From Verrucosispora sp. NA02020 (GTDB taxonomy: Bacteria > Actinomycetota > Actinomycetes > Mycobacteriales > Micromonosporaceae): DNA of 64,000 nucleotides. The stretch's first letter is position 1. Each line of letters begins with the position of its first letter. The position numbers were made by a program, and so were the translations under genes. Under the pieces are notes generated by a model. It was not told the DNA's origin. It ran no database searches and was given only the letters and a program-made list of their open reading frames with translations. Positions 1 to 64,000 of the stretch are shown in pieces. The stretch lies in NCBI RefSeq assembly GCF_013364215.1, contig NZ_CP054923.1, forward strand, positions 4,402,001-4,466,000, given 5' to 3'.

Positions 1-108
1 GGCGAGGACCCCGGCGAGCTCGAAGCTCGGGTCCGCCTCGCGGAAGGACTCCAGGTAGACCTGGCCGAACCGGGTGCCACAGACGACCACCCGGGTGGGT
101 CGCTTCAT
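1..108 (-). CDS. Thiazolinyl imide reductase, N-terminal fragment (runs off left edge)
   Basis: Only the first 36 codons are present. They read as a Rossmann-fold start with the segment VVVCGTRFGQVYLESF, which resembles the N-terminus of the PchG/Irp3/YbtU family. These enzymes reduce one enzyme-bound thiazoline ring to a thiazolidine with NADPH during pyochelin and yersiniabactin assembly. The ATG overlaps the stop of the upstream reductase gene (ATGA), so it is co-transcribed with the two NRPS genes. It is the last gene of the leftward operon that can be seen. The family call rests on a short stretch plus context. The catalytic part lies outside the window. Confidence 0.7.
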   Translation of the reverse strand, partial: MKRPTRVVVCGTRFGQVYLESFREADPSFELAGVLA

Positions 109-1178
109 ATCACGTCCTCCTCGTACTGCTCGACGGCGGAGACGTCCGCCACCACGGCGGCCAGCGGCACCGCCGGCACCGCCGCCAGTTCGGTGACGGT
201 GGCGATCGGGTCGAGGACCTCGTCGGTGTGCCAGACACCGGGCGGTACCGCGCCGGCCAGCACCGCTCGGGCCGTCAGCGCGGCCATGCTTCCGGTGAGT
301 TCGCTGGCGCCGGTGCTGCGGACCACGGCGGTCCGCTCCCCGCTCGGTCCGGCGAGGGTGACCACCAGGTTCTGGTACGCCGGGTGGCCGAAGAGGTCCA
401 GCTCCGCCGCCCGGCACAGCCGCTCCCCGGCCTCCCGGTGCCCGCTCTCGGCGGTCCCGGACCCGGTCCGCAGCGCGGCCAGCACCCGCTCGCCGGCGAA
501 GACCGAATACCAGTCGACCTGTCGCAGCCCCAGCACGGCGGCCACCCGGGCGGTCTCGGTGCCCAGGTAGGGCTGGGCGGTGACCGGCTCGGGGAACCAC
601 GGCAGCGTCAGCTCCGGCACCGGGCGCAACGCGTTGCGGGCCACCCGGCCGTCCCGCCAGGCCGCGGCGGGCCAGCCGAAACTCTCGTCGGCGGCGACGT
701 AGTCCACGGCGGCGGTCAGCGTGAACCGGTCCCGCCCGCCGACGTACCCGGTCAGCCGGTCGCCGTCGGGCAGGTGGGCGGCGAGCAGCCGGGGCAGCAG
801 CCCGGTCAGTCCGGGCATCATCCCGGCCGACACCACGCCGGTCCGGCCGCTGCCGCCGGCCACCGCCGTCACGGCGGCGTGCAGCGCGTCGTCACCGGCC
901 GCGTCGACGTAGTCGGCACCGGCCGCCACCGCCGCCCGGGCCACCTGGTCGACCAGTTCCACGGCCGGGCCGGCGCAGTTGAGCACCACCCGGGCACCGG
1001 CGCAGAACCGGGCCAGGTCGGCCGGGTCGCGGGCGTCCACGACCATCCGGTCGACGCCGTCGAGCTGCGGGGGTCGCCGGGCGCCGACCCGCAGCGGGCC
1101 GACGTCCCAGGACCGCAACAGCGCCACCGCCGCCCGCCCGACCGCCCCGGAGGCGCCGAGCACGGCGACAGCGGTCAC
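105..1178 (-). CDS. Saccharopine-dehydrogenase-like NAD(P)-dependent reductase
   Basis: A 357-aa protein with an N-terminal Rossmann fingerprint (VLGASGAVGRAA, residues about 6-17) and the overall pattern of saccharopine-dehydrogenase-like oxidoreductases. It starts with GTG, overlapping the TGA of the upstream NRPS (GTGA), and ends overlapping the start of a PchG-type reductase, so it sits inside the NRPS operon. A reductase unlike PchG (PchK) serves the imine-reduction role in enantio-pyochelin producers, so this protein may reduce a thiazoline or oxazoline ring of the NRPS intermediate. An alternative is reduction of a released aldehyde or imine. The fold is fairly sure; the substrate is inferred from context. 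Confidence 0.65.
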   Translation of the reverse strand: MTAVAVLGASGAVGRAAVALLRSWDVGPLRVGARRPPQLDGVDRMVVDARDPADLARFCAGARVVLNCAGPAVELVDQVARAAVAAGADYVDAAGDDALHAAVTAVAGGSGRTGVVSAGMMPGLTGLLPRLLAAHLPDGDRLTGYVGGRDRFTLTAAVDYVAADESFGWPAAAWRDGRVARNALRPVPELTLPWFPEPVTAQPYLGTETARVAAVLGLRQVDWYSVFAGERVLAALRTGSGTAESGHREAGERLCRAAELDLFGHPAYQNLVVTLAGPSGERTAVVRSTGASELTGSMAALTARAVLAGAVPPGVWHTDEVLDPIATVTELAAVPAVPLAAVVADVSAVEQYEEDVI

Positions 1179-4100
1179 CGCGCCGGCTCCGGGTCGAGGG
1201 CCGCCAGCGCGGTACCGGCCGCCGGGCCCAGCACCGTCAGGTGGTCCGCGTCCACGTCGACCGTGCGGACGTCACCCAGGCAGAGGTCGGCCCAGAACTC
1301 CAGACTCTGCGCGTCGTAGGGCACCGCGCCGGTGGGCCGCAGCACGACGAGGTCACCGGCGTAGAGCGTCGGCTCGTGCCGGGCGACGGCCGCCAGTCGC
1401 GCGGCGAAGTCCTCGCCGGGCGTCCCGGCGGCACCGGTCTCCGCCCGGTACGCCGCCGCCGGGTCGGCGCCGGCCGCCGGCCGCCACGGCGAGATCAGCA
1501 CCACCGCGTCGACCTGACCGCCGGTCTCGATCAGCGACCGCGCCACCTCCAGCGTGGACGTGGCACCGAGGCCGTACCCGACCAGCCGTACCGCCGGGTG
1601 TACGGCCGCGGTGACCAGGCGGGCCTGCGCGGCGGCGACCCGGAGCAGGTCGTCGGCCGCGCCCGGGGCCAACCCGAGCACCGGACCGGTCGCCGCCAGG
1701 TGCGGCACCAGACCCGCGTACGCGTCGACACCCTCGCCGCCGGGCACCAGCACCCAGGGCACCCCGTCGGTGCCCTCGTGCAGCGGGGACAGCCCGTCCC
1801 CGCCCGACGTGGCCGGCACCGACGGCGACGCGGTGACCGGGGTGGCCGACTCCGCCTCGACGTGCCCGGCGAGGGCGGCCACCGTGGGCTGCTCCAGCAC
1901 CTGCCGCAGCAGCTGGTCGAAGAAGAGGCCGGCGGCCTGCGGGATCTCCTCCAGGATCCGGCCGGTGATCTGGGCCGCGACCAGGGAGTCCCCGCCGAGT
2001 TCGAACAGGTTCTCGTCCCGGCCGACCCGGGGCAGCCGCAGCGCCTCGGCCCAGACCGCCGCGATCCGACGTTCCAGGTCGCTGTCCAGGGCACCGGACG
2101 ACCCGGCGGCGGTCGCCGTGCCCCGCCGGGGCAGTCGACGGCGCAGTACCGCCCGGTCGACCTTGCCGTTGGCGTTGAGCGGCAGGGCGTCGACGACCTG
2201 GACCACCGACGGCACCATGTACTGCGGCAGCCGACCGGCCAGGTGCTCGGTCAGGTCGTCGCGGGAGATCCGCACCCGGTCGGTCTTGAACCGGGCGGCC
2301 AGCACGCACATGCCCAGCTCGGCGATGAAGCCGTCCGGCTCGGGCAGGCACAGCGGCTGCGCCGCGCCCGCCGCGCCCAGCACCTCCAGCCAGGACCGCC
2401 GGTCGAGGAACACCTGCTCGGTGCCCCGACGCAGGTCGGTGAAGTCGGCGGTCGCCTCGTCCACACGGACCAGCAGTTCCAGCGAGGTCATGATCTGGTG
2501 GTGGTCGCGGGTCATCTCGCAGGCGACCAGCCAGCCCTGCGGGGCGAGCACCTCGCGCAGCCGGTCCAGCGCCCGGCCGACGTCGGCGCTGGCGTGCAGC
2601 ACGTCGCCGGCCACGACCACGTCGAACGAGTTCGGGGAGAGGCCCTGCCCGGCCAGGTCCCGGTCGATGTCGACCGCTTCCAGGCGCAGGCCGGGCCGGT
2701 CGCCGAACCGGGTCCGCAGTTCGCCCAGGAAGAACGGGGACAGGTCGGTGGCCAGGTAGTCCACCTCGTACCCGTCCAGCGCGGCGAGCACGGCGGCGGT
2801 GGTGCCGCCGGCCCCGGCGCCGACCTCCAGCACCCGCAGCGCCCCGGGCTCGATCCGCTGCTCGGCGATCCGCCGCACCAGGGCCGCCGCCGCCTCGTTG
2901 GCCCACCGGTTGAACAGCGTGCGTTCGTAGAGGCCCTGCGAGACGTCCACCCGGCCCTGCGGGAACAGCAGCGCCAGCGGGTCGTCCTCGCCGCGCAGCA
3001 GGGCGGGCAGGTGCGCGGTGCTGGCCCGGAAGTAGTCCAGCAGTTCCCGGTCCTCGGCGTCGGCGAGCTGCTCCACCTCCCGCCATCCGGCGTCGGTGTC
3101 CGCCGCCGCGCCCGCCGGCGTCAGTCCGTACCGGCCGTCGGTGTCCCGGTCGAGCAGACCGGCGTCGGTGAGCGCGCGCAGCCAGCGCCGGACCAGCCGG
3201 TGGTGGCGGGACGCGACGTGCGCGGTGTCCAGCAGGTCCGCCAGCGGGTGCCGGCTGCCGGCGGCGAACAGCCCGGCGGCGCGGAACGCGTCCACCATGG
3301 CCGGCAGCGCGACGTCGTCGAGCCGGTGGGCGTACGCGAGGTAGCGCTCCCGGTCGACACCGGTGAGCGTGCTGTCGGCGTCGACGCAGGCGTCCACGCC
3401 GAGCTGCCGCAGGGCGGCCTGGTCGTGCTCGGCCTGCGCGGCGGTGACCGGCCGTCCGGCGGGTTCGACGAACGCGGCCAGCCGCCGCTCCAGCGGGGTG
3501 TCCCCGTCGACCACCACCACCGCCCCGGCGACCGCCGGATGTCCGCCCAGCGCCGCCTCGATCTCGGCCAACTCGATCCGGTAGCCCCGGATCTTGACCT
3601 GGAGGTCCTCCCGGCCGAGGAACTCGATGGTGCCGTCGGGCAGGTACCGGCCCAGGTCACCGGTGCGGTACAGCCGCTCACCGGTCTGCGGGTGCACGAC
3701 GAAGCGCTCGGCGGTGCGCTCGCGGTCGTTGAGGTAGCCCACCGCCAGCCCCACACCGCCGATGTACAGCTCGCCGCTGACCAGGTCCGGACGGGGCCGC
3801 AGGGCCGCGTCGAGCACGTGGAAGCTCTGGTTGGTCAGCGGGCGGCCGTACGGGATGCTGCGCCACTCCGGGTCGACCTGCTCGATCGGATACCAGATCG
3901 ACCAGATGGACGCCTCGGTCGCCCCGCCGAGGCTGACGATGCGCAGTCCGGGCACCCGGGCGCGGATCTGGTCCGGCAGCGCCACCGGGATCCAGTCGCC
4001 GGAGAGCATCGCCAGTCGCAGTCCGTCCGGCACGGTGGCGGTGGCCGAGACGAGGTAGTCGTGCAGCATCTGCAACTGGGCCGGCACCGAGTTCCACACC

Positions 4101-6379
4101 GTGACGCCGTGCGTGCCGACCAGGTCGGCCCAGTGCGACGGGTCCCCGCGCCGCTGCGGGTCGGGCAGCACCACCGCGCCGCCCACCGAGAGCGGCCCGA
4201 AGACGTCGTACACCGACAGGTCGAAGCCGAGGTTGGAGAGGCCGAGCACCCGGTCGTCGGGGCCGACGCCGAAGCGGTCGTTGATGTCGAGCACCGTGTT
4301 CACCGCGCCACGGTGATTGATCATGACGCCCTTGGGGCTACCGGTGGAGCCGGAGGTGTGGATGACGTACGCCAGCTCCTCCGGGTCGCCGGAGCCCTCG
4401 ACCGGCTGCGGCTGCCCGGTGCCGAGCAGGTCCACGTCGAGCAGGCGCAGCCCCTCGGCCCAGCCGTTCCGGTCCACTCCGGACTGGGTCAGCGCGCACC
4501 GGATCCCGGCGTTCGTCAGGATGGTCCGGCGGCGTGCCGCCGGCTGCGAGGTGTCCACCGGTACGTAGACGCAGCCGGCCAGCAACGCGCCGAGCACCGC
4601 GACGACCTGCTCCCAGCCCCGGTCCATGACCACCGCGACCAGTTCCTGGCGGCGGCAGCCGGCGGCGGTCAGCGCCTCGGCCACCCCGGCGGCCCGACCG
4701 AGCAGCTCGGCGTAGTCCAGCGTGCGGTCGGCGGCGACGACGGCGGGCCGGTCCGGGGTGCTCAGCGCCTGCAACACCACCCTGTCGTGCAGCATCCCGG
4801 CGGGGACCGGGGCCTGCGTCCGGTTGGTCTCGGCGCGACGGTCCCGCGTCGCCTCGGGCGGGTCCGGGTGCCCGGTCCCGGTCCAGGCCGCGTCGTCGCC
4901 GGCCAGGCGGTGCAGCACCGCGTCGTACGCGGCGAACATGTCGTCGACCACGCCGGGCGGGAAGACCTCCTCGCGGACGTCCCAGTTGGACACCAGGCCG
5001 CCGTCACGCTCGATGTTCTGGCAGTCGATCCAGACCTGCGGCGTCTGGCTGATCCCGTAGCCCAGCTCGCCCAGCGGCGCGCCGTCGGCGGCGGCCCCGG
5101 CCGAGGTGATGCCGATGGCGCTGGTGAAGACCACCGGGAAGAGGGCCGCCTCGGCGCCCTGCCGGCGGGCGATCTCCCGCATCACCTCGATACCGCTGAA
5201 CGAGCGGTGGTCCAGGTCCTCCCAGAGCTGGGCCTGCAGGTCCCGGGCCCGCTCGTCGAAGCGGCGGGTCGGGTCGGCGTCCACGGCCAGCAGGTCCACC
5301 GAGGTGAAGTCGCCGACCAGCGCGTTGACCTGGTCGTGCACCGGCGCGCGGTTGAGCAGGGTGATGTCGAGGGTGAACCGGGACCGCCGGCTGTACGCCG
5401 CGATGGTGTCCGAGAACGCGGCCAGCACCGCACCGGACGGACTGACCCCGTGCCGGCCGGCGCGCTGCCGCAGCCCCTCCCAGACCTGCGACGAGAGCCG
5501 GGTCTCCCAGCGGCGGAACCGGCCCTCGCTGTCGGCGGGACGGGCCACCGTGGGCAGTTCCGGCGCGGCCGGCAGCTCGTCGACCCGGGCCAGCCACCAC
5601 TGCTTGTCCCGCTCGTGGCGCGGGCTGTCCCGCACCGCGCGCTCGGCGAGCTGGTAGTCCCGGAAGGTGATCTCCAGCGGCGGCAGCGGCTCGTCCGGCC
5701 GGTGATAGAGCCGGTGTAGCTCGTCGAGGACCACCTGGACGCTGATGAAGTCGGCGATCAGGAAGTCGATCGAGACGTGCAGCACGGTCCGGTGGTCGGC
5801 GCGGGTGATCCGGGCGGCGAACAGCGGCCACCGGTCGGGCGTGTGCACCAGGTGGTCCATCTCGGCGCGGACGGCGCTGACCGCCGCGTCGACCACCGCC
5901 TCGGGACGGCCGGTCAGGTCGATCACGGGCACCTCGAACGGCGGCACCTCCGCCAGCACGCGCTGCGCGCCGTCGGCCTCCACCACCGCGCGGAGCATGT
6001 CGTGCCGGGCGATCAGGGCCCGCCAGGCGGCGGTCATCCGCTCCGGGTCCAGCTCGGGATAGACCAGTTCGCCGTAGCCGTGACAGGCGACGCCGCCGTA
6101 CGCGAACGTCTCGCCCCGCCCGAGCAGGTACGCCGCCTGCACGTCGGTGACCGGGAACGGGTCGTGCCGGTGTGCCCGGTCGGGGACCAGGGTGCCGTTG
6201 CCGGCGAGGTTGTCGAGGTGCGCGACGATCTCGTCGCGTCGGGCGCGCAACGCCTCGCGACGATCCGGCGTCATCGCCCCCTGGGGTGCCCGGAAGCGCA
6301 GCTGACCGGCCTCCAACCAGACCCGTACCCCCACGCTCTCCAACTCGGCGAGCAGGTCACCGGCGGACGACTGACTCAT
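1175..6379 (-). CDS. NRPS: docking-Cy-A(MT)-PCP-TE, PchF-like terminal module
   Basis: 1734 aa. Order by residue: TubC-type docking helix region 1-55; heterocyclization domain about 70-490 with DFLIADFIS matching DxxxxDxxS; adenylation domain from about 525 with SGSTG near 678 and core motif FDLSVYD; a SAM methyltransferase (VLEVGAGAGG near 1186) inserted between the A8 and A10 motifs at about 985-1365; carrier protein with FELGGDSL near 1465; thioesterase about 1545-1730. The visible specificity residues (DLY, N, S, I, W) match the Cys code of PchE/PchF, so a Cys-derived ring is expected, and the embedded methyltransferase suggests an N-methyl-thiazolidine. The thioesterase reads GYGLG where GxSxG is expected, so the usual nucleophile is missing. 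The ATG overlaps the preceding NRPS stop, with a GAGGAGG ribosome site. Confidence 0.93.
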   Translation of the reverse strand: MSQSSAGDLLAELESVGVRVWLEAGQLRFRAPQGAMTPDRREALRARRDEIVAHLDNLAGNGTLVPDRAHRHDPFPVTDVQAAYLLGRGETFAYGGVACHGYGELVYPELDPERMTAAWRALIARHDMLRAVVEADGAQRVLAEVPPFEVPVIDLTGRPEAVVDAAVSAVRAEMDHLVHTPDRWPLFAARITRADHRTVLHVSIDFLIADFISVQVVLDELHRLYHRPDEPLPPLEITFRDYQLAERAVRDSPRHERDKQWWLARVDELPAAPELPTVARPADSEGRFRRWETRLSSQVWEGLRQRAGRHGVSPSGAVLAAFSDTIAAYSRRSRFTLDITLLNRAPVHDQVNALVGDFTSVDLLAVDADPTRRFDERARDLQAQLWEDLDHRSFSGIEVMREIARRQGAEAALFPVVFTSAIGITSAGAAADGAPLGELGYGISQTPQVWIDCQNIERDGGLVSNWDVREEVFPPGVVDDMFAAYDAVLHRLAGDDAAWTGTGHPDPPEATRDRRAETNRTQAPVPAGMLHDRVVLQALSTPDRPAVVAADRTLDYAELLGRAAGVAEALTAAGCRRQELVAVVMDRGWEQVVAVLGALLAGCVYVPVDTSQPAARRRTILTNAGIRCALTQSGVDRNGWAEGLRLLDVDLLGTGQPQPVEGSGDPEELAYVIHTSGSTGSPKGVMINHRGAVNTVLDINDRFGVGPDDRVLGLSNLGFDLSVYDVFGPLSVGGAVVLPDPQRRGDPSHWADLVGTHGVTVWNSVPAQLQMLHDYLVSATATVPDGLRLAMLSGDWIPVALPDQIRARVPGLRIVSLGGATEASIWSIWYPIEQVDPEWRSIPYGRPLTNQSFHVLDAALRPRPDLVSGELYIGGVGLAVGYLNDRERTAERFVVHPQTGERLYRTGDLGRYLPDGTIEFLGREDLQVKIRGYRIELAEIEAALGGHPAVAGAVVVVDGDTPLERRLAAFVEPAGRPVTAAQAEHDQAALRQLGVDACVDADSTLTGVDRERYLAYAHRLDDVALPAMVDAFRAAGLFAAGSRHPLADLLDTAHVASRHHRLVRRWLRALTDAGLLDRDTDGRYGLTPAGAAADTDAGWREVEQLADAEDRELLDYFRASTAHLPALLRGEDDPLALLFPQGRVDVSQGLYERTLFNRWANEAAAALVRRIAEQRIEPGALRVLEVGAGAGGTTAAVLAALDGYEVDYLATDLSPFFLGELRTRFGDRPGLRLEAVDIDRDLAGQGLSPNSFDVVVAGDVLHASADVGRALDRLREVLAPQGWLVACEMTRDHHQIMTSLELLVRVDEATADFTDLRRGTEQVFLDRRSWLEVLGAAGAAQPLCLPEPDGFIAELGMCVLAARFKTDRVRISRDDLTEHLAGRLPQYMVPSVVQVVDALPLNANGKVDRAVLRRRLPRRGTATAAGSSGALDSDLERRIAAVWAEALRLPRVGRDENLFELGGDSLVAAQITGRILEEIPQAAGLFFDQLLRQVLEQPTVAALAGHVEAESATPVTASPSVPATSGGDGLSPLHEGTDGVPWVLVPGGEGVDAYAGLVPHLAATGPVLGLAPGAADDLLRVAAAQARLVTAAVHPAVRLVGYGLGATSTLEVARSLIETGGQVDAVVLISPWRPAAGADPAAAYRAETGAAGTPGEDFAARLAAVARHEPTLYAGDLVVLRPTGAVPYDAQSLEFWADLCLGDVRTVDVDADHLTVLGPAAGTALAALDPEPAR

Positions 6380-9300
6380 ATCGTGCCCTCCTCGAAGTCA
6401 CCGGGTTCCACCGCGCCGCGGTGGGCGTCGAAGACGTCTGCCAACTGCGCCACGGTCGGCGCCAGGAACAGCTGCCGCAACGACAGCTCCACCCCGTGGC
6501 GCAGCCGCAGCGTCTCCACCAGCCGGGTGGCCAGCAGGCTGTCCCCGCCGAGGGCGAAGAAGCTCTGCTGCCGGCCGATCCGCTCGCACTCGAGCACCTC
6601 GGCCCAGATCTCGGCGATCAGCTTCTCGCTGTACCCGCGCGGGCTCTCGTCGGCCGCGTCGTCGGGTTCGGTGTCCACCTGGGCGGTCAACGCCCGACGA
6701 TCCACCTTGCCGTTGGCGGTCAGCGGCAGCCCGGGGACGCCGACCACCCGTTCCGGCACCATGTAGCTGGGCAGCCGAGTCGCCAGGAAGCCGACCAGGG
6801 CCGCCTCGTCGACCGGTTCGTCGGCGGCGACCACGGCCAGCGCCAGCCGCCGGTGCGTACCCACGCCGACGGTCAGCCCGACGGCGCGGGCCACCCCGGC
6901 GTACGCCTCCGCGGCCGCCTCGATCTCCCCCAGCTCGATCCGGTGCCCACGGATCTTGACCTGGAAGTCGACCCGGCCGAGGAACTCCAGCGTGCCGTCG
7001 GGCCAGTACCGGCCGAGGTCCCCGGTGCGGTACCACCGCTGTCCGTCCACGGTGACGAACTGTCGTGCGGTGGTCTCCGGGTCGCCCCGGTAGCCCCGGG
7101 CCACCCCGACACCGCCGATCCACAGCTCACCGGGGACCCAGTCCGGGCAGTCCCGGCCGCGTGGATCGACCACCCGGTAGCGCTGGTTGCGCAACGGCAG
7201 CCCGTACGGCACGGACCGCCAGTGCGCGGGCACCACGTCGATCTCGCAGGCGTTGGACCAGATGGCCGCCTCGGTCGCCCCGCCGAGGGCGACGAACCGG
7301 GCCTCGGGGCACCGGTCGCGCAGCCGTCCGGGCAGGTCGAGCCCGACCCAGTCGCCGGAGAGCAGGGCCAGCCGCAGCCCGTCGGGCAGGCCGTCGGTGT
7401 CGGCCGCGACCAGCAGCATGTCCAGCAGCGCGGGCACCGAGTTCCAGATCGTCACCCCGGCACTGCGGGCGACGGCGACCCACCGGCGGGCCTCCCGCCG
7501 GTCCTCGTCGGCGACGCAGACCACCGCACCGCCGGCGCCGAGCAGCCCGAAGACGTCGTACACGGACAGGTCGAAGTCGAGCGCCGAGATGGCCAGCACC
7601 CGGTCGTCGGGGCCGACGCCGTAGCGGGTGTTGATGTCGTCGACGGTGTTCAGCGCCGCCCGGTGGGTGATCTCCACGCCCTTCGGCTCACCGGTGGAGC
7701 CGGAGGTGAAGATGATGTAGGCGAGTTGCTCCGGGTCCACCTCGACCGGTGCGGGCAACGGGGTGGCGGGCGTGTCCGGCGCCACCACCGGGTGACCGGT
7801 GTCCAGGTCGGGTGGGGCGACGACGGCGCGTACCCCGGCCCGGGAGTAGATCCGGTCGCGGCGCTCGGCCGGCTGGTCGACGCCGACCGGGACGTAGTGT
7901 CCGCCCGCCGCGAGCACGCCGAGGACCGCGGCGACCTGGTCGACGCCGCGCGGCAGGGTCACCGCGACGGCGTCACCGGGCTGGACGCCGTGCGCGCGCA
8001 ACGCCCCGCCGAGACGCAGCGCCCGCACGGCGAGTTCGCGGTAGTCGACCGTGAGTCCGTCGGCGGTGACCACGGCGGTCGCGTCGGGCGTGGCGGCGGC
8101 GTGCCGGAAGAAGCCGGTGTGCAGCAGGCCGGTCGGCAGCGGGCCGGCGGTGTCGTTGACCGTGTCCCGGACCCGCCGCTGCGCCGCCGGCAGCGGGGCC
8201 GGGGGCACGGCCTCCCAGTCCGCCGTGGTCAGCCGCAGCAGCAGCTCCCGGTACGCGTCGAACATGGCGTCGAGCAGGCCGGGCGGGAACAGGTCGTCGA
8301 CCGAGTCCCAGTTGTAGACCAGTCCGCCGTCGCGCTCCATCACCTGGTTGTCGAGCCAGACCTGCGGGGTCTGCGAGATGCCCCAGACCAGCTCGCCGAA
8401 GGGGAAGGACATCTCGCTCATGCCACCGGCGACACCGAGGGCGCTGGTGAACACGACCGGCATGCTGACCGCGCCGCCCTGCTGACGGCGGGCGAGTTCG
8501 CGCAGCACCCACAGCGCGGAGACCGAGTCGTGGGCCATCCCCTCCCAGACCTGCTCCTGGGTGCGCCGGACCACGTCCAGCCAGGTGTCCCCCGCCCCCG
8601 CCCGATGCGCCAGCAGCAGCAGGGAGGTGAAGTCGCCGAGGATGTTGTTGATGTCGGGGTGCACGTCACGACGGTTGAACAGGGTGAGGTTGAGGGTCAG
8701 CTCCCCGCGACCGCACCAGGCCGACAGCACCTCGGCGAAGGCGGCGGCGAGCACGCTGGCCGGGGTCACCTCGTGCCGCCGGGCCTGCTCGGTCAGCCGG
8801 GCCCACTGCGTCGGGTCGAGCCGGTCCTCCCGGCGGACGAAGCGCGGGGCGACCACGGTGTCCGGGTCCACGGCGAGCGGCAGCGGCGGCGCGGGCGGGA
8901 GGCTGTCCAGCCGCTCCCGCCAGTACCGCTGGTCGTCCTCGACGGTCGACGAGTCGGCCAGCACGTAGTCACGGAAGGTCACGCCGACCGGCCGCAGCGA
9001 GGCCGCCGGGTCGGTGTAGAGCGTGGTCAGCTCGTCGAAGAAGATCACGATGCTGAGCGCGTCGAGCACGATGTAGTCGAAGCTGAACCCGATCCGGACC
9101 CGGCCGTCGGCGTACCGGACGGCGGCGATCTCCAGCAGCGGCCACCGGCTCGGGTCGGGGACCCGGTGGGCCATCCGCTCCCGCAGTTCGCGCAGTTCGG
9201 CGTCACCGCCGTCGCGGACGGTGATCCGGAACCGGTCCACCTCGGCCAGAACCCGCTGGTCGCCGTCGTCGTCGAAGATCGCGCGGAGCATGTCGTGCCG

Positions 9301-12300
9301 GGCGACCAGCAGGTCGACCGCGTCCTCCAGCCGGTCCAGGTCGACGTCCGCGCCGTCGAACTCCCAGTACCAGTGCGAGCCGACGCCGCCGAGCGCGAAC
9401 TCGCTGCTACGCCCCAGCCAGTACGCCCGCTGCACGTCGGTGGGGGGAAAGGGCGCGTACCGGTTCGCCGGGTCGGCCCGCAGTGCGACGGCGACCGGGC
9501 GGTCCCCCTCGACGCGGCGCAGGGTGGCGGCGAAGTCGGCCAGCACCGGGGTGGCGAAGAGTTGGCGCAGGTTCGCGCCGTCCAGCCCGGCGGCGCCGAG
9601 CAGCGCCATCGAGCGGGTCGCCACCAGGCTGTCGCCACCGGCGGCGAAGAAGCTCTGCCGCCGCCCGACGGCGGGCACCCCGAGCAGCTCGGCCCAGATC
9701 CGGGCCACCTCGCGCTCGATGTCGCCGACCGGCGGTTCGAGCTGCTCGGTCCCAGGGCGGGCGGCGTCGACCAGGCGGGCCACCGCCCGTCGGTCGATCT
9801 TGGCGTTGGCCGACAACGGCAGATCGTCGGTGAGCACCACCCGCTCGGGCACCATGTACCCGGGCACCTGCTCGGCCAGCCAGTCACGCAGCGCGGCCGG
9901 GTCCAGGTCGGTCTCGGTGATGACGGCGACGGCGAGTTGCCGGGGCGTACCGAGGGCGACCGCGACCGCGCGGCGGACGGCGGGGTGCCGTTCCAGTGCG
10001 GTCTCGATCTCCCCCAACTCGATCCGGTGCCCCCGGATCTTGACCTGGGCGTCGGCCCGACCGAGGAACTCGACGGTGCCGTCCGGGTGGTAGCGGGCCA
10101 GGTCACCGGTGCGATACCAGCGCACCCCGTCGATCTCGCGGAACTGCGCGGCGGTGCGGTCGGGGTCGCCCCGGTAGCCGTCGGCCACCGAGAGGCCACC
10201 GATCCAGAGTTCACCGGTGACCCAGTCGGGCCGGTCCCGTCCCGCCGGGTCGGTCACCCGCATGAGCTGGTTGGCCAGGGGCACGCCGTACGGCACCGAA
10301 CGCCAGTCCCCGGGCACCGGCACCGGCACCACCTGGACGGTGGAGTGGATCGCGGTCTCCGTGGTGCCGCCGAGCGCCACCAGGACCGCGCCCGGGGCCT
10401 GTGCGGCCAACCGTCCGGCCAGGTCGAGCCCGACCCAGTCGCCACCGAGCAGGGCCAGCCGCAGCGGCAGGTCGCCGTCGGCACCGGCGGTCAGCAGCAT
10501 GTCCAGCAGCGCCGGCACGGACTGCCAGACGGTGACCCGGTGCCGGCGGACCAGCTCCACCCAGCGGTCGGCGTCCCGCCGCTCGTCCTCGCCGACGCAG
10601 ACCAGCGCCGCACCGGCGTTCAGCATGCCGAACATGTCGTACACGGAGAGGTCGAAGTCGAGGGCCGAGACCGCGAGCACCCGGTCCTCCGGACCGACGT
10701 CGAAGCGCCGGCCGATGTCGTCGATCGTGTTGACCGCCGCCCGGTGCGGCACCTGCACGCCCTTCGGCTCGCCCGTGGAGCCGGAGGTGAACAGCAGGTA
10801 GGCCGGGTCGTCGTCGGTGCCGGGAACCGGGCCGGCGGGCGGGTACGAGCGGTCCGCCACGTCGAGCACGCACAGGTCTGCGGGCAGTTCCGGCAGGGGC
10901 ACTCCGGTCACCACGTGCCGCACCCCGGCCACCGCGTGGATCCGGGCCCGGCGGGCGGCCGGCTGGTCGACGCCGACCGGCACGTACACCCCGCCGGCCC
11001 GCAGCACGCCGAGCACCGCGACGACCTGCCGTGGTCCCTTCTCGACGGTGACCGCCACCGGGTCGCCCGGACGGAGCCCGTTGGCGACCAGCGCTCCGGC
11101 GACGCGGTCGGCCTGCGCGGCCAGGTCGCCGTAGTCGAGCCGGCCGTCGGTGCCCCAGAGCAGCGCCGGGCGGTCCGGCTCGGTGGCGGCCCGGGCGAAG
11201 ACGTCGTCGTGCAGGCGGCGACGACGGATCGGACGGGCCGTGTCGTTGGCCGCCGCGCGGACCTGCCGGGTCCGCTCCGGCAGCAACTCCGGCGGGTACG
11301 CGGCCCAGTCGGCGTCGTCGTCGAGCAGCCAGTCGAGGATCCGCAGGTACGCGTCGAACATCTCGCCGACCAGCCCGGCCGGGAAGAGCTCCTCGACGCA
11401 GTCCCAGTTCACGAAGAGGCCGTGCTCACGCTCGGTGACCTGCACGTCCAGCCACACCTGCGGGGTCTGCGACATGGTCCAACCGGGCGCGCCGAAGCTC
11501 TCGCGCACCTCGCCGTCGAAGAGTTCGCCGAGGCTGAGCGCGCTGGTGAAGACCACCGGGGCGCCGACGGGCGTACCGCCGCGCAGCCGGGTCAGGTCCC
11601 GCAGCACGTCCACTCCGGTGTAGCCGGGGTGGGCGGCGTCGGCGCGCAGCCGCTCCTGGACCGTACGGGCGAAGGCCGCGAAGTCACGCTCGGCGGTGGT
11701 GTCCACCTCCAGCAGCAGCAGGTTGGTGAAGTCACCGACCAGGTGCGCGACGTCGGGGTGCACCGGCTGCCGGTCGTAGAGCGGCAGGTTGAGCAGGAAC
11801 CGCCCGGCGGAGCTCCACCGACCCAGCACGTGACCGAAGGCGGCCAGGAACAGCACCGGCAGGGTCAACCCGTACGTCCGGGCGCGGCGGGTCAGTCGCT
11901 CGACCTGCTCGGCAGCGACCCAGTGGTGGTGTCGGACCACCCGCTGGCCGCTGACCTGCTGCGGATCGACGGCCAGCGGCAGCTCCGGCGGGCCGGGCAG
12001 CTCGGGCAGCCGGGCCTGCCAGTACGCCTGGTCGGCGTCCCGCTCGCCGACCCGGCGTCGACGCAGGGTCGCCAGGTAGCTCGGGTAGTCCAGCCCGATC
12101 GGGGGCAGCTCGGCGTCCGGGTCCTGATAGAGGCGGGCGAGTTCCGACATCAGGATCCGGAAGCTGTGCGCGTCGGCCACCAGCATCTCGATGTGCACGT
12201 GGCAGCGGGTGCCGCCGTCGGGCAGCAGCGAGAGTTGCACGTCGAAGACCTCGCCACGGGCCACGTCCAACCGCCGGTGCGACAGCCGGTCGCGCAGGTC

Positions 12301-12891
12301 GAGCAGGGTCCGCTCGGCCTGCGCGTGGTCGAGGGCCCGCAGGTCGTGCACGGTCAGGCCGGGCCAGGGGCTCGTCGGCAGGATCCGCTGGCGGCCGTCG
12401 TCGTCGAAGCGGGCGCGCAGCATCCCGTGCCGGCGCAGCAGTGCCCGGACCGCGGTGTCGAGCCGGTCCGGGTCCACCCCGCTGCCGTCGAACTCGTTGT
12501 AGAAGTGCGCGCCGACGCCGCCGAGGGCCTGGCCGTCGCCGCGTCCCACCCAGTACGCGTGTTGCATCGCGGCCAGGTCGAAGGGTTCGTCCGCGTCGAC
12601 GACGGTCAGCGGCGGCGCGTCGGGGACGACCGCGTCGGCCGGTGCCCGCTCGGCGACCATCCGCCACCAGTCGTCCAGGGTGCGTCCCTCGACCAGCTCC
12701 GCGAAGCTCACCGGCACGCCACGCTGATGCCACCGGGCGACCAACCGCATCACGCCGATCGAGTCGAGACCGAGCTGAAGCAGGTCGGCGTCGTCCGCGA
12801 CCGTGCCGGGTGGCTCACCGAGGACGGCCGCGATGTCGTCCCGCATACCGTCCCGGGTGAAGGGTCGTGTGTGTTCGGCCTCGACGCCCAA
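6376..12891 (-). CDS. NRPS: ArCP-Cy-A-PCP-Cy-A-PCP, PchE-like with an extra module
   Basis: 2171 aa from the chosen TTG at 12891, which has GGGGAGA six bases upstream. The frame is open to 13017, but the extra codons look non-coding. Layout by residue: aryl carrier protein 15-75 (Ser44 in LGLDSIGVM), Cy1 90-530, A1 545-1035, PCP1 1050-1120, Cy2 1150-1570, A2 1585-2070, PCP2 2090-2155. Cy2 has DYIVLDALS; Cy1 has EMLVADAHS, with Glu for the first Asp. A2 shows the Cys-type code (DLY, N, S, I, W); A1 reads DLY, Q, G, I, H, so its substrate is uncertain (Cys, Ser, Thr or an analogue). Neither A domain carries the epimerase-like insert of Pseudomonas aeruginosa PchE. An aryl starter such as salicylate is implied by the leading ArCP. 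Confidence 0.92.
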   Translation of the reverse strand: MGVEAEHTRPFTRDGMRDDIAAVLGEPPGTVADDADLLQLGLDSIGVMRLVARWHQRGVPVSFAELVEGRTLDDWWRMVAERAPADAVVPDAPPLTVVDADEPFDLAAMQHAYWVGRGDGQALGGVGAHFYNEFDGSGVDPDRLDTAVRALLRRHGMLRARFDDDGRQRILPTSPWPGLTVHDLRALDHAQAERTLLDLRDRLSHRRLDVARGEVFDVQLSLLPDGGTRCHVHIEMLVADAHSFRILMSELARLYQDPDAELPPIGLDYPSYLATLRRRRVGERDADQAYWQARLPELPGPPELPLAVDPQQVSGQRVVRHHHWVAAEQVERLTRRARTYGLTLPVLFLAAFGHVLGRWSSAGRFLLNLPLYDRQPVHPDVAHLVGDFTNLLLLEVDTTAERDFAAFARTVQERLRADAAHPGYTGVDVLRDLTRLRGGTPVGAPVVFTSALSLGELFDGEVRESFGAPGWTMSQTPQVWLDVQVTEREHGLFVNWDCVEELFPAGLVGEMFDAYLRILDWLLDDDADWAAYPPELLPERTRQVRAAANDTARPIRRRRLHDDVFARAATEPDRPALLWGTDGRLDYGDLAAQADRVAGALVANGLRPGDPVAVTVEKGPRQVVAVLGVLRAGGVYVPVGVDQPAARRARIHAVAGVRHVVTGVPLPELPADLCVLDVADRSYPPAGPVPGTDDDPAYLLFTSGSTGEPKGVQVPHRAAVNTIDDIGRRFDVGPEDRVLAVSALDFDLSVYDMFGMLNAGAALVCVGEDERRDADRWVELVRRHRVTVWQSVPALLDMLLTAGADGDLPLRLALLGGDWVGLDLAGRLAAQAPGAVLVALGGTTETAIHSTVQVVPVPVPGDWRSVPYGVPLANQLMRVTDPAGRDRPDWVTGELWIGGLSVADGYRGDPDRTAAQFREIDGVRWYRTGDLARYHPDGTVEFLGRADAQVKIRGHRIELGEIETALERHPAVRRAVAVALGTPRQLAVAVITETDLDPAALRDWLAEQVPGYMVPERVVLTDDLPLSANAKIDRRAVARLVDAARPGTEQLEPPVGDIEREVARIWAELLGVPAVGRRQSFFAAGGDSLVATRSMALLGAAGLDGANLRQLFATPVLADFAATLRRVEGDRPVAVALRADPANRYAPFPPTDVQRAYWLGRSSEFALGGVGSHWYWEFDGADVDLDRLEDAVDLLVARHDMLRAIFDDDGDQRVLAEVDRFRITVRDGGDAELRELRERMAHRVPDPSRWPLLEIAAVRYADGRVRIGFSFDYIVLDALSIVIFFDELTTLYTDPAASLRPVGVTFRDYVLADSSTVEDDQRYWRERLDSLPPAPPLPLAVDPDTVVAPRFVRREDRLDPTQWARLTEQARRHEVTPASVLAAAFAEVLSAWCGRGELTLNLTLFNRRDVHPDINNILGDFTSLLLLAHRAGAGDTWLDVVRRTQEQVWEGMAHDSVSALWVLRELARRQQGGAVSMPVVFTSALGVAGGMSEMSFPFGELVWGISQTPQVWLDNQVMERDGGLVYNWDSVDDLFPPGLLDAMFDAYRELLLRLTTADWEAVPPAPLPAAQRRVRDTVNDTAGPLPTGLLHTGFFRHAAATPDATAVVTADGLTVDYRELAVRALRLGGALRAHGVQPGDAVAVTLPRGVDQVAAVLGVLAAGGHYVPVGVDQPAERRDRIYSRAGVRAVVAPPDLDTGHPVVAPDTPATPLPAPVEVDPEQLAYIIFTSGSTGEPKGVEITHRAALNTVDDINTRYGVGPDDRVLAISALDFDLSVYDVFGLLGAGGAVVCVADEDRREARRWVAVARSAGVTIWNSVPALLDMLLVAADTDGLPDGLRLALLSGDWVGLDLPGRLRDRCPEARFVALGGATEAAIWSNACEIDVVPAHWRSVPYGLPLRNQRYRVVDPRGRDCPDWVPGELWIGGVGVARGYRGDPETTARQFVTVDGQRWYRTGDLGRYWPDGTLEFLGRVDFQVKIRGHRIELGEIEAAAEAYAGVARAVGLTVGVGTHRRLALAVVAADEPVDEAALVGFLATRLPSYMVPERVVGVPGLPLTANGKVDRRALTAQVDTEPDDAADESPRGYSEKLIAEIWAEVLECERIGRQQSFFALGGDSLLATRLVETLRLRHGVELSLRQLFLAPTVAQLADVFDAHRGAVEPGDFEEGTI

Positions 12892-12980
12892 TCTGGGTCT
12901 CCCCTGTTCGACGGAGTTGTCCGGCACCGCCACACGAGTCCGTGCCGACGCCAAGGTAACAAGCCAACACGGATACGTAC

Positions 12981-13000
12981 AGTAGAAAGAACATGCTACT
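12981..13000. promoter_or_regulatory. Short inverted repeat in the divergent NRPS/PPTase promoter region
   Basis: AGTAG and CTACT form a perfect 5-bp inverted repeat with a 10-base spacer, in an AT-richer stretch between the divergent NRPS and phosphopantetheinyl transferase genes. Position suits an operator, but a 5-bp arm is weak evidence. No recognised iron box lies here. Confidence 0.2.
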
Positions 13001-13077
13001 TGCAATAGGCTCCACATACGACGGCATGACGGCCGGTCAGGCAGCGGTGGTGACCGGCGGAGAGGGTGGCACCCGCG

Positions 13078-13860
13078 ATGGCGACCGGCCCGCCCGGGGA
13101 GGGCACCTGCCAGGTCTGGTGGGCCAAGGTCGGGTCACCGGACGACAAGCGTCTGATCGCCCTGCTGTCCGCGCCGGAACGCGACCGGCACGCCTTGTTC
13201 ACCGATCCGCACTCGCGCGCGACACACCTCACCGCCCGGGCGCTGACCCGGTCGGTGCTCGCCGGGATGCTCGGCACCCCGGCGAGCGAGCTGCGCTTCG
13301 AGGCGGTGTGCCGACAGTGCGGCGGGCCGCACGGCAAGCCGGTACTGCGCGCACCCGCCACACCGGTGTCGTTCTCCGTCGCGCACTCCGGGCGCTGGTG
13401 TGCGGTGGCGTTCGCCTCCCGGACCGAGGTCGGCGTGGACGTCGAGCGGATCGCGGTACGCGGGCGCGACCTCCCGTGGCGCGCGCTGTCGCCGGTCGAG
13501 CGCGCGGTGGTCGCGGCCACCGACGCCCGGGACCGCACGGCCGCCTTCATCCGCTACTGGACCAGGAAGGAGGCACTGGTCAAGGCCACCGGGGACGGCC
13601 TGACCGTCGACCCGGCCACGATCACGGTGACCGCACCGGACCAGCCGGCCCGGCTGCGGCGCTGGGCGGGTCCGTCCCGTCCCGCCGCCCGGCCGCACCT
13701 GGTCGACCTGGATGCCCCCACCGGGTACGCCGCCGCACTGGCGAGTCTCGGTGGACCCCTTGTGGTGTCCACTCACGACGGCAATTCACTGCTCGACCCG
13801 ATCCGCTCCGGTGTGGCGGGTTTCGCATCGACACACATTTCCAATAAGTTGCTGACCTAA
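13078..13860 (+). CDS. 4'-phosphopantetheinyl transferase, Sfp type
   Basis: 260 aa. It transfers phosphopantetheine from CoA to the conserved Ser of carrier proteins, and so would activate the ArCP and PCPs of the neighbouring NRPSs and the discrete ACP near 27.4 kb. The two metal- and CoA-binding signatures are clear: GVDVE and, about 40 residues on, WTRKEALVKATG. A Cys-rich patch CRQCGGPHGKP near residue 80 is typical of the Sfp/EntD branch. ATG 13078 was chosen because GGAGAGG lies 12 bases upstream; GTG at 13066 in the same frame is possible but would touch that site. It diverges from the NRPS operon and is followed by the exporter gene on the same strand. Confidence 0.93.
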   Translation: MATGPPGEGTCQVWWAKVGSPDDKRLIALLSAPERDRHALFTDPHSRATHLTARALTRSVLAGMLGTPASELRFEAVCRQCGGPHGKPVLRAPATPVSFSVAHSGRWCAVAFASRTEVGVDVERIAVRGRDLPWRALSPVERAVVAATDARDRTAAFIRYWTRKEALVKATGDGLTVDPATITVTAPDQPARLRRWAGPSRPAARPHLVDLDAPTGYAAALASLGGPLVVSTHDGNSLLDPIRSGVAGFASTHISNKLLT

Positions 13861-13948
13861 CGCGATCGGGTGATCTCCGTCCGTTGCCGGACACCGGGGA
13901 CGCACCCGCCACCGTCACGTCCACCGAACCCCCCAGGAGAGGGATCTG

Positions 13949-15655
13949 ATGTCTGACGACACTCGCACGTCGCCAGGAACCGACACCGACACGGTGTCGG
14001 CACCTGCGCCGGCCGCGACGCCACCCGACGAGTTCGTTCCTCCGGTCACCGGTCGCAAGCGCACCCTCGCCCTCATCGTGGTGCTCACCGGGTTCGTCCT
14101 GGACCTGCTCGACATCACCATCGTCAACGTGGCCCTGCCGTCGATCCGGGACGGCATCAACGCCACCGCCTCCACCATGCAGTGGCTGGTGGCCGGCTAC
14201 GCGCTCGCCTTCGCCTCGATGCTGATCATTTCCGGTCGGCTCGGTGACATCATCGGCGTACGCCGGATGTTCCTCATCGGTGTCGCCGGCTTCACCTTCA
14301 CCTCGCTGCTCGCCGGCATGGCGCAGTCGCCTGAGCAGCTCATCGTGCTGCGCTTCCTCCAGGGCGCCATGGGCGCGGTGATGGTGCCGCAGGTCTACAC
14401 CTTGATCCAGCTGCTCTACGCACCCAAGGAACGCGGCCGGGCGTTCGCCGCGCTCAGCGCCGCGCTCGCCTTCGGCACGGTCGGCGGCCCCCTGGTCGGC
14501 GCGCTGCTGACCACCGCGAACGTGGGCGGCCTGGGCTGGCGCATGATCTTCCTGGTCAACGTCCCGATCGGCATCGCGGCGTTCTTCGCCGCGCGGGCGC
14601 TGCTGCCCGAGTCCGAGCGCAACCGCGGGGAACGGCTCGACGTGGTCGGCGCGACCCTGATCACGGCTGCGGTGATGCTGATCGTCTATCCGCTGGTGCA
14701 GGGGCGTGAGCACGGCTGGCCGCTGTGGACGTACGGCATGATGGTCGCCGGTCTGGTGGTGTTCGCGCTGTTCGTGCTGCACCAGCGTTCCCGCACCGAG
14801 TCGCCCCTGGTGCCGCTGTCGCTGTTCCGGCACCGCTCGTTCAGCTCCGGCCTGGTGGTGGTCTTCCTCTTCCAGGGCGCCGTGATGTCGTTCTTCCTGG
14901 TCATCACGATCTACGTGCAGATCGGCGTGGGCTACAGCATCCTGCGCGCCGGGTTGGCCGGTCTGCCCTGGGACATCGCGGTGCCGTTGCTCGGCTGGCT
15001 CTCCGCCCGGTGGATCACGCCGAAGCTCGGCCGGGTGGGCCTGCAGATCGGGTTGGTGCTGCTGATCGCCAGCATGTTCTGGTTCATGTGGGTGATCGAC
15101 AGCACCCCGCAGGTGACCATCTGGCAGCTGCTCGTGCCGATGTTCATCGGCGGCGCCGGCATGGGTATGACCTTCCCGCCGCTGATGGGGTACTCGTTGC
15201 ACGACGTGCCCGGTCATCAGGCCGGGTCGGCCTCCGGGGTGGTGAACGCCAACTACCAGATCGGCGTGACGCTCGGCATCGCCGCCTGCGGCACGCTGTT
15301 CTTCAGCCTGATCGCGGCCAGCGCACCCACCGCCACCGACGACGTGGGACCGCGTCTGCGCGCGGACCTGGTCGCCGTCGGTGTCGCCGAGGGCCAGGCC
15401 GAGCAGATCGGGCAACGGTTCCGGGACTGCGTGAGCACCCAGCTCGGCGCCGCCGACCCGACACTGCCCCCGGCCGGTTGCGACAGTGCGACCGTGGCCG
15501 CCGGTGGCGGTGACCGGGCCGTCCAGGTGATCGAAGAGCGGTCGTTCGAGGCCAGTCAGATCAGCTTCCAGCGGGCCATGGTCGGCACGCTCTGGTTCAG
15601 CGTGATCAGCTTCGCGCTGGCCCTGTTGGGAAGCTTCCTGCTGCCGCGCCGCTGA
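13949..15655 (+). CDS. MFS drug/metabolite exporter, 14-TM DHA2 (EmrB/QacA) type
   Basis: 568 aa, hydrophobic throughout after a Ser/Thr/Pro-rich N-terminal tail of about 30 residues. Motifs typical of proton antiporters of this family are visible: LDITIVNVALPSI in helix 1, SGRLGDIIGVRRM in the loop between helices 2 and 3, and an RGRAF segment after helix 4. A soluble stretch with two Cys near residues 490-520 precedes the last helix. The ATG has AGGAGAG at good spacing. Adjacent to the PPTase and divergent from the NRPS, it is the best candidate for exporting the metallophore, or a product of the next region. A strong hairpin ends the transcript. Confidence 0.9.
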   Translation: MSDDTRTSPGTDTDTVSAPAPAATPPDEFVPPVTGRKRTLALIVVLTGFVLDLLDITIVNVALPSIRDGINATASTMQWLVAGYALAFASMLIISGRLGDIIGVRRMFLIGVAGFTFTSLLAGMAQSPEQLIVLRFLQGAMGAVMVPQVYTLIQLLYAPKERGRAFAALSAALAFGTVGGPLVGALLTTANVGGLGWRMIFLVNVPIGIAAFFAARALLPESERNRGERLDVVGATLITAAVMLIVYPLVQGREHGWPLWTYGMMVAGLVVFALFVLHQRSRTESPLVPLSLFRHRSFSSGLVVVFLFQGAVMSFFLVITIYVQIGVGYSILRAGLAGLPWDIAVPLLGWLSARWITPKLGRVGLQIGLVLLIASMFWFMWVIDSTPQVTIWQLLVPMFIGGAGMGMTFPPLMGYSLHDVPGHQAGSASGVVNANYQIGVTLGIAACGTLFFSLIAASAPTATDDVGPRLRADLVAVGVAEGQAEQIGQRFRDCVSTQLGAADPTLPPAGCDSATVAAGGGDRAVQVIEERSFEASQISFQRAMVGTLWFSVISFALALLGSFLLPRR

Positions 15656-15675
15656 CCGGGTGCGGCCGACATGAA

Positions 15676-15722
15676 CCGCGGCCCCGGTGCCGCCGTCGAG
15701 AACGGGGGCACCGGGGCCGCGG
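15676..15722. terminator. Bidirectional hairpin terminator
   Basis: A perfect 16-bp GC stem (arms 15676-15691 and 15707-15722) with a 15-base loop, between the convergent MFS and VOC genes. There is no U-tract, as is usual in these genomes. Confidence 0.8.
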
Positions 15723-15732
15723 GTGTCGTGGG

Positions 15733-16155
15733 TCAGCCGAGCGCGGTCCGGTAGGTCGCGATGGTCCACACGTGGCCCTGCGGGTCCTGGCAGGTGAACT
15801 CGTACGAGTCGTGCGGCTTGCTCTCCGGCGCGAGCAGGATCTCGGCACCGCCGGCGACCGCGCGCTCGTGCAGGGCGTCCACCTCGGTGTCGGTCTCGAC
15901 CCGGAGGAACGTGCCGGCGGTGGCGGCACCGAGCGCCCGGGGCTCGCCGAGCCGCAGGTCGCCGTTGGCCGGGTTAATCATGATCAGACCGTGGTCACCG
16001 ATCTTCAGCTCGGCGTGGTAAACGTTGCCCTGCCCGTCGTCGAAGACCCCGAGCCTGGTGAAGCCGAACGTGTTCACCAGCCATTCGATGGCCTTTGCCG
16101 GGTTCTCGTAGGCGATGTAGGGGGCGACGGTGGGCGGCACGGAGGAATCGGCCAT
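15733..16155 (-). CDS. VOC-family protein (glyoxalase/bleomycin-resistance fold), copy 1
   Basis: 140 aa with the PhnB-like layout of the vicinal oxygen chelate family: a beta-alpha-beta-beta-beta start (PYIAYENPAKAIEWL) and a C-terminal repeat ending in FTCQDPQGHVWTIATY. Members bind metals and small ligands and act as dioxygenases, isomerases or drug-sequestering proteins. The start is fixed by GAGGAG upstream of ATG. A second VOC gene of similar design lies immediately upstream on the same strand and a third is at 31 kb. Placement next to an exporter suggests a self-protection role, but this is only inference. Confidence 0.85.
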   Translation of the reverse strand: MADSSVPPTVAPYIAYENPAKAIEWLVNTFGFTRLGVFDDGQGNVYHAELKIGDHGLIMINPANGDLRLGEPRALGAATAGTFLRVETDTEVDALHERAVAGGAEILLAPESKPHDSYEFTCQDPQGHVWTIATYRTALG

Positions 16156-16248
16156 GGGTCACTCCTCGGAGTCGATACGGCGAGACTGTCAGGACGAACA
16201 ATCACTCTATGTGCTCTTTGCGTCCGGCGGACGACAAGAAGCCGACGG

Positions 16249-16659
16249 TCAGTCGAGCTTCGGCGCGTAGCTGCCGAAACCCCACAGGTGACCCTCGAGG
16301 TCACGGGCCACGTACTCCCGCGATCCGTAGTCGGTGTCGGTGAGGGGCATGACCACCTCGGCGCCGGCCGCCACCGCCCGGTCGTGGTGGGCGTCGACGG
16401 CGTCACCGACGTAGACGTAGACGCCCTGGCTGGTCAGGGGCAGGTCCCGGGGGCTGGCCATGGGCAGGCTCGACGAGCCGGCCGGACCGAGCTGGAACGT
16501 GCCGATGCCCCACCGCAACTCGGCGTGCACCACCTGGCCCTCGCCGCCGGTCGTCTTCTCCAGCAGCGTGAACCCGAAGGCGGAGCAGAGCCAGTCGATG
16601 GCGGCACCCGGGTCCCGGTAGCGCAGGAAGGGGATCACCGGTGCGACCACATCGGACAT
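16249..16659 (-). CDS. VOC-family protein, copy 2
   Basis: 136 aa from ATG 16659, which has AGGAGG six bases upstream; the longer open frame adds only poor sequence. Layout resembles the neighbouring VOC gene: IPFLRYRDPGAAIDWL at the start and YVARDLEGHLWGFGSY near the end. The two are clearly paralogous but well diverged, which argues against a recent duplication. They are separated by about 90 bases. The function of this subgroup is usually unknown; sequestration or turnover of a cluster metabolite is possible. Confidence 0.85.
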   Translation of the reverse strand: MSDVVAPVIPFLRYRDPGAAIDWLCSAFGFTLLEKTTGGEGQVVHAELRWGIGTFQLGPAGSSSLPMASPRDLPLTSQGVYVYVGDAVDAHHDRAVAAGAEVVMPLTDTDYGSREYVARDLEGHLWGFGSYAPKLD

Positions 16660-16736
16660 TTGGATCCTCCTGATGTCGACAGACGACATCCACCCTACCC
16701 AGCCGACTCCGGCGCAGACAGCCGACACACCCGGGG

Positions 16737-17945
16737 TCAGCGCGGTCGTACCAGCAACGGCAGTTGGTCGTACGAACGCAGGCTGGCGTGTCGACGCCGG
16801 ACCGCCGGACCCGCCGGACCGAGGATCTCCACCGACCGCACGATCCGCTCGAAAACGATCACCGACATCAGCCGGGCCATCGCGGTGCCGAGGCAGTGGT
16901 GCAACCCGCCGCCGAAACCGAGGTGCGGGTTGGGGTCACGACCGACGTCGAGGCGCTCGGCGTCGGCGAACACGGAAGCGTCCCGGTTGGCGGCGCCGAG
17001 CAGCAACAGGACCGTCCGACCCGCCCGGATCTTCACACCCTCCACCTCGACGTGTTCGCGGGCCACCCGGATGACGTTCTGGATCGGCGCGTCGTACCGC
17101 AGGAACTCCTCCACCGCGACGGGCACCAGGCCCGGGTCGGCGCGCAGCCGGCGCAGCTGGTCCGGGTGCGCGAGCAGCGCCGCGACGCCGTTGGAGACCA
17201 GGCCCATGGTGGTCTCGAAGCCGGCGTGGAACAGGAACAGCATGTTGTCGACGAAGTCCGCCACGGCCAGCCGGTCGGTCGCCGACTCCTCCCAGTACAT
17301 CCCGGCCAGCGTCGGCCCCCCGGGCTCGTCGCGACGGGCGGAGAGCAGCTCGCCGAGGTAGTCGTGCAGCCAGGGCAGCGCGGCGTTGATGTCGTGCAGG
17401 TCGGACGGGGTGAGGTTCGCCGCGTCGAACACCTTGGCCAGCGAGATCACCCGGGTCAGTACTTCGGGCCGGTCCGAGGTCGGGATCCCGATCAGGTCGC
17501 ACACCACCCCGACCGGCAACGGCACCGCGAGGTCGGTCACCACGTCGAGGGTGCCGCGTTCCAGCGCGGGGTCGAGCAGCGCGTCGGCCGCCGCACCGAT
17601 GTGTCCGGTCAGCCGGCGCGCCACCGGGGTGCCGAGCGCCCGACCGATGAACCGCCGCAGTCGGGTGTGGTCCGGCGGGGTACGGGTCAGCACGATCCGG
17701 TCCAGGAAGTCCGCGCCCGGCCCGTCCCCGAGGGTGATCCGGGTGTACTCCGGCGGCATCCGGCTCTCCAGCCGGTTGTCGCGTAGCAGCGTGGTGACCA
17801 GGGAGTGCCCGGTGACCAGCCACTGGCCCAACTCGGCGCGGGACAGCGGGCCGCGTTCGCGCAGTCGCGCGTACGCCGGGTACGGGTCGTCCTGGGTCGC
17901 CAGGAACGCCGCGGACAGGTGAGGACGCGCGGTCTCGGCTCGCAT
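16737..17945 (-). CDS. Cytochrome P450, copy 1
   Basis: 402 aa, a normal length for a bacterial class I P450 of the CYP105/107-like group. Seen: I-helix AGFETT near residue 243, K-helix EFLR (ExxR) near 281 and heme loop FGGGLHHCLG near 345 with the Cys ligand. It needs a ferredoxin partner, and none is encoded nearby. The start ATG 17945 has no Shine-Dalgarno sequence; a -35/-10 pair ends seven bases upstream, so the mRNA is probably leaderless. It is divergent, over 97 bp, from a stand-alone condensation domain, suggesting that the two act on the same intermediate. Confidence 0.92.
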   Translation of the reverse strand: MRAETARPHLSAAFLATQDDPYPAYARLRERGPLSRAELGQWLVTGHSLVTTLLRDNRLESRMPPEYTRITLGDGPGADFLDRIVLTRTPPDHTRLRRFIGRALGTPVARRLTGHIGAAADALLDPALERGTLDVVTDLAVPLPVGVVCDLIGIPTSDRPEVLTRVISLAKVFDAANLTPSDLHDINAALPWLHDYLGELLSARRDEPGGPTLAGMYWEESATDRLAVADFVDNMLFLFHAGFETTMGLVSNGVAALLAHPDQLRRLRADPGLVPVAVEEFLRYDAPIQNVIRVAREHVEVEGVKIRAGRTVLLLLGAANRDASVFADAERLDVGRDPNPHLGFGGGLHHCLGTAMARLMSVIVFERIVRSVEILGPAGPAVRRRHASLRSYDQLPLLVRPR

Positions 17946-17952
17946 ACAGAGC

Positions 17953-17981
17953 ACTATCCGGGAGAGCCTGCCGGGCGGCAA
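17953..17981 (-). promoter_or_regulatory. Leaderless promoter of P450 copy 1
   Basis: On the minus strand TTGCCG (17981-17976) is followed after 17 bases by GATAGT (17958-17953), and then 7 bases to the ATG. This puts the expected transcription start at or within a base of the start codon, which also lacks a ribosome site. Confidence 0.6.
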
Positions 17982-18007
17982 GACCCTACATACATCTAGC
18001 GACACAG

Positions 18008-18036
18008 TCGACAAGGTCCACGGGCTGTTCTAGGCT
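18008..18036 (+). promoter_or_regulatory. Leaderless promoter of condensation gene 1
   Basis: TCGACA (18008-18013), a 17-base spacer, TAGGCT (18031-18036), then six bases to the GTG at 18043. No Shine-Dalgarno sequence is present. It sits back-to-back with the P450 promoter. Confidence 0.5.
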
Positions 18037-18042
18037 CGGTCC

Positions 18043-19359
18043 GTGGCTGAGCTCGTGCGTGAGGAACCCGCTTCCGTCGGTCAACGCCTCCTGGCCCTGA
18101 TGGACCACTACCGGGGTCGGGACAGCGCTCTCAACGAACAGGTGCTGTGGCGCCTGCGTGGCCCGTACGACCACGAGGCGATGACCCGGGCGGTGGCCGC
18201 CCTGACCGCCCGGCACGAGCCGCTGCGGACCACGTACCCGCGCGGTCGCCGGATGCGCCAGCAGATCCACGTGCCGCGCCCGGTGCCGGTGCCGGTGACC
18301 GACGTGTCGGCCGAGGCCGACCCGGGTGCCGCCGCCCGGGAGATCGTCGCCACCGAGGTCGCCACCGGGGTCGACGCCTCGGTGTGGCCGCTGCGGCCCC
18401 GGGTGGTCCGGCTCGACGCGGAGCACCACCTGGTGGTGCTCACCCTGCACCACTACTGCTCCGACGACTACTCCAACGCGTTGCTCGCCCGCGACCTGCG
18501 GTCCCTGTACGCCGTCGAGACCGGCGAGACGGTCGACCTGCCCGCCCCGCAGTGGCAGTACGCGCAGTGGGCCCGCTGGCAGGCCGACCAGCTCTCCGGC
18601 GCGAACCTGACCCGGCTCACCGACTACTGGACCGGCAAGCTGACCGGTGCGCGCCTGGTGGAACTGCCGGCCCGCCGGCGGCGTCCGGTGCCCGACGGCG
18701 AACCGCCGTGGATCTCGGTCGAGCACTACGTGGACGCCGAGACCACCGCCGCCCTGCGGCAGCTCGCCCGCCGGCACCGCACCACGCTCTTCCCGGTCAC
18801 GCTGGCGGTGTTCTACGCCCTGCTGTACGCCGAGACCGGCGCCGACGACCTCACCGTGGCCTCGCTGTTCGCCAACCGTTCGCAGCCACAGGTGCGCGAC
18901 ACGGTGGGCTTCTTCGCCAGCATGGTGTTGCTTCGGGAACGCTTCACGCCGGACACCACGCTGAGCGAGCTGATCGCCCAGGCCCGCACCACGGTGATGG
19001 ACGCGATGCGGCACCAGGACCTGCCACACCAGTTGCTCCCGCCGGACACCGTGGCGGGCGGCACCGGACGCACCGACGACGTGCTGTTCCAGCTGCTCGG
19101 CAGCCTGATGACCCGGGCGGACATGGCCGGTGAGGAACTGGACGACATGGAGGCCCAGCTCGAACGGCGGCGTTTCGCGCTGGAGTTCGTGGTGGTGCCG
19201 CAGGGCGACCAGCTCTCCGCGTTACTGTTGTGTTCCCGGGCCGAGTTCGATCCGCTGTGGGCGGACACCTTCGTCCGTGACTATGTCACCCTGGTGCGAC
19301 GCGCGGTCGCCGACGCCGACGTCCCGCTCGCCCGCCTGCGTGGCGCACCGGTGACCTGA
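18043..19359 (+). CDS. Stand-alone NRPS condensation domain, copy 1
   Basis: 438 aa, essentially a single condensation domain with no adenylation or carrier domain. The active-site motif HHYCSDDYS fits HHxxxDxxS near residue 140, and the second half holds the DxxVASLFANRSQP region expected of the C-terminal lobe. Free-standing C domains can form amide or ester bonds between a carrier-bound acyl group and a free or carrier-bound nucleophile, as SgcC5 does in C-1027 biosynthesis. A paralogue at 24-25.3 kb has the same architecture. The likely acyl carrier is the discrete ACP at 27.3 kb. The GTG start is set by the promoter geometry. The substrates are unknown. Confidence 0.88.
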   Translation: MAELVREEPASVGQRLLALMDHYRGRDSALNEQVLWRLRGPYDHEAMTRAVAALTARHEPLRTTYPRGRRMRQQIHVPRPVPVPVTDVSAEADPGAAAREIVATEVATGVDASVWPLRPRVVRLDAEHHLVVLTLHHYCSDDYSNALLARDLRSLYAVETGETVDLPAPQWQYAQWARWQADQLSGANLTRLTDYWTGKLTGARLVELPARRRRPVPDGEPPWISVEHYVDAETTAALRQLARRHRTTLFPVTLAVFYALLYAETGADDLTVASLFANRSQPQVRDTVGFFASMVLLRERFTPDTTLSELIAQARTTVMDAMRHQDLPHQLLPPDTVAGGTGRTDDVLFQLLGSLMTRADMAGEELDDMEAQLERRRFALEFVVVPQGDQLSALLLCSRAEFDPLWADTFVRDYVTLVRRAVADADVPLARLRGAPVT

Positions 19360-19366
19360 GCCCGCC

Positions 19367-19401
19367 GGCCCGCTCCGGGCCGGCACGACCCGGAGCGGGC
19401 C
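19367..19401 (+). terminator. Hairpin terminator after condensation gene 1
   Basis: A perfect 13-bp GC stem (19367-19379 with 19389-19401) with a 9-base loop, starting eight bases after the stop codon. Confidence 0.75.
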
Positions 19402-19403
19402 GA

Positions 19404-19588
19404 GAACCGGCCACCTTCAGCGCGCCGGACAACCACTGGGCACGCCAGGGCTGGACCAGCGCCCGGCTGGCCGGGTCACGCCCGGACAGCGGTCCGAGCT
19501 GCTCACCGAGGCGTGGCGGCGGCAGGCACCCCGACGCCTGGTCGCCGCGTTCGACGCGGCACATCCGGGCGGGGATGGCGTCGGGTAG
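19404..19588 (+). pseudogene. Remnant of an MmcQ/YjbR-family gene, frameshifted
   Basis: One frame reads TFSAPDNHWARQGW then SARLAG; after a shift near 19475 another frame reads RVTPGQRSELLTEAWRRQAP and then RRLVAAFDAAHP, ending at TAG 19586-19588. Joined, these match the C-terminal half of MmcQ/YjbR-like DNA-binding proteins, whose tail typically reads EAWR..APKRLV. There is no N-terminal half and no start codon; the preceding sequence is the terminator hairpin. It therefore looks like the decayed tail of a gene cut off when the cluster was assembled. The rest of the gap to 19817 is markedly AT-richer than its surroundings and holds nothing I can assign. Confidence 0.5.
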
Positions 19589-19817
19589 CGGTCTCGCCCG
19601 GCCGATCGCACAGGCGACACCCGACAGCGCAATTGATTGAACCTGCAATTATCGACATCGCACGAATCGAGCTATTCCCACTCGACGTGCCCGCACCGAC
19701 CGCAAATGCAAATTGCAGAACTCGCCGCGCGGATAATCCGGTTAAGTCTTTCTGAATCGGACCGAAACGGCACACATTAATTTTCGGACCGACCGACCCG
19801 CACCCCCGCAGATCCGG

Positions 19818-20258
19818 TCAGCCCCGATTCCGTCCGGCCAGTGGACCGGGGCACCCGCGCACCACCCGCGCCTCGGCAACCGCCGGACGTGACCTGCGCC
19901 GACGCACCAGGAACTGCAGGTGCAGCCGCAGCATGCGGCCGATCTGCTCGGACGCCACACCGCGTCCGCTCCGTCGCCCCTCCAGCATGGCCCGCTCCGC
20001 CCCGCAGCGCACGACCACCGCGGCCCCCGCCGCGCTCGCACCTGCCGCGACGTCGACCAACGAGGTGAAGCCCACCTCGTCCACCCCGGTGACGTCGGTC
20101 AGGTCCAGTTCCACCTGGTCGGGCAGCAGGTCACCATGGTCCAACATGTACTCGGCGACGCGGGTGACGTACCCCGCCGTGCTCCGGTCCACGCTGCCGC
20201 TGACGGAAATCGCTACGGCAGTTCTGCTCACCCTCCGGGCCTTGACCATAGGCAACAC
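19818..20258 (-). CDS. STAS-domain protein (anti-sigma-factor-antagonist-like)
   Basis: 146 aa. Residues about 12-105 follow the STAS pattern, including VELDLTDVTGVDEVGFTSLV. In SpoIIAA/RsbV proteins the loop reads D-S-x-G and the Ser is phosphorylated by an anti-sigma kinase; here it is D-E-V-G, so the acceptor is Glu. It may behave as a constitutively phospho-like partner, or have another binding role. The C-terminal 40 residues are Arg-rich and unlike the family. The GTG start has a very strong AGGAGGGGGG site. TATGGT on the minus strand at 20289-20284 is a plausible -10. No kinase partner is nearby. It faces the condensation gene convergently and is unlikely to be a biosynthetic enzyme. 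Confidence 0.7.
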   Translation of the reverse strand: MLPMVKARRVSRTAVAISVSGSVDRSTAGYVTRVAEYMLDHGDLLPDQVELDLTDVTGVDEVGFTSLVDVAAGASAAGAAVVVRCGAERAMLEGRRSGRGVASEQIGRMLRLHLQFLVRRRRSRPAVAEARVVRGCPGPLAGRNRG

Positions 20259-20683
20259 AATTCCCCCCTCCTGCTGATCTCACACCATAGAACGCACTCG
20301 CGCGGCATGGGAATAACCGATCGGCTTCAATACTGGGACATCCGCGTGCTATCTACGGCTGGTGATTCTGATGGACCACAATGCACGTTACTTTCCGTGC
20401 TTAGACAGGAAGTTCTCCGGCCGTCCCGCCCCGGTCCCGGCCGCCGGACCGTCGTCTCGACGGTGAGCAGCGTCGACGACGCGGGACCCCGGCCACCCGT
20501 ACCGCACGCGCGGCAGGCCGACGGGCGGCACCCCCCGACACCCGTCCGGGCGCCCCGGTCACCGGACGTGATCGGTCCCGGACCGTCGGCCGAACATCCG
20601 ACAAAAGTCGACGGAGCCCATGACCCGCACGGATCGGACGTCCTGACCGGACCGACGGAGTGTGTGGTGTGTCGTCATCGGTC
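20259..20683. other. Long intergenic region between the STAS gene and P450 copy 2
   Basis: About 425 bases without a supportable gene. The left 130 bases are AT-richer and hold the STAS promoter. The right part is GC-rich but none of its open frames has actinomycete-like protein content or a ribosome site. Confidence 0.5.
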
Positions 20684-20713
20684 TTGCCGGACGGCGGTAA
20701 AACGACAGACACT
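20684..20713 (+). promoter_or_regulatory. Leaderless promoter of P450 copy 2
   Basis: TTGCCG (20684-20689), an 18-base spacer, GACACT (20708-20713), then six bases to ATG 20720. It shares the TTGCCG -35 with the promoter of P450 copy 1. Confidence 0.5.
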
Positions 20714-20719
20714 AGGCGG

Positions 20720-21916
20720 ATGAGCGCACCGACCCTCGCACCCCGGTTCGACGCCCTGGACCCGAACGTCGTCGAGGACCCCTATCCCGAGTACGCCCGG
20801 CTGCGCGCCGCCGGCCCGCTGTGCCGGATCGGGCCGGGCAGTTGGGGTGTCACCCGCTTCGCCGACGTGGTGGCCCTGCAACACGACCCCCGGCTGGGCA
20901 GCGAGTTCCCCGCCGGCTACCACGAGGTGTCCGTGGGCGACGGCCCCGCCAGTGCCTTCTTCCAGCGCATCATGCTCTATCGCGATCCGCCCGACCACGT
21001 CCGGCTGCGTCGGCTGATGAGCCGCGCGTTCAGTCCCGCGGTCGTCCGCCAACTGCGGTCCTACGTCGAGGAACTGGTCGACGAGATGCTCGTCCCGGCC
21101 GTGGCGGCGGGCCGGATGGACCTGGTCCCCGAACTGGCCTACCCGCTGCCGGTCCGGGTGGTCTGCCGACTGATGGGCATCCCGCCGGAGTCCACCGACG
21201 ACGTCCGCCGGCACGCGATGAACCTCGGTCGCGCCTTCACCGCCGTGGTCCCCGAGCACGCCCGCGCCGACGCCGACGTGGCCGTACGCTGGCTGCGCGA
21301 GCACATCGGCGACCTGCTCGACCAGCGCCGCTCCCGTCGGGGCGACGACCTGCTCTCCCGGCTGCTCGACGTGGAGGAGTCCGGCGACAGCCTGAGCCAC
21401 GACGAGATCGTGGACAACACCGTCTTCTCGTTCTTCGCCGGTTTCGAGACCACCGTGCACATGATCACCACCGGTACCGCCGCGCTGCTGGCCCACCCGG
21501 ACCAGCTCGACCGGCTACGGGCCGACCCGGCCCTGGCGACCACCGCGGTCGACGAGTTCCTGCGCTGGGACGCCCCGATCCAGGGCACGGCCCGCTACGT
21601 GCACGAGCCCATCGAGATCGGCGGGCGCACGGTACGCAGAGGGCGGGTCCTGGTGCTCATGATCGGCTCGGCGAACCACGACGAGCGCCGGTTCACCCGG
21701 CCGGACCGGCTGGACGTGGGCCGCACCGACAACCCACACCTCGCCTTCGGCGGCGGCGCCCACCTCTGCCTCGGTGCCTTCCTGGCCCGGATGGAGGGGG
21801 CCGTGGTGTTCGACCGGCTGGCCCGCCTCGCCGTGCTCGAACCGGACGGCCCGACCGTACGCGAACGCGACACCCCGTTCCGCGCGTACGCCTCGGTGCC
21901 GATCCGGCTCGGCTGA
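20720..21916 (+). CDS. Cytochrome P450, copy 2
   Basis: 398 aa. I-helix FAGFETT near residue 239, ExxR as EFLR near 278, heme loop FGGGAHLCLG near 344. Both P450s of this locus share the unusual GFETT I-helix and the same N-terminal pattern (DPYPEYARLR), so they are likely paralogues with divided labour, for example two oxidations of one scaffold. ATG 20720 was chosen on promoter geometry; an upstream in-frame GTG at 20660 adds sequence unlike P450s. A hairpin follows at once, and the next two genes are on the opposite strand. No redox partner is encoded in the region. Confidence 0.9.
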   Translation: MSAPTLAPRFDALDPNVVEDPYPEYARLRAAGPLCRIGPGSWGVTRFADVVALQHDPRLGSEFPAGYHEVSVGDGPASAFFQRIMLYRDPPDHVRLRRLMSRAFSPAVVRQLRSYVEELVDEMLVPAVAAGRMDLVPELAYPLPVRVVCRLMGIPPESTDDVRRHAMNLGRAFTAVVPEHARADADVAVRWLREHIGDLLDQRRSRRGDDLLSRLLDVEESGDSLSHDEIVDNTVFSFFAGFETTVHMITTGTAALLAHPDQLDRLRADPALATTAVDEFLRWDAPIQGTARYVHEPIEIGGRTVRRGRVLVLMIGSANHDERRFTRPDRLDVGRTDNPHLAFGGGAHLCLGAFLARMEGAVVFDRLARLAVLEPDGPTVRERDTPFRAYASVPIRLG

Positions 21917-21938
21917 CCGGCCCGCCGGAGCGGGCCGG
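21917..21938. terminator. Hairpin terminator between P450 copy 2 and the O-methyltransferase
   Basis: A 9-bp GC stem (21917-21925 with 21930-21938) and a 4-base loop, directly after the P450 stop and before the convergent methyltransferase stop. Confidence 0.65.
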
Positions 21939-21965
21939 TACGTCCGAGGTCCCCTGCCGGACGGC

Positions 21966-22985
21966 TCAGTCGGCCGGCAGGGCCTCGATCGCGGTCAGCG
22001 TGGGAGTGCCGATGACCTGGGTCAGCCGCAGCCCGGCCCGCTCCAGCAACCGACCGGTCTCCTCCGCGCTGCGGTGCGCGCCGCCGGTGAGCACCATCGC
22101 GTGCACGTCGAAGAGCTTCGCCATGTCGAAGGCGTCGCCGGGCGGGAGCACCGCCTCCAGCAGGACCAGCCGCGAGTCGGGCCGCATCGCGGTGCGCACG
22201 GTGGCGAGGATGCGGGTCGCGTCGTCGTCGTCGAAGCCCGGCAGCACCGTCTTGAGCAGGTAGCCGTCGCCGCCTGCGGGCACCGTGCCGAAGGCGTCGC
22301 CGGGCACCACCTCGCAGCGGTCGGCCACGCCGGCCTCGGCCAGCACCTTCGGCGCGCCCGCCACCACGTGCGGCAGGTCGAACAGCACCCCTCGCACCCC
22401 GGGGAAGCGGGTGAGCAGGCCGGCCAGGAAACCACCGGTCCCGCCGCCGACGTCCACCAGCGTGCCGAACCGCCGCCACGGGTACGCCCCGAGCACGGTC
22501 CGCAGGTGCAGGTGGTTCACGCTGCGCATCCAGTCGTCGACCCGGGCGCTCTCCTGCGGGTGGTCGGCGAGGTAGCTCCAGTAGTCCTGGCCGTGCACGT
22601 GCCCGAAGGCCGGTTCCCCGGTGCGCAGCGTGTGCCCGATCGCGGCCCAGGCCCGTACGTCGGAGTCGAGCAGCGCGAAGCTGTCGCGCAGCGACATCGG
22701 ATGGTCGCCGCGCAACGGCTCGGCCAGCGGCGTGAGCGCGAAGGTGGCGTCGGCGACCTCGCTGAACACGCCCCGGGCGGCCAGCGCCCGCAGCAGGCGC
22801 AGCAGCGCCCCGGCATGCGCGCCGGCCGAGGCGGCCAGCTCCGACACCGGTCGTGGACCGTCCACCAGCAGGTCGGCGATGCGCAGGTCGCAGGCGGCCC
22901 GCAGGGCGAACGGGGTGATCTGGTCACCCAACTCGCCGAGCCGGACCACGGCGGTCAGGTCGAGACTGCGTCGGGCGGCCGTCAT
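21966..22985 (-). CDS. SAM-dependent O-methyltransferase (plant-COMT-like family)
   Basis: 339 aa. N-terminal dimerization winged-helix region (residues 1-110), then the SAM-binding LVDVGGGTGGFLAGL near residue 178 and a C-terminal region with LLEAVLPPGD and DVHAMVLTGG, as in the small-molecule O-methyltransferase family 2 common in antibiotic clusters. It would methylate a hydroxyl on an aromatic or polyketide-like substrate; an N-hydroxyl is also possible given its partner. Its ATG overlaps the stop of the diiron oxygenase gene (ATGA), so the two are translationally coupled and probably work in sequence: oxygenation, then methylation. Confidence 0.88.
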   Translation of the reverse strand: MTAARRSLDLTAVVRLGELGDQITPFALRAACDLRIADLLVDGPRPVSELAASAGAHAGALLRLLRALAARGVFSEVADATFALTPLAEPLRGDHPMSLRDSFALLDSDVRAWAAIGHTLRTGEPAFGHVHGQDYWSYLADHPQESARVDDWMRSVNHLHLRTVLGAYPWRRFGTLVDVGGGTGGFLAGLLTRFPGVRGVLFDLPHVVAGAPKVLAEAGVADRCEVVPGDAFGTVPAGGDGYLLKTVLPGFDDDDATRILATVRTAMRPDSRLVLLEAVLPPGDAFDMAKLFDVHAMVLTGGAHRSAEETGRLLERAGLRLTQVIGTPTLTAIEALPAD

Positions 22986-23953
22986 GCGAGTTTCCCCCTT
23001 CGGATGCGCAGTCGCTCACCGGCGAACTGCAGCAGGCCCAGTTTGTCCAGTCCGGTGCGGACCGGCTCGGTCATCAGGCCGATCTGCCCGAGCGCCACCG
23101 CGACCCGGGAGAAGACCGCCTGTCGGTACTTGATCATCAGGTCGTGGTTGGTGGCGAAGGCGACGCCCTCGGCGCGGTCGACCTCCAGCCGCTCCCAGAT
23201 GTCGTCGAGCAGGAACCGCCGACGGATCAGGGCCGCGGCGTCCAGGACCAGTTCCTCCCGCTCGGCCCGCTCGGCCGAGGTGAGCTGGTCGTAGAGCCCG
23301 GAGAGGGAGAGCACGCCGAAGGTGACGTGCCGGGCCTCGTCCCGGGCCACGAGATGGGTCAGCTCCTTGATCAGCGGGTCGTGGAAACTGCTGTTGGAGA
23401 GCCGGAACGAGGCCATCGCGATCGCCTCCACCATGATCTGCATCCCGAGCGCCGTGACGTCCCATCGCGAGTCGGACAGGATGTCGGTGAGCAGCTCGCG
23501 CAGCGGCGCGGAGACCGGGTAGGGCTCGGGGATCTTCTCCCGCAGGTACCTGGAGAAGACCTCGACGTGCCGGGCCTCGTCCACCGCCTGGGTGGCGGCG
23601 TAGAACTTGCTGTCCAGATCCGGCACGGTCTCCACCAGCCGGGCCGCGACGATCATCGCGGCCTGCTCGCCGTGCAGGAACTGACTGACCATCCAGGACT
23701 GGAACTCCCACCGGAACGCGTCCCAGGCCCGGGGACCCCGCGGTGCCAGTGGCGACGCGGCGAACGCGGCCATCGCGAAGGCGGAGTCGTCCGGCAGCGG
23801 TTCGCCGAACGGCACCGGCACCGACCAGTCCACGTCGGTGACCTTCCACTGGGCCGCCTTGGCCCGTTCGTAGAGCGCCACGAGCCGGGGATCGGAGGCT
23901 TCGTAGTCCCAGGTGAGTGTGGTGTCGACGCGGGCCGGCACAACAAAGCTCAT
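22982..23953 (-). CDS. AurF/CmlI-type ferritin-like diiron oxygenase
   Basis: 323 aa. Two copies of E-x28-DEARH are present (around residues 87-120 and 160-195), the spacing expected of the four-helix diiron site of AurF and CmlI, which oxidise aryl amines to hydroxylamine, nitroso or nitro groups. The metal ligands all seem to be there. The start ATG 23953 has no ribosome site and lies seven bases from a good -10, so it is probably leaderless. Coupled to an O-methyltransferase and divergent from a condensation domain, it may create an N-O bond on an amine-bearing intermediate. Other reactions of this superfamily, such as C-hydroxylation, cannot be excluded. Confidence 0.75.
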   Translation of the reverse strand: MSFVVPARVDTTLTWDYEASDPRLVALYERAKAAQWKVTDVDWSVPVPFGEPLPDDSAFAMAAFAASPLAPRGPRAWDAFRWEFQSWMVSQFLHGEQAAMIVAARLVETVPDLDSKFYAATQAVDEARHVEVFSRYLREKIPEPYPVSAPLRELLTDILSDSRWDVTALGMQIMVEAIAMASFRLSNSSFHDPLIKELTHLVARDEARHVTFGVLSLSGLYDQLTSAERAEREELVLDAAALIRRRFLLDDIWERLEVDRAEGVAFATNHDLMIKYRQAVFSRVAVALGQIGLMTEPVRTGLDKLGLLQFAGERLRIRRGKLA

Positions 23954-23960
23954 ACGACAC

Positions 23961-23989
23961 AAGGTACCCAGAGACCTCACCGATGCCAA
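23961..23989 (-). promoter_or_regulatory. Leaderless promoter of the diiron oxygenase
   Basis: Minus strand TTGGCA (23989-23984), a 17-base spacer, TACCTT (23966-23961), then seven bases to the ATG. The geometry is the same as at P450 copy 1. Confidence 0.6.
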
Positions 23990-24006
23990 TGCGGTGACGC
24001 TATGGT
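23977..24006 (+). promoter_or_regulatory. Leaderless promoter of condensation gene 2
   Basis: TATGGT (24001-24006) lies six bases before the GTG at 24013, the same spacing as at condensation gene 1. The -35 (TCACCG, 23977-23982, 18-base spacer) is poor. It overlaps the divergent oxygenase promoter. Confidence 0.45.
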
Positions 24007-24012
24007 CCGTGC

Positions 24013-25320
24013 GTGGAGACACAACAGACACCAGCTTCCGTGGCCCAACGACTCCTCTGGATGATCAAGCACTACCGCACCGACTTCGGTGCGCTGAGCT
24101 GCCCGCTGCTGTGTCGGCTCACCGGTCGGGTCGACGCCGACGCGCTGGACGCCGCGTTGTCCGCCCTCACCGCCCGGCACGAGTCGCTGCGCACCACCTT
24201 CACCGGTCGGGGCGCGCGGTTGGCCCAGGTCGTGCACCCGCCGGCACCGGCCGCCGCCCGCCGGGTGGACCTGTCCGACCGGCCGGACCCGGCCGCCGCA
24301 GTCGACCAGGCGGTACGCGCCGAGCTGCGCACCGCGATCGACCCGACCGAGTGGCCCTCCCGCAGCACGCTGTGGCGGCTCGGGCCGGACGAGCACGTGC
24401 TCTGCCTGAACCTGCACCACCTGGTGACCGACGCCTGGTCCACCGGAATCCTCTTCCGGGACCTCGGCATGCTCTACGCGCAGGCCAGCGGCGTACCGAC
24501 CCGGCTGCCCGCCACCGGCTGGCAGTACGCGGCCTTCGTCCGGTGGCAGCAGGAACTGCTCGACGGCGACGGGCTGCGCCGGCACCGGGAGTACTGGCGG
24601 CGGCAGCTGACCGGCAGCGAACTGCCGGCGGTGGGCACGTCCGCCGTCGCGCCCTCGGCCTCGGACGGCCCGACCACCTCCGACGTGGCGGTCGACCTGG
24701 ACCGGGAGGCGGTGGCCCGGCTGCGCGCCCTGGCCCGGACCCAGCGGACCACCCTGTTCTCGGTGCTGCTGGCGGTCTTCTATCACCACCTGCACCGCAT
24801 CACCGGCCAGGACGACCTGGCGGTGGCCTCGATGTTCGCCAACCGGTCGCGTCCCGAGCTGCGGGAGACCGTCGGCCTGCTGGCCAACATGGTGCTGCTG
24901 CGGGCCCGGGTCGGGCAGGCCGAGACCTTCGCCGACCTGGTCGGGCAGGCGCATGCGGCGGCCATCGGCGCCTTCACCTACCAGGACCTGCCGTACCAGA
25001 TGTTGCCGCTGGACGTGGTGCAGACCGGCGGGCGGCGCGCCGACGACGTGCTGTTCAACGTGATGGCCGAGGTGCAGCACCGGACGGTGTCGGCGGGCCT
25101 CGGGTTCGAACTGCTGGTGCCGCCCGGGTTGGGCAGCCGGTTCCAGTTCGAGCTGGCGGTGGCCCCGGTCGGCCCGGCGGACCTGCGGGCGGTGTTCTAC
25201 CACAGCACCGCCGCGTACCCGCCCGCCGAGGCCCACGCGTTCCTCGCCGGCTACGCCGACCTGGCCGCCCGGCTGGCGGCCGAACCGACCGCACCGCTGC
25301 GGACCAGGCGCGGCGGCTGA
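24013..25320 (+). CDS. Stand-alone NRPS condensation domain, copy 2
   Basis: 435 aa, one condensation domain only. HHLVTDAWS matches HHxxxDxxS near residue 140, and DDLAVASMFANRSRPEL is the counterpart of the segment in copy 1, so the two are paralogues of similar length. Having two free C enzymes with a single discrete ACP and no adenylation domain in this region suggests two separate acyl-transfer or amide-forming steps on carrier-bound substrates made elsewhere, perhaps by the NRPSs at the left. No Shine-Dalgarno site precedes the GTG; the start follows from the promoter. The flavin monooxygenase gene lies 175 bases downstream on the same strand. Confidence 0.88.
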   Translation: METQQTPASVAQRLLWMIKHYRTDFGALSCPLLCRLTGRVDADALDAALSALTARHESLRTTFTGRGARLAQVVHPPAPAAARRVDLSDRPDPAAAVDQAVRAELRTAIDPTEWPSRSTLWRLGPDEHVLCLNLHHLVTDAWSTGILFRDLGMLYAQASGVPTRLPATGWQYAAFVRWQQELLDGDGLRRHREYWRRQLTGSELPAVGTSAVAPSASDGPTTSDVAVDLDREAVARLRALARTQRTTLFSVLLAVFYHHLHRITGQDDLAVASMFANRSRPELRETVGLLANMVLLRARVGQAETFADLVGQAHAAAIGAFTYQDLPYQMLPLDVVQTGGRRADDVLFNVMAEVQHRTVSAGLGFELLVPPGLGSRFQFELAVAPVGPADLRAVFYHSTAAYPPAEAHAFLAGYADLAARLAAEPTAPLRTRRGG

Positions 25321-25495
25321 CGCCCCGGCCCAGAAGCGCCACACAACACGACACTGGCGTCACACACTCTTGACACCGCATCCGGGTGCTGGGAGGCTTC
25401 GACCAGCCCTACCTGGTAGCGCGCAGGGAGCGGGGGTGCCTGTACCCGCCGGACGCGACCGCTCACACGACAACTGCTGTGACAGGAAGGTCCAC

Positions 25496-26608
25496 ATGCC
25501 ACTTCACCTGCACTGGTTCCTCCCGTCCCACGGTGACGGCCGTGAGGTGGCGAAGACCCCGCAGGGCGCGCCCGTCGACCCGGCGGAGAACGTCCGGCGC
25601 GCGCCGGACATCGACTACCTGGCGCAGGTCGCGGGAGCCGCCGACCGCTTCGGCTTCACCGGCGCCCTGGTGCCGACCGGGCTGTTCTGCGAGGACCCCT
25701 GGCTGGTGTCGGCCGCCCTGGCGGACCGGACCCGTCGGCTGCACTTCATGGTCGCCGTACGCCCCGGCTCGGTGGCGCCGACGGTGGCCGCGCAGATGGC
25801 CGCCACCCTGCAACGCCTCTCCGGTGGTCGGCTGCTGCTCAACGTGGTCACCGGCGGCGACCCCGACGAGCAGCTGCGCTACGGCGACTGGCTCGACCAC
25901 GACCAGCGTTACGCCCGCGCCGAGGAGTTCCTCGACGTCTTCGGCCGCGCCTGGTCCGGTGGCACGTACGACTTCGAGGGCACCCACTACCGGGTACGGG
26001 CCGGTCGGCTGACCCGGGGACATCCGGTCACCCCGCCGGTCTTCCTCGGTGGGTCCTCGGCCGCCGCGCACGACGTGGCCGCCCGGCACGCCGACGTCTA
26101 CCTGGCCTGGGGCGAACCCCCCGAGCAACTGGCCGCCCTGGTGAAGAAGGTCCGGGACCGGGCCGACGCGCAGGGCCGCGAGCTGTCCTACGGATCCCGG
26201 TTCCACGTGATCAGCCGGGACACCGCCGAGGAGGCGTGGGACGTCGCGCACCGCCTGGTGGCCGGGATGCACCCGGACACCATCGCCGCCGCCCAGCGGC
26301 GCTTTGCGCGCACCGAGTCCGAGGGGCAACGCCGGATGGCCGCCCTGCACCAGGGCCGGACCGACAGCCTCGAGGTCTACCCGAACGTGTGGGCCGGCTA
26401 CGGGCTGGTCCGCCCCGGCGCCGGAGCCGCGCTGGTCGGCAGCCACGTCGAGGTGGCCGACCGGATCGAGGAGTACCACGCCCTCGGACTGGACCATCTG
26501 ATCCTCTCCGGCCAGCCGCACCTGGAGGAGGCGTACACCTTCGGTGAGGGTGTGCTGCCGATCCTCCGCCGGCGGGGACTGCTGGCCGACCCGGAAGGAG
26601 ACCGGTGA
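25496..26608 (+). CDS. Luciferase-like FMNH2-dependent monooxygenase (SsuD-like)
   Basis: 370 aa from ATG 25496 with GGAAGG five bases upstream. The sequence follows the TIM-barrel alkanesulfonate monooxygenase family: FHLHWFLP-like start (LHLHWFLPSHGDGRE), LNVVTGGDPDEQLRYGDWLD, HDQRYARAEEFLDV and a late NVWAGYGLVRPGAGAALVGS. SsuD cleaves alkanesulfonates with FMNH2 and oxygen; family members in biosynthetic clusters also hydroxylate or N-oxidise. The flavin reductase is the next gene, overlapping by GTGA, so it forms a two-component system. TTGACA at 25370 is a plausible -35. In this context a biosynthetic oxidation is at least as likely as sulfur scavenging. Confidence 0.88.
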   Translation: MPLHLHWFLPSHGDGREVAKTPQGAPVDPAENVRRAPDIDYLAQVAGAADRFGFTGALVPTGLFCEDPWLVSAALADRTRRLHFMVAVRPGSVAPTVAAQMAATLQRLSGGRLLLNVVTGGDPDEQLRYGDWLDHDQRYARAEEFLDVFGRAWSGGTYDFEGTHYRVRAGRLTRGHPVTPPVFLGGSSAAAHDVAARHADVYLAWGEPPEQLAALVKKVRDRADAQGRELSYGSRFHVISRDTAEEAWDVAHRLVAGMHPDTIAAAQRRFARTESEGQRRMAALHQGRTDSLEVYPNVWAGYGLVRPGAGAALVGSHVEVADRIEEYHALGLDHLILSGQPHLEEAYTFGEGVLPILRRRGLLADPEGDR

Positions 26609-27276
26609 CCGACCTGCGGCAACACGCGCCCGAGCGGATGATCCCTCCGACGGATCCCCTCTCCGTTCCGGCCACCGTCCTGATCGGCAACCCGCGCCGG
26701 GGCTCGCGGACCCTCACCGTGGCCCGGCACGTGACCGGCGCGCTGCGGACCGGTCTGGCCGACCTCGGCGTACACCTCGGCGAGCCGCACCTGGTCGACC
26801 TGGCCGAACTCGGCGCGGACCTGCCGTCCCGGCTGATCGCCGGCACCGCCGCCCACGCGCCCCTGGAGCGGGTGGTCGCCCGGGTCCGCGGACCCGGCCT
26901 GCTGGTGGTGGTGAGCCCGACCTTCAAGGGTTCCTACACCGGCCTGCTGAAGCTCTTCCTCGACATGCTCCCCCGCGAGGGACTGCGTCCGGGCACGGTC
27001 GCGGTGCCGGTGATGACCGCCGGCTGGGCGCAGCACCGCTTCGTCTGCGACGCACAGCTACGCCCGTTGCTGGTGGAGCTGGGTGCCGTGGTGCCGGTCC
27101 GCGGCCTGGCGGTGCTCGAGGAGGAGTTCGGCGACCTCGACGCGGCGGTCGCCGGATGGACCACGGCCGCGGTGCCGGTGCTCGCCGCCGTACTGCGCAG
27201 TTGCCAGCCCCCGTCTGTGGGACCGCACCGACCCGCGGAACCCGTTCCCGTCCATCAACCCGCACAGCTCCGGTGA
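26605..27276 (+). CDS. NADPH-dependent FMN reductase (SsuE/MsuE-like)
   Basis: 223 aa. The flavodoxin-like fold starts after about 20 extra residues, with VLIGNPRRGSRTLTVARHV binding FMN phosphate, SPTFKGSYTGLLKLFLD as the isoalloxazine loop, and ending in a Pro/His-rich tail. It supplies reduced FMN to the luciferase-like monooxygenase encoded just before it; the GTG start overlaps that gene's stop. The same arrangement is known from ssu and msu operons. The ACP gene follows 29 bases later and is probably co-transcribed. Confidence 0.87.
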   Translation: MTDLRQHAPERMIPPTDPLSVPATVLIGNPRRGSRTLTVARHVTGALRTGLADLGVHLGEPHLVDLAELGADLPSRLIAGTAAHAPLERVVARVRGPGLLVVVSPTFKGSYTGLLKLFLDMLPREGLRPGTVAVPVMTAGWAQHRFVCDAQLRPLLVELGAVVPVRGLAVLEEEFGDLDAAVAGWTTAAVPVLAAVLRSCQPPSVGPHRPAEPVPVHQPAQLR

Positions 27277-27305
27277 GCCGGGCGATCCGGAAGGAAGTAG
27301 CGACC

Positions 27306-27605
27306 ATGAGTGAGCAGACCCCGACGGTCGTGGGACCGAAGCAGTCCGACGAGCAGATCCGCGCTCAGGTCCAGGCCATCGTGCTCGACCTGGCGCCCAA
27401 CCCCGACGGCCTGCGTGGGGAGGAGACGGCCCTGGTCCAGGACCTCGGCTTCCACTCGCTGGCCCTGATGGAACTCGCCTTCGCCCTGGAGGACGAGTTC
27501 GACCTCGAACCGATCGACGAGAAGACGGCCCGGTCGATCACCTCGCTCGGTGCGGTGCAGGAGCACGTGCTGCGCCGGATCGCCGAGCGTGACGCCGGGG
27601 CCTGA
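27306..27605 (+). CDS. Discrete acyl/peptidyl carrier protein
   Basis: 99 aa. The phosphopantetheine site is LGFHSLALMELAF with the modified Ser after His; most carriers have Asp there, though HS also occurs. The protein is acidic and has the four-helix spacing of an ACP (second helix ALEDEFDLEPIDEK). A ribosome site GGAAGG precedes the ATG. It ends an operon with the monooxygenase and FMN reductase, so the substrate oxidised by these enzymes may be tethered to it. It is the only free carrier in the window and the natural partner of the two free condensation domains. The Sfp-type transferase at 13 kb could activate it. Confidence 0.9.
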   Translation: MSEQTPTVVGPKQSDEQIRAQVQAIVLDLAPNPDGLRGEETALVQDLGFHSLALMELAFALEDEFDLEPIDEKTARSITSLGAVQEHVLRRIAERDAGA

Positions 27606-27609
27606 CCCT

Positions 27610-27665
27610 CGGACGACGAGAACGGCCGGCCACCCCGATGGGTGGCCGGCCGTTCTCGTCGTCCG
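27610..27665. terminator. Very long bidirectional terminator
   Basis: A perfect 26-bp stem (27610-27635 with 27640-27665) with a 4-base loop, between the convergent ACP and methyltransferase genes. It is the longest perfect hairpin found in the window. Confidence 0.9.
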
Positions 27666-27691
27666 ACCCGCCGCACACGACGCCGGCGGGC

Positions 27692-28780
27692 TCAGCCGAT
27701 CAGCCGGTACAGCCGGTGGAAGCGGTCGTCGATGGGCAACTGGGTGACCGCCACGAAGCCGGCCTCGGCCGCGAGGTCCCGGACCGCGTCCGGGCGCAGT
27801 ACCGTGCCGGTGCCGGCGGAGGGCTGCTGACTGCGGCTCGCCGGCAGGCAGTGCAGCACGCTGGTGGCGTACTGGAAGCGTTCGATCTCGTCGGCCGGTG
27901 CGGCGAACCGCTCCGCCACCCGGGCGTCGAGCACCAGCACGCTGCCGCCGTCGGCACACAGCCGCCGGCAGGCCCGCAGCACCTCCACCGGGCGCGCGAT
28001 CTCGTGCAGCGCGTCGAAGAGGCAGACCAGGTCGTACGTGCCGGCCAGGTCGGGGTCGGCGGCGTCCCGGGCGGCGAAGGAGACCCGGTCGCTCAACCCG
28101 GCGTCCGCCGCGTGCCCGGTGGCGTCCGCGATCACCTCGGGGTCGATGTCGTACCCGTCCACGGTGATCCCGGGGAAGGACCGGGCCAACCCGATGCCCG
28201 CCCAGCCCGCACCGCAGGCCACGTCCGCGACCCGGGCCGGCGTGCCGACCAGTCGGGTGTGGATGTCCGGAGCGTGCCGGCGCAGCCAGCCGGCCATCTG
28301 GTGGGTGAACATCGCGCGGTTCGCCCCGGCGTGGCCCTCCCGCCAGTCGACGCCGTAGACCGCGTCGGCCACACCGGCACCGCTGCGGTACGCGTCGAGC
28401 AGCGCCGGCAGCGCCGCCGCCACGCCGCCCAGCGGCAGCACGGCAAGCGCCGACATGGACAGCGGGCTGTCCGAGACGGTCAGCACCTCGGCGTGCGCGG
28501 CGGGCAGCGTGAACACCCGCTCGTCGGCCGGGACCGACGCGTCGTCGACGGTCAGCACCCCGGCGACCGCCTGCTGTTCCAGCCACTCGCGGGCGTACCT
28601 CGGGTCGACCCCGACGCGCGCGGCGATCTCCCCCACCGTGCCGGGGCCCTTGGCCGCGAGGTCGTCGTAGAGCCCGAGTCGGACACCGAGGTACGTGGCG
28701 AGCAGTTCCTGGGTGGCCAGCAGCGAGGTCCACATCCGGACCGCGAAGACCCGGGCCTGCGGGTCGATGGGAGTCGTCAT
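27692..28780 (-). CDS. Class I SAM-dependent methyltransferase with winged-helix N-terminus
   Basis: 362 aa from ATG 28780, which has GGAGGGG six bases upstream. Residues 1-160 form the helical/winged-helix part seen in Rv2258c-like and ubiquinone-type methyltransferases. The SAM motif VADVACGAGWAGIGLAR is near residue 190, followed by VCLFDALHEIARP and VLVLDARVAERF. It is unlike the O-methyltransferase at 22 kb, so two methylations or a regulatory variant are possible. The transcript starts from a good promoter (TGTCCA, 17 bases, TAGAGT) and carries the palindrome ACACACGTGTGT in its leader. The substrate is unknown. Confidence 0.82.
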   Translation of the reverse strand: MTTPIDPQARVFAVRMWTSLLATQELLATYLGVRLGLYDDLAAKGPGTVGEIAARVGVDPRYAREWLEQQAVAGVLTVDDASVPADERVFTLPAAHAEVLTVSDSPLSMSALAVLPLGGVAAALPALLDAYRSGAGVADAVYGVDWREGHAGANRAMFTHQMAGWLRRHAPDIHTRLVGTPARVADVACGAGWAGIGLARSFPGITVDGYDIDPEVIADATGHAADAGLSDRVSFAARDAADPDLAGTYDLVCLFDALHEIARPVEVLRACRRLCADGGSVLVLDARVAERFAAPADEIERFQYATSVLHCLPASRSQQPSAGTGTVLRPDAVRDLAAEAGFVAVTQLPIDDRFHRLYRLIG

Positions 28781-28797
28781 CGGTATCCCCTCCGGCG

Positions 28798-28809
28798 ACA
28801 CACGTGTGT
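28798..28809. promoter_or_regulatory. 12-bp perfect palindrome ACACACGTGTGT in a divergent promoter region
   Basis: It lies between the methyltransferase -10 (TAGAGT on the minus strand, 28831-28826) and its ribosome site, about ten bases after the expected start of transcription. This is a position where a repressor would block transcription. No regulator gene is nearby to pair with it. Confidence 0.4.
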
Positions 28810-28914
28810 GTTGTTTTCTCGGCACACTCTATCCACGAGGGCGCGCCATGGACAGCACCCGGCGACGAGAGATAGCGTCCGAACACGACACACCGAACAC
28901 AGGAGGGGGCCGAC

Positions 28915-30039
28915 GTGAACCCAACGCTGTCCCGGGTACGCGAGCTGGCGTCCCGCGTGGCGAAGCACGCCGAGGAGATCGAGCAGCGACGCGGCCTCCC
29001 CGACGACCTCGTGGACGACCTCCGCGCGGCCGGCTGCTTCCGGATGTTCGCCCCCGCCAGTCACGGCGGCGACCAGCTCGACCTGTCCGACGTGCTCGCC
29101 GTGCTGGAGGAACTCGCCCGCGCCGACGCGGCCACCTCGTGGACGGTGGGCCAGGTGGCCCTGTCGCACCTGATCGTGCGGTGCGGTCCGGCCGCCGCGC
29201 TCGACGAGGTCTTCGCCGACGGCGCGGACACCCTGGTCGCGGGGGCCGTGGCGCCCAAGGGCCGGGCCCGCACCGGCGACGACGGGTGGCGGGTGACCGG
29301 CCGTTGGCCCTTCGTCACCGGGTGCCCCCGGGCCGCCTGGTTCTATCTGAACTGCGTGCTGGTCTCCGGCCGCAGTGTGCCGGTCGGCCCGGACGGCGCA
29401 CCGGCCACCCGCATCCTGTTCGTGCCGGCCCGGGACGTCCGGGTCCTCGACACCTGGCAGGTGCTGGGGCTGCGCGGCACCGCCAGCCACGACGTGACGG
29501 TCGACGACGCGCGGGTGCCGGAGCATCTCGCGGTCTCCCCGCAGGACGGTGACGCCGCACACCGCATCGCGCAGTCCAGCCTGATCATCGGCGCGGTGGC
29601 GGTCGGTCTGGCCGACGGCGCGCTGACCGACCTGGTGCGTCTGGCCGCCGACGGCAAACGTCCGGCGTTGAGCGCGCGGCGGCTCGCCGACTCCCCGGTC
29701 TTCCTCGACCGGCTGGGCGAGGCGCAGACCATGCACCGGGCGGCCCGGGCGCTGCTGTACGCGGAGGCGGCCGAGGCGACGGCGGCACCCGAGGGCGGGT
29801 CACCCGGTGGCCGGGCCCGGCTGCGCGCGGCGGCGGCGCAGGTGACCAGCCTCTGCGCGCAGGTCGTCGACGCCGCGTACACGCTGGCCGGTGGTACGGC
29901 GGTGTACGACACCTCGCCCCTGCAACGGCGGATGCGGGACATGCGTACCGCCACCCAGCACTTCGTGGCGGGCCGCGACTCGTACGCCACGGTGGGCGCG
30001 CTCGTGGTGGACGAGGAGACGTCCACCGGGCCGCTCTGA
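28915..30039 (+). CDS. Acyl-CoA-dehydrogenase-fold flavoprotein (group D monooxygenase-like)
   Basis: 374 aa, GTG start with AGGAGGGGG upstream. N-terminal helical domain, a middle beta domain (GRWPFVTGCPRAAWFYLN) and a C-terminal helical bundle with TLAGGTAVYDTSPLQRRMRD. This is the layout of acyl-CoA dehydrogenase relatives such as DszC, HpaB and other FMNH2/FAD-dependent hydroxylases found in natural-product clusters, which act as monooxygenases rather than dehydrogenases. The FMN reductase at 26.6 kb could also serve it. It is followed by an SDR 66 bases on, and the two are probably an operon. Dehydrogenation of a carrier-bound acyl chain is the alternative. Confidence 0.8.
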   Translation: MNPTLSRVRELASRVAKHAEEIEQRRGLPDDLVDDLRAAGCFRMFAPASHGGDQLDLSDVLAVLEELARADAATSWTVGQVALSHLIVRCGPAAALDEVFADGADTLVAGAVAPKGRARTGDDGWRVTGRWPFVTGCPRAAWFYLNCVLVSGRSVPVGPDGAPATRILFVPARDVRVLDTWQVLGLRGTASHDVTVDDARVPEHLAVSPQDGDAAHRIAQSSLIIGAVAVGLADGALTDLVRLAADGKRPALSARRLADSPVFLDRLGEAQTMHRAARALLYAEAAEATAAPEGGSPGGRARLRAAAAQVTSLCAQVVDAAYTLAGGTAVYDTSPLQRRMRDMRTATQHFVAGRDSYATVGALVVDEETSTGPL

Positions 30040-30105
30040 CCCGAGTCGTCACGGGGCCGGCCGTGGACCGGCGCCGTGGAGAGCACATCGTCTGTGGAGG
30101 TTCCA

Positions 30106-30915
30106 ATGAGTGAGTTGTTCTCGGTCGCCGGCAAGACGGCACTGGTCACGGGCGGCACGCAGGGCATCGGCCGGATGATCGCGGAGGGCTTCGTCGCCGC
30201 CGGTGCGCGCGTCTACCTGACCGCCCGGACGAAGTCCGACTGCGAGGACGTAGCCCAGGAACTCTCGGCCGGTGGCGGGACGTGCGTGGCGATCCCCGCC
30301 GACCTCTCCGAGGAGTCCGAGTGCGTCCGGCTGGCGCGGGAGATCGGCGAGCGGGAGTCCGGGCTGCACATCCTGGTGAACAACGCCGGCACCGCCTGGA
30401 CCGCGCCGGTGGAGCAGTTCCCCGCCAACGCCTGGGACAGCGTGCTCGACCTGGGTCTGAAGGCGCCGCTGTTCCTGGTGCGGGAACTGGCCGGACTGCT
30501 GCGGGCGGCCGGCACCGCCGAGGACCCGGCGCGCATCGTCAACATCGGCAGCGCCGACGCACAGCGGGTGCCGGAGATGCCGACCTATTCGGCCGCCGCC
30601 GCCAAGGCGGCGATCCACCACATCACCCGGATGCTGGCCCACGACTTCGCGCCGACGGTGACCGCGAACGTGATCGCACCGGGCAGCTTCCCGTCCCGGA
30701 TGATGGCCGGTGTGCTGGAGGCGATGGGCGAGGAGATCGCCGCGGTGACGCCGTTGCAGCGCATCGGGCGGCCGGACGACATCGTCGGCACCGCCATCTA
30801 CCTGTGCAGCCGCGCCGGATCGTACGTGACCGGTGCGGTGGTCACGGTCGACGGCGGGCTCTCCACGGCCCGGACCGGCTTCGTGCCGGGCCGGTTCCTC
30901 ACCGACGAGGGGTGA
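30106..30915 (+). CDS. Short-chain dehydrogenase/reductase with a displaced catalytic Lys
   Basis: 269 aa from ATG 30106 (GGAGG five bases upstream). Rossmann motif TGGTQGIG, NNAG in strand 4 and a catalytic Ser in NIGSAD are normal for 3-oxoacyl-ACP-reductase-like SDRs, as is IAPGSFPSRM. The active-site segment, however, reads Y-S-A-A-A-A-K (Tyr161 to Lys167) where the family has YxxxK. Two extra Ala within a (GCC)4 run look like a slippage insertion. The enzyme may have adapted, be slow or be dead. It lies downstream of the flavoprotein and ends at a strong hairpin. It would reduce a keto group or oxidise an alcohol in the pathway. Confidence 0.87.
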   Translation: MSELFSVAGKTALVTGGTQGIGRMIAEGFVAAGARVYLTARTKSDCEDVAQELSAGGGTCVAIPADLSEESECVRLAREIGERESGLHILVNNAGTAWTAPVEQFPANAWDSVLDLGLKAPLFLVRELAGLLRAAGTAEDPARIVNIGSADAQRVPEMPTYSAAAAKAAIHHITRMLAHDFAPTVTANVIAPGSFPSRMMAGVLEAMGEEIAAVTPLQRIGRPDDIVGTAIYLCSRAGSYVTGAVVTVDGGLSTARTGFVPGRFLTDEG

Positions 30916-30932
30916 CCCGCCCCCGACCCGCG

Positions 30933-30968
30933 CGAGGGCCGGGCACCCGATCGGGTACCCGGCCCTCG
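30933..30968. terminator. Bidirectional hairpin terminator
   Basis: An 11-bp perfect outer stem (30933-30943 with 30958-30968) and a further 6-bp inner stem after one mismatch, between the convergent SDR and VOC genes. Confidence 0.8.
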
Positions 30969-30978
30969 TGCCGTGCGG

Positions 30979-31329
30979 TCAGTCCTTCGGCGCGGGCGGT
31001 ACGTGCAGGCCGAAGGCGAGTCCCTGGTTGTCCCGGCACTCGGCGAACGCACCCCACTCCTCGGTGGCCGGACGCATCGGCTCCACCTCGCCACCGAGTT
31101 CCTGCACCCGCTTGATGGCGGCGTCGATGTCGTCCACCCGGAAGTAGAGGTAGTGCTGCGGCGGCCCGGGATCGCGGTGGAAGCCGCCCGGCACCGCCCC
31201 TTCCCCGGTGTCGATCGACCCACCGTGTTCCTGCGCCTGCACCTTCCAGCCGAACAACTCGGCGTAGAAGCTGCTGGCCACCGCGACGTCCGGCACCCCG
31301 AACTCGAAGTACGACAGCTGTCCTGACAC
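30979..31329 (-). CDS. VOC-family protein, copy 3
   Basis: 116 aa from GTG 31329, which has GAGGAGG six bases upstream; the longer open frame has no such site. SYFEFGVPDVAVASSFYAEL and the closing CRDNQGLAFGLHVPP are typical of the CFP32/glyoxalase-like branch of the vicinal oxygen chelate fold. It is more distant from the pair at 16 kb than they are from each other. Divergent from the aldehyde dehydrogenase gene, with a possible -10 TAGGAT at 31409 on the plus strand. A protective or isomerase role is possible; nothing specific can be said. Confidence 0.83.
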   Translation of the reverse strand: MSGQLSYFEFGVPDVAVASSFYAELFGWKVQAQEHGGSIDTGEGAVPGGFHRDPGPPQHYLYFRVDDIDAAIKRVQELGGEVEPMRPATEEWGAFAECRDNQGLAFGLHVPPAPKD

Positions 31330-31481
31330 GACCGGCCTCCTCGGTCCAACCATCCGGTACGCCACCCGACCGTCCGGACGGGGGGCTATCTAACGCAACA
31401 AACTACACTAGGATTCGACCCAACATACTCCGCTGACCGTCGCCATCGGATGGCGCGCCGAGCCGGAAGAGGTGTCACCAC

Positions 31482-32948
31482 GTGCCCGTCACCGCCGCTC
31501 CGACCGAACTGATCCCGGACACCGCCGCCCTGATCGGCGCCACCCGCACGGCCACCACCACCGGCGGCGTGCACGAGCACGTCTACGCCGCCGACGGACG
31601 CGTGACCGCAGCCGTGCCGCTGGGCGGCGCCGCCGAGATGGACGCGGCGGTCCGTGCCGCCGGGGAGGCCCTCGACGGCTGGCGGGCCACCCCCGGCAAC
31701 GTACGCCGGGATCTGCTGCTCGCCCTGGCCGACCTGGTCGAGCGGCACGCCACCGAGCTGGGCGGGTTACAGACGCTGGAGAACGGCTGCCCCCGGCAGT
31801 TCGCCTCGGTGATGCCCCGGGTCGCCGTGGACCACCTGCGGTACAACGCCGGATGGGCGGACAAGGTCGGCGGCGAGGTCGTCCCGACGTGGCCGATCCG
31901 GGCCGTCGACTACACGCTGGACGAGCCGTACGGCGTGGTGGCCCTGATCATCCCCTGGAACGGCCCGCTGGTGTCGGTCGCGCAGATGCTCGGCCCGGCG
32001 CTCGCGGCCGGCAACACGATCGTGCTCAAGCCTTCCGAGCTGGCGCCGTTCACCGCGCTGCGCATCGGTGAGCTGGCTCTGGAGGCGGGCTTCCCGCCCG
32101 GCGTGCTCAACGTGGTGCCCGGCGGGGCAGCCGGCGGCGAGGCGCTGGTACGCCACCCGGGCGTGGACAAGGTGCACTTCACCGGCGGCGGCGCCACCGC
32201 CCGGCGGATCCTCGCCACCGCCGCCGAGCGGCTCCTGCCGGTGGGCCTGGAACTGGGCGGCAAGTCGGCCCACGTCATCTTCGCCGACGCCGACGTGCGG
32301 ATGGCGGCCCGGCTGGCGATGAGCGGCGTCGTCGCGCTCAGCGGCCAGGGCTGCGCCAACGGCACCCGGGTGCTGGTGCACTCGTCCGTCTACGACGAGG
32401 TGCTGCGGACCGTCGCCGCCCGGCTGGCCCGGGTGCCGCTCGGCGATCCCGCCGAGGACCGCACGATGATGGGCCCGGTCGTCAGCGAGCAGGCGTGCCA
32501 CCGGATCCTGGGTGTGGTGGAGCGGGCCCGGGACAAGGGCCAGGGGCGGCTGGTGACCGGCGGCGAGCGCCTCGGCGGCGACCTCGGCGACGGGTACTTC
32601 ATCGCGCCGACGGTGTTCGGGGAGGTCGACCCGGACAGCGAACTGGCGCAGGAGGAGATCTTCGGGCCGGTGCTGGCGTTCACCTCCTTCGACACCGAGG
32701 AGGAGGCGATCCGGCTGGCCAACGGCACCCGCTACGGACTCGGGGCGTACCTGCACACCACCGACCTGCGCACGGCGCACCGGGTGAGCCGCGCGGTGGC
32801 GGCGGGCAGTGTCTGGGTCAACGGGGTACCCGGCGTGCTGCCCTCGGCCCCGTTCGGCGGGATGCGGCAGAGCGGCTGGGGTCGCATCGGCGGCGAGGCC
32901 GGCGTCCGGGAGTTCCTGCGGCCGAAGAACGTCTGGATCGCCGCCTGA
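31482..32948 (+). CDS. NAD(P)-dependent aldehyde dehydrogenase
   Basis: 488 aa, the normal family length, GTG start behind an AGAGGTG site. Catalytic residues are in place: Glu in LELGGKSA, the nucleophilic Cys in GQGCANGTR, and IPWNGPL with the Asn that stabilises the oxyanion. The PWN motif and FTGGGATAR cofactor loop are standard. It would oxidise an aldehyde to an acid, either an intermediate of the tailoring pathway or the aldehyde product of the luciferase-like monooxygenase, which in SsuD chemistry does release aldehydes. It is the last gene of region 2 before a strong terminator. Confidence 0.92.
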   Translation: MPVTAAPTELIPDTAALIGATRTATTTGGVHEHVYAADGRVTAAVPLGGAAEMDAAVRAAGEALDGWRATPGNVRRDLLLALADLVERHATELGGLQTLENGCPRQFASVMPRVAVDHLRYNAGWADKVGGEVVPTWPIRAVDYTLDEPYGVVALIIPWNGPLVSVAQMLGPALAAGNTIVLKPSELAPFTALRIGELALEAGFPPGVLNVVPGGAAGGEALVRHPGVDKVHFTGGGATARRILATAAERLLPVGLELGGKSAHVIFADADVRMAARLAMSGVVALSGQGCANGTRVLVHSSVYDEVLRTVAARLARVPLGDPAEDRTMMGPVVSEQACHRILGVVERARDKGQGRLVTGGERLGGDLGDGYFIAPTVFGEVDPDSELAQEEIFGPVLAFTSFDTEEEAIRLANGTRYGLGAYLHTTDLRTAHRVSRAVAAGSVWVNGVPGVLPSAPFGGMRQSGWGRIGGEAGVREFLRPKNVWIAA

Positions 32949-32990
32949 GGCTGCCCCGGCTGCGGCCGGGACCACCCGGAGACCGTCACC

Positions 32991-33025
32991 CGTCTGACGG
33001 GCGGCCGTCGGCCGCCCGTCAGACG
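32991..33025. terminator. Bidirectional hairpin terminator
   Basis: A perfect 16-bp stem (32991-33006 with 33010-33025) with a 3-base loop, between the convergent aldehyde dehydrogenase and ABC transporter genes. Confidence 0.85.
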
Positions 33026-33026
33026 A

Positions 33027-34850
33027 CTACAGCCGCCAGGACCGGGTCGCCTCCTGCTCGGCCCACATCCGCGCGTACCGCCCGTCGCGGGCCAGGAGTT
33101 CGTCGTGCCGTCCCACCTCGACGACCTCGCCGGCGTCGAGGACCACGATCCGGTCGGCGTGCCGCACCGTGCCGAGCCGGTGCGCGACCACCAGCACCGT
33201 CCGGTCCCGGATCAGGCCGGACAGGGCCTGCTGGACGTGGCGCTCGTTGGTGGCGTCCATCGCGGCGGTCGGCTCGTCCAGCAGCACGATGGGCGCGTCC
33301 TTGAGGATGGCGCGGGCCAGCGACAACCGCTGCCGTTCACCACCGGACAGCGTGGCACCGCCCTCACCGACCAGGGTGTCCGCGCCCTGCGGCAGCCGCG
33401 CCACGATCTCGTCCACCCGGGCCTGCGCGGCGGCACGGTCCACCTCGTCGTCGTCGGCCTCCGGTCGGCCGAACCGGATGTTGTCCCGCACCGACTCGCT
33501 GAACAGGTAGCTGTCCTGGAAGACGACGGTCACCGCGTCGAAGAGGGTCCCGCTGTCCAGTTCCCGGATGTCCACCCCGCCGATCCGGATCGCCCCGGAG
33601 TCCGGCGCGAAGAACTGGGCCAGCAGGTGCAGGCAGGTGGTCTTGCCGGCGCCGCTGCTGCCGACCAGCGCGGTCACCGTGCCGGCGGTGGCCTCGAAGC
33701 TGACCGACCGCAGCGCCGGCCGGGCCGCCCCCGGATAGGTGTAGGAGACGCGGTCGAACTCGACGTCGTGGCCCTGCGGCACCGGTCCGGCACGGACCTC
33801 CGCCGGCACCGGCTCGGCCAGCAGCGCGCCGAGCCGGTCCACGGCCGCCTCACCGACCCGTAGGCTCTCGGTCTGCTCACCCATCGCCCGCAACGGCCCG
33901 TGGATGCGCAGCGACAGCACCGCGAACACCAGGAAGGTGGCCGGTGCCAGGTCGCCGCCGATCAGCAGGAAGGCACCGGCCAGCAGGACCACCGGCAGCC
34001 CCAGCTCGATCACCGTCAGGAAGAGCACCAGCGGCACGACCAGCTTGTTGACCAGCCCGATACTCGCCTCCCGGTGCCGCACCAGGGCCTGTGCGAGACG
34101 GCTGGAGCGCTCACCCGTGGCACCGTGCGCGCGGGCCACCGCGATGCCCGAGACGTACTCCTGGAAGCGGGCCGCGGCCTGGCCGCTGGCCTGGGCGCGT
34201 TCGGCCGCGAGCCGGGCGAAGGTCCGCTGCGACCAGGCGTAGACCAGCATCGCCAGCGGAATGGTGGCCAGCGCGGCCAGGCCCATCCGCCAGTCCTCGA
34301 CCAGCAGGCCCACCGCGATCACCAGCGGCAGCAGGGCCGCGCCGATGATGGTGGGTACGGCGCCGAAGACCACCGGCTCCAGTTCGCTGAGATGGTGCGT
34401 GACCAGTGCGGTGAGGTCGCCGGTCTGCCGCTTGGTGTGGTAGCCGAGCGGTAGCCGGCGCAGGTGCTCCAGCGCCCGCAGGCGCAGCTCGCCGAGGAGT
34501 TCGAAGGAGGCCACCCAGCTCTGCCGCTGCGCGAGCAGGTCGAAGCCGAACTGGCCGACGGTCGCCGTCACCACGGCGACGCTCCACCAGAGCACCTCGC
34601 GTTGGCTGATCGGCGGCCCGCCGAGGTTGGCCTCGCGGAGTCGTTGCAGCACCACGACGAGCAGCCAGATCGGCACCGCGATGCAGACCGCCGCCGCCAT
34701 CCGGGCGGCGATCCCCCACAGTTGCTGGCGACGCAGCCGGGGGTCGGACAGCTCCCACAGCCGGCGGATGAGGGCCACGGTGCGTCCGGCCACCGTGCCG
34801 ACGGGCGGTGCGTCCGGTCGGCCGTCGGGAGGTGAGGTCAGGGTGCTCAT
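33027..34850 (-). CDS. ABC transporter half, TMD-NBD fusion (YbtP/IrtA-like)
   Basis: 607 aa from ATG 34850. Six membrane segments in residues about 40-320, then a nucleotide-binding domain: Walker A GSSGAGKT, signature LSGGERQRLSLARAIL, Walker B IVLLDEP. It has the exporter fold, yet in metallophore clusters such pairs (YbtPQ, IrtAB) import the metal-loaded siderophore. Its ATG overlaps the stop of its partner (ATGA), so it is the second half of a heterodimer. The Walker B Glu is present, so this half should hydrolyse ATP. Adjacency to a pyochelin-type NRPS cluster makes uptake of the metal complex the best guess; export is the alternative. Confidence 0.88.
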   Translation of the reverse strand: MSTLTSPPDGRPDAPPVGTVAGRTVALIRRLWELSDPRLRRQQLWGIAARMAAAVCIAVPIWLLVVVLQRLREANLGGPPISQREVLWWSVAVVTATVGQFGFDLLAQRQSWVASFELLGELRLRALEHLRRLPLGYHTKRQTGDLTALVTHHLSELEPVVFGAVPTIIGAALLPLVIAVGLLVEDWRMGLAALATIPLAMLVYAWSQRTFARLAAERAQASGQAAARFQEYVSGIAVARAHGATGERSSRLAQALVRHREASIGLVNKLVVPLVLFLTVIELGLPVVLLAGAFLLIGGDLAPATFLVFAVLSLRIHGPLRAMGEQTESLRVGEAAVDRLGALLAEPVPAEVRAGPVPQGHDVEFDRVSYTYPGAARPALRSVSFEATAGTVTALVGSSGAGKTTCLHLLAQFFAPDSGAIRIGGVDIRELDSGTLFDAVTVVFQDSYLFSESVRDNIRFGRPEADDDEVDRAAAQARVDEIVARLPQGADTLVGEGGATLSGGERQRLSLARAILKDAPIVLLDEPTAAMDATNERHVQQALSGLIRDRTVLVVAHRLGTVRHADRIVVLDAGEVVEVGRHDELLARDGRYARMWAEQEATRSWRL

Positions 34851-36643
34851 CCGCGCGCTCCGCTCCGCTCGTCGCTGGCGCCGAGACTCCATCGGGCGCT
34901 GGTGGTGGCGTCGGCCCAGAGCCGCGCGTACGTGCCGTCGGCGGCTACCAGGTCGTCGTGGCGGCCGGTCTCGGCCACCCGGCCGTCGGTCAGCACCACG
35001 ATCCGGTCGGCGTCGCGGATGGTGCTGAGCCGGTGCGCGATGACCAGCAGGGTGCGTCCGGTGGCGAGGTTCGCCACCGCCTGCTGGATGGCGATCTCGT
35101 TCTCCGGGTCGGTGGAGGCGGTCGCCTCGTCCAGCACGACCACCGGCGCGTCCTTGAGCAGGGCGCGGGCGATCGAGATGCGTTGCCGCTCGCCGCCGGA
35201 GAGGGTGGCGCCGCGCTCACCGACCACCGTGTCGTAGCCCTGCGGCAGGGAGAGGATGAAGTCGTGGCAGCGCGCCGCCCGGGCGGCCCGGTGCACGGTC
35301 TCGTCGTCGAGGTCGGGGCGTCCCAGGGTCAGGTTGGCCCGGACCGTGTCGTGGAACAGGAACGGGTCCTGGAAGACCACCGCGACCGTGTCCATGAGCT
35401 GGTCGACGGCCATGTCCCGGACGTCGACACCGCCCACCCGGACGCTGCCGGCGTCCACGTCGAAGAACCGGGAGACGAGGCGGGCGACGGTGCTCTTGCC
35501 CGAGCCGCTGGGGCCCACGACGGCGGTGACCCGGCCCGCCTCGGCGTGGATGCTCACCCCGTCGAGCGCCAGCCGGTCGGGGGTGTAGCCGAACGAGACG
35601 TCCGTCAGCTCGACCGAGGTCGGGCCGAGCGGCACCCGGTGGCCGGTGTCCGGCAGCGCCGGGCTGTTCAGCAGGGCGGCGATCTCGTCGGCGCCGAACC
35701 GCACCTGGCGCAACTGGGAGCTGTAGCCGGTGAGTTTGGTCAGCGGCGCGGTGTACCCGAGGGCGAGCAGCAGGAACAGCAGCAGGGTGGGCAGGTCGAC
35801 CGCGCCGTCGCGGTAGAGCCAGAGCCCGACCGGCACGACGACGGCCACGTTGGCCGCCATCACCGTGAAGTACGCGGCCCCGCCGGGCAGGAAGGCCAGC
35901 CCCCAGCGGGTCTCCGAGTCGACGTACCGGCGGACCGCGTCGGTGGCCCGGGCCACCGTGTCGGTCTGCCGGTTGAACACCTTGACGGCCTTGATGCCGT
36001 GGAGGAACTCGGTGACCGCCTGGTTCATGGCCATCCCGGCGCCGTGCCACTGCGCCACCCACGCGCCCGAGCCCCGGGTGGCGTGCCGCATCGCCAGCAT
36101 GGCCAGCGGGACGACCGCCACCGCCGCGAGCGCCAGCCGCCAGTCGATGACGAAGAGCCAGACGGTGGTGGCCGCGACCACGGTGATCGCGGCGACCGCG
36201 TCGGGCAGCATGTGCGCGACGAAGACCTCGACGCGTTCGACGTCCTCCATGGCGAGTTTGCCGACCCCGCCGCTGCCGCGCCGGGTCACCTCGCCCAACG
36301 GCAGCACCGAGACGCGTTCGGCGATGCGCTGGCGTAGCCGGTGCAGCAGCCAGTACGCGCAGACGTGGCTGATCGCCAGGGCCCCGCCCATCAGCCCGGT
36401 GCCGGCCACGATGGCGACCAGCGCGACCACGGCGTACCGGATCAGGGAACCGCCGTCGGGGTCCGCCTCGGTGACCAGCTCGACCGCGACCCGGTAGGCC
36501 ATCAGGTAGGGCACGAGTTGGCACGCCACCGCCGCGACGGCGAGCAGCACGGCCGAGGCGAGTCGGCCCCGTTGCGCCCGGACCAGTGATCGGAGCAGTT
36601 CCCGGCCGCCACCACCGGCGTCCGTGTCGGTACCGGCGGCCAT
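34847..36643 (-). CDS. ABC transporter half, TMD-NBD fusion (YbtQ/IrtB-like)
   Basis: 598 aa from ATG 36643. Transmembrane region roughly 25-310, then Walker [10 protein letters not shown]-loop VFQDPFLFHD, signature LSGGERQRISIARALL, Walker B VVVLDEATAS and the H-loop in VIAHRLST. All ATPase motifs are intact. It is the first gene of the two-gene transporter operon, preceded at 56 bases by a Fur/Zur-family palindrome, which implies expression under metal shortage. The start has only a weak purine-rich site; an in-frame stretch upstream lacks protein character. The two halves are paralogues, as in IrtAB and YbtPQ. Confidence 0.88.
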   Translation of the reverse strand: MAAGTDTDAGGGGRELLRSLVRAQRGRLASAVLLAVAAVACQLVPYLMAYRVAVELVTEADPDGGSLIRYAVVALVAIVAGTGLMGGALAISHVCAYWLLHRLRQRIAERVSVLPLGEVTRRGSGGVGKLAMEDVERVEVFVAHMLPDAVAAITVVAATTVWLFVIDWRLALAAVAVVPLAMLAMRHATRGSGAWVAQWHGAGMAMNQAVTEFLHGIKAVKVFNRQTDTVARATDAVRRYVDSETRWGLAFLPGGAAYFTVMAANVAVVVPVGLWLYRDGAVDLPTLLLFLLLALGYTAPLTKLTGYSSQLRQVRFGADEIAALLNSPALPDTGHRVPLGPTSVELTDVSFGYTPDRLALDGVSIHAEAGRVTAVVGPSGSGKSTVARLVSRFFDVDAGSVRVGGVDVRDMAVDQLMDTVAVVFQDPFLFHDTVRANLTLGRPDLDDETVHRAARAARCHDFILSLPQGYDTVVGERGATLSGGERQRISIARALLKDAPVVVLDEATASTDPENEIAIQQAVANLATGRTLLVIAHRLSTIRDADRIVVLTDGRVAETGRHDDLVAADGTYARLWADATTSARWSLGASDERSGARG

Positions 36644-36696
36644 CGCCCACCCCGTCTCGTCGGCGGTCGTCGGTCCCTTGAGGACCTCCCGAACGG

Positions 36697-36715
36697 TGTA
36701 ATGGTAGTCGTTATC
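36697..36715. promoter_or_regulatory. Fur/Zur-family operator upstream of the ABC transporter
   Basis: The core 36699-36713 reads TAATGGTAGTCGTTA: a 7-1-7 dyad whose arms are TAATGGT and TAACGAC, differing only by transitions. Read on the minus strand, GATAACGACTACCATTACA matches 14 of 19 positions of the classic Fur box. It lies 56 bases before the transporter ATG and also upstream of the divergent secreted-protein gene. In Streptomyces coelicolor, Zur controls the related coelibactin cluster, so zinc control is a serious option; iron via Fur cannot be told apart by eye. Confidence 0.6.
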
Positions 36716-36904
36716 GATCTCGCGAGACAGCTTCCTCGCCCGCAAATGTCGCCGACGGTGGGCCGACCGACCGCTCAGGGTGATCGACACCTGTCCGAAC
36801 GGACCACCTCGGACACCCCCTCGACCTTGCGGCAAAGGTTCTCCCGCGCCGATTGAACCGATACACCGCCGCCGGCCGTACGTCTTGGGCGAAGGGAGTG
36901 GCCC

Positions 36905-37717
36905 ATGAAGCGCATGACCCCGTTGCTCACCCTCCTCTCGGGGGCGGTGACGGCCGCCGTGCTGTTCACGATGAGTGCGCAGGCATCCCCGCCGGGAACC
37001 CAGCCCGCCGCCGGGAACGGACCGCCGGCCGCCGCGCCGGCACCGTCGCCCGGCATCGAGGACGACGTCGAGGCAGACGTCGACGGCGATGTGGACGACC
37101 CCGCCGAGCCGGAGGTGGACCCGGACGCCCCCGACGGCACCGACGGCGCACGACCGGGCGTGACCTCGCCACCGACCGACCGGGACCCGTCGTCGGCCGG
37201 TACCGAGGTCAACTCGGTGGAGCAGAACTGGATCGGCCAGCTCGAGAACGGCGCCACCATCGCGATCACCGTCAAGAACGGCAAGGCGGAGGCGTACGTC
37301 TGCGACGGTCGCGAAATGGAGGTGTGGCTCTCCGGCACGGTCCGCGACGGCAAGATCGAACTCACCGGCAAGGACGCCAAGCTCACCGGCGTGATCCGGG
37401 GCGACGTCGCCAGCGGCGAGATGGTCGTCGGCGTACGCCGGTGGAAGTTCACCGCCCGTCCCGAGGAGAAGACCGACGACGCTCCGGTGGTCAAGTCCGG
37501 TTCCGGCACCGCACCGGCGATCTACCGGGCCACCGAGGAGATCCGCGCGGCCGGCATCGACGGCGGTTGGATCATGCTGCCGGACGGCACCCAGATCGGC
37601 ATCGTCACCTGGAACGGCAAGCCCATCCCGGCACCGCCGCTGGACCCGGCCTTCTTCACCACCAAGGTCAACGGAGTCACCATCACCGCCGCACCGGTCG
37701 TCCCCGGAGCACGGTGA
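36905..37717 (+). CDS. Secreted acidic protein of unknown function
   Basis: 270 aa. An N-terminal signal peptide (residues 1-28, cleavage probably after AQA) is followed by a Pro/Ala/Asp-rich acidic linker to about residue 100, then a compact domain with many Gly and charged turns (residues 105-190 and 200-265). I do not recognise the fold. GAAGGGAG precedes the ATG. Its stop overlaps the next start (TGATG), so it is translationally coupled to a membrane b561-like protein and then a Rieske protein. This suggests an accessory role in an extracytoplasmic redox chain. It diverges from the ABC pair and may share its metal-responsive control region. Confidence 0.75.
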   Translation: MKRMTPLLTLLSGAVTAAVLFTMSAQASPPGTQPAAGNGPPAAAPAPSPGIEDDVEADVDGDVDDPAEPEVDPDAPDGTDGARPGVTSPPTDRDPSSAGTEVNSVEQNWIGQLENGATIAITVKNGKAEAYVCDGREMEVWLSGTVRDGKIELTGKDAKLTGVIRGDVASGEMVVGVRRWKFTARPEEKTDDAPVVKSGSGTAPAIYRATEEIRAAGIDGGWIMLPDGTQIGIVTWNGKPIPAPPLDPAFFTTKVNGVTITAAPVVPGAR

Positions 37718-38352
37718 TGTCCCAGCACCGCCACAGCAGCGTCCGGACGGTGCCCCGCCGCCCCCGGGAGCCCTCGATGGAGGTGATGCGCGACCTCGAC
37801 GGCCCGCCGCCGCCGAGCGCGCCGAGGCCACGGCCGTCGATGGTGGTCCCGCTGCTGGTCGGGGCGGGGGTCGCGGTGGCGTTGGGGGTGTACGGCCGCA
37901 CCCACACCCCGACCGGCATCGCGGTCAACGTGGCGGGGTTCTCCTCGCCGCTGACGGTGAAGGTGTGGCTGGGCACCGGCGCGGCCTTCTTCGCCGTCGT
38001 CCAACTGCTCTCGGCACTGTCCATGTGGGGCCGGCTCGGCGGGTTCTCCCCGTCCTGGGCCGGCACCGCGCACCGCTGGTCGGGACGGATCGCCTTCCTG
38101 CTCACCGTCCCGGTCGCGGTGCACTGCCTGTACGCGCTCGGCTTCGCCGACTTCGACACCCGGGTGCTGATGCACTCCCTGCTGGGCTGCTTCTTCTTCG
38201 GCGCGTTCGCCACCAAGATGCTGACCCTGCCCAAGCGCGGACTCGCCGGCTGGGTGCTGCCGGTGGTCGGCGGGGTGGTGTTCGTGGCCCTGATCGGCAT
38301 CTTCCTGACCTCGTCGGTCTGGTACTTCACCACGTTCGGTTTCCAGCTCTGA
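37717..38352 (+). CDS. Four-helix membrane protein, cytochrome b561-like (DUF6529-like)
   Basis: 211 aa. A cytoplasmic Arg/Pro-rich tail of about 40 residues precedes at least four, perhaps five, membrane helices. His residues sit in or near the helices (AHRWSG, VHCLYAL, LMHSLLG), in the manner of b-type heme ligands of b561 and ferric-reductase-like proteins. The resemblance is by pattern, not a firm family match. The ATG overlaps the preceding stop, and a Tat-exported Rieske protein follows 16 bases later. A plausible role is carrying electrons across the membrane to the Rieske protein, for example to reduce a metal complex outside the cell. Confidence 0.7.
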   Translation: MSQHRHSSVRTVPRRPREPSMEVMRDLDGPPPPSAPRPRPSMVVPLLVGAGVAVALGVYGRTHTPTGIAVNVAGFSSPLTVKVWLGTGAAFFAVVQLLSALSMWGRLGGFSPSWAGTAHRWSGRIAFLLTVPVAVHCLYALGFADFDTRVLMHSLLGCFFFGAFATKMLTLPKRGLAGWVLPVVGGVVFVALIGIFLTSSVWYFTTFGFQL

Positions 38353-38368
38353 CGGAAAGGCACCTCGG

Positions 38369-38848
38369 ATGAACCACGAGCAGGCCGGCTGCTGCCGGTC
38401 GCGGCGGGCGATGCTGGCCGGCACCGGCGCGGTGGGCGTGGCCGCGCTGACCGGCTGCGCCACCTACGGCCAGCCGACGTCGGCTCCCCCGCCACCGCCG
38501 CCCGCCGCGAACCCCAGCGCCGACCCGTCCGCGTCGGGCGCGCCGGACGCCGGTGGTGGCCCGCCGGCCCTGGCCACCCTGGCCGACATCCCGGTCGGTG
38601 GTGGACAGATCTACGCCGACGCCGGGGTGGTGATCACCCAGCCGACGCCGGGGACCATCAAGGCGTACTCGTCGACCTGCACCCACCAGGGCTGCACGGT
38701 CACCGCGGTGACCAACGGCACCATCGTCTGCGCCTGCCACAACAGCGTGTTCGACATCGCCGACGGTACGGTGCGCAGCGGCCCGGCGGGGTCCCCGCTG
38801 CCCGCCGCGAACGTCTCCGTCGACGGGGACGCCATCCGGCTCGCCTGA
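38369..38848 (+). CDS. Rieske [2Fe-2S] lipoprotein exported by Tat
   Basis: 159 aa. The N-terminus has a twin-Arg signal (SRRAMLAGTGAVG) ending in the lipobox LTGC, so the mature protein should be lipid-anchored outside. A Pro/Ala linker to about residue 65 follows, then a Rieske domain with both cluster-binding loops: CTHQGC and CACHNSVFD (Cys-x-His and Cys-x2-His, 16 residues between the two). Folding with the cluster before export fits the Tat route. It is the last gene of the three-gene redox operon; a hairpin follows. Similar stand-alone actinobacterial Rieske lipoproteins are common but mostly uncharacterised. Confidence 0.92.
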   Translation: MNHEQAGCCRSRRAMLAGTGAVGVAALTGCATYGQPTSAPPPPPPAANPSADPSASGAPDAGGGPPALATLADIPVGGGQIYADAGVVITQPTPGTIKAYSSTCTHQGCTVTAVTNGTIVCACHNSVFDIADGTVRSGPAGSPLPAANVSVDGDAIRLA

Positions 38849-38908
38849 CCCGGACACGTCCCAGCGGCGCCGACACCAGGACGCGGCCCACCCAGGCCCG
38901 GGCCGCGC

Positions 38909-38947
38909 GGGGCCGTCCGGGGTGGCGTCGCGACACCGGACGGCCCC
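38909..38947. terminator. Bidirectional hairpin terminator
   Basis: A perfect 12-bp GC stem (38909-38920 with 38936-38947) and a 15-base loop, between the convergent Rieske and urtE genes. Confidence 0.7.
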
Positions 38948-38996
38948 TGCCTTACCCGGGGGCGGGTGGGGCAGGGGTCCCGGCGCCTCGGCGGGC

Positions 38997-39692
38997 TCAG
39001 ACCGCGAGCGCCTGGCGTACGGTCCGCTCCGCGCTCGCCCCGCCGTCGCCGGCCGAGGTGACCCGCCCCGACTCCAGTACGTGGTAGCGGTCGGCCACCC
39101 GCAGCGCGAAGCCGAGGTGCTGCTCGACCAGGAGCACGCTGAACCCGCGCTGCGCGATCAGCGCCACGATCCGCTCCTGGATCTCGGTCACCACCGACGG
39201 CTGGATGCCCTCGGTCGGCTCGTCGAGCATCAGCAGTCGGGGCCGGGTGATCAGGGCACGGGCGATGGCCAACTGCTGGCGCTGGCCACCGGAGAGCAGC
39301 CCGGCCCGGCGACGCAGCAGCCCGCGCAGCGCGGGGAACAGGTCCAGCACCTCGTCGGTGGCCGCCGCGCCGTCACGCCGACCGTCGGCGACCAGACGCA
39401 GGTTCTCCGCCGCCGTCAGGTGCGGGAAGCACTGCTGGCCCTGCGGCACGTAGGCGACACCTCGGGCGACCCGCTCGTGCGGGGCCAGCCGGGTGATGTC
39501 CACCCCATCCAGCTCGACCCGACCGGCACTGGGACGCAGCAGGCCGGCGGCGACCCGCAGCAGGGTCGACTTGCCGGCGCCGTTGTGTCCGAGGACCGCC
39601 GACACCCCGTCGTCGGGCACCTCGACGTCGACGCCGTGCAGCACCCGGCTGCGCCCGTAGCCGGCGTGCACGCCGCGCAGACTGAGCATCAT
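38997..39692 (-). CDS. urtE: Urea ABC transporter ATP-binding protein UrtE
   Basis: 231 aa, LivF-like. Walker A GHNGAGKST, signature LSGGQRQQLAIARALI, Walker B LLMLDEPTEGIQPSVV; the last phrase is typical of UrtE proteins. It energises urea uptake with UrtD and the two permeases. Two adjacent ATG codons occur; the first (39692) overlaps the urtD stop as ATGA and was chosen, while the second lies better spaced behind GGAGG. Last gene of the urtABCDE operon. Assignment to urea rather than branched-chain amino acids rests on this motif, the operon order and the urease genes nearby. Confidence 0.9.
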   Translation of the reverse strand: MMLSLRGVHAGYGRSRVLHGVDVEVPDDGVSAVLGHNGAGKSTLLRVAAGLLRPSAGRVELDGVDITRLAPHERVARGVAYVPQGQQCFPHLTAAENLRLVADGRRDGAAATDEVLDLFPALRGLLRRRAGLLSGGQRQQLAIARALITRPRLLMLDEPTEGIQPSVVTEIQERIVALIAQRGFSVLLVEQHLGFALRVADRYHVLESGRVTSAGDGGASAERTVRQALAV

Positions 39693-40462
39693 GCCTCCAT
39701 AGCCGTCGGGGCCGACCCGGCGTCGACCGGGTGACCGAGATAGACCTCCTGCACGCGCGGGTCGGCCTGCACCTGCGCCACGGTGCCCTCGCTGAGCACC
39801 CGACCGGCGTGCAGCACGGTGACCGTCCGCGCGAAGCGGCGCAGGAAGTCCATGTCGTGCTCGATCACCACCACCGTGCGGTCCTGGGCGACCTTCTCCA
39901 GCAGGCGGCCGGTGGCGTCGCGTTCCTCGTGACTCATGCCGGCCACCGGTTCGTCGAGCAGCAGCAGGCGGGCGTCCTGGACGAGCAGCATGCCGATCTC
40001 CAGCCACTGCTTCTGCCCGTGCGCGAGGGTGCCGGCGAGCTGCTCGGCCCGGTCGGCCAGGCCGATCACGTCGAGCGCCTCGGCCACCTCGTCGGGCACC
40101 CCGTGCCGGCGGCGCAGCAGCGTCGCCCAGCTCCGGCGGGCCCCGGCCGCGATGTCGAGGTTCTGCACCACGGTCAGTTCCTCGAACACCGTCGAGGTCT
40201 GGAACGTCCGACCGACGCCGAGGCGGCTGATCCGGTGCACCGGACGACCGAGCAGTTCCCGGTCGCCGAAGCGGACCGAGCCGGTGGCCCGGACCAGCCC
40301 GGTGACGGCGTCGACCAGGGTGGTCTTGCCGGCACCGTTGGGTCCGATGAGGAACCGGATGTCGCCGGGCGCGACGTCCAGGCTGACGCCGTCCACGGCG
40401 GTGAAACCGTCGAAGCTCACCCGCAGGTCACGCACGTAGAGCCCGTGCAGCTGCTCGCTCAC
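39689..40462 (-). CDS. urtD: Urea ABC transporter ATP-binding protein UrtD
   Basis: 257 aa, LivG-like. Walker A GPNGAGKTT, signature LAHGQKQWLEIGMLL, Walker B LLLLDEPVAGMSHEE; the AHGQKQWLEIGM form is characteristic of UrtD. The GTG start (40462) overlaps the urtC stop as GTGA and has GGAGG seven bases upstream. The gene ends overlapping urtE. Cytoplasmic ATPase of the high-affinity urea importer. Confidence 0.92.
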   Translation of the reverse strand: MSEQLHGLYVRDLRVSFDGFTAVDGVSLDVAPGDIRFLIGPNGAGKTTLVDAVTGLVRATGSVRFGDRELLGRPVHRISRLGVGRTFQTSTVFEELTVVQNLDIAAGARRSWATLLRRRHGVPDEVAEALDVIGLADRAEQLAGTLAHGQKQWLEIGMLLVQDARLLLLDEPVAGMSHEERDATGRLLEKVAQDRTVVVIEHDMDFLRRFARTVTVLHAGRVLSEGTVAQVQADPRVQEVYLGHPVDAGSAPTAMEA

Positions 40463-41637
40463 GATGCCGCCTCCACCTTGCGCCGCCGTAGTCGCCCGAA
40501 CGGACCGGGCCGCGGCCCGCCATCGGCGGGTGGGTCGGAGCGGCGGCGCACCAGGCCGACCAGCGACGCCAGACCGCCGGGCAGGAAGGCCACCACCACC
40601 ACGAACAACAGGCCCTGGAGGTACGTCCAGGTGCCCGGGAACCGCTCCGACAGGGCGGTCCGGGCCCATGCCACCGCGACCGCGCCGAGGACCGGCCCGA
40701 GCAGGGTGGCGCGACCGCCGATGGCGACACCGATGACGAACTCGATGGAGGGCACGATGCCGATCAGCGCCGGTGAGATGATGCCGACCGCCGGGACGAA
40801 CAGTGCCCCGGCCAGCCCGGCCATCCCCGCCGCCACCACGTACGCGACCAGTTTGACGGTGGCCGGGTCGTAGCCGAGGAAACGGACCCGTTCCTCGCCG
40901 TCGCGGACCGCGACGAGCAGTTCGCCGTAGCGGCTCTGCATCAGGTGCCGGGTCATGGCCAGCAACGCCAACAGGGTACCGGCGATGATGAAGTAGACCA
41001 TCCGCTGGTTGACCGGGTCGTCCAGGTCGTAGCCGAAGAAGCCCTGGATGTCGGTGAGGCCGTTGGTGCCGCCGGTGGTGCCCTGCTGGCCGATCAGCAG
41101 GATCACCATGGCGGCGGCGAGGGCCTGGCTGAGGATGGCGAAGTAGGCGCCCCGGACCCGGCGGCGGAACACCAGCGACCCGAGGACGAAGGCGACCGCC
41201 ATCGGCAGCAGCACCGTGGCGGGCAGGGCGAACCACGGGCTGGCGAACGGGCGCCACCACAGCGGCAACTCGTCGAGTTGCCCGTACAGCATCATGAAGT
41301 CGGGCATGTTGCCCGGACCCGCGTCGGCGAGCTTGAGGTGCATGGCCATCGCGTAGCCGCCGAGGCCGAAGAAGACCCCCTGGCCGAGGGCGAGCATGCC
41401 GCCGCGTCCCCAGGCCAGGCCGATGCCGACCGCGACCATCGCCACGCAGAGGTACTTGGCCAGCAGGGACAGCCGGAAGTCGGAGAGCAGCAGCGGGGCG
41501 ACGGCGAAGAGCAGGGCCGCGCCGAACGCGAACCCGGCGGCGGCCCGGAACCGGTGCCGGGACGGGCCGGCGGCCGGGGTGGCCGGCGGGGGCGCGGGTG
41601 CGGCGTCGGTGACGGGATCTCTGGCGACGGTGGTCAT
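40459..41637 (-). CDS. urtC: Urea ABC transporter permease UrtC
   Basis: 392 aa, LivM-like, with about ten membrane segments after a 30-residue Ala/Pro-rich cytoplasmic lead. GQGVFFGLGGYAMAMHLKL and the long loop with MPDFM...WWRPF are typical of UrtC, as is GTTGGTNGLT. Start ATG overlaps the urtB stop (ATGA). Forms the membrane channel with UrtB. The C-terminus is Arg-rich and cytoplasmic. Confidence 0.93.
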   Translation of the reverse strand: MTTVARDPVTDAAPAPPPATPAAGPSRHRFRAAAGFAFGAALLFAVAPLLLSDFRLSLLAKYLCVAMVAVGIGLAWGRGGMLALGQGVFFGLGGYAMAMHLKLADAGPGNMPDFMMLYGQLDELPLWWRPFASPWFALPATVLLPMAVAFVLGSLVFRRRVRGAYFAILSQALAAAMVILLIGQQGTTGGTNGLTDIQGFFGYDLDDPVNQRMVYFIIAGTLLALLAMTRHLMQSRYGELLVAVRDGEERVRFLGYDPATVKLVAYVVAAGMAGLAGALFVPAVGIISPALIGIVPSIEFVIGVAIGGRATLLGPVLGAVAVAWARTALSERFPGTWTYLQGLLFVVVVAFLPGGLASLVGLVRRRSDPPADGGPRPGPFGRLRRRKVEAAS

Positions 41638-42521
41638 GCCAAACTCCTGGTACGCAGGGTGAACATGCCCTGGGGTCGCCACTGGAGGAACGCGACGATG
41701 GCGACGAACACCATCACCTTGGCGACGCTGAGGGTGGTCAGGTACTCGCCGGACGCCTGGAGCACACCCAGCGCGAAGGCGACGATCACGGTGCCCTTGA
41801 GCTGGCCGATGCCGCCGACCACGACGACCAGGAAGGCGTCGATGATCAGGTTGGTGCCCATGGTGGGACCGATCGGGCCGAGCAGGGTGAGCGCGACTCC
41901 GGCGATGCCGGCCAGGCCGGAGCCGATGAAGAAGGTCGTCCGGTCCACCCGGGCGGTGGCGATGCCGGAGACGGCGGCCAGGTCGCGGTTCTGCACCACG
42001 GCGCGGATCCGCCGCCCCAGCCGGGTGAGGCGCAACGCGAGGGTCAGCGCGACCACCGCGCCACCGGCCAGGGCCAGGATGAACAGCCGGTTGTTGGCGA
42101 CGGTGATCCCGCCGGGCAGGGCGATGTTCCCGGTGAGCAGTTCCGGGGCGCGGGTCTGCACGTTCGGGCTGCCGAAGACGTCCCGGGCGAGCTGTTGCAG
42201 GATCAGCGACACGCCCCAGGTGACCAGCAGCGTGTCCAGCGGCCGGGCGTAGAGGCGGCGGATCAGCAGGACCTCCAGCAGGACGCCCATCGTGCCGGCC
42301 ACCACGAAGGCCACCGGCAGCGCCACCAGCAGCGACCAGCCGGCCGCGGTGATCACCTGTTGCAGGACGTAGGTGGTGTAGGCGCCGGCCATGATGAACT
42401 CGCCGTGCGCCATGTTGATCACGCCCATCTGGCCGAACGTGAGCGCCAGACCCAACGCGATCAGCAGCAGCACCGCGCCGATGCTGACGCCGGTGAAGAG
42501 TTGACCGATGAGAACTGTCAC
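41634..42521 (-). CDS. urtB: Urea ABC transporter permease UrtB
   Basis: 295 aa, LivH-like, about eight membrane segments. GLALTFGQMGVINMAHGEF is the family hallmark and TNLIIDAFLVVVVGGIGQLK closes the core. The GTG start (42521) has GGAG nine bases upstream. It is separated from urtA by 78 bases that hold a strong hairpin, while all downstream junctions overlap. This arrangement usually lets the binding protein be made in excess. Confidence 0.93.
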   Translation of the reverse strand: MTVLIGQLFTGVSIGAVLLLIALGLALTFGQMGVINMAHGEFIMAGAYTTYVLQQVITAAGWSLLVALPVAFVVAGTMGVLLEVLLIRRLYARPLDTLLVTWGVSLILQQLARDVFGSPNVQTRAPELLTGNIALPGGITVANNRLFILALAGGAVVALTLALRLTRLGRRIRAVVQNRDLAAVSGIATARVDRTTFFIGSGLAGIAGVALTLLGPIGPTMGTNLIIDAFLVVVVGGIGQLKGTVIVAFALGVLQASGEYLTTLSVAKVMVFVAIVAFLQWRPQGMFTLRTRSLA

Positions 42522-42550
42522 GGTGGGTACTCCGAACTGCGGGTGGGGGT

Positions 42551-42582
42551 CGGCCCGGACGGGACTCCTCCCGTCCGGGCCG
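42551..42582 (-). terminator. Intercistronic hairpin between urtA and urtB
   Basis: A perfect 14-bp stem (42551-42564 with 42569-42582) and a 4-base loop inside the operon. It probably stabilises the urtA 3' end or partly terminates, raising UrtA over the membrane parts. Confidence 0.65.
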
Positions 42583-42599
42583 TGGGACCGGGGCGTCGG

Positions 42600-43844
42600 T
42601 CAGCTCAGGCCGCCGGCCCAGGGGTAGCTCTTCAGGTACGGGTCCGGGGTGATCGGCTGGCCGGAGTTCCAGACCTCGGCGATCAGCCCGTCCGCGCCGA
42701 CCTTGCCGACGCGGGCCGTCTTGGCGATGTGCTGCGTCGCACCGTCCACGGTGACCAGACCCTCCGGCGCCTCGAAGGTGATGCCGTCGGCGGCCTCCCG
42801 GACCTTCTCCACGTCGAACGTGCCGGCCTTCTCCACCATCGCCTTCCACAGGTGGACCGAGACGTACGCGGCCTCCATGGGGTCACTGGTCGGCTTGTCC
42901 GCGCCGTACTTGGCCTTGTACGCGGCCACGAACTTCTCGTTCGCCGCACCCGGCGTGGTCTGGTAGTAGTTCCAGGCGGTGAGCTGGCCTTCCAGGTACT
43001 GGGTGCCGATGCTCTTGACCTCCTCCTCGGCGATGGAGACCGAGACCACCGGCATGGTGGCCGCCGTCAACCCGGCGGACTTGTACTCCTTGAAGAACGC
43101 CACGTTGCTGTCGCCGTTGAGGGTGTTGAAGACGGCGTCCGCGCCGGCGGACTTCACCTTGTTGGTGATGGTGCCGAACTCGGTGGACCCGAGCGGGGCG
43201 TAGTCCTCCCCCAGCACCGTCATTCCGTTGGCCTCGGCGTACGCCTTGATGATTTTGTTCGCGGTGCGCGGGAAGACGTAGTCGGAGCCGACCAGATAGA
43301 GCGACTTGGCACCCTGCGCCTTCAGATACTCCAGCCCGGGAACGATCTGCTGGTTCGTGGTGGCACCGGTGTAGAAGATGTACGGAGACTGTTCCAGTCC
43401 CTCGTACTGCACGGGGTAGAACAGCAGCGCCTTGTTCTTCTCGAACACCGGCTTGACGGCCTTGCGGCTGGCCGAGGTCCAGCATCCGAAGACGGCGGCC
43501 ACGCGGTCCTCACGGATCAGTTTCTCGGCCTTCTCGGCGAACGTCGGCCAGTCCGAGGCGCCGTCCTCGCCGACCGGCTGGATCTTCTTGCCGAGCACGC
43601 CACCGGCGCTGTTGATCTCCTCGATCGCCAGCGTGATCGCGTCGCGGACGGTCACCTCGCTGATGGCCATGGTGCCGGAGAGGGAGTTGAGCAGGCCCAC
43701 CTTGACGGTGTCGCCGGAGACGTCGGCGCTGACGCCGGCGGAGGTGTTCCCATCGGTGGTCTTGCTGCCGCACGCGGCCAGTGCGGCTGCGGCGACCAGG
43801 GTCATGGCACCCGCCAGGATGCGGCGGCCCCGGATCAGTGTCAT
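42600..43844 (-). CDS. urtA: Urea ABC transporter substrate-binding lipoprotein UrtA
   Basis: 414 aa. Signal peptide with lipobox LAAC (Cys near residue 25), then the periplasmic-binding fold of the urea/short-chain-amide family: [34 protein letters not shown] and [20 protein letters not shown] are close to known UrtA sequences. Start ATG 43844 behind GGGAG. First gene of the urt operon; the upstream 460 bases hold two inverted repeats. Expression in relatives follows nitrogen supply, but I could not find a convincing GlnR site here. Confidence 0.95.
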
Positions 43845-44065
43845 CAATGCTCCCTGCTTCGCGCCTGGGCGTGGAGTCAGTGCCCGGGAACGTACGTCGG
43901 CCCCGGGTCGTAAAGTGCGGATCTGTGCGGTGCGGTGCGGTCCGTTGAGGTGCGTCGCGCTGCCTGGAACGACGGGTGGACGCCGACCCGGGCAGCGATT
44001 CGGATATCGGGCAGGGAAAGCTTCGATCCGCTTCATTGCGCGGATGTTTCCCGATCCTCAATAGA

Positions 44066-44106
44066 CTGTTTCCGCTGACTGGCGCCGTTCACGGGAGCGG
44101 AAACAG
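44066..44106. repeat. 11-bp inverted repeat upstream of urtA
   Basis: Perfect arms at 44066-44076 and 44096-44106 (CTGTTTCCGCT and its complement) with a 19-base spacer. Both arms carry GGAAAC. It could be a regulator site for urtA or a terminator of the gene upstream. Confidence 0.5.
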
Positions 44107-44225
44107 AAAATGCCGGAGCCCCGCCGCGAGGATCGACGGAATGGCACCGGCACAACAATATGAACCGCGACGACGGCAATTACCGATCATCGGCGGGTGG
44201 TTGGTCGCATCCCGACCGAGGGCCG

Positions 44226-44247
44226 GATACTTCACACAGGAAGTATC
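44226..44247. repeat. 8-bp inverted repeat, possible operator or terminator
   Basis: GATACTTC and GAAGTATC are perfect arms around six bases, in an AT-rich patch 61 bases after the stop of the AmiC-like gene. The low GC of the arms suits an operator better than a terminator. The remaining intergenic sequence (43845-44307) shows no gene. Confidence 0.45.
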
Positions 44248-44307
44248 TTATGTGGCCGGCGCGCGACCCTGTCAAGGCACGGTCGGGTCACGCCACGGTC
44301 GGCCGGC

Positions 44308-45435
44308 TCAGAGTTCGGCGAGGACGGTGAAGTCCAGGCCGTCGGCCTCGGCCAGATAGATCCGCTGGCGTACGTGCCGACGACGCAACCGCAGCTCGCC
44401 GCGCGGCCCGTCGTACGACACCACGTCGGCGGACGCCTCCACCGCGCGGACGTCCAGCGTGCCGGCCTTGGCGATCAGGGCGGACAGCAGCATCACACCC
44501 TCGTAGCAGGACTCACCGAGGCTGCCCAGCGGCGGCGCCTCCAACCCGAACCGGCGGGCGAACTGACCGTGGAAGTCCAGATTCTCCGGCGTCACCAGCC
44601 CGGCGAAGAAGCCTGCCGTGCTGAACAGTCCCCGCGTGTTCGTCGCCCCGCTGGCCAACAGCATGTTCTCGTCCATCAGCGTGCTCAACCGCAGGCAGCG
44701 CTGGTCCAACCGGGACCGTGCGAAGGCCCGGTTGAACCGGACCGCGTCGGCACCGACCAGCAGCATCAGGACCGCGTCCGCGTCGCTGCGCTCGATACGT
44801 CGTAGCACCTCGACGAAGTCGTGCGTCTCCAACGGCAGGAAGTGGTGCCCGACCACCCGACCGCCGCTGTCCAGCGCGTACCGGTAGGCGGCACGGGTGG
44901 TCCGGCGCGGCCAGACGTAGTCGTTGCCCACCACGAACCAGCGACGGACCCCGAGGTCGGCGGCGAGCACCCGCATCGCCGGCCACAGCTGCGCGTCCGG
45001 CGTCTCGCTGGTCAGGAAGACCCCCTCGGTACGCTCGCCACCCTCGTACAGGGCGGTGTAGACGTACGGCACCCGGTGCGCGATGCGCGGCGCCACCGCC
45101 TGCCGGACCGACGAGATGTGCCAGCCGGTGACGCCCTGCACGGCGCCCGTCGACACCAACGCCTCCACCTCGGCGGCGACCTCGGCCGGTGGCGCACCGC
45201 CGTCGACCGGCACCAGCCGCAGCTCGCGGCCGAGCACCCCGCCGCGCTGGTTGACCTCCTCCATCGCGAGCTGGGCACACTGCTCGCAGCTCGGGCCGAA
45301 CATGCCGGCCGGTCCGCGCATCGGGTACACCAGCGCGATGCTGACCACGCCCCGGTCGACGGTGAGCCAGGGCGCCCCGGCGGCGAGCCTCTCCCCCGCC
45401 TGCGGGCGCCCGTACCCCGGTGCCGGCGCGGACAT
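44308..45435 (-). CDS. AmiC/FmdD-like amide- or urea-binding protein without signal peptide
   Basis: 375 aa. The type I periplasmic-binding fold is clear (IALVYPMRGPAGMFGPSCEQ, WFVVGNDYVWPRRTTRAAYR, LSTLMDENMLLASG), in the group of AmiC and the UrtA relatives. There is no secretion signal or lipobox, so the protein should stay in the cytoplasm, as AmiC does when it senses amides and holds back AmiR. ATG 45435 was taken; GTG 45441 is equally possible, and neither has a good ribosome site. It diverges from a MarR-type gene, 97 bases away, and transcribes toward urtA. A ligand sensor for urea or amides is the likely role. Confidence 0.82.
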   Translation of the reverse strand: MSAPAPGYGRPQAGERLAAGAPWLTVDRGVVSIALVYPMRGPAGMFGPSCEQCAQLAMEEVNQRGGVLGRELRLVPVDGGAPPAEVAAEVEALVSTGAVQGVTGWHISSVRQAVAPRIAHRVPYVYTALYEGGERTEGVFLTSETPDAQLWPAMRVLAADLGVRRWFVVGNDYVWPRRTTRAAYRYALDSGGRVVGHHFLPLETHDFVEVLRRIERSDADAVLMLLVGADAVRFNRAFARSRLDQRCLRLSTLMDENMLLASGATNTRGLFSTAGFFAGLVTPENLDFHGQFARRFGLEAPPLGSLGESCYEGVMLLSALIAKAGTLDVRAVEASADVVSYDGPRGELRLRRRHVRQRIYLAEADGLDFTVLAEL

Positions 45436-45532
45436 GAACACATCGTGGCCGCAGCCGGGGATGATGACCAGACCTCCCCAGCAGACGGGACGTCTCGGTA
45501 CGATGACTCGGCAACCGCCAGGCGGGAGTGCC

Positions 45533-45982
45533 ATGTCAGACCTTCCCGGCTCCGCAGCCGACCTGCTTCCCCTGCTCACCCGCGCCGAGCGTCTGCTCGC
45601 CCGCCGGGTCGGTGGGGTGCTCGCCGTCGAGTCGCTCACCATCGAGGCGTGGCGGGTGCTCTGCCTGCTCGCCGACGGTCGGGGGCACCCGATGAGCGAG
45701 GTCGCCGCCGAGGCGTCCCTGCCCCCGGGCACCCTGACCAAGCTGGTCGACCAGCTCGTGGACCGCAACCTGGTGTTCCGGCGGGTCGACCCGTTCGACC
45801 GGCGACGCATCCGGGCGTACCTGACCGACCGGGGGCGACGCGAGCACGAGCGGATCGCCGCGCGGGTCCACACCGACCTGTCCGGGCTGACCGCCTCCGG
45901 TGACGCGGACCTGGCCGGGCACCTGGACGACCTGATCGGACGGCTGGAGCCGGACCGCCGCCCGGCCCCCACCCGGGTCTGA
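45533..45982 (+). CDS. MarR-family transcriptional regulator
   Basis: 149 aa from ATG 45533 (GGGAG upstream). Winged helix with recognition region MSEVAAEASLPPGTLTKLVD and the wing DPFDRRRIRAYLTDRG, then the long C-terminal dimer helix. It diverges from the AmiC-like sensor gene, which is the common arrangement for a MarR repressor and its target. Control of amide or urea genes is inferred. A palindromic hairpin follows its stop. Confidence 0.9.
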   Translation: MSDLPGSAADLLPLLTRAERLLARRVGGVLAVESLTIEAWRVLCLLADGRGHPMSEVAAEASLPPGTLTKLVDQLVDRNLVFRRVDPFDRRRIRAYLTDRGRREHERIAARVHTDLSGLTASGDADLAGHLDDLIGRLEPDRRPAPTRV

Positions 45983-46015
45983 CGCCGCCACCGGCCGGCG
46001 GGCGGGCGGGCGGGT

Positions 46016-46039
46016 CACCGTGGCCGGCCGGCCACGGTG
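46016..46039. terminator. Palindromic hairpin between convergent genes
   Basis: A perfect 24-base GC palindrome (46016-46039), between the MarR stop and the stop of the hydrolase gene. Confidence 0.7.
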
Positions 46040-46054
46040 CCGGGTGACGTCGGG

Positions 46055-47080
46055 TCAGCCGCCGTTGACCGGGCGGAACCGGTTGACGGAGTGCCGGGCT
46101 CGTGCCGCGCGGTTGGTGACCGGCCCGACGGCGTCGAACATCACCCGACCCAGGGTCGCGTGGGCGCGTACCGCCGGGTGGGTGCCGCCGTAGTTGTCCA
46201 GGTCGCCGAGGGAGTCGGCGAAGAAGGCGTAGGTCAGCGTCGGCGCGCCGGTCGCGTCGAACATGATGCCGGCCTCGTGCCGGGCCGCGCCGCTCTCGTC
46301 GTAGTCCGCACCGTACTTGGTGGCCACCCGGCTGCGTTCCGCCGAGGACATGTCGCGACGGATCCCGTCGTGGTAGCCGTTCACCCAGCGCAGGATGCCC
46401 AGCAGGAAGTCGCACGACCGGGTCGACAGCAGGGTCTTGGTGGCCAGCCGCCACAGCAGGTCGTGGGTCTCGCGCGGGGTGGTGACGCCGAGGAAGAAGC
46501 GGTTCGGGTTGGCCACCGGCTCGACCCGGGTGTGCGTGAAGCCCTTGGCGGCGAGGATCTCGTTGATCTCCAGTGCCGGCACCACCCGCCCGCACATCCG
46601 CACCGACGTGTTGTCGGAGACGAGCAGCATGGCGGTGAGGAAGTTCGCCACGGTGATCTCGTCACCCCAGACGGTGTGCAGGAAGTAGATGCCACTGCCA
46701 CCGAGGATGATGTCGCCGGTCAGATCGAGCCGCTGGCCGAGCGCCAGCTCACCCCGGTCGATCTTGTCCATCACCGCCACCGCGACGGCCAGCTTCTGCA
46801 CGCTGTACCCGTGCGTCACCCGGTCGACGTCGTCGGCCACCACGGTCCGCAGCGCACCGGAGTCGTCCACCATCGCCACGTGCGAACGCCACGCACCGCC
46901 CGCCCGCGCCTTCTGCTGCCGATAGGTACGCCGGATCAGCGCCTGCGCGGCATCGTGACCGGACGGTGCCGCACCGCCCGACGTACCGGGCGCGGCGGCA
47001 GCGCCGCCCGGTGTCGCCACCAGGGCCGCCGCAGCGGCCCCGATCCCGATCGCGGCCCGACGGCTCATCTGCTCGGCCAT
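46055..47080 (-). CDS. Tat-exported serine hydrolase, class A beta-lactamase fold
   Basis: 341 aa from ATG 47080 with GAGGAG upstream. N-terminal SRR signal (MSRRAAIGIGAAAAALVATP) points to Tat export. The catalytic S-x-x-K is SVQK near residue 93 and SDN is in LLVSDNTSVR near 155, with a Glu-poor omega region, so true beta-lactam hydrolysis is uncertain. Many actinomycete proteins of this group are annotated only as serine hydrolases. It lies between the urease operon and the MarR gene, transcribed like urease, 128 bases after ureD, and does not look related to urea metabolism. Confidence 0.85.
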   Translation of the reverse strand: MAEQMSRRAAIGIGAAAAALVATPGGAAAAPGTSGGAAPSGHDAAQALIRRTYRQQKARAGGAWRSHVAMVDDSGALRTVVADDVDRVTHGYSVQKLAVAVAVMDKIDRGELALGQRLDLTGDIILGGSGIYFLHTVWGDEITVANFLTAMLLVSDNTSVRMCGRVVPALEINEILAAKGFTHTRVEPVANPNRFFLGVTTPRETHDLLWRLATKTLLSTRSCDFLLGILRWVNGYHDGIRRDMSSAERSRVATKYGADYDESGAARHEAGIMFDATGAPTLTYAFFADSLGDLDNYGGTHPAVRAHATLGRVMFDAVGPVTNRAARARHSVNRFRPVNGG

Positions 47081-47208
47081 TGCCACTCCTCTGGTCCGGC
47101 GTGCGACCGGCGGGATACCGGCACCGGACACACCCTGCCATACCCGCCCATCTATCGCCGCCCCCTCCTCCAGAGTGGAGCGGATCGGTCGCCGCGAGCC
47201 GGCGGGGC

Positions 47209-47973
47209 TCACCCGACTCGGACGGCCTCGTCGCCGTCGACCGGGAACGCCGTCGCCGTCGGGGTGAGGTACCTCCGCAGGGTGTGCGCGTCCGGGGCGG
47301 TGGCGGTCCAGAGGGTGGCCGGGCCGCCTGCCAGTGGCAACCGGGCGACCGTGCCCATGACCGCCGGGGGTACGGACGGTGCGCACGGGTCGACCACGAG
47401 CAGCGAGCCGGTGGCGGGTGCGCCGCCGAGCACCGCCGGTCCGGCCCAGCCGAGTGTGTCCGGCCCGACCGCCAGCGACTGCCGCAGCAGGGGCCGGCCC
47501 CCGACGTCGACCCGGGTGACGACCTCGGCGTTGCCGGGTGCCTCCTGGTACCGACCGCAGATCAGTTCGTCCCGCCAGTGCAGGGTGCCGCCCTCGGCGA
47601 CGTCCACCTGCGCGTCGGCCACGTGCGCACAACCCGCCGCCGCGACCAGTTGCTCCGGCAGCCAGTGCAGCGTGGCGTCGGCGGCGACGGTCACCCGGAC
47701 CAGCATCCGGGAGACCGCGCCGGAGCGGCCGGGCAGGGCGATCGAGGCGGCCACGGTGCGGACGCGGACCACCGCACCGGGGCCCACCTCGACGTCCAGC
47801 CGCAGGTCGTCGCCGGCGAGCGGACCGGCCGCACCGCCGACGACGTACACCGTGACGCCACCGTCCGACGCCGGCACCTGGCGCAGCAGCAGCGGGCTCT
47901 CCCCGCGCAGCTCCGCCAGCACGGTGCGCCCGTGCCGGTCGGCGCGGGCCAGCAGCCGGGCGGTGGCACGCAT
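47209..47973 (-). CDS. ureD: Urease accessory protein UreD
   Basis: 254 aa. UreD is the scaffold that binds apo-urease and brings in UreF and UreG for nickel insertion. Family features seen: SPLLLRQVPASDG, LHWLPEQLVAAAGC (usually LEWLPQE) and LHWRDELICGRYQE. Its ATG overlaps the ureG stop (TGATG). Last gene of the ureABCFGD operon. The weakly conserved sequence is normal for UreD; the position makes the call secure. Confidence 0.93.
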   Translation of the reverse strand: MRATARLLARADRHGRTVLAELRGESPLLLRQVPASDGGVTVYVVGGAAGPLAGDDLRLDVEVGPGAVVRVRTVAASIALPGRSGAVSRMLVRVTVAADATLHWLPEQLVAAAGCAHVADAQVDVAEGGTLHWRDELICGRYQEAPGNAEVVTRVDVGGRPLLRQSLAVGPDTLGWAGPAVLGGAPATGSLLVVDPCAPSVPPAVMGTVARLPLAGGPATLWTATAPDAHTLRRYLTPTATAFPVDGDEAVRVG

Positions 47974-48710
47974 CAGGCCTGCCCGGCGGGTACCGGGTGG
48001 TCGGCGTGCGCGGTCGCGGCCCGGTGGTGGGCCAACTCGTGCCGGATCCACCCGGCGACCCGGGTGGCCAGCGGATCCTCGGTGATGGACTGGAACACCG
48101 TCGGCAGGCTGCCCCGGCGGGCCCGCGCGTCACGGTCCATCACCGACAGGTCGGCGCCGACCATCGGGGCCAGGTCCGTCTTGTTGATCACCAGGAGGTC
48201 GGCGGCGGTCACGCCGGGGCCACCCTTGCGCGGCACCTTGTCCCCGCCGGCCACGTCCACCACGAAGATCTGCCGGTCCACCAGACCTCGGCTGAAGGTG
48301 GCGGTCAGGTTGTCCCCGCCGCTCTCCACCAGCACGAGGTCCAGCGGGCCCAGCGCCTCGGCCAACTCGTCGACCGCGTCGAGGTTGGCACCGATGTCGT
48401 CACGGATGGCGGTGTGCGGGCAGCAGCCGGTCTCCACGGCCCGGATCCGGTCCGGGTCGAGTACCCCGGCCCGCTTGAGGAAGTCGGCGTCCTCGGTGGT
48501 GTAGATGTCGTTGGTCACCACCGCCAGCCGCAACTCGTCGGCGAAGGCCCGGCACAGCGCGGCGACCAGCGCCGTCTTGCCGGAGCCGACCGGACCGCCG
48601 ATGCCGACCCGCAGCGCCCGCGACGCGGCGGGCAGCGGGGCGTGCGGGTCGACTCCGGGTTCCGGGTGGGTGTGGGGAACGGACTCGTCGTGCTCGGTCT
48701 CAGGACGCAA
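47973..48710 (-). CDS. ureG: Urease accessory GTPase UreG
   Basis: About 245 aa. SIMIBI GTPase that drives nickel transfer: P-loop [10 protein letters not shown], metal-site [13 protein letters not shown] (family usually CPHTAIRED), [12 protein letters not shown] and NKTDLAP. The His-containing lead ([13 protein letters not shown]) is a short form of the His-rich nickel-holding tail. I chose TTG 48710 because GGGAGG sits eight bases upstream, inside the end of ureF; no ATG is available, so this start is less sure than the product. Confidence 0.96.
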
Positions 48711-49383
48711 AGAGACGCACCTCCCAGGTGGCGTGGACTTCGGCATGGATGTCGGCGAGCGGAGCGGCGGCGGCCGGCAGCCGCTCCGGTGGTTCCTCGG
48801 CGGCCCGCGCCGCCCGCGCCGCGGTGGCGTCGCAGGCGACCGCGAGCCGCACCAGCAGGGCCTGCACCCGGTAGGGATCGAGGCCGAGCAGACGTACGGC
48901 GGCGCTTGCCGAACCGGTCACCGTCGCGTGGGCGGCGACCGTGGCGACCTGCGCCGGGTCCAGACCAGCTGCGGCGCCGACCAACCCCAGCACCAGCGGC
49001 TGGTGCGGGCCGGGCGGCCTGGCGGGCAGGTCGTCGAAGGTGTCACCGGGCCAGATCTCCCGCCCGGCCCGCAGCAGCGCCCGGCCCTGGCGACGGGACA
49101 CCGCCCGTTGGGCCGGCGACGCGGTCCGGGCGTCCAGTTCGGCGTCGAGCCGCGCCAGCAGGTCCCGGCGTCCGGCCGACCGGGCGGCCCGACGGGACGC
49201 CGCCGCGAACGCCGCCGCGACCAGCCCGGCGGTGGCCAGCCGCCCGCGCAGGTACTCCCCCAACGTGGCCAGGTCGGTCACCCGCCCGGCCGCGACAGCC
49301 GCCTCCAGCCCCGACGAGTGGGCGTGCGCCCCCGCTGGGAACCGCCCGTCGGCGAGCAGCAGGAGCATGGTCGGCGCGCTCAT
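48700..49383 (-). CDS. ureF: Urease accessory protein UreF
   Basis: 227 aa, all-helical. [22 protein letters not shown] matches the UreF N-terminus, where the SG(L/I)E segment is conserved; the last residues carry [11 protein letters not shown]. It bridges UreD and UreG in the nickel-loading complex. The ATG overlaps the ureC stop (CATCA on the plus strand). Confidence 0.94.
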
Positions 49384-51086
49384 CAGAACAGGAAGTAGCG
49401 CTGGGCCATCGGCAACTCGGTCACCGGGTCGGGTTCGACCACCTCGCCGTCGATGCGGACGGTGAAGGTGTCCGGGTCCACCTCGATGCGCGGCAGCGCA
49501 CCGTTTTCCGGCAGGTCGGTCTTGCCGCGCTGCCGTACGTCGGCCACCGGCACCACCCGGCGACGCACGTCCAGGCGCAGCCCGGCGTCGAGCGCGGCGG
49601 GTGCCACGAACGCCAGGCTGGTGGCGGCGGCCGCCACGCCGTACGCGCCGAACATGGGGCGGGGCAGCATCGGCTGCGGCGTCGGGATCGAGGCGTTCGC
49701 GTCCCCCATCTGGGCGTACGCGATGAACCCGCCCTTGATCACCAGGTGCGGTCGGACGCCGAAGAACGCCGGTTCCCAGAGCACCAGGTCGGCGAGCTTG
49801 CCCGGCTCGACCGAGCCGATCTCGTGGTCGAGTCCGTTGGCCATGGCCGCGCAGATGGTGTACTTCGCCACGTACCGCCGGGCCCGGTGGTTGTCGGCGG
49901 CACCGTCACCGGGCAACGCCCCCACCCGCGCCTTCATCACGTGCGCGCTCTGCCAGGTCCGCAGCACGACCTCGCCGACCCGGCCCATCGCCTGCGAGTC
50001 GGAGCCGATGATCGAGATCGCGCCCAGGTCGTGCAGCAGGTCCTCGGCGGCCATCGTGGACGGTCGGATCCGGCTCTCGGCGAACGCCAGGTCCTCCGGC
50101 ACCGCCGGGTTGAGGTGGTGGCAGACCATCAGCATGTCGAGGTGTTCGGCCAGGGTGTTGCGGGTGTACGGACGGGTCGGGTTGGTCGACGAGGGCAGCA
50201 CGTTCGGTTCCCCGGCGACGGTGATGATGTCCGGCGCGTGCCCGCCCCCGGCCCCCTCGGTGTGGTACGAGTGGATCGCCCGGCCGCCGATCGCCCGCAG
50301 GGTGTCCGCGACGAACCCGGCCTCGTTGAGGGTGTCGGTGTGGATGGAGACCTGCACGCCCGAGGCGTCCGCCACCCGCAGGCACGCGTCGATCGCCGCC
50401 GGGGTGGTGCCCCAGTCCTCGTGCAGCTTGAAGCCGCCGGCACCGGCCCGCAGCTGTTCCCAGAGCGCCTCGGCGGAGACCGTGTTGCCCTTGCCGAGCA
50501 GCAGCACGTTGACCGGGAACGCGTCCAGCGCCTCGTGCATCCGGGCCAGGTGCCAGGCGTTCGGCGTGACGGTGGTGGCCCGGGTCCCCTCGGCCGGTCC
50601 GGTGCCGCCGCCGACCAGGGTGGTGACCCCACCGGCCAGCGCCTCGGTGACGATCTGCGGGCAGATGAAGTGCACGTGGGTGTCGACCGCCCCGGCGGTG
50701 AGGATCCGGCCGTTGCCGGCGATCACCTCGGTCGCCGGTCCGATCACCAGCTCCGGGTGCACACCGTCCATGGTGTCCGGGTTGCCCGCCCGGCCCAGCG
50801 CGACGATCCGCCCGTCGCGGATCCCCACGTCCGCCTTGACCACGCCCCAGTGGTCGAGGACCACCGCGCCGGTGATGACGGTGTCCAGGGCCCCCTCCGC
50901 CCGGGTGGCCCGGGACTGCCCCATCGACTCGCGGATCACCTTGCCGCCGCCGAAGACCGCCTCGTCGCCGCCGGCACAGTGGTCGTGCTCGACCTCGATC
51001 AGCAGGTTCGTGTCGGCCAGCCGGATCCGGTCGCCCGTACTCGGCCCGTAGAGCGCCACGTAGCGCTCCCGCTCCACCATGCTCAT
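49383..51086 (-). CDS. ureC: Urease subunit alpha UreC
   Basis: 567 aa, the standard length. It hydrolyses urea to ammonia and carbamate at a dinickel site. Seen: first His pair in [10 protein letters not shown], the Lys that is carbamylated in [10 protein letters not shown], a metal His in [12 protein letters not shown], the flap MVCHHL and the catalytic Asp region. All key residues look intact. ATG 51086 overlaps the ureB stop; a second ATG two codons on is possible. The gamma, beta and alpha subunits are separate genes, as usual in actinomycetes. Confidence 0.98.
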
Positions 51087-51448
51087 GCCGTCGCTCCGCT
51101 CCGCTGCGCGCCGTCGTCGGGCACCGCCGTCGTCGGGGCCGGGTCCAGCGGGCCGGCGCACTCGCCGCGCAGGCCGGGGACGATCCGCGCGCCGCGCAGC
51201 GGCACCAGGTCCACGGTGCGGCTCACGCCCGGTTCGAACCGCACGGACGTGCCGGCCGGTACGGCGAGACGCTGCCCCCAGGCAGCGGACCGGTCGAAGT
51301 CCAGGGCCGGGTTGGCCTCGGCGAAGTGGTAGTGCGACCCGACCTGCACCGGCCGGTCACCGGTGTTCACCACGAGCAGCGTGGTCACCGGACGTCCGGC
51401 GTTGATCTCCACCGGCCGCGCCGCCGGCAGGATCTCCCCGGGGATCAC
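51083..51448 (-). CDS. ureB: Urease subunit beta UreB
   Basis: 121 aa from GTG 51448 (GTGA overlap with ureA). IPGEI at the start, [16 protein letters not shown] and [20 protein letters not shown] are family signatures. It has about 20 residues more at the C-terminus than the usual 100-105. Structural subunit of the urease trimer. Confidence 0.96.
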
Positions 51449-51747
51449 GGGATCGGGTGGTGCACCGTCACCAGCTTGGTGCCGTCCGGGAACGTCGCCT
51501 CCACCTGCACCTCCCTCAGCAGCTCGGGGATGCCGTCCTGCACGTCGTCCCGGCTCAGGACGGTGCGGCCGGAGGCCATCAGGTCGACCACGGACGCCCC
51601 GTCGCGGGCACCTTCGAGGAGGAAGGCGGTGAGCACCGCGACGGCTTCCGGGTAGTTGAGACGCAGGCCGCGCTCGCGGCGGCGTCGGGCGACGTCCGCC
51701 GCCACGTGGACGAGCAGGCGGTCCTGCTCGTGAGGGGTGAGATACAC
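51445..51747 (-). CDS. ureA: Urease subunit gamma UreA
   Basis: 100 aa, exactly the family length, from GTG 51747 with GGGAG five bases upstream. [21 protein letters not shown] at the start, [10 protein letters not shown], and [20 protein letters not shown] at the end are diagnostic. First gene of the operon ureABCFGD; its promoter lies in the 290 bases shared with the divergent SAM riboswitch transcript. Confidence 0.97.
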
Positions 51748-52037
51748 GGGGTGCTCCCGGTGGGTTCCGCGCCCCGGACACCGTCGGCCCGGCGCCTCGA
51801 CGCGCCGACCGCCGGTCGGGGTTCGCCCGCCGGTCCCGACCGCCACGTGCGCGGGGCCCGGGGTTTCCACCTCCCCGGTCCGCGTGACGGACCACCGGCG
51901 GTGTCGGGTCGGATGCGGACCGCACCGCCCACCGCTGAGCAGACCGTAAGGGATCACGCGGGCAGCGGGCAACACCCCGCGTGAGCGTGGTCATAACGGG
52001 TGGACGCTGCCCCGTCACGGGCTGCTAGCCTCGGCGG
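51748..52037. promoter_or_regulatory. Divergent promoter region of ureA and the riboswitch transcript
   Basis: No gene is supported here. TAGCCT at 52026-52031 is a likely -10 for the rightward transcript, placing its start just before the riboswitch. No clear promoter was found for ureA. Confidence 0.4.
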
Positions 52038-52150
52038 CAGGTCAAGAGCGTCAGCGTCAAGCCCCGGCTCGCTGGCCGGCAACCCTCGTCCGCGCAGGGG
52101 TGCCCCGGGTGAGGACCAGGCATCGGAGCGATCTCCGGTGCAAGCGTGGC
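52038..52150 (+). ncRNA. SAM riboswitch (SAM-IV / SAM-I-like, actinobacterial type)
   Basis: The conserved core is present: GGTCAAGAGC (52040) opening the closing helix, which pairs with GACC around 52114; GTCAAGCCCCGGCT (52056), GCTGGCCGGCAACC (52071), and GGGGTGCCCCGGGTG (52097). These are the hallmarks of SAM-binding aptamers in actinomycetes. It precedes a Cys/Met-rich leader peptide and an amino-acid ABC transporter, so it should turn the transporter down when SAM is plentiful. The 3' border and the SAM-IV versus SAM-I split need a covariance model. Confidence 0.85.
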
Positions 52151-52186
52151 CTGGTGTCCCAGGTCATCACGACCTTGAGGAGAGCC

Positions 52187-52279
52187 ATGGCGTACCCCGA
52201 TCGACCGGTTGCCTGCCGGCACCTGACCCGGCGTCGGCACGTCGACATGATGCGGGTGTGCAGCGCCGCGTGTAGCTGA
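52187..52279 (+). CDS. Cys/Met-rich leader peptide
   Basis: A 30-residue open frame with an ideal GAGGAG site four bases before the ATG. It contains LTRRRHVDMMRVCSAACS, which matches the R-R-x-V-D core of the short leader peptides that precede sulfur genes in actinobacteria and act by Cys-dependent attenuation. Two adjacent Met and two of the three Cys codons lie in the last twelve positions. It is too short for usual gene finding. Placement between a SAM riboswitch and the transporter genes suggests that ribosome progress on Cys or Met codons is a second control input. Confidence 0.75.
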   Translation: MAYPDRPVACRHLTRRRHVDMMRVCSAACS

Positions 52280-52344
52280 CCGCGTCGCCACCCGGCCGTC
52301 GACCCCACCCGGTCGGACGACCACCCCGTTCGTTCCCATCCTTC

Positions 52345-52368
52345 GCGGTCCGTCCCACGGCGGACCGT
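52345..52368 (+). promoter_or_regulatory. Candidate attenuator hairpin before the binding-protein gene
   Basis: A 7-8 bp stem (centred on GGTCCG 52347-52352 and CGGACC 52361-52366), followed by another small dyad near 52376-52389. It lies between the leader peptide and the first transporter gene, where a coupled attenuator is expected. Confidence 0.4.
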
Positions 52369-52413
52369 CGGTGTGGCACGTGCGTGCCCGCCGCCGCTCA
52401 TCAGGAGACACCT

Positions 52414-53256
52414 GTGCGATTCCTTCCTGCCCTCACCCGGGCCGCCGCCGTCGGCGTCACCGCCGTGCTCGCCGCCGTCACCCTCACCGCCTGCGGCGCG
52501 GACGGTGACCCCGCCGAGAACCCGTACAACCTGCTCCAGCCGGGGGTGCTGCGGGCCGGCACGCTGACCGACGCACCGCCGAACGTGTACCTCAAGGACG
52601 GCGAGTTCACCGGGTTCGACAACGACCTGCTGGTCGCCGCCGCCGACAAGCTCGGGCTGCGGGTCGAGTTCGTCGGCACCGACTTCTCCGGTCTGCTCGC
52701 CCAGGTCAACAACCGCAAGTTCGACGTCGGCAGCTCCTCGATCACGATCACCGAGGCGCGGAAGAAGACGGTCGACTTCGGCAACGGCTACGACTTCGGA
52801 TACTTCGGCCTCGACGTGCCCGCCGGTTCGACGCTGGCGAGCTTCGACGAGCTGTCGGGCAAGCGGGTGGTCGTCGTGCAGGGCACCGTCCAGGACGACT
52901 ACGCCACCGGGCGTGGCCTCGACCCGGTGCGGGTGCCGGACTACAACGGCGCGATCAACCAGCTCAAGGCGGGCACCGCCGACGCCTGGATCGCCCCGGC
53001 CGAGATCGGCGAGAAGACCGCCGCCGACAGCGGCGGCAGGATCACGGTCGCGGCGAAGGAACTCAGCCCGGCACCCACCGCGTACGCGGTCGCCAAGGGC
53101 AACGACACGCTGCGCGAGGCGCTGAACCGGGCCCTGGACGAGGTCATCGCCGACGGCACCTGGACCCGCCTCCAGGAGCAGTACTACCCGGGCCGGCCGA
53201 TCCCGGCCGACTTCACCCCGGGCAGCGGCGAGGTGTCGGCGCCGGCCGCCTCCTGA
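52414..53256 (+). CDS. Amino-acid ABC transporter substrate-binding lipoprotein
   Basis: 280 aa from GTG 52414 (AGGAG six bases upstream). Lipoprotein signal with LTAC, then the family 3 solute-binding fold: LRAGTLTDAPPNVYLKDGEFTGFDNDLLVAAADKLG-type start, FDVGSSSITITEARKKTVDF, and a Gln/Asp-rich tail. Family 3 proteins bind polar amino acids; with a SAM riboswitch and a Cys/Met leader upstream, the ligand is probably cystine, cysteine, methionine or another sulfur amino acid (inference). First gene of a three-gene operon. Confidence 0.9.
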   Translation: MRFLPALTRAAAVGVTAVLAAVTLTACGADGDPAENPYNLLQPGVLRAGTLTDAPPNVYLKDGEFTGFDNDLLVAAADKLGLRVEFVGTDFSGLLAQVNNRKFDVGSSSITITEARKKTVDFGNGYDFGYFGLDVPAGSTLASFDELSGKRVVVVQGTVQDDYATGRGLDPVRVPDYNGAINQLKAGTADAWIAPAEIGEKTAADSGGRITVAAKELSPAPTAYAVAKGNDTLREALNRALDEVIADGTWTRLQEQYYPGRPIPADFTPGSGEVSAPAAS

Positions 53257-53291
53257 GGTAGGACGACGAGCGAGTAGGGCGGAGGTCGACC

Positions 53292-54074
53292 GTGGATCCG
53301 TTGCGCACCCTGTGGGAGACGTTCTTCGACTGGGAGTCGATGCGCGAGGCGCTGCCCGACATGATCACCGTCGGGTTGCCGAACACGCTGATCCTGGCGG
53401 TCACCGCCGCCCTGCTCGGCTCCGCCATGGGCATCGTGCTGGCCGTCGCGGGCATCTCGCGTACCCGCTGGTTGCGGTGGCCGGCCCGGGTCTACACCGA
53501 CGTGTTCCGCGGTCTGCCGGCGGCGGCGACGATCCTGCTGATCGGGGTCGGTCTGGCGCCGTTGGGCATGCAGGTGTGGGGACCCAACCCGTACCCGCTG
53601 GGCATCCTGGCGCTGTCGCTGATCGCGTCGGCGTACATCGGGGAGATCTTCCGCTCCGGCATCCAGTCGGTGGAGGCCACCCAGGTGGAGGCCGCCCGCG
53701 CGCTCGGTTTCTCCTGGTGGGAGGCGATGCGGGTGGTGGTGATCCCGCAGGGTGTCCGGCGGGTCCTGCCGGCCTGGGTCAACCAGCTCATCGCCCTGAT
53801 CAAGGACTCCAGCCTGGTCTACTTCCTCGGTCTGCTGGCCAGCCAGCGGGAGCTGTTCCGGATCGGGCAGGACTACGCGGCCAACACCGGCAACCAGTCG
53901 GCGCTGCTGCTCGCCGGGCTCTTCTATCTGACCCTGACCGTGCCGCTGACGCACGTCGTCAACTGGATCGACCGGCGGCTGCGGCACGGCCGCCCGGCGA
54001 CCGGACCGGCCGGTGACGACCCGGACGACCTCGACCTGGCGCTGCCCGGCGCCGCCGGAGGCAACCAACGATGA
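53292..54074 (+). CDS. Amino-acid ABC transporter permease (HisM/TcyB-like)
   Basis: 260 aa from GTG 53292 with GGCGGAGG six bases upstream. About five membrane segments. [22 protein letters not shown] and the [21 protein letters not shown] loop, which contacts the ATPase, are typical of the polar amino-acid uptake family. One permease gene is present, so a homodimer is expected. The stop overlaps the ATPase start (ATGA). Confidence 0.93.
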
Positions 54075-54802
54075 GCACCTCGGTCAGCCTGAGCCTGCGC
54101 GACGTACACCTGGCCTTCGGCCCTCACCAGGTGCTGCGCGGGGTGGACCTGGACGTCGCACGCGGCGCGACCGCCTGCGTGATCGGCCCCTCCGGGTCCG
54201 GTAAGTCGACGCTCCTGCGGACCGTCAACCGGCTCCTCGAACCGGACAAGGGTGACGTGCTGCTGGACGGGCGCAGCGTGCTGCGCGACGACCCGGACGC
54301 CCTGCGGCAGCGGGTCGGCATGGTGTTCCAGCAGTTCAACCTCTTCCCGCACATGAGCGTGCTGCGCAACATCACCGTCGCGCTACGGCGCATCCGCAAG
54401 CTCGGCGAGGACGAGGCGGTGGCGGTGGCGCGTACCCACCTGGACCGGGTGGGGCTGGCGGCGAAGGCCGACGCCCGGCCGGCGCACCTCTCCGGCGGGC
54501 AGCAGCAGCGGGTGGCCATCGCCCGGGCGCTGGCCATGCAGCCGCAGGTGATGCTCTTCGACGAGGCCACCTCGGCGCTCGACCCGGAGCTGGTCAAGGG
54601 CGTGCTGTCGCTGATGGCGGACCTCTCGTCGCAGGGCATGACCATGGTGGTGGTGACTCACGAGATGGGTTTCGCGCGCGAGGTCGCCGACACCGTCGCG
54701 TTCATGGACGCCGGAGTGGTGCTGGAGGCCGGCGAGCCGGCCGCGATCTTCGAGTCGGCCGAGCACCCGCGCCTACGCCGCTTCCTGTCCCAGGTTCTCT
54801 GA
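54071..54802 (+). CDS. Amino-acid ABC transporter ATP-binding protein (GlnQ/TcyC-like)
   Basis: 243 aa. Walker [11 protein letters not shown]-loop [16 protein letters not shown], signature [15 protein letters not shown], Walker [17 protein letters not shown] and the H-loop VVTHEMGFA are all intact and typical of the polar amino-acid family. Last gene of the sulfur-controlled operon. No clear terminator follows before the restriction genes, 167 bases on. Confidence 0.95.
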
Positions 54803-54969
54803 GGCGAACGAAGGCACATCCAATATCACCCTCCGGTACGCGAGGATACGCACCGCGTAGCGTCAACCGCCTTCGGAACGCCACAACAGGCTCCTCAGCC
54901 TCGATATCTCACGGCCGGTATAGGCTGTCGCTCGAATCTGCAACATCCAACTCAACCGGGAGGTCAGCG

Positions 54970-57900
54970 TTGAGCGACCGGGTCATCGACAACCCGATCA
55001 TCAACTCGCCATACGGCCGCCCCACCCGCCACTTCGCCTTCGACCGGGACGGCATCACCGACCGGGTCGAGGAGCAGCGGCGGCCGTCGAGCTTCTTCAT
55101 CCCGGTGCCGCGACCTCGCAAGCGGGGACAGCAGCTTGAGTTGCAGGTCTTCACCGAAGACGACATCAAGCCCAACAAGCAGGTCAATGATGTCCGGGAA
55201 CGGGTCGACGCGTGGCGGACGGCGGGCTGGCCGAACGTCACCCCGGTGACCCGCCGCCTGCTGGAGTACTGGAGCGATCCGGAGCGGGACAACAAAATCC
55301 TGTTCTGCCAGCGTGAGGCGGTCGAGACGGCGATCTTCCTTGCCGAGGGAGCGACCAAGTGGCAGGGAAGTTGGATCAACAACGATCTGGACGCGCACAA
55401 CGCTGAGCACAACAACGGTCTGCCACGAGCCGCCCTCAAGATGGCGACCGGCACCGGCAAGACCGTGGTGATGGCCATGTTGATCGCGTGGCAGACGATC
55501 AACAAGGTCCATGCGCCGTACGACAGGACCTTCGCGAAACGGTTCCTCGTGGTGACCCCCGGCCTCACCATCCGCGACCGGCTGCGGGTCCTGCTGCCCG
55601 AGGATCCGGGCAACTACTACCGCGAGCGTGATCTGGTGCCGGCCGAGTTCGCCGACGACCTCGGCCAGGCAAAGCTGGTGATCACCAATTTCCACGCCTT
55701 CCAGCTCCGCGAAACCCGCTTCGGCCGCAACGCGACCGGAAACACCAAGGCACTGGTGGCACCCGGTCGACCCGACCCGTTCCGGGAGACCCCGGCCCAG
55801 ATGGTCACCCGGGTGCTGCGCGAACTCGGCGGATCGTCGGAGATCGTTGTCTTCAACGACGAGGCACACCACTGCTACCGGGGACGTGCCGGTGAGCCAG
55901 AGCCGGACGCCGACACCGTCGAGGATCTGCGCGGCGACGAGCGCAAAGAGGCCGCCGACCGGGCCGAGGAGGCCCGCATATGGTTCAGCGGCCTGGAAGC
56001 GGTCCGCGCCAAGGTCGGCATCAAGAGGGTGTACGACCTCTCTGCGACCCCCTTCTTCCTGGCCGGATCCGGCTACCGGGAGGGCACGCTCTTTCCCTGG
56101 GTGGTCAGCGACTTCTCGCTGATCGACGCCATCGAGGCCGGCATCGTCAAGATCCCCCGGGTACCGGTCGACGACGACCGGGTCGCCAACCGCGTGACCT
56201 ACCTGAATCTCTGGCAGGAGATCCGCGACGCCCTGCCCAAGGGCGGACGCCGATCCCACCAGGACTTCACCGCAGCGGATCTGCCTGGCGCGTTGACCGC
56301 CGCCCTGCACAGTCTCTATGGCTCCTACGTGTCAGCGTTCGAGGCGTGGGAGAAGTCGGAGGCTGCCGCCCACGGGCAACCGCCACCCGTCTTCATCGTC
56401 GTCTGCAGCAACACGACAATCTCGAAGGCCGTCTATGAGTGGATTGGCGGCTACGACCGTGAGCAGGCCGGACATCTGCTGCCGACCGCCGGACAGCTAC
56501 CCCTGTTCAGCAATGTGGCGGACGGGCAGTGGCTGCACCGGCAACAAACGATCCTGGTCGACGCTGCGGAGTTCGAGTCCGGCAGCCTGTCACCGGAGTT
56601 CCGCCGTACCGCAGCACGAGAGATCGCGGAGTTCAAACAGGAGTACGCCGAGCGCTTCCCCGGCCGGAGCGCCGACGACATCGGCGACGCGGAACTGATG
56701 CGGGAGGTGATGAACACCGTCGGCAAACCGGGAAAGCTCGGTGAGCCGGTGCGGTGTGTCGTCAGCGTCTCCATGCTGACGGAGGGCTGGGACGCCAACA
56801 CGGTCACCCACATCCTGGGAGTGCGGGCCTTCGGCACGCAACTGCTCTGCGAGCAGGTGGTCGGCCGGGGCCTGCGGCGACGCTCATACGTCGCCGATGA
56901 GAACGGCATGTTCACTCCCGAGTATGCGGATGTCTACGGCGTTCCGTTCCAGTTCATCCCCACGGTGGCGGTGAGCCGGGAACTGCCGATGAAGCCGGTC
57001 CGCAATGTGCGGGCCGAGCCGGACCGCGACGCGGCGAAGCTTGAGATCACCTTCCCGCGGGTGGTCGGATACCACCTGGAGATACCCGACGCGCCGCTGG
57101 TCGGCGATTTCAGAGATCCCGACCTCAAGATGGTCTTGTCTCGACAGGACCTACCGACGAAGACCATGGTGGCGGGACAGGTCGGCGAGGAGGATGTGCA
57201 CGATCTCGAACGGTTGAAGCGCCTCCGTGGACAGTTCGTCGTCTACCGACTAGCCAGTGAAGTACTGAGGCGCAAGTTGCGCACCGGAGACGGCGACCTG
57301 CGGCCGTGGTATTTCCCGCAGGTGCTGGAGATCGCTCAACAGTGGCTCCGTCGATGCGTCGACGTCCGGGACGACCAGGCAGTTGGTCTGATCCTGCTTC
57401 GGGAGGCCGAGGCGGTAGAGAAGGTCTGGCAGTCGATCACCTGGCAGGGCGGCCGGCGGGAACGGTGGGTGCTGCCGGTGCTGCGGACGGCCGACCCGGT
57501 CGGCACCACTTCGAGCGTCGACTTCCGAACGACCAGGGAGGTCTGGCCGACGGACCCGCGACGGTGCCAGGTCAACCTCGTGACCCTCGACGGTAAGGAC
57601 GGAAACGCCTGGGAGCGGGCCGTCGCCCAGGCTATCGAGTCGCTGCCGGAGGACAAGGTCGCCGCGTACGTCCGCAACGACCACCTCGACTTCTTCATCC
57701 CGTACGAGCACGCCGGGCGGAGCCGGAAGTTCTACCCGGACTTCCTGGTGAGGCTGGCCAGTACCGGCGATGAGATCACCCGGACCCTGATCGTGGAGGT
57801 GTCGGGCGGTCGCAAGTCGCAGTCCGAGGCCGCGCAGAAGGCATGGGCCGCCCGCAATCTCTGGGTGCAGGCGGTCAACAACAGCGGCCGGTTCGGGCGC

Positions 57901-58032
57901 TGGAGCTTCTGCGAACTTCGTGACCCGACCACCGCCAAACGCGACCTTCGACCTGCCATCGATGCGCTGTTCGCCCTGCAAGGCGCGTCGGCGCTCACCG
58001 ACGCCGCACCCGCCGACGAGGAGTTGGTCTGA
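54970..58032 (+). CDS. Type III-like restriction subunit (DEAH helicase-nuclease, BPTD_3080-like)
   Basis: 1020 aa, TTG start with GGGAGGT six bases upstream and a possible -10 (TAGGCT) at 54921. Helicase motifs: Walker A MATGTGKTVV near residue 158, DEAH in NDEAHHC near 296, SATPF near 360, and motif VI QVVGRGLRR near 632. The C-terminal nuclease-like region has YPDFLVRL and then LIVEVSGGRK near 935: the Asp and Glu of a PD-(D/E)xK site are there, but Ser stands where Lys usually is. The gene overlaps the methyltransferase gene (TGATG). Together they should form a restriction-modification system acting on unmethylated DNA. Confidence 0.88.
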   Translation: MSDRVIDNPIINSPYGRPTRHFAFDRDGITDRVEEQRRPSSFFIPVPRPRKRGQQLELQVFTEDDIKPNKQVNDVRERVDAWRTAGWPNVTPVTRRLLEYWSDPERDNKILFCQREAVETAIFLAEGATKWQGSWINNDLDAHNAEHNNGLPRAALKMATGTGKTVVMAMLIAWQTINKVHAPYDRTFAKRFLVVTPGLTIRDRLRVLLPEDPGNYYRERDLVPAEFADDLGQAKLVITNFHAFQLRETRFGRNATGNTKALVAPGRPDPFRETPAQMVTRVLRELGGSSEIVVFNDEAHHCYRGRAGEPEPDADTVEDLRGDERKEAADRAEEARIWFSGLEAVRAKVGIKRVYDLSATPFFLAGSGYREGTLFPWVVSDFSLIDAIEAGIVKIPRVPVDDDRVANRVTYLNLWQEIRDALPKGGRRSHQDFTAADLPGALTAALHSLYGSYVSAFEAWEKSEAAAHGQPPPVFIVVCSNTTISKAVYEWIGGYDREQAGHLLPTAGQLPLFSNVADGQWLHRQQTILVDAAEFESGSLSPEFRRTAAREIAEFKQEYAERFPGRSADDIGDAELMREVMNTVGKPGKLGEPVRCVVSVSMLTEGWDANTVTHILGVRAFGTQLLCEQVVGRGLRRRSYVADENGMFTPEYADVYGVPFQFIPTVAVSRELPMKPVRNVRAEPDRDAAKLEITFPRVVGYHLEIPDAPLVGDFRDPDLKMVLSRQDLPTKTMVAGQVGEEDVHDLERLKRLRGQFVVYRLASEVLRRKLRTGDGDLRPWYFPQVLEIAQQWLRRCVDVRDDQAVGLILLREAEAVEKVWQSITWQGGRRERWVLPVLRTADPVGTTSSVDFRTTREVWPTDPRRCQVNLVTLDGKDGNAWERAVAQAIESLPEDKVAAYVRNDHLDFFIPYEHAGRSRKFYPDFLVRLASTGDEITRTLIVEVSGGRKSQSEAAQKAWAARNLWVQAVNNSGRFGRWSFCELRDPTTAKRDLRPAIDALFALQGASALTDAAPADEELV

Positions 58033-60734
58033 TGCCCCCGAGGAGTCGCAAGCCCACCGTCAGCAACGTGCCGGTGCAGGCGATCGCGCACCCGACGGAC
58101 CGTCGGGTGCATCTGCCGACGGCGGACGGCCAGGAGTTCGTCTCGCCTGACGCCGCCCGGATCGAGCAGGTCAAGAAGGAGCGCGATCCGAGTCTGGACC
58201 CGCAGCTCGTCTGGATCGGCAAAGAGGAACAGGACGCCGAGGACCTGGTGGTCGAGGCCCCGCCGATCTACGTCCAGGAGAAGGTCGCCCCGCGCACCCT
58301 GGTCGAGGAGTTGCGCAGGGCCAGCGAGAAGTCCCGCCCCCGGGAGAACGAACAGCTCGGTCTCTTCGCCGACGACTACGCAGACTTCGACGGGCTGGAC
58401 AACTGGCAGTCGGTCGAGTATTACCAGCACGAGGCCAACTGGTCCAACCGCATGATCCTCGGCGACTCGCTGCGCGTCATGGCGTCGCTTGCCGAGAAGG
58501 AGCGGCTGCGCGGTAAGGTCCAGATGATCTACATCGACCCGCCGTACGGCATCAAGTTCGGCTCCAACTGGCAGATGTCAGCCCGCAAGCGGGACGTCAA
58601 GGACGGCAACCTCGCGGACGTCACCCGCGAGGTTGAGCAGATCAAGGCGTTCCGGGACACCTGGGAGTTGGGCATCAACTCCTACCTGGCGTACCTACGC
58701 GACCGGCTGATCGTCGCCCGGGACCTGCTCACCGAGTCCGGCAGCGTCTTCATCCAGATCGGCGACGAAAACGTCCACCTAGTCCGCTGCCTCCTCGACG
58801 AAGTCTTCGGCCCCGAAAACTTCGTTTCGCTCATTAGTTTCGTTACCACAAGCGGATTCGATTCGAGCACCCTAGCCAGGGCAGGCGACTACATAGTTTG
58901 GTACGCCCGATCCACGAATCACGCGAAGGTCCGCCGTGTTTGGCAGGAGGCGGATCGCAACCCCGGCGGCTCCTACCGATGGTTGATGCTGCCAGACGGC
59001 CGCTACCGCAGCATGACATCCGCTGAACTCGCCGGAAGCGCGCCCCTCCCCACTGGAGCTAGGCTGTACGCACCGGGTGACCTTCAGTCGCAGAACCCTG
59101 CGGGCGTGGATCAGCCATTCGAGTACCAGGGTAAAACCTATCGACCCGTGACAACGTCCCACTGGAAGGCAAACTATCCGGAGGGAATGAATCGACTGAA
59201 GTGGGCCGGCCGGATCCACTCCGCAAAGAACTCCTTGCGCTACGTAAGGTTCGCAGATGATTTCCCGCTGAAATCAGTCAACAATATGTGGACCGACACC
59301 GGAACAGGGAATTTCACCGACGATAAGGTCTACGTCGTGCAGACCAACACCAAGGTCATCGAGCGATGCATGTTGATGTGCACCGATCCGGGAGACCTGG
59401 TGTTGGACCCGACCTGCGGTTCAGGGACCACCGCATACGTGGCGGAGCAGTGGGGGCGACGGTGGATCACCATTGACACCTCGCGGGTGGCGATCACGCT
59501 CGCGCGGCAGCGGCTGGTCGGTGCGAAGTACCCCGCCTACCTGCTCGCCGATTCTGTTGAGGGTCGGGCCAAGGAGCGCGAGCTGTCCGGCACCGAGGCG
59601 GCCCCTACACCGCCCGGCAATGACATCCGCAAGGGCTTCGTGTACGAGCGTGTCCCGCACGTGACGCTCAAGTCCATCGCCAACAACCCGGACATCAAGG
59701 AGGGCATGAGCCGCAAGGAGATCGACGCGGCGATCGCCCGGCACGCCGAAACCGAACTGCTCTACGACCGGCCATACGAGGACAAGAAGCGCATCCGGGT
59801 GGCGGGCAAGTTCACCGTGGAGAGCCTGTCACCGCATCGGTCGGCAAACTTCTCGATCGGCGAGGAGCAGACCGAAGGGGGCGATGTCAACGCCTACGTC
59901 AAGACGATCCTGGACAACCTGACCAAGGCAGGTGTACAGAACGGCTGGCGTAACGAGCGGCTGGAGTTCGCCTCGCTGAATCCGTATCCGGGCAAGTTCG
60001 TCCACGCGGAGGCCGCGCGACGCAACGACGACGAGGGCACGTCGGCGCGGATCGCGGTAAGCGTCGGCCCTCAGTACGGCACAGTGGACGCCGACTTCGT
60101 CAAGTACGCGGCGCGGGAGGCACTCAAGGGTGTCGGTTTTGACCTGCTGCTGGTGTGTGCCTTCGGCTTCGACGGGCGGGCCAGCGAGGCAGCCGGCGAG
60201 TTCGCTCCGGAAGGCGACGACTTCGCAACGGTGGCGGAGCAGCGGCAGCTCGGCCGACTTCCCATCCTGCTCGTGCGGATGAACGCCGATCTGGCCATGG
60301 GCGACACGCTGCTCAAGAAGACCGGGACCGCCAACCTCTTCACGGTTTTCGGCGAGCCGGACATCGCCATCGACCCGGTGCCGGATGGGCTCGTGGTCGA
60401 GATCCGTGGCGTTGATGTCTACAACCCCACCACCGGGGAACTGCGGCCGGACAACGGCGTCGGCGACATCGCACTGTGGATGATCGACACCGACTACAAC
60501 GAGGAAGAGTTCTTCGTCCGGCACATCTACTTCGCCGGGAGCGAAGGCAAGCCGGACGGGCTGGACCCGTACTCCCGACTACGCAAGGCTCTACGCGCGC
60601 AGATCGACGAGTCCGCCTGGTCCAGCCTCTACGGCCACCACTCGCGCCCGTTCCCTCGACCCAAGTCAGGGAAGATCGCGGTGAAGGTGGTCAACCACTA
60701 CGGCGACGAGGTGGTGAAGGTCTACGAAGTCTGA
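58032..60734 (+). CDS. Site-specific DNA adenine methyltransferase (Type III Mod-like)
   Basis: 900 aa, long for a Mod subunit. Beta-group order: catalytic DPPY in IDPPYGIKFGSNWQ near residue 170, SAM motif DPTCGSGTT near 460. Between them lies the target-recognition region (about 250-440), whose DNA from about 58.85 to 59.3 kb is visibly less GC-biased and uses rarer codons than the flanks, as expected if this part was exchanged. The C-terminal 400 residues are not a known catalytic domain to me. Start overlaps the Res stop; the end overlaps the convergent caspase gene by 13 bases. Confidence 0.9.
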   Translation: MPPRSRKPTVSNVPVQAIAHPTDRRVHLPTADGQEFVSPDAARIEQVKKERDPSLDPQLVWIGKEEQDAEDLVVEAPPIYVQEKVAPRTLVEELRRASEKSRPRENEQLGLFADDYADFDGLDNWQSVEYYQHEANWSNRMILGDSLRVMASLAEKERLRGKVQMIYIDPPYGIKFGSNWQMSARKRDVKDGNLADVTREVEQIKAFRDTWELGINSYLAYLRDRLIVARDLLTESGSVFIQIGDENVHLVRCLLDEVFGPENFVSLISFVTTSGFDSSTLARAGDYIVWYARSTNHAKVRRVWQEADRNPGGSYRWLMLPDGRYRSMTSAELAGSAPLPTGARLYAPGDLQSQNPAGVDQPFEYQGKTYRPVTTSHWKANYPEGMNRLKWAGRIHSAKNSLRYVRFADDFPLKSVNNMWTDTGTGNFTDDKVYVVQTNTKVIERCMLMCTDPGDLVLDPTCGSGTTAYVAEQWGRRWITIDTSRVAITLARQRLVGAKYPAYLLADSVEGRAKERELSGTEAAPTPPGNDIRKGFVYERVPHVTLKSIANNPDIKEGMSRKEIDAAIARHAETELLYDRPYEDKKRIRVAGKFTVESLSPHRSANFSIGEEQTEGGDVNAYVKTILDNLTKAGVQNGWRNERLEFASLNPYPGKFVHAEAARRNDDEGTSARIAVSVGPQYGTVDADFVKYAAREALKGVGFDLLLVCAFGFDGRASEAAGEFAPEGDDFATVAEQRQLGRLPILLVRMNADLAMGDTLLKKTGTANLFTVFGEPDIAIDPVPDGLVVEIRGVDVYNPTTGELRPDNGVGDIALWMIDTDYNEEEFFVRHIYFAGSEGKPDGLDPYSRLRKALRAQIDESAWSSLYGHHSRPFPRPKSGKIAVKVVNHYGDEVVKVYEV

Positions 60735-61879
60735 GCCGGCGAGTACCCGTACTCCGCCAACCGATTCCGGGCGATGTCGAGTTCCTCGTCGGTGAAGAGC
60801 CCGGCGAACCGGTCTTGCAGCACCACCGCCTCGACTGCGAGATCGAGTCTGCCCTTCTCCCACAGGGTGGTGAAGCCGCTGGAGACCGAATTTGCCCTGA
60901 TCAGCCGGCGGGCCGCCTCAAGCCCGCCTACTTGCTGCACCATCTGTAGGAAGTAGCCCGCGTTGTAGTTCAACTCCTTCTTGGCCCTGCGGTAACCATC
61001 GAGCATGGCTGCGTGGAACTCGGCGGCCACCTTCGGATCGCGCTCGTTCGCCACCCGTTCGCCACTCGTGGCAGAGCTGAGACGCGGTTCCGGGGCCGGA
61101 CGCGGCGCCGCAGCCGGCGGAGTTGCTGACCGATAGGCGGGGTTGCGAGTCAGTGCGATGTGGTCGGCCAAGCCCGTGCCGAGACGCTGCGGGCGGGGCA
61201 TGCCCCTCGCCGGCAGCGCCCGAGTCAGCGCCAGGTAGATGTCGCCAAGCGTCAGCAGTGCGCCGCCACCCGTGACGCCCTGCCGCAACGTACGCAACAA
61301 CTCGCCGGTGAAAGCAGTGAACTGAGCACCAACAGGGGCAACTGCGGTCTCGTGTGCCGGCGCGGACGCCAGAGTGTAGGTCCCATGGATGTCGAGGTTC
61401 CCGCTGATCGCCGGGGCGGTGCCCGACATAGCCTCGGTAGCGTGGCCCGAGAAGCAGCAGTCCAGGATCAGGACCCGGTTGCGTGCAGGGCTGTCGGCCA
61501 GTGCGGACCGGAGCCAACTCATCGGGACGCCGAAGTAGTGGACCCGACGCGGATCCGGGTCGGTGGATTCAACGGCCAGAAACAGTTCACCGCGCTGGTT
61601 CAGCATGCCGTGGCCTGAGTAGTACACCACGATCGTGTCCAGCGCTTCGTTGACGACGGCGTCAATCGCATCCCCGACCTCCTGCGGAGTCGCCGGGTCG
61701 ATCAACATCCGGCAGCCTGACGGATCTAGGCCACCCAAGTCCGGATCGGTGAGGGAATCAGCCAACGACTGCACGTTGTTGACGGTTGCCGGAAGATCAT
61801 GCAGGCCGTCGTGCGAGAAGCGGGACGACCCGACCAGCAGGGCGCGCGATCCATCTCGCTCCGGAAGCCTCGCGTTCAT
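60722..61879 (-). CDS. Caspase-like peptidase with C-terminal effector-associated region
   Basis: 385 aa. The C14/metacaspase fold spans residues 1-240 with the catalytic dyad visible: His in YYSGHGM near 92 and Cys in LILDCCFSGHA near 140. A Pro/Ala linker follows, and a helical C-terminal domain (about 285-385) with LNYNAGYFLQMVQ, GFTTLWEKGRLDLAVEA and LFTDEELDIAR, a module often attached to effectors in actinomycete conflict systems. The ATG overlaps the stop of the EACC1 gene (ATGA). Likely an inactive protease that is triggered by partner proteins and kills or arrests the cell on infection (inference from the family). Confidence 0.87.
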   Translation of the reverse strand: MNARLPERDGSRALLVGSSRFSHDGLHDLPATVNNVQSLADSLTDPDLGGLDPSGCRMLIDPATPQEVGDAIDAVVNEALDTIVVYYSGHGMLNQRGELFLAVESTDPDPRRVHYFGVPMSWLRSALADSPARNRVLILDCCFSGHATEAMSGTAPAISGNLDIHGTYTLASAPAHETAVAPVGAQFTAFTGELLRTLRQGVTGGGALLTLGDIYLALTRALPARGMPRPQRLGTGLADHIALTRNPAYRSATPPAAAPRPAPEPRLSSATSGERVANERDPKVAAEFHAAMLDGYRRAKKELNYNAGYFLQMVQQVGGLEAARRLIRANSVSSGFTTLWEKGRLDLAVEAVVLQDRFAGLFTDEELDIARNRLAEYGYSPAQTS

Positions 61880-62238
61880 GACACCTTCCGGTCTGCCGAG
61901 AGCGTGTCGTACAGCTCTTTGACTGCGCCTGCGTTGCCGGCCTCGATCTCGACCTTACGGAGAGTTTCACCCGTCTCCTCGACGACGAACTCCACGCTGA
62001 TCCGAGCACGCCGCGATTGCAACCACGTGTTGAGCGCACCTGCCAGCACCGCAGCCGCTCCACCACTGCCGAGCGCAACGGAGATGATCTCCATGGCGCC
62101 CCCCATCTCGTCTGGACCGGGCTGCCGAGACAGCGTCCGCACCCTGCCACGGAGTTCGTCGGTGCGCTGGAGCCAACCAAACAGAGAGTGCAGTTCGCCT
62201 GGTCTTCCGTCGAGCAGTGACACTTTGATCAACGCCAT
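61876..62238 (-). CDS. EACC1-like effector-associated constant component
   Basis: 120 aa from ATG 62238; longer starts exist but add poor sequence. LRGRVRTLSRQPGPDEMGG and then VALGSGGAAAVLAGALNTWL, followed by RRARISVEFV and a final strand rich in charged residues, is the pattern of EACC1, the small membrane-linked component described by Aravind and colleagues as the constant partner of variable effectors. One hydrophobic helix (residues about 58-75) may enter the membrane. It is translationally coupled to the caspase gene, so the pair forms one two-gene conflict system. The family call is from memory of its pattern. Confidence 0.75.
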   Translation of the reverse strand: MALIKVSLLDGRPGELHSLFGWLQRTDELRGRVRTLSRQPGPDEMGGAMEIISVALGSGGAAAVLAGALNTWLQSRRARISVEFVVEETGETLRKVEIEAGNAGAVKELYDTLSADRKVS

Positions 62239-62411
62239 GGTGTGCATTATCCAATATGGCCGGAGGAAGTCAGCCAGCACCCGACACCAACCTTCCACCA
62301 CCATCGACACAGCGACCAACTGGGAAGTGAGGGTTTTTGCGCGTCCGCGCCATCCATGGGCACTGATCAACTCCTAACTCTTCCCGGCTCCGGAAGCTGC
62401 GCGTACCGTGA

Positions 62412-62426
62412 GGTACACGATGTACC
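62412..62426. promoter_or_regulatory. Operator copy 1 of the XRE regulator (15-bp palindrome)
   Basis: GGTACACGATGTACC: perfect 6-bp arms around CGA, 22 bases before the GTG of the XRE gene and downstream of the expected promoter. A near-identical site lies after the gene, so autoregulation is likely. Confidence 0.6.
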
Positions 62427-62447
62427 CCATGTAATGAGGTGTGGTTC

Positions 62448-63662
62448 GTGATCAGTGATCAGCAGCTAAAGCCGGGCCAGCGTGTCGAGCGGCTACGTCG
62501 TGCCGCCGGGCTCTCCCGTGAACGCCTCGCCAACTTGAGCGGACTATCAGCGACAACGGTGAAGTTCATCGAGAACGGACGTCGATCGTTGACCCTTCGT
62601 GCCGCACAGCAGATGGCACCACACCTCGGGGTTCGGGATCTCGGTGATCTCTTCGGACCGTCCGTGGCACTGTCTCTCGATGGTCGGGCCAGCCATCCCG
62701 CAGTAACGGAGGTCCGCCATGCGTTGACCGCCTGGCACCTCGCCGTCGACGGCGAACCGGAGAGCACCGACTATCTCCGAGGCGCGGTCGATTCCGCATG
62801 GCAGACCTGGCACACATCTCGACACCAGCGCACGGCGGCAGGGGAAATCCTGCCCGGCCTGCTGAATGCCACCCAGCGAGCGGCTCGGTTGCATTCGGGC
62901 GATGATCGACGCACGAGCCTCGCCCTACTCGCGCAGTCTTACCATCTCGCTCAGGCGTATCTGGCGTGGCATGGCGACCGTGAACTGGTCTGGTTGACCG
63001 TTGATCGCGGAATGAACGCCGCCCTGGACGCGGACGACCCACTCGCTATCGCACAGGCGACCTGGTATGCCGCACACCTGCTACGCGCGGTCGGTCGCGG
63101 AGACGAAGCGTTGGAGCGACTTCGGGAAGCACGCGGGCTTATCGAACCACGCCTAGCGGATGGCGGCCCCGAATGGGCGGAAGTCCTCGCCGATCTGCAC
63201 CTTTGCGCAGCCCTGACGCGTTCTCGGATCGGTGACCAAGGCGCGTGGTCGGATTGGGACACCGCTCGGTCGATCGTCGACCGGGCGCTGCCCGAGGGGT
63301 TCGTAGGCTTGCGGACCCGCGTGTCGCGGCCCTTGGTCGACGTGTACGCGGTCATGTGCGCAGTAGACCTCGGCGATCCGGACGAGGCGCAACGCCGCGC
63401 CCACGCCCTCGACCCGGCATCGATCCCGTCGACAGAGCGTCGGGGTCGGCATTACGTGGAACTGGCACGTTCGGCCGATCTGGAGGGCGCGAAGGAAGCG
63501 ACCCTTCATCTGCTGACGCGTGCCGAGGCTACGTCACCGGAGACGGTCCGCTACTCGCCTGCAGCGCAGGATCTGATCACCCGGCTGTCCCACGAATCAC
63601 CTGCGTCGATCCGCGCCGAGGCGGTTGACCTCGCCCGTCGAATGAGTGCCGCTGACCTTTAG
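62448..63662 (+). CDS. XRE-family regulator with TPR-like C-terminal region
   Basis: 404 aa from GTG 62448, with GAGG eight bases upstream. Helix-turn-helix in residues 10-65 (RLRRAAGLSRERLANLSGLS, TTVKFIENGRRSLT). The rest is all-helical with repeated 34-38-residue units containing Ala/Leu/Trp-rich pairs, as in TPR regulators of streptomycetes that sense small peptides or metabolites. Two copies of GGTACAC(G/C)A(T/C)GTACC flank the gene, at 62412 and 63679, and are the probable binding sites. It sits beside the caspase/EACC1 pair, divergent from it, so it could control those genes too. Confidence 0.87.
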   Translation: MISDQQLKPGQRVERLRRAAGLSRERLANLSGLSATTVKFIENGRRSLTLRAAQQMAPHLGVRDLGDLFGPSVALSLDGRASHPAVTEVRHALTAWHLAVDGEPESTDYLRGAVDSAWQTWHTSRHQRTAAGEILPGLLNATQRAARLHSGDDRRTSLALLAQSYHLAQAYLAWHGDRELVWLTVDRGMNAALDADDPLAIAQATWYAAHLLRAVGRGDEALERLREARGLIEPRLADGGPEWAEVLADLHLCAALTRSRIGDQGAWSDWDTARSIVDRALPEGFVGLRTRVSRPLVDVYAVMCAVDLGDPDEAQRRAHALDPASIPSTERRGRHYVELARSADLEGAKEATLHLLTRAEATSPETVRYSPAAQDLITRLSHESPASIRAEAVDLARRMSAADL

Positions 63663-63678
63663 GTACGCCCCGTCACCG

Positions 63679-63693
63679 GGTACACCACGTACC
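63679..63693. promoter_or_regulatory. Operator copy 2 (same 15-bp palindrome)
   Basis: GGTACACCACGTACC matches copy 1 at 13 of 15 positions; the flanking G and C extend its dyad. It lies 16 bases after the XRE stop and 98 bases before the next small gene, which it may control. Confidence 0.6.
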
Positions 63694-63791
63694 CAGACTC
63701 GAACGCTCGATTCCTTAGCGTAATCGAGCGGTGACAGCATGGGCTTGTCTGGACCTTTCCGCTGCCGCCTCTGATGACGAAGGAGTCGGGA

Positions 63792-63956
63792 ATGAGCGGC
63801 CAGAACGATGGCGGCACGCCGAGTAGGGGCGAGCAGATCCAGGCGAACGAACGGGAAGCGGCGAAGCGGCGGGTGCTCGCCCAGGCCGAGGCGGAGCGCG
63901 TACCGGTCGAGGAGACGACCCGGGCGGTACCGGATCGGCGGTGGCGGCGTGGGTGA
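63792..63956 (+). CDS. Small charged protein of unknown function
   Basis: 54 aa from ATG 63792 (GGAG six bases upstream); an in-frame ATG at 63774 is less well placed. It is rich in Glu, Arg and Ala with a likely single helix over EQIQANEREAAKRRVLAQAE, a basic end (RRWRRG), and no signal or membrane segment. It overlaps the start of a second XRE gene by eight bases, so the two are coupled. I do not recognise a family. The palindrome at 63679 may regulate it. Confidence 0.6.
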   Translation: MSGQNDGGTPSRGEQIQANEREAAKRRVLAQAEAERVPVEETTRAVPDRRWRRG

Positions 63957-64000
63957 CGAGTTGTTGCCGATCGGTCGGCGGGTGGCTTACTGGCGAGGGC
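63949..64000 (+). CDS. N-terminus of a second XRE-type regulator (runs off right edge)
   Basis: A GTG at 63949, overlapping the small gene, starts MGDELLPIGRRVAYWRG. The segment IGRRVAYWRG is typical of the first helix of actinobacterial XRE proteins that continue with a classic helix-turn-helix. Only 17 codons are visible, so this is tentative. Confidence 0.5.
   Translation, partial: MGDELLPIGRRVAYWRG

Follow-up and report, generated by a model that had tools for sequence, protein, structure and literature searches.

A free-standing C domain and a terminal thioesterase without nucleophile in a conserved, putative thiazoline-metallophore gene cluster of Verrucosispora sp. NA02020

Genes of the cluster

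The window, that is, the whole stretch of DNA analysed, comprises 64,000 nucleotides of the Verrucosispora sp. NA02020 chromosome, and positions refer to it unless another record is named. Its left end carries, on the minus strand, a saccharopine-dehydrogenase-like protein of the SrbE-like kind (105..1178; PF03435, 30.0 bits, cut-off 25.1) and two NRPSs, both delimited by domain profiles and motifs. NRPS1 (1175..6379, minus strand) is read as TubC_N docking-Cy-A(MT)-T-TE, with Cys-like A-domain residues (DLYNMSLIW) and a TE motif, GYGLGA, in which the nucleophile is lost. NRPS2 (6376..13017, minus strand) is read as T-Cy-A-T-Cy-A-T, on the basis of three PP-binding, two Condensation (from profile position 38 on) and two AMP-binding matches; the Cy motif pattern was detected in one of the two Condensation stretches, and the residues of the second A domain, DLYNLSLIW, indicate Cys, while those of the first are DLYQLGLIH. 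Next come, on the plus strand, a phosphopantetheinyl transferase (13066..13860; PF01648) and an MFS transporter (13949..15655; Pfam). Two further plus-strand genes, situated beyond the left edge of the window, belong to this conserved cluster as well: a FAAL-like ligase of 531 aa (L072:2620-4215), whose nearest solved relatives are FAALs (top match 3pbk, 1.2e-54), and a salicylate/2,3-DHB-AMP ligase (about L071:1400-3010). The initial annotation, which had considered only 16737..32948, reported no adenylation domain there; this holds inside that region but not for the cluster, to which both ligases belong.

The tailoring half opens on the minus strand with two VOC/glyoxalase-like proteins (15733..16155, of the SrbJ-like kind, and 16249..16728; both PF00903) and cytochrome P450 a (16737..18014; PF00067), which shares 44% identity with its paralogue P450 b (20660..21916, plus strand; PF00067). 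The free-standing C domains C1 (18043..19359, plus strand; PF00668, 187.7 bits; HHYCSDD) and C2 (24013..25320, plus strand; PF00668, 207.9 bits; HHLVTDA) are likewise paralogues, with 42% identity, and both carry the HHxxxD active-site motif. It reads HHY[CV]SDD in all ten C1-type matches and is present in 43 of the 44 readable C2-type matches, H136 and D140 of C2 being invariant across 40 rows. Between the two lie, on the minus strand, an O-methyltransferase (21966..22985; Methyltransf_2 and dimerisation domains, Pfam) and a ferritin-like diiron oxygenase (22982..23953; PF11583, Pfam and conserved ligand residues).

Downstream of C2, on the plus strand, an SsuD-like (luciferase-type) flavin monooxygenase (25490..26608, start approximate; Pfam, NCBIfam) falls below both NCBIfam cut-offs (440.4 vs 518.2 bits for SsuD, and 453.3 vs 510 bits), and is followed by an NADPH-dependent FMN reductase (26605..27276; Pfam, NCBIfam) and a discrete ACP of 99 aa with the motif DLGFHSLAL (27306..27605; an ORF conserved among relatives). 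Then come MT2, a methyltransferase with an Rv2258c-like winged-helix N-terminus (27692..28825, minus strand; Pfam), an acyl-CoA-dehydrogenase-fold flavoprotein (28915..30039, plus strand; Pfam), whose nearest NCBIfam families, HsaA and p-hydroxyphenylacetate hydroxylase, score below cut-off, an SDR (30076..30915, plus strand; Pfam, NCBIfam), a third VOC/glyoxalase-like protein (30979..31365, minus strand; Pfam) and an aldehyde dehydrogenase (31482..32948, plus strand; Pfam, NCBIfam). Two ABC transporters of the fused kind (membrane part and ATPase), 33027..34892 and 34847..36650 (start of the latter approximate), both on the minus strand, are supported by Pfam and conserved among relatives. 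All the genes listed in the initial annotation were confirmed in place by Pfam matches and ORFs.

The diiron enzyme

The designation of this enzyme as AurF-type stands to the extent that it exceeds the cut-off of PF11583, the AurF N-oxygenase family, although the score is marginal (32.3 bits against 29.6). E96, E126, H129, E176, E206 and H209 are invariant in 37 sequences. Aldehyde-deformylating oxygenase and R2lox come out both as the best solved relatives of its profile and as the closest folds; these and a VlmB-homologue share the ferritin-like diiron fold with ExxH twice, but at most 22% identity. Neither AurF nor CmlI is named among the 32 solved-structure matches at E<=10 or among the fold matches listed, which leaves room for kinship with AurF. 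N-hydroxylation to give a chelating hydroxamate is one candidate reaction, offered here as a guess.

Two described diiron systems were considered and set aside. In the enteromycin/akazaoxime model, diiron oxime formation is combined with a nitronate O-methyltransferase, but that cluster, given in the available part of the account as A-PCP, KS-AT-KR-ACP, ACP and C-A-PCP (PMC9967187), is without a Cy domain, and it is retained solely as a chemical analogy for the pairing of a diiron enzyme with an O-methyltransferase. LynB7, a diiron enzyme that decarboxylates a thiazoline carboxylate, has in the portion of the report available a PtmU3-like Asp/His/Glu ligand set unlike the ferritin-like ligands found here (PMC10127204).

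Extent, conservation and kind of the cluster

Region 16737..32948 had been regarded as a separate, unassigned locus; instead, it is the right half of a single cluster of ~57 kb (about 4,381,400-4,438,700 of G000:C1, the organism's own genome), whose order is conserved in relatives. Gene order across the locus is kept in four related loci (L011-L014) at 77-95% identity, L012 stopping short of the aldehyde dehydrogenase, and in Salinispora fenicalii (L015) at 65-90%, where a STAS-like ORF is inverted and no second glyoxalase was found at the compared locus; the arrangement is therefore not due to chance. Over the whole cluster, all 37 query genes are collinear in M. phaseoli and HNM0581 and 34 of 37 keep their order in S. 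fenicalii, while they are rearranged in CB01531, M. gifhornensis and Catelliglobosispora. The proposed tie between the C enzymes and the NRPSs to their left is borne out, as they travel together across related clusters, and next to C2 a discrete ACP is repeatedly accompanied by a ligase of its own. Scattering of the genes among relatives had been named as a check, and its outcome is divided: the core stays together (C2, FAAL and ACP in 22 of 41 clusters, 20 with the diiron gene), but the outer genes (C1, NRPS3, SDR and the ABC pair) are variably present. In Catelliglobosispora, C1 lies about 390 kb from C2, which counts against strict co-inheritance of C1.

At the core of the cluster is a thiazoline-metallophore NRPS of the coelibactin/sorangibactin type, and the locus is read as its tailoring and finishing half; a metal-binding compound is probably the product. 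Features of this type are the T-Cy-A-T-Cy-A-T and Cy-A-MT-T-TE NRPSs, a thiazolinyl imine reductase (TIGR01761, 277.6 bits, cut-off 188.8) and the saccharopine-dehydrogenase-like protein. The srb cluster for sorangibactin, from Sorangiineae MSr11367, resembles the coelibactin cluster, although coelibactin itself had not yet been isolated according to the same source (PMC10127202). As far as the available text describes them, both share with the present cluster the seven-domain and five-domain NRPS pair, the imine reductase and the saccharopine-dehydrogenase-like protein, as well as a VOC protein, a salicylate-type ligase, a P450 and methyltransferases. However, the sorangibactin terminal TE keeps its catalytic Cys and its cluster includes a salicylate synthase (PMC10127202), whereas here the TE has Gly in place of Cys, and no salicylate synthase was found in the cluster, the nearest of three chorismate-binding genes being about 168 kb away. 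The Gly identifies a derived sister lineage and not a strict member of the type. Moreover, a free C domain, a FAAL, a discrete ACP and a diiron enzyme, all of which occur here, go unmentioned in the accessible part of the sorangibactin account.

The view that no described pathway has this gene set is upheld for the whole set in the open-licence literature, but its NRPS half has a described counterpart in sorangibactin (PMC10127202), and the combination of a free-standing C domain and an AurF-like oxygenase is on record for fragin (PMC11659414, from the part available). The gene sets given in the available portions of the foxicin (PMC5318452) and kineochelin (PMC13238742) reports differ, and a coelibactin-like cluster of Micromonospora SH-82 is named in the accessible text without gene detail (PMC12471853). 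No recognised description of the C2 clade was found in the open-licence literature.

C2 and the imine reductase

C2 is present in five of 150 family genomes (own included), and in all five a TIGR01761 match over cut-off, found in 11 of the 150, lies 14-24 kb away (hypergeometric 8e-7, a calculation that treats genomes as unrelated). G136 and G057 share coordinates with G009 (M. humi) and G037 (Catelliglobosispora), and are therefore probably the same genomes. In a wider set of 40 genomes the reductase occurs in 38, and in about 29 it is 9-25 kb from C2 (a hand count, with contig identity confirmed for part); it is about 60 kb away in A. enzanensis and was not found in Microtetraspora or A. nipponensis, both of which have C2 kin, and these cases count against the finishing model proposed below. 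Thirteen of 60 loci (L058-L070), with C-domain matches of 25-34%, were set aside as unrelated C domains. Judged from sequence, C2 is a marker of one clade of thiazoline-metallophore clusters.

Terminal thioesterase and trans carriers

The terminal TE is without a Cys or Ser nucleophile in all 28 readable clusters with C2 (C2+), whereas the Cys is kept in all 17 readable rows without it (C2-; 16 genomes). In 26 aligned C2+ rows the nucleophile column holds 16 G, 8 H, 1 R and 1 D; two further C2+ TEs read by eye, GRDLGG and GHGVGG, are both dead. In 13 of these 26 rows the lid region contains gaps; a His occupies the catalytic-His column in 14 of the 26, vs 17/17 C2- rows. The rule was noted first and then applied to 12 readable Streptomyces clusters, which gave two C2+ with a dead TE and ten C2- with Cys. 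The count leaves out L085 (Micromonospora ATA32, frame broken), L111 (a second place in G340), G206 and C2 loci in which the end of NRPS1 lies beyond the contig or the region covered.

On a tree of NRPS1 (23 C2+ and 17 C2- rows; L086 and L097, too short, omitted), C2+ is a single change with a split support of 31, and no independent origins of TE loss were found. The 28/17 division thus does not amount to 45 independent tests; lineage effects are possible, and the loss may be a single inherited accident. NRPS3 keeps a Ser TE here (GWSLGA), and a stand-alone TE gene is present in both C2+ and C2- kinds of cluster, so that release could go via either. Across the readable relatives, the TE looks dead in every cluster that has a separate joining enzyme, a pattern that suggests an alternative way of finishing the chain.

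Most C2-type clusters also carry one of two candidate carrier sets. In a table of 41 (C2 loci L012, L046 and L047 excluded), 22 have FAAL and ACP (accompanied in 20 by the diiron gene), 11 have an MbtH-A-T protein at 45% or more, none has both, and eight have neither full set within the stretches covered. Incomplete sets occur in andamanensis (FAAL without ACP) and Bailinhaonella (an ACP-like match without FAAL); weaker MbtH-A-T matches, at 28-35% (Catelliglobosispora, Solihabitans, CP22, G286), are left out of the count. No FAAL or ACP was found in the 17 C2- entries, whose regions are mostly 20 kb, so that a distant one could escape notice, and one entry has an MbtH-A-T match, at 35%.

Proposed finishing mechanism and alternatives

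The single conserved cluster, the linkage of C2, the lost nucleophile and the co-occurrence of carriers are observed, and a model can be built on them. The aryl-AMP ligase would load NRPS2, NRPS2 and NRPS1 would assemble an aryl-heterocycle chain, and the imine reductase would reduce a thiazoline. With the built-in TE lacking its nucleophile, exit by that route would be blocked, and C2 would instead couple the chain carried by NRPS1 to a substrate bound to a carrier acting in trans. In this cluster the discrete ACP would play that part: the FAAL-like ligase would charge it, the diiron enzyme would oxidise the cargo, and MT2 or the O-methyltransferase would methylate it; in sister clusters the MbtH-A-T protein would serve instead. 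All enzymatic steps are what we infer, as are the direction of transfer, the cargo of the ACP and the diiron reaction, and we hold the model as a whole with moderate confidence. The usual cargo of FAAL-type ligases is a fatty or aryl acid without an amine, which counts against C2 joining the chain to an ACP-held substrate.

VibH is a free-standing amide-forming C enzyme, and fragin is a metal-binding product. Like VibH, and like OaaC, also amide-forming (PMC13142362), C1 and C2 are stand-alone C domains in an NRPS-like pathway, but no dead TE or Cy-NRPS of the present type is described for them in the parts of the literature available. The available account of the fragin/valdiazen ham cluster describes an AurF-like oxygenase, there acting on a carrier-bound amino acid, and a free-standing C domain, as here; yet HamF has been predicted to be a starter C domain acting on a free amine, HamD terminates in a reductase domain, and no Cy-NRPS or FAAL is described (PMC11659414). 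In the initiation of daptomycin-like lipopeptides, a FAAL and a discrete ACP serve a C domain, as proposed here, but according to the accessible text that domain is built into the NRPS and works at the initiation step (PMC9113097).

These precedents, the HamF starter domain (PMC11659414) and lipopeptide initiation (PMC9113097), together with the FAALs as nearest solved relatives of the ligase, also speak for transfer in the opposite direction, in which the FAAL would attach an acid, fatty or otherwise, to the ACP, oxidation by the diiron enzyme would follow, and C2 would pass the acyl group to an amine of the NRPS product, e.g., a reduced thiazolidine nitrogen. This reading is rather unlikely, as it leaves unexplained both the dead TE of C2+ clusters and the exchange of FAAL and ACP for an MbtH-A-T protein. 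Less probable again is that the TE was lost once by drift in an ancestor that C2 joined by chance, with release by the stand-alone TE, the NRPS3 TE or spontaneous cyclisation and C2 adding some other unit. The single change on the tree, the stand-alone TE gene in both kinds of cluster and the intact NRPS3 motif agree with such a loss, but the stand-alone gene is equally present beside an intact in-line TE, and no NRPS3 was found in the NBC_00083 and globbae stretches, unspecific NRPS matches aside.

Mixed gene orientations, and the phosphopantetheinyl transferase and transporter between the two halves, could indicate a separate pathway that merely adjoins the NRPSs; this is very improbable, given that C2 and the diiron gene adjoin the same kind of NRPS pair across distant genera despite differing gene order, and given the linkage of C2 to the imine reductase across family genomes. 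A more far-reaching reading, put forward tentatively and as somewhat less likely than not, is that a lineage of thiazoline-metallophore NRPSs swapped TE release for a trans finishing module. In it, a free C domain would take the chain off the final carrier of the NRPS and hand it to one that is charged separately (FAAL and ACP with diiron-oxidised cargo, or MbtH-A-T); the chain would thereby gain a new end group, plausibly a further metal-binding one such as a hydroxamate.

Significance

The analysis provides a testable rule: where a free-standing domain of the C2 type adjoins a Cy-NRPS, the in-line TE is expected to be dead and a trans carrier to be present. The rule concerns a widespread group of orphan clusters, observed here among others in Micromonospora, Salinispora, Streptomyces and Amycolatopsis. 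It hints that coelibactin-like metallophores may bear C-terminal end groups not seen so far, and the genes concerned would represent a natural set of parts for altering the release of NRPS chains.

Composition and extent of the cluster

The window spans positions 4402001-4466000 on contig C1 of the 7.28 Mb genome, and its nearest named protein matches come from Micromonospora, Verrucosispora, and Salinispora. Every gene listed in the initial annotation was borne out by Pfam, the discrete carrier (ACP) being a 99-aa ORF at 27306-27605 (forward strand). The free condensation domains C1 (18043-19359, forward) and C2 (24013-25320, forward) share 42% identity, and the two P450s 44%. Left of this locus, inside the window, are NRPS2 (6376..13017, reverse; T-Cy-A-T-Cy-A-T), NRPS1 (1175..6379, reverse; TubC_N-Cy-A-MT-T-TE), a saccharopine-dehydrogenase-like protein, and a PPTase. 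A STAS-domain-like ORF (19818-20258; Pfam score under the cut-off) between C1 and a P450 gene (20660-21916, forward) is matched at 81-92% in four conserved-order relatives (L011-L014) and, inverted, at 65% in Salinispora fenicalii.

The locus is half of a larger cluster, which continues left of the window with a thiazolinyl imine reductase (scoring 277.6 bits against the TIGR01761 cut-off of 188.8), a stand-alone thioesterase (TE), a FAAL-like ligase, an O-methyltransferase, an acyl-CoA dehydrogenase and a second ORF reading like one, an NtaA/DmoA-family monooxygenase (13825-15312 of the fetched stretch L071; 507.8 bits, cut-off 279.7), two DAO-family oxidases, a third NRPS (NRPS3; C/Cy-like-A-T-TE), and a salicylate/2,3-DHB-AMP ligase. 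From this ligase to the ABC pair, M. phaseoli and HNM0581 keep the gene order with 37 of 37 query genes; 34 of the 37 were found in S. fenicalii, while CB01531, M. gifhornensis, and Catelliglobosispora have the genes in another arrangement. Since this conserved set reaches the aryl ligase, the reported lack of an adenylation domain stands within the locus only, ligases and NRPSs being part of the same cluster beyond it.

Two sulfur-type flavin monooxygenases occur in this one thiazoline cluster, the NtaA/DmoA-family enzyme and an SsuD-like one (below the cut-off) accompanied by an FMN reductase, this pair lying at 25490-27276. Elsewhere on the contig, between ~182 kb and 428 kb, matches to C and AMP-binding domains repeat with identical scores ~149.3-149.6 kb apart (264093/413706, 182449/331783, and 277099/426712), reflecting either the duplication of a large segment or an artefact of the assembly.

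C2 marks a clade of clusters

An alignment of 40 C2 sequences, scanned against genome contigs, identified 60 loci, 47 of which (L011-L057) were taken as kin. The diiron gene (22982-23953, reverse; PF11583), the FAAL, the ACP, and a methyltransferase (27692-28825, reverse) were found again next to C2 in distant genera. An imine-reductase homologue is present in 38 of the 40 genomes carrying these loci, Microtetraspora and A. nipponensis being the two in which none was found. When the family was sampled evenly (150 genomes, this one included), C2 or its paralogue (E<=1e-70) was present in five, each with a reductase over the cut-off 14-24 kb from C2; such a reductase occurs in 11 of the 150. In ATA32 both C2 and NRPS1, and in Catelliglobosispora C2, align in two pieces or frames (L050, L053, L085), probably through draft-assembly frameshifts.

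A relative of C1 in Catelliglobosispora lies ~390 kb from that genome's C2, with a P450 and two acyl-CoA-dehydrogenase relatives (L048); C1 may therefore move as a unit of its own. In CP22 (L126, G040:C22:460001-480000), ~18-22 kb beyond the imine reductase, a further C domain (42% identity to C1) has as neighbours an ACP (70%), an ACAD-like flavoprotein, a P450, and an ALDH.

A lost thioesterase nucleophile and a trans carrier accompany C2

The TE of NRPS1 reads GYGLGA at its motif. In aligned TE domains, one broken row excluded, all 17 clusters lacking C2 (from 16 genomes) have Cys in the nucleophile column. In the 26 clusters with C2, this column is Gly in 16, His in 8, Arg in one, and Asp in one; two more with C2, read by eye (GRDLGG and GHGVGG), bring TEs without Cys or Ser to 28 of 28. 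This rule was noted before 12 readable Streptomyces clusters were fetched and typed for C2 (present in G194 and G229, absent from the other ten), their TEs being read last, and it held in all 12. The lid region is missing in 13 of the 26 TEs, and the catalytic His remains in its column in 14 of 26 versus 17 of 17 without C2. Replacement by four different residues suggests relaxed constraint and not the rise of a new nucleophile. The 40-row NRPS1 tree places the split as one change, with weak support, so the loss may be one event counted many times, and low chance figures do not equal independent tests.

FAAL and ACP occur together in 22 of 41 tabulated C2-type clusters and an MbtH-A-T protein (at least 45% identity) in 11, over the stretches fetched, and never both sets. 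The diiron gene accompanies 20 of the 22, C28SCA and A. rubida being those where it was not found, and none of the 11. Neither full set was found in MH99, Planotetraspora, Sphaerimonospora, andamanensis, Bailinhaonella, Solihabitans, A. nipponensis, and A. enzanensis, several of these eight lying at contig ends or being covered over a short stretch. Among the 17 entries lacking C2, mostly single 20 kb stretches, neither FAAL nor ACP was found, and MbtH-A-T is matched in one of them, at 35%.

The clade combines conserved linkage, an intact C motif, a lost TE nucleophile, and a trans carrier. In the mechanism we propose, C2 would shift the chain from the last T domain of NRPS1 onto the ACP-held substrate. 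An amine-bearing acceptor is favored because MbtH-A-T, of the amino-acid-loading kind, takes the place of FAAL and ACP in sister clusters. FAALs usually prefer fatty or aryl acids; this counts against such an acceptor and keeps alive the alternative that C2 passes an acid from FAAL and ACP onto an amine of the NRPS product.

Relationship to coelibactin-like assembly lines

The matches to the sorangibactin cluster, which PMC10127202 describes and terms coelibactin-like, comprise the NRPS pair, the imine reductase, the aryl ligase, the VOC proteins, and the saccharopine-dehydrogenase-like protein. By motif, the A-domain residues are DLYQLGLIH in the first module of NRPS2, DLYNLSLIW in its second, and DLYNMSLIW in NRPS1 and NRPS3, the latter two codes presumably specifying Cys. 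No salicylate synthase was found near the cluster, the closest of three chorismate-binding genes being ~168 kb away. A search of open-licence papers yielded no recognised description of the C2 clade. The lineage is a derived one within an already described type of assembly line, and its finishing arrangement appears to be new.
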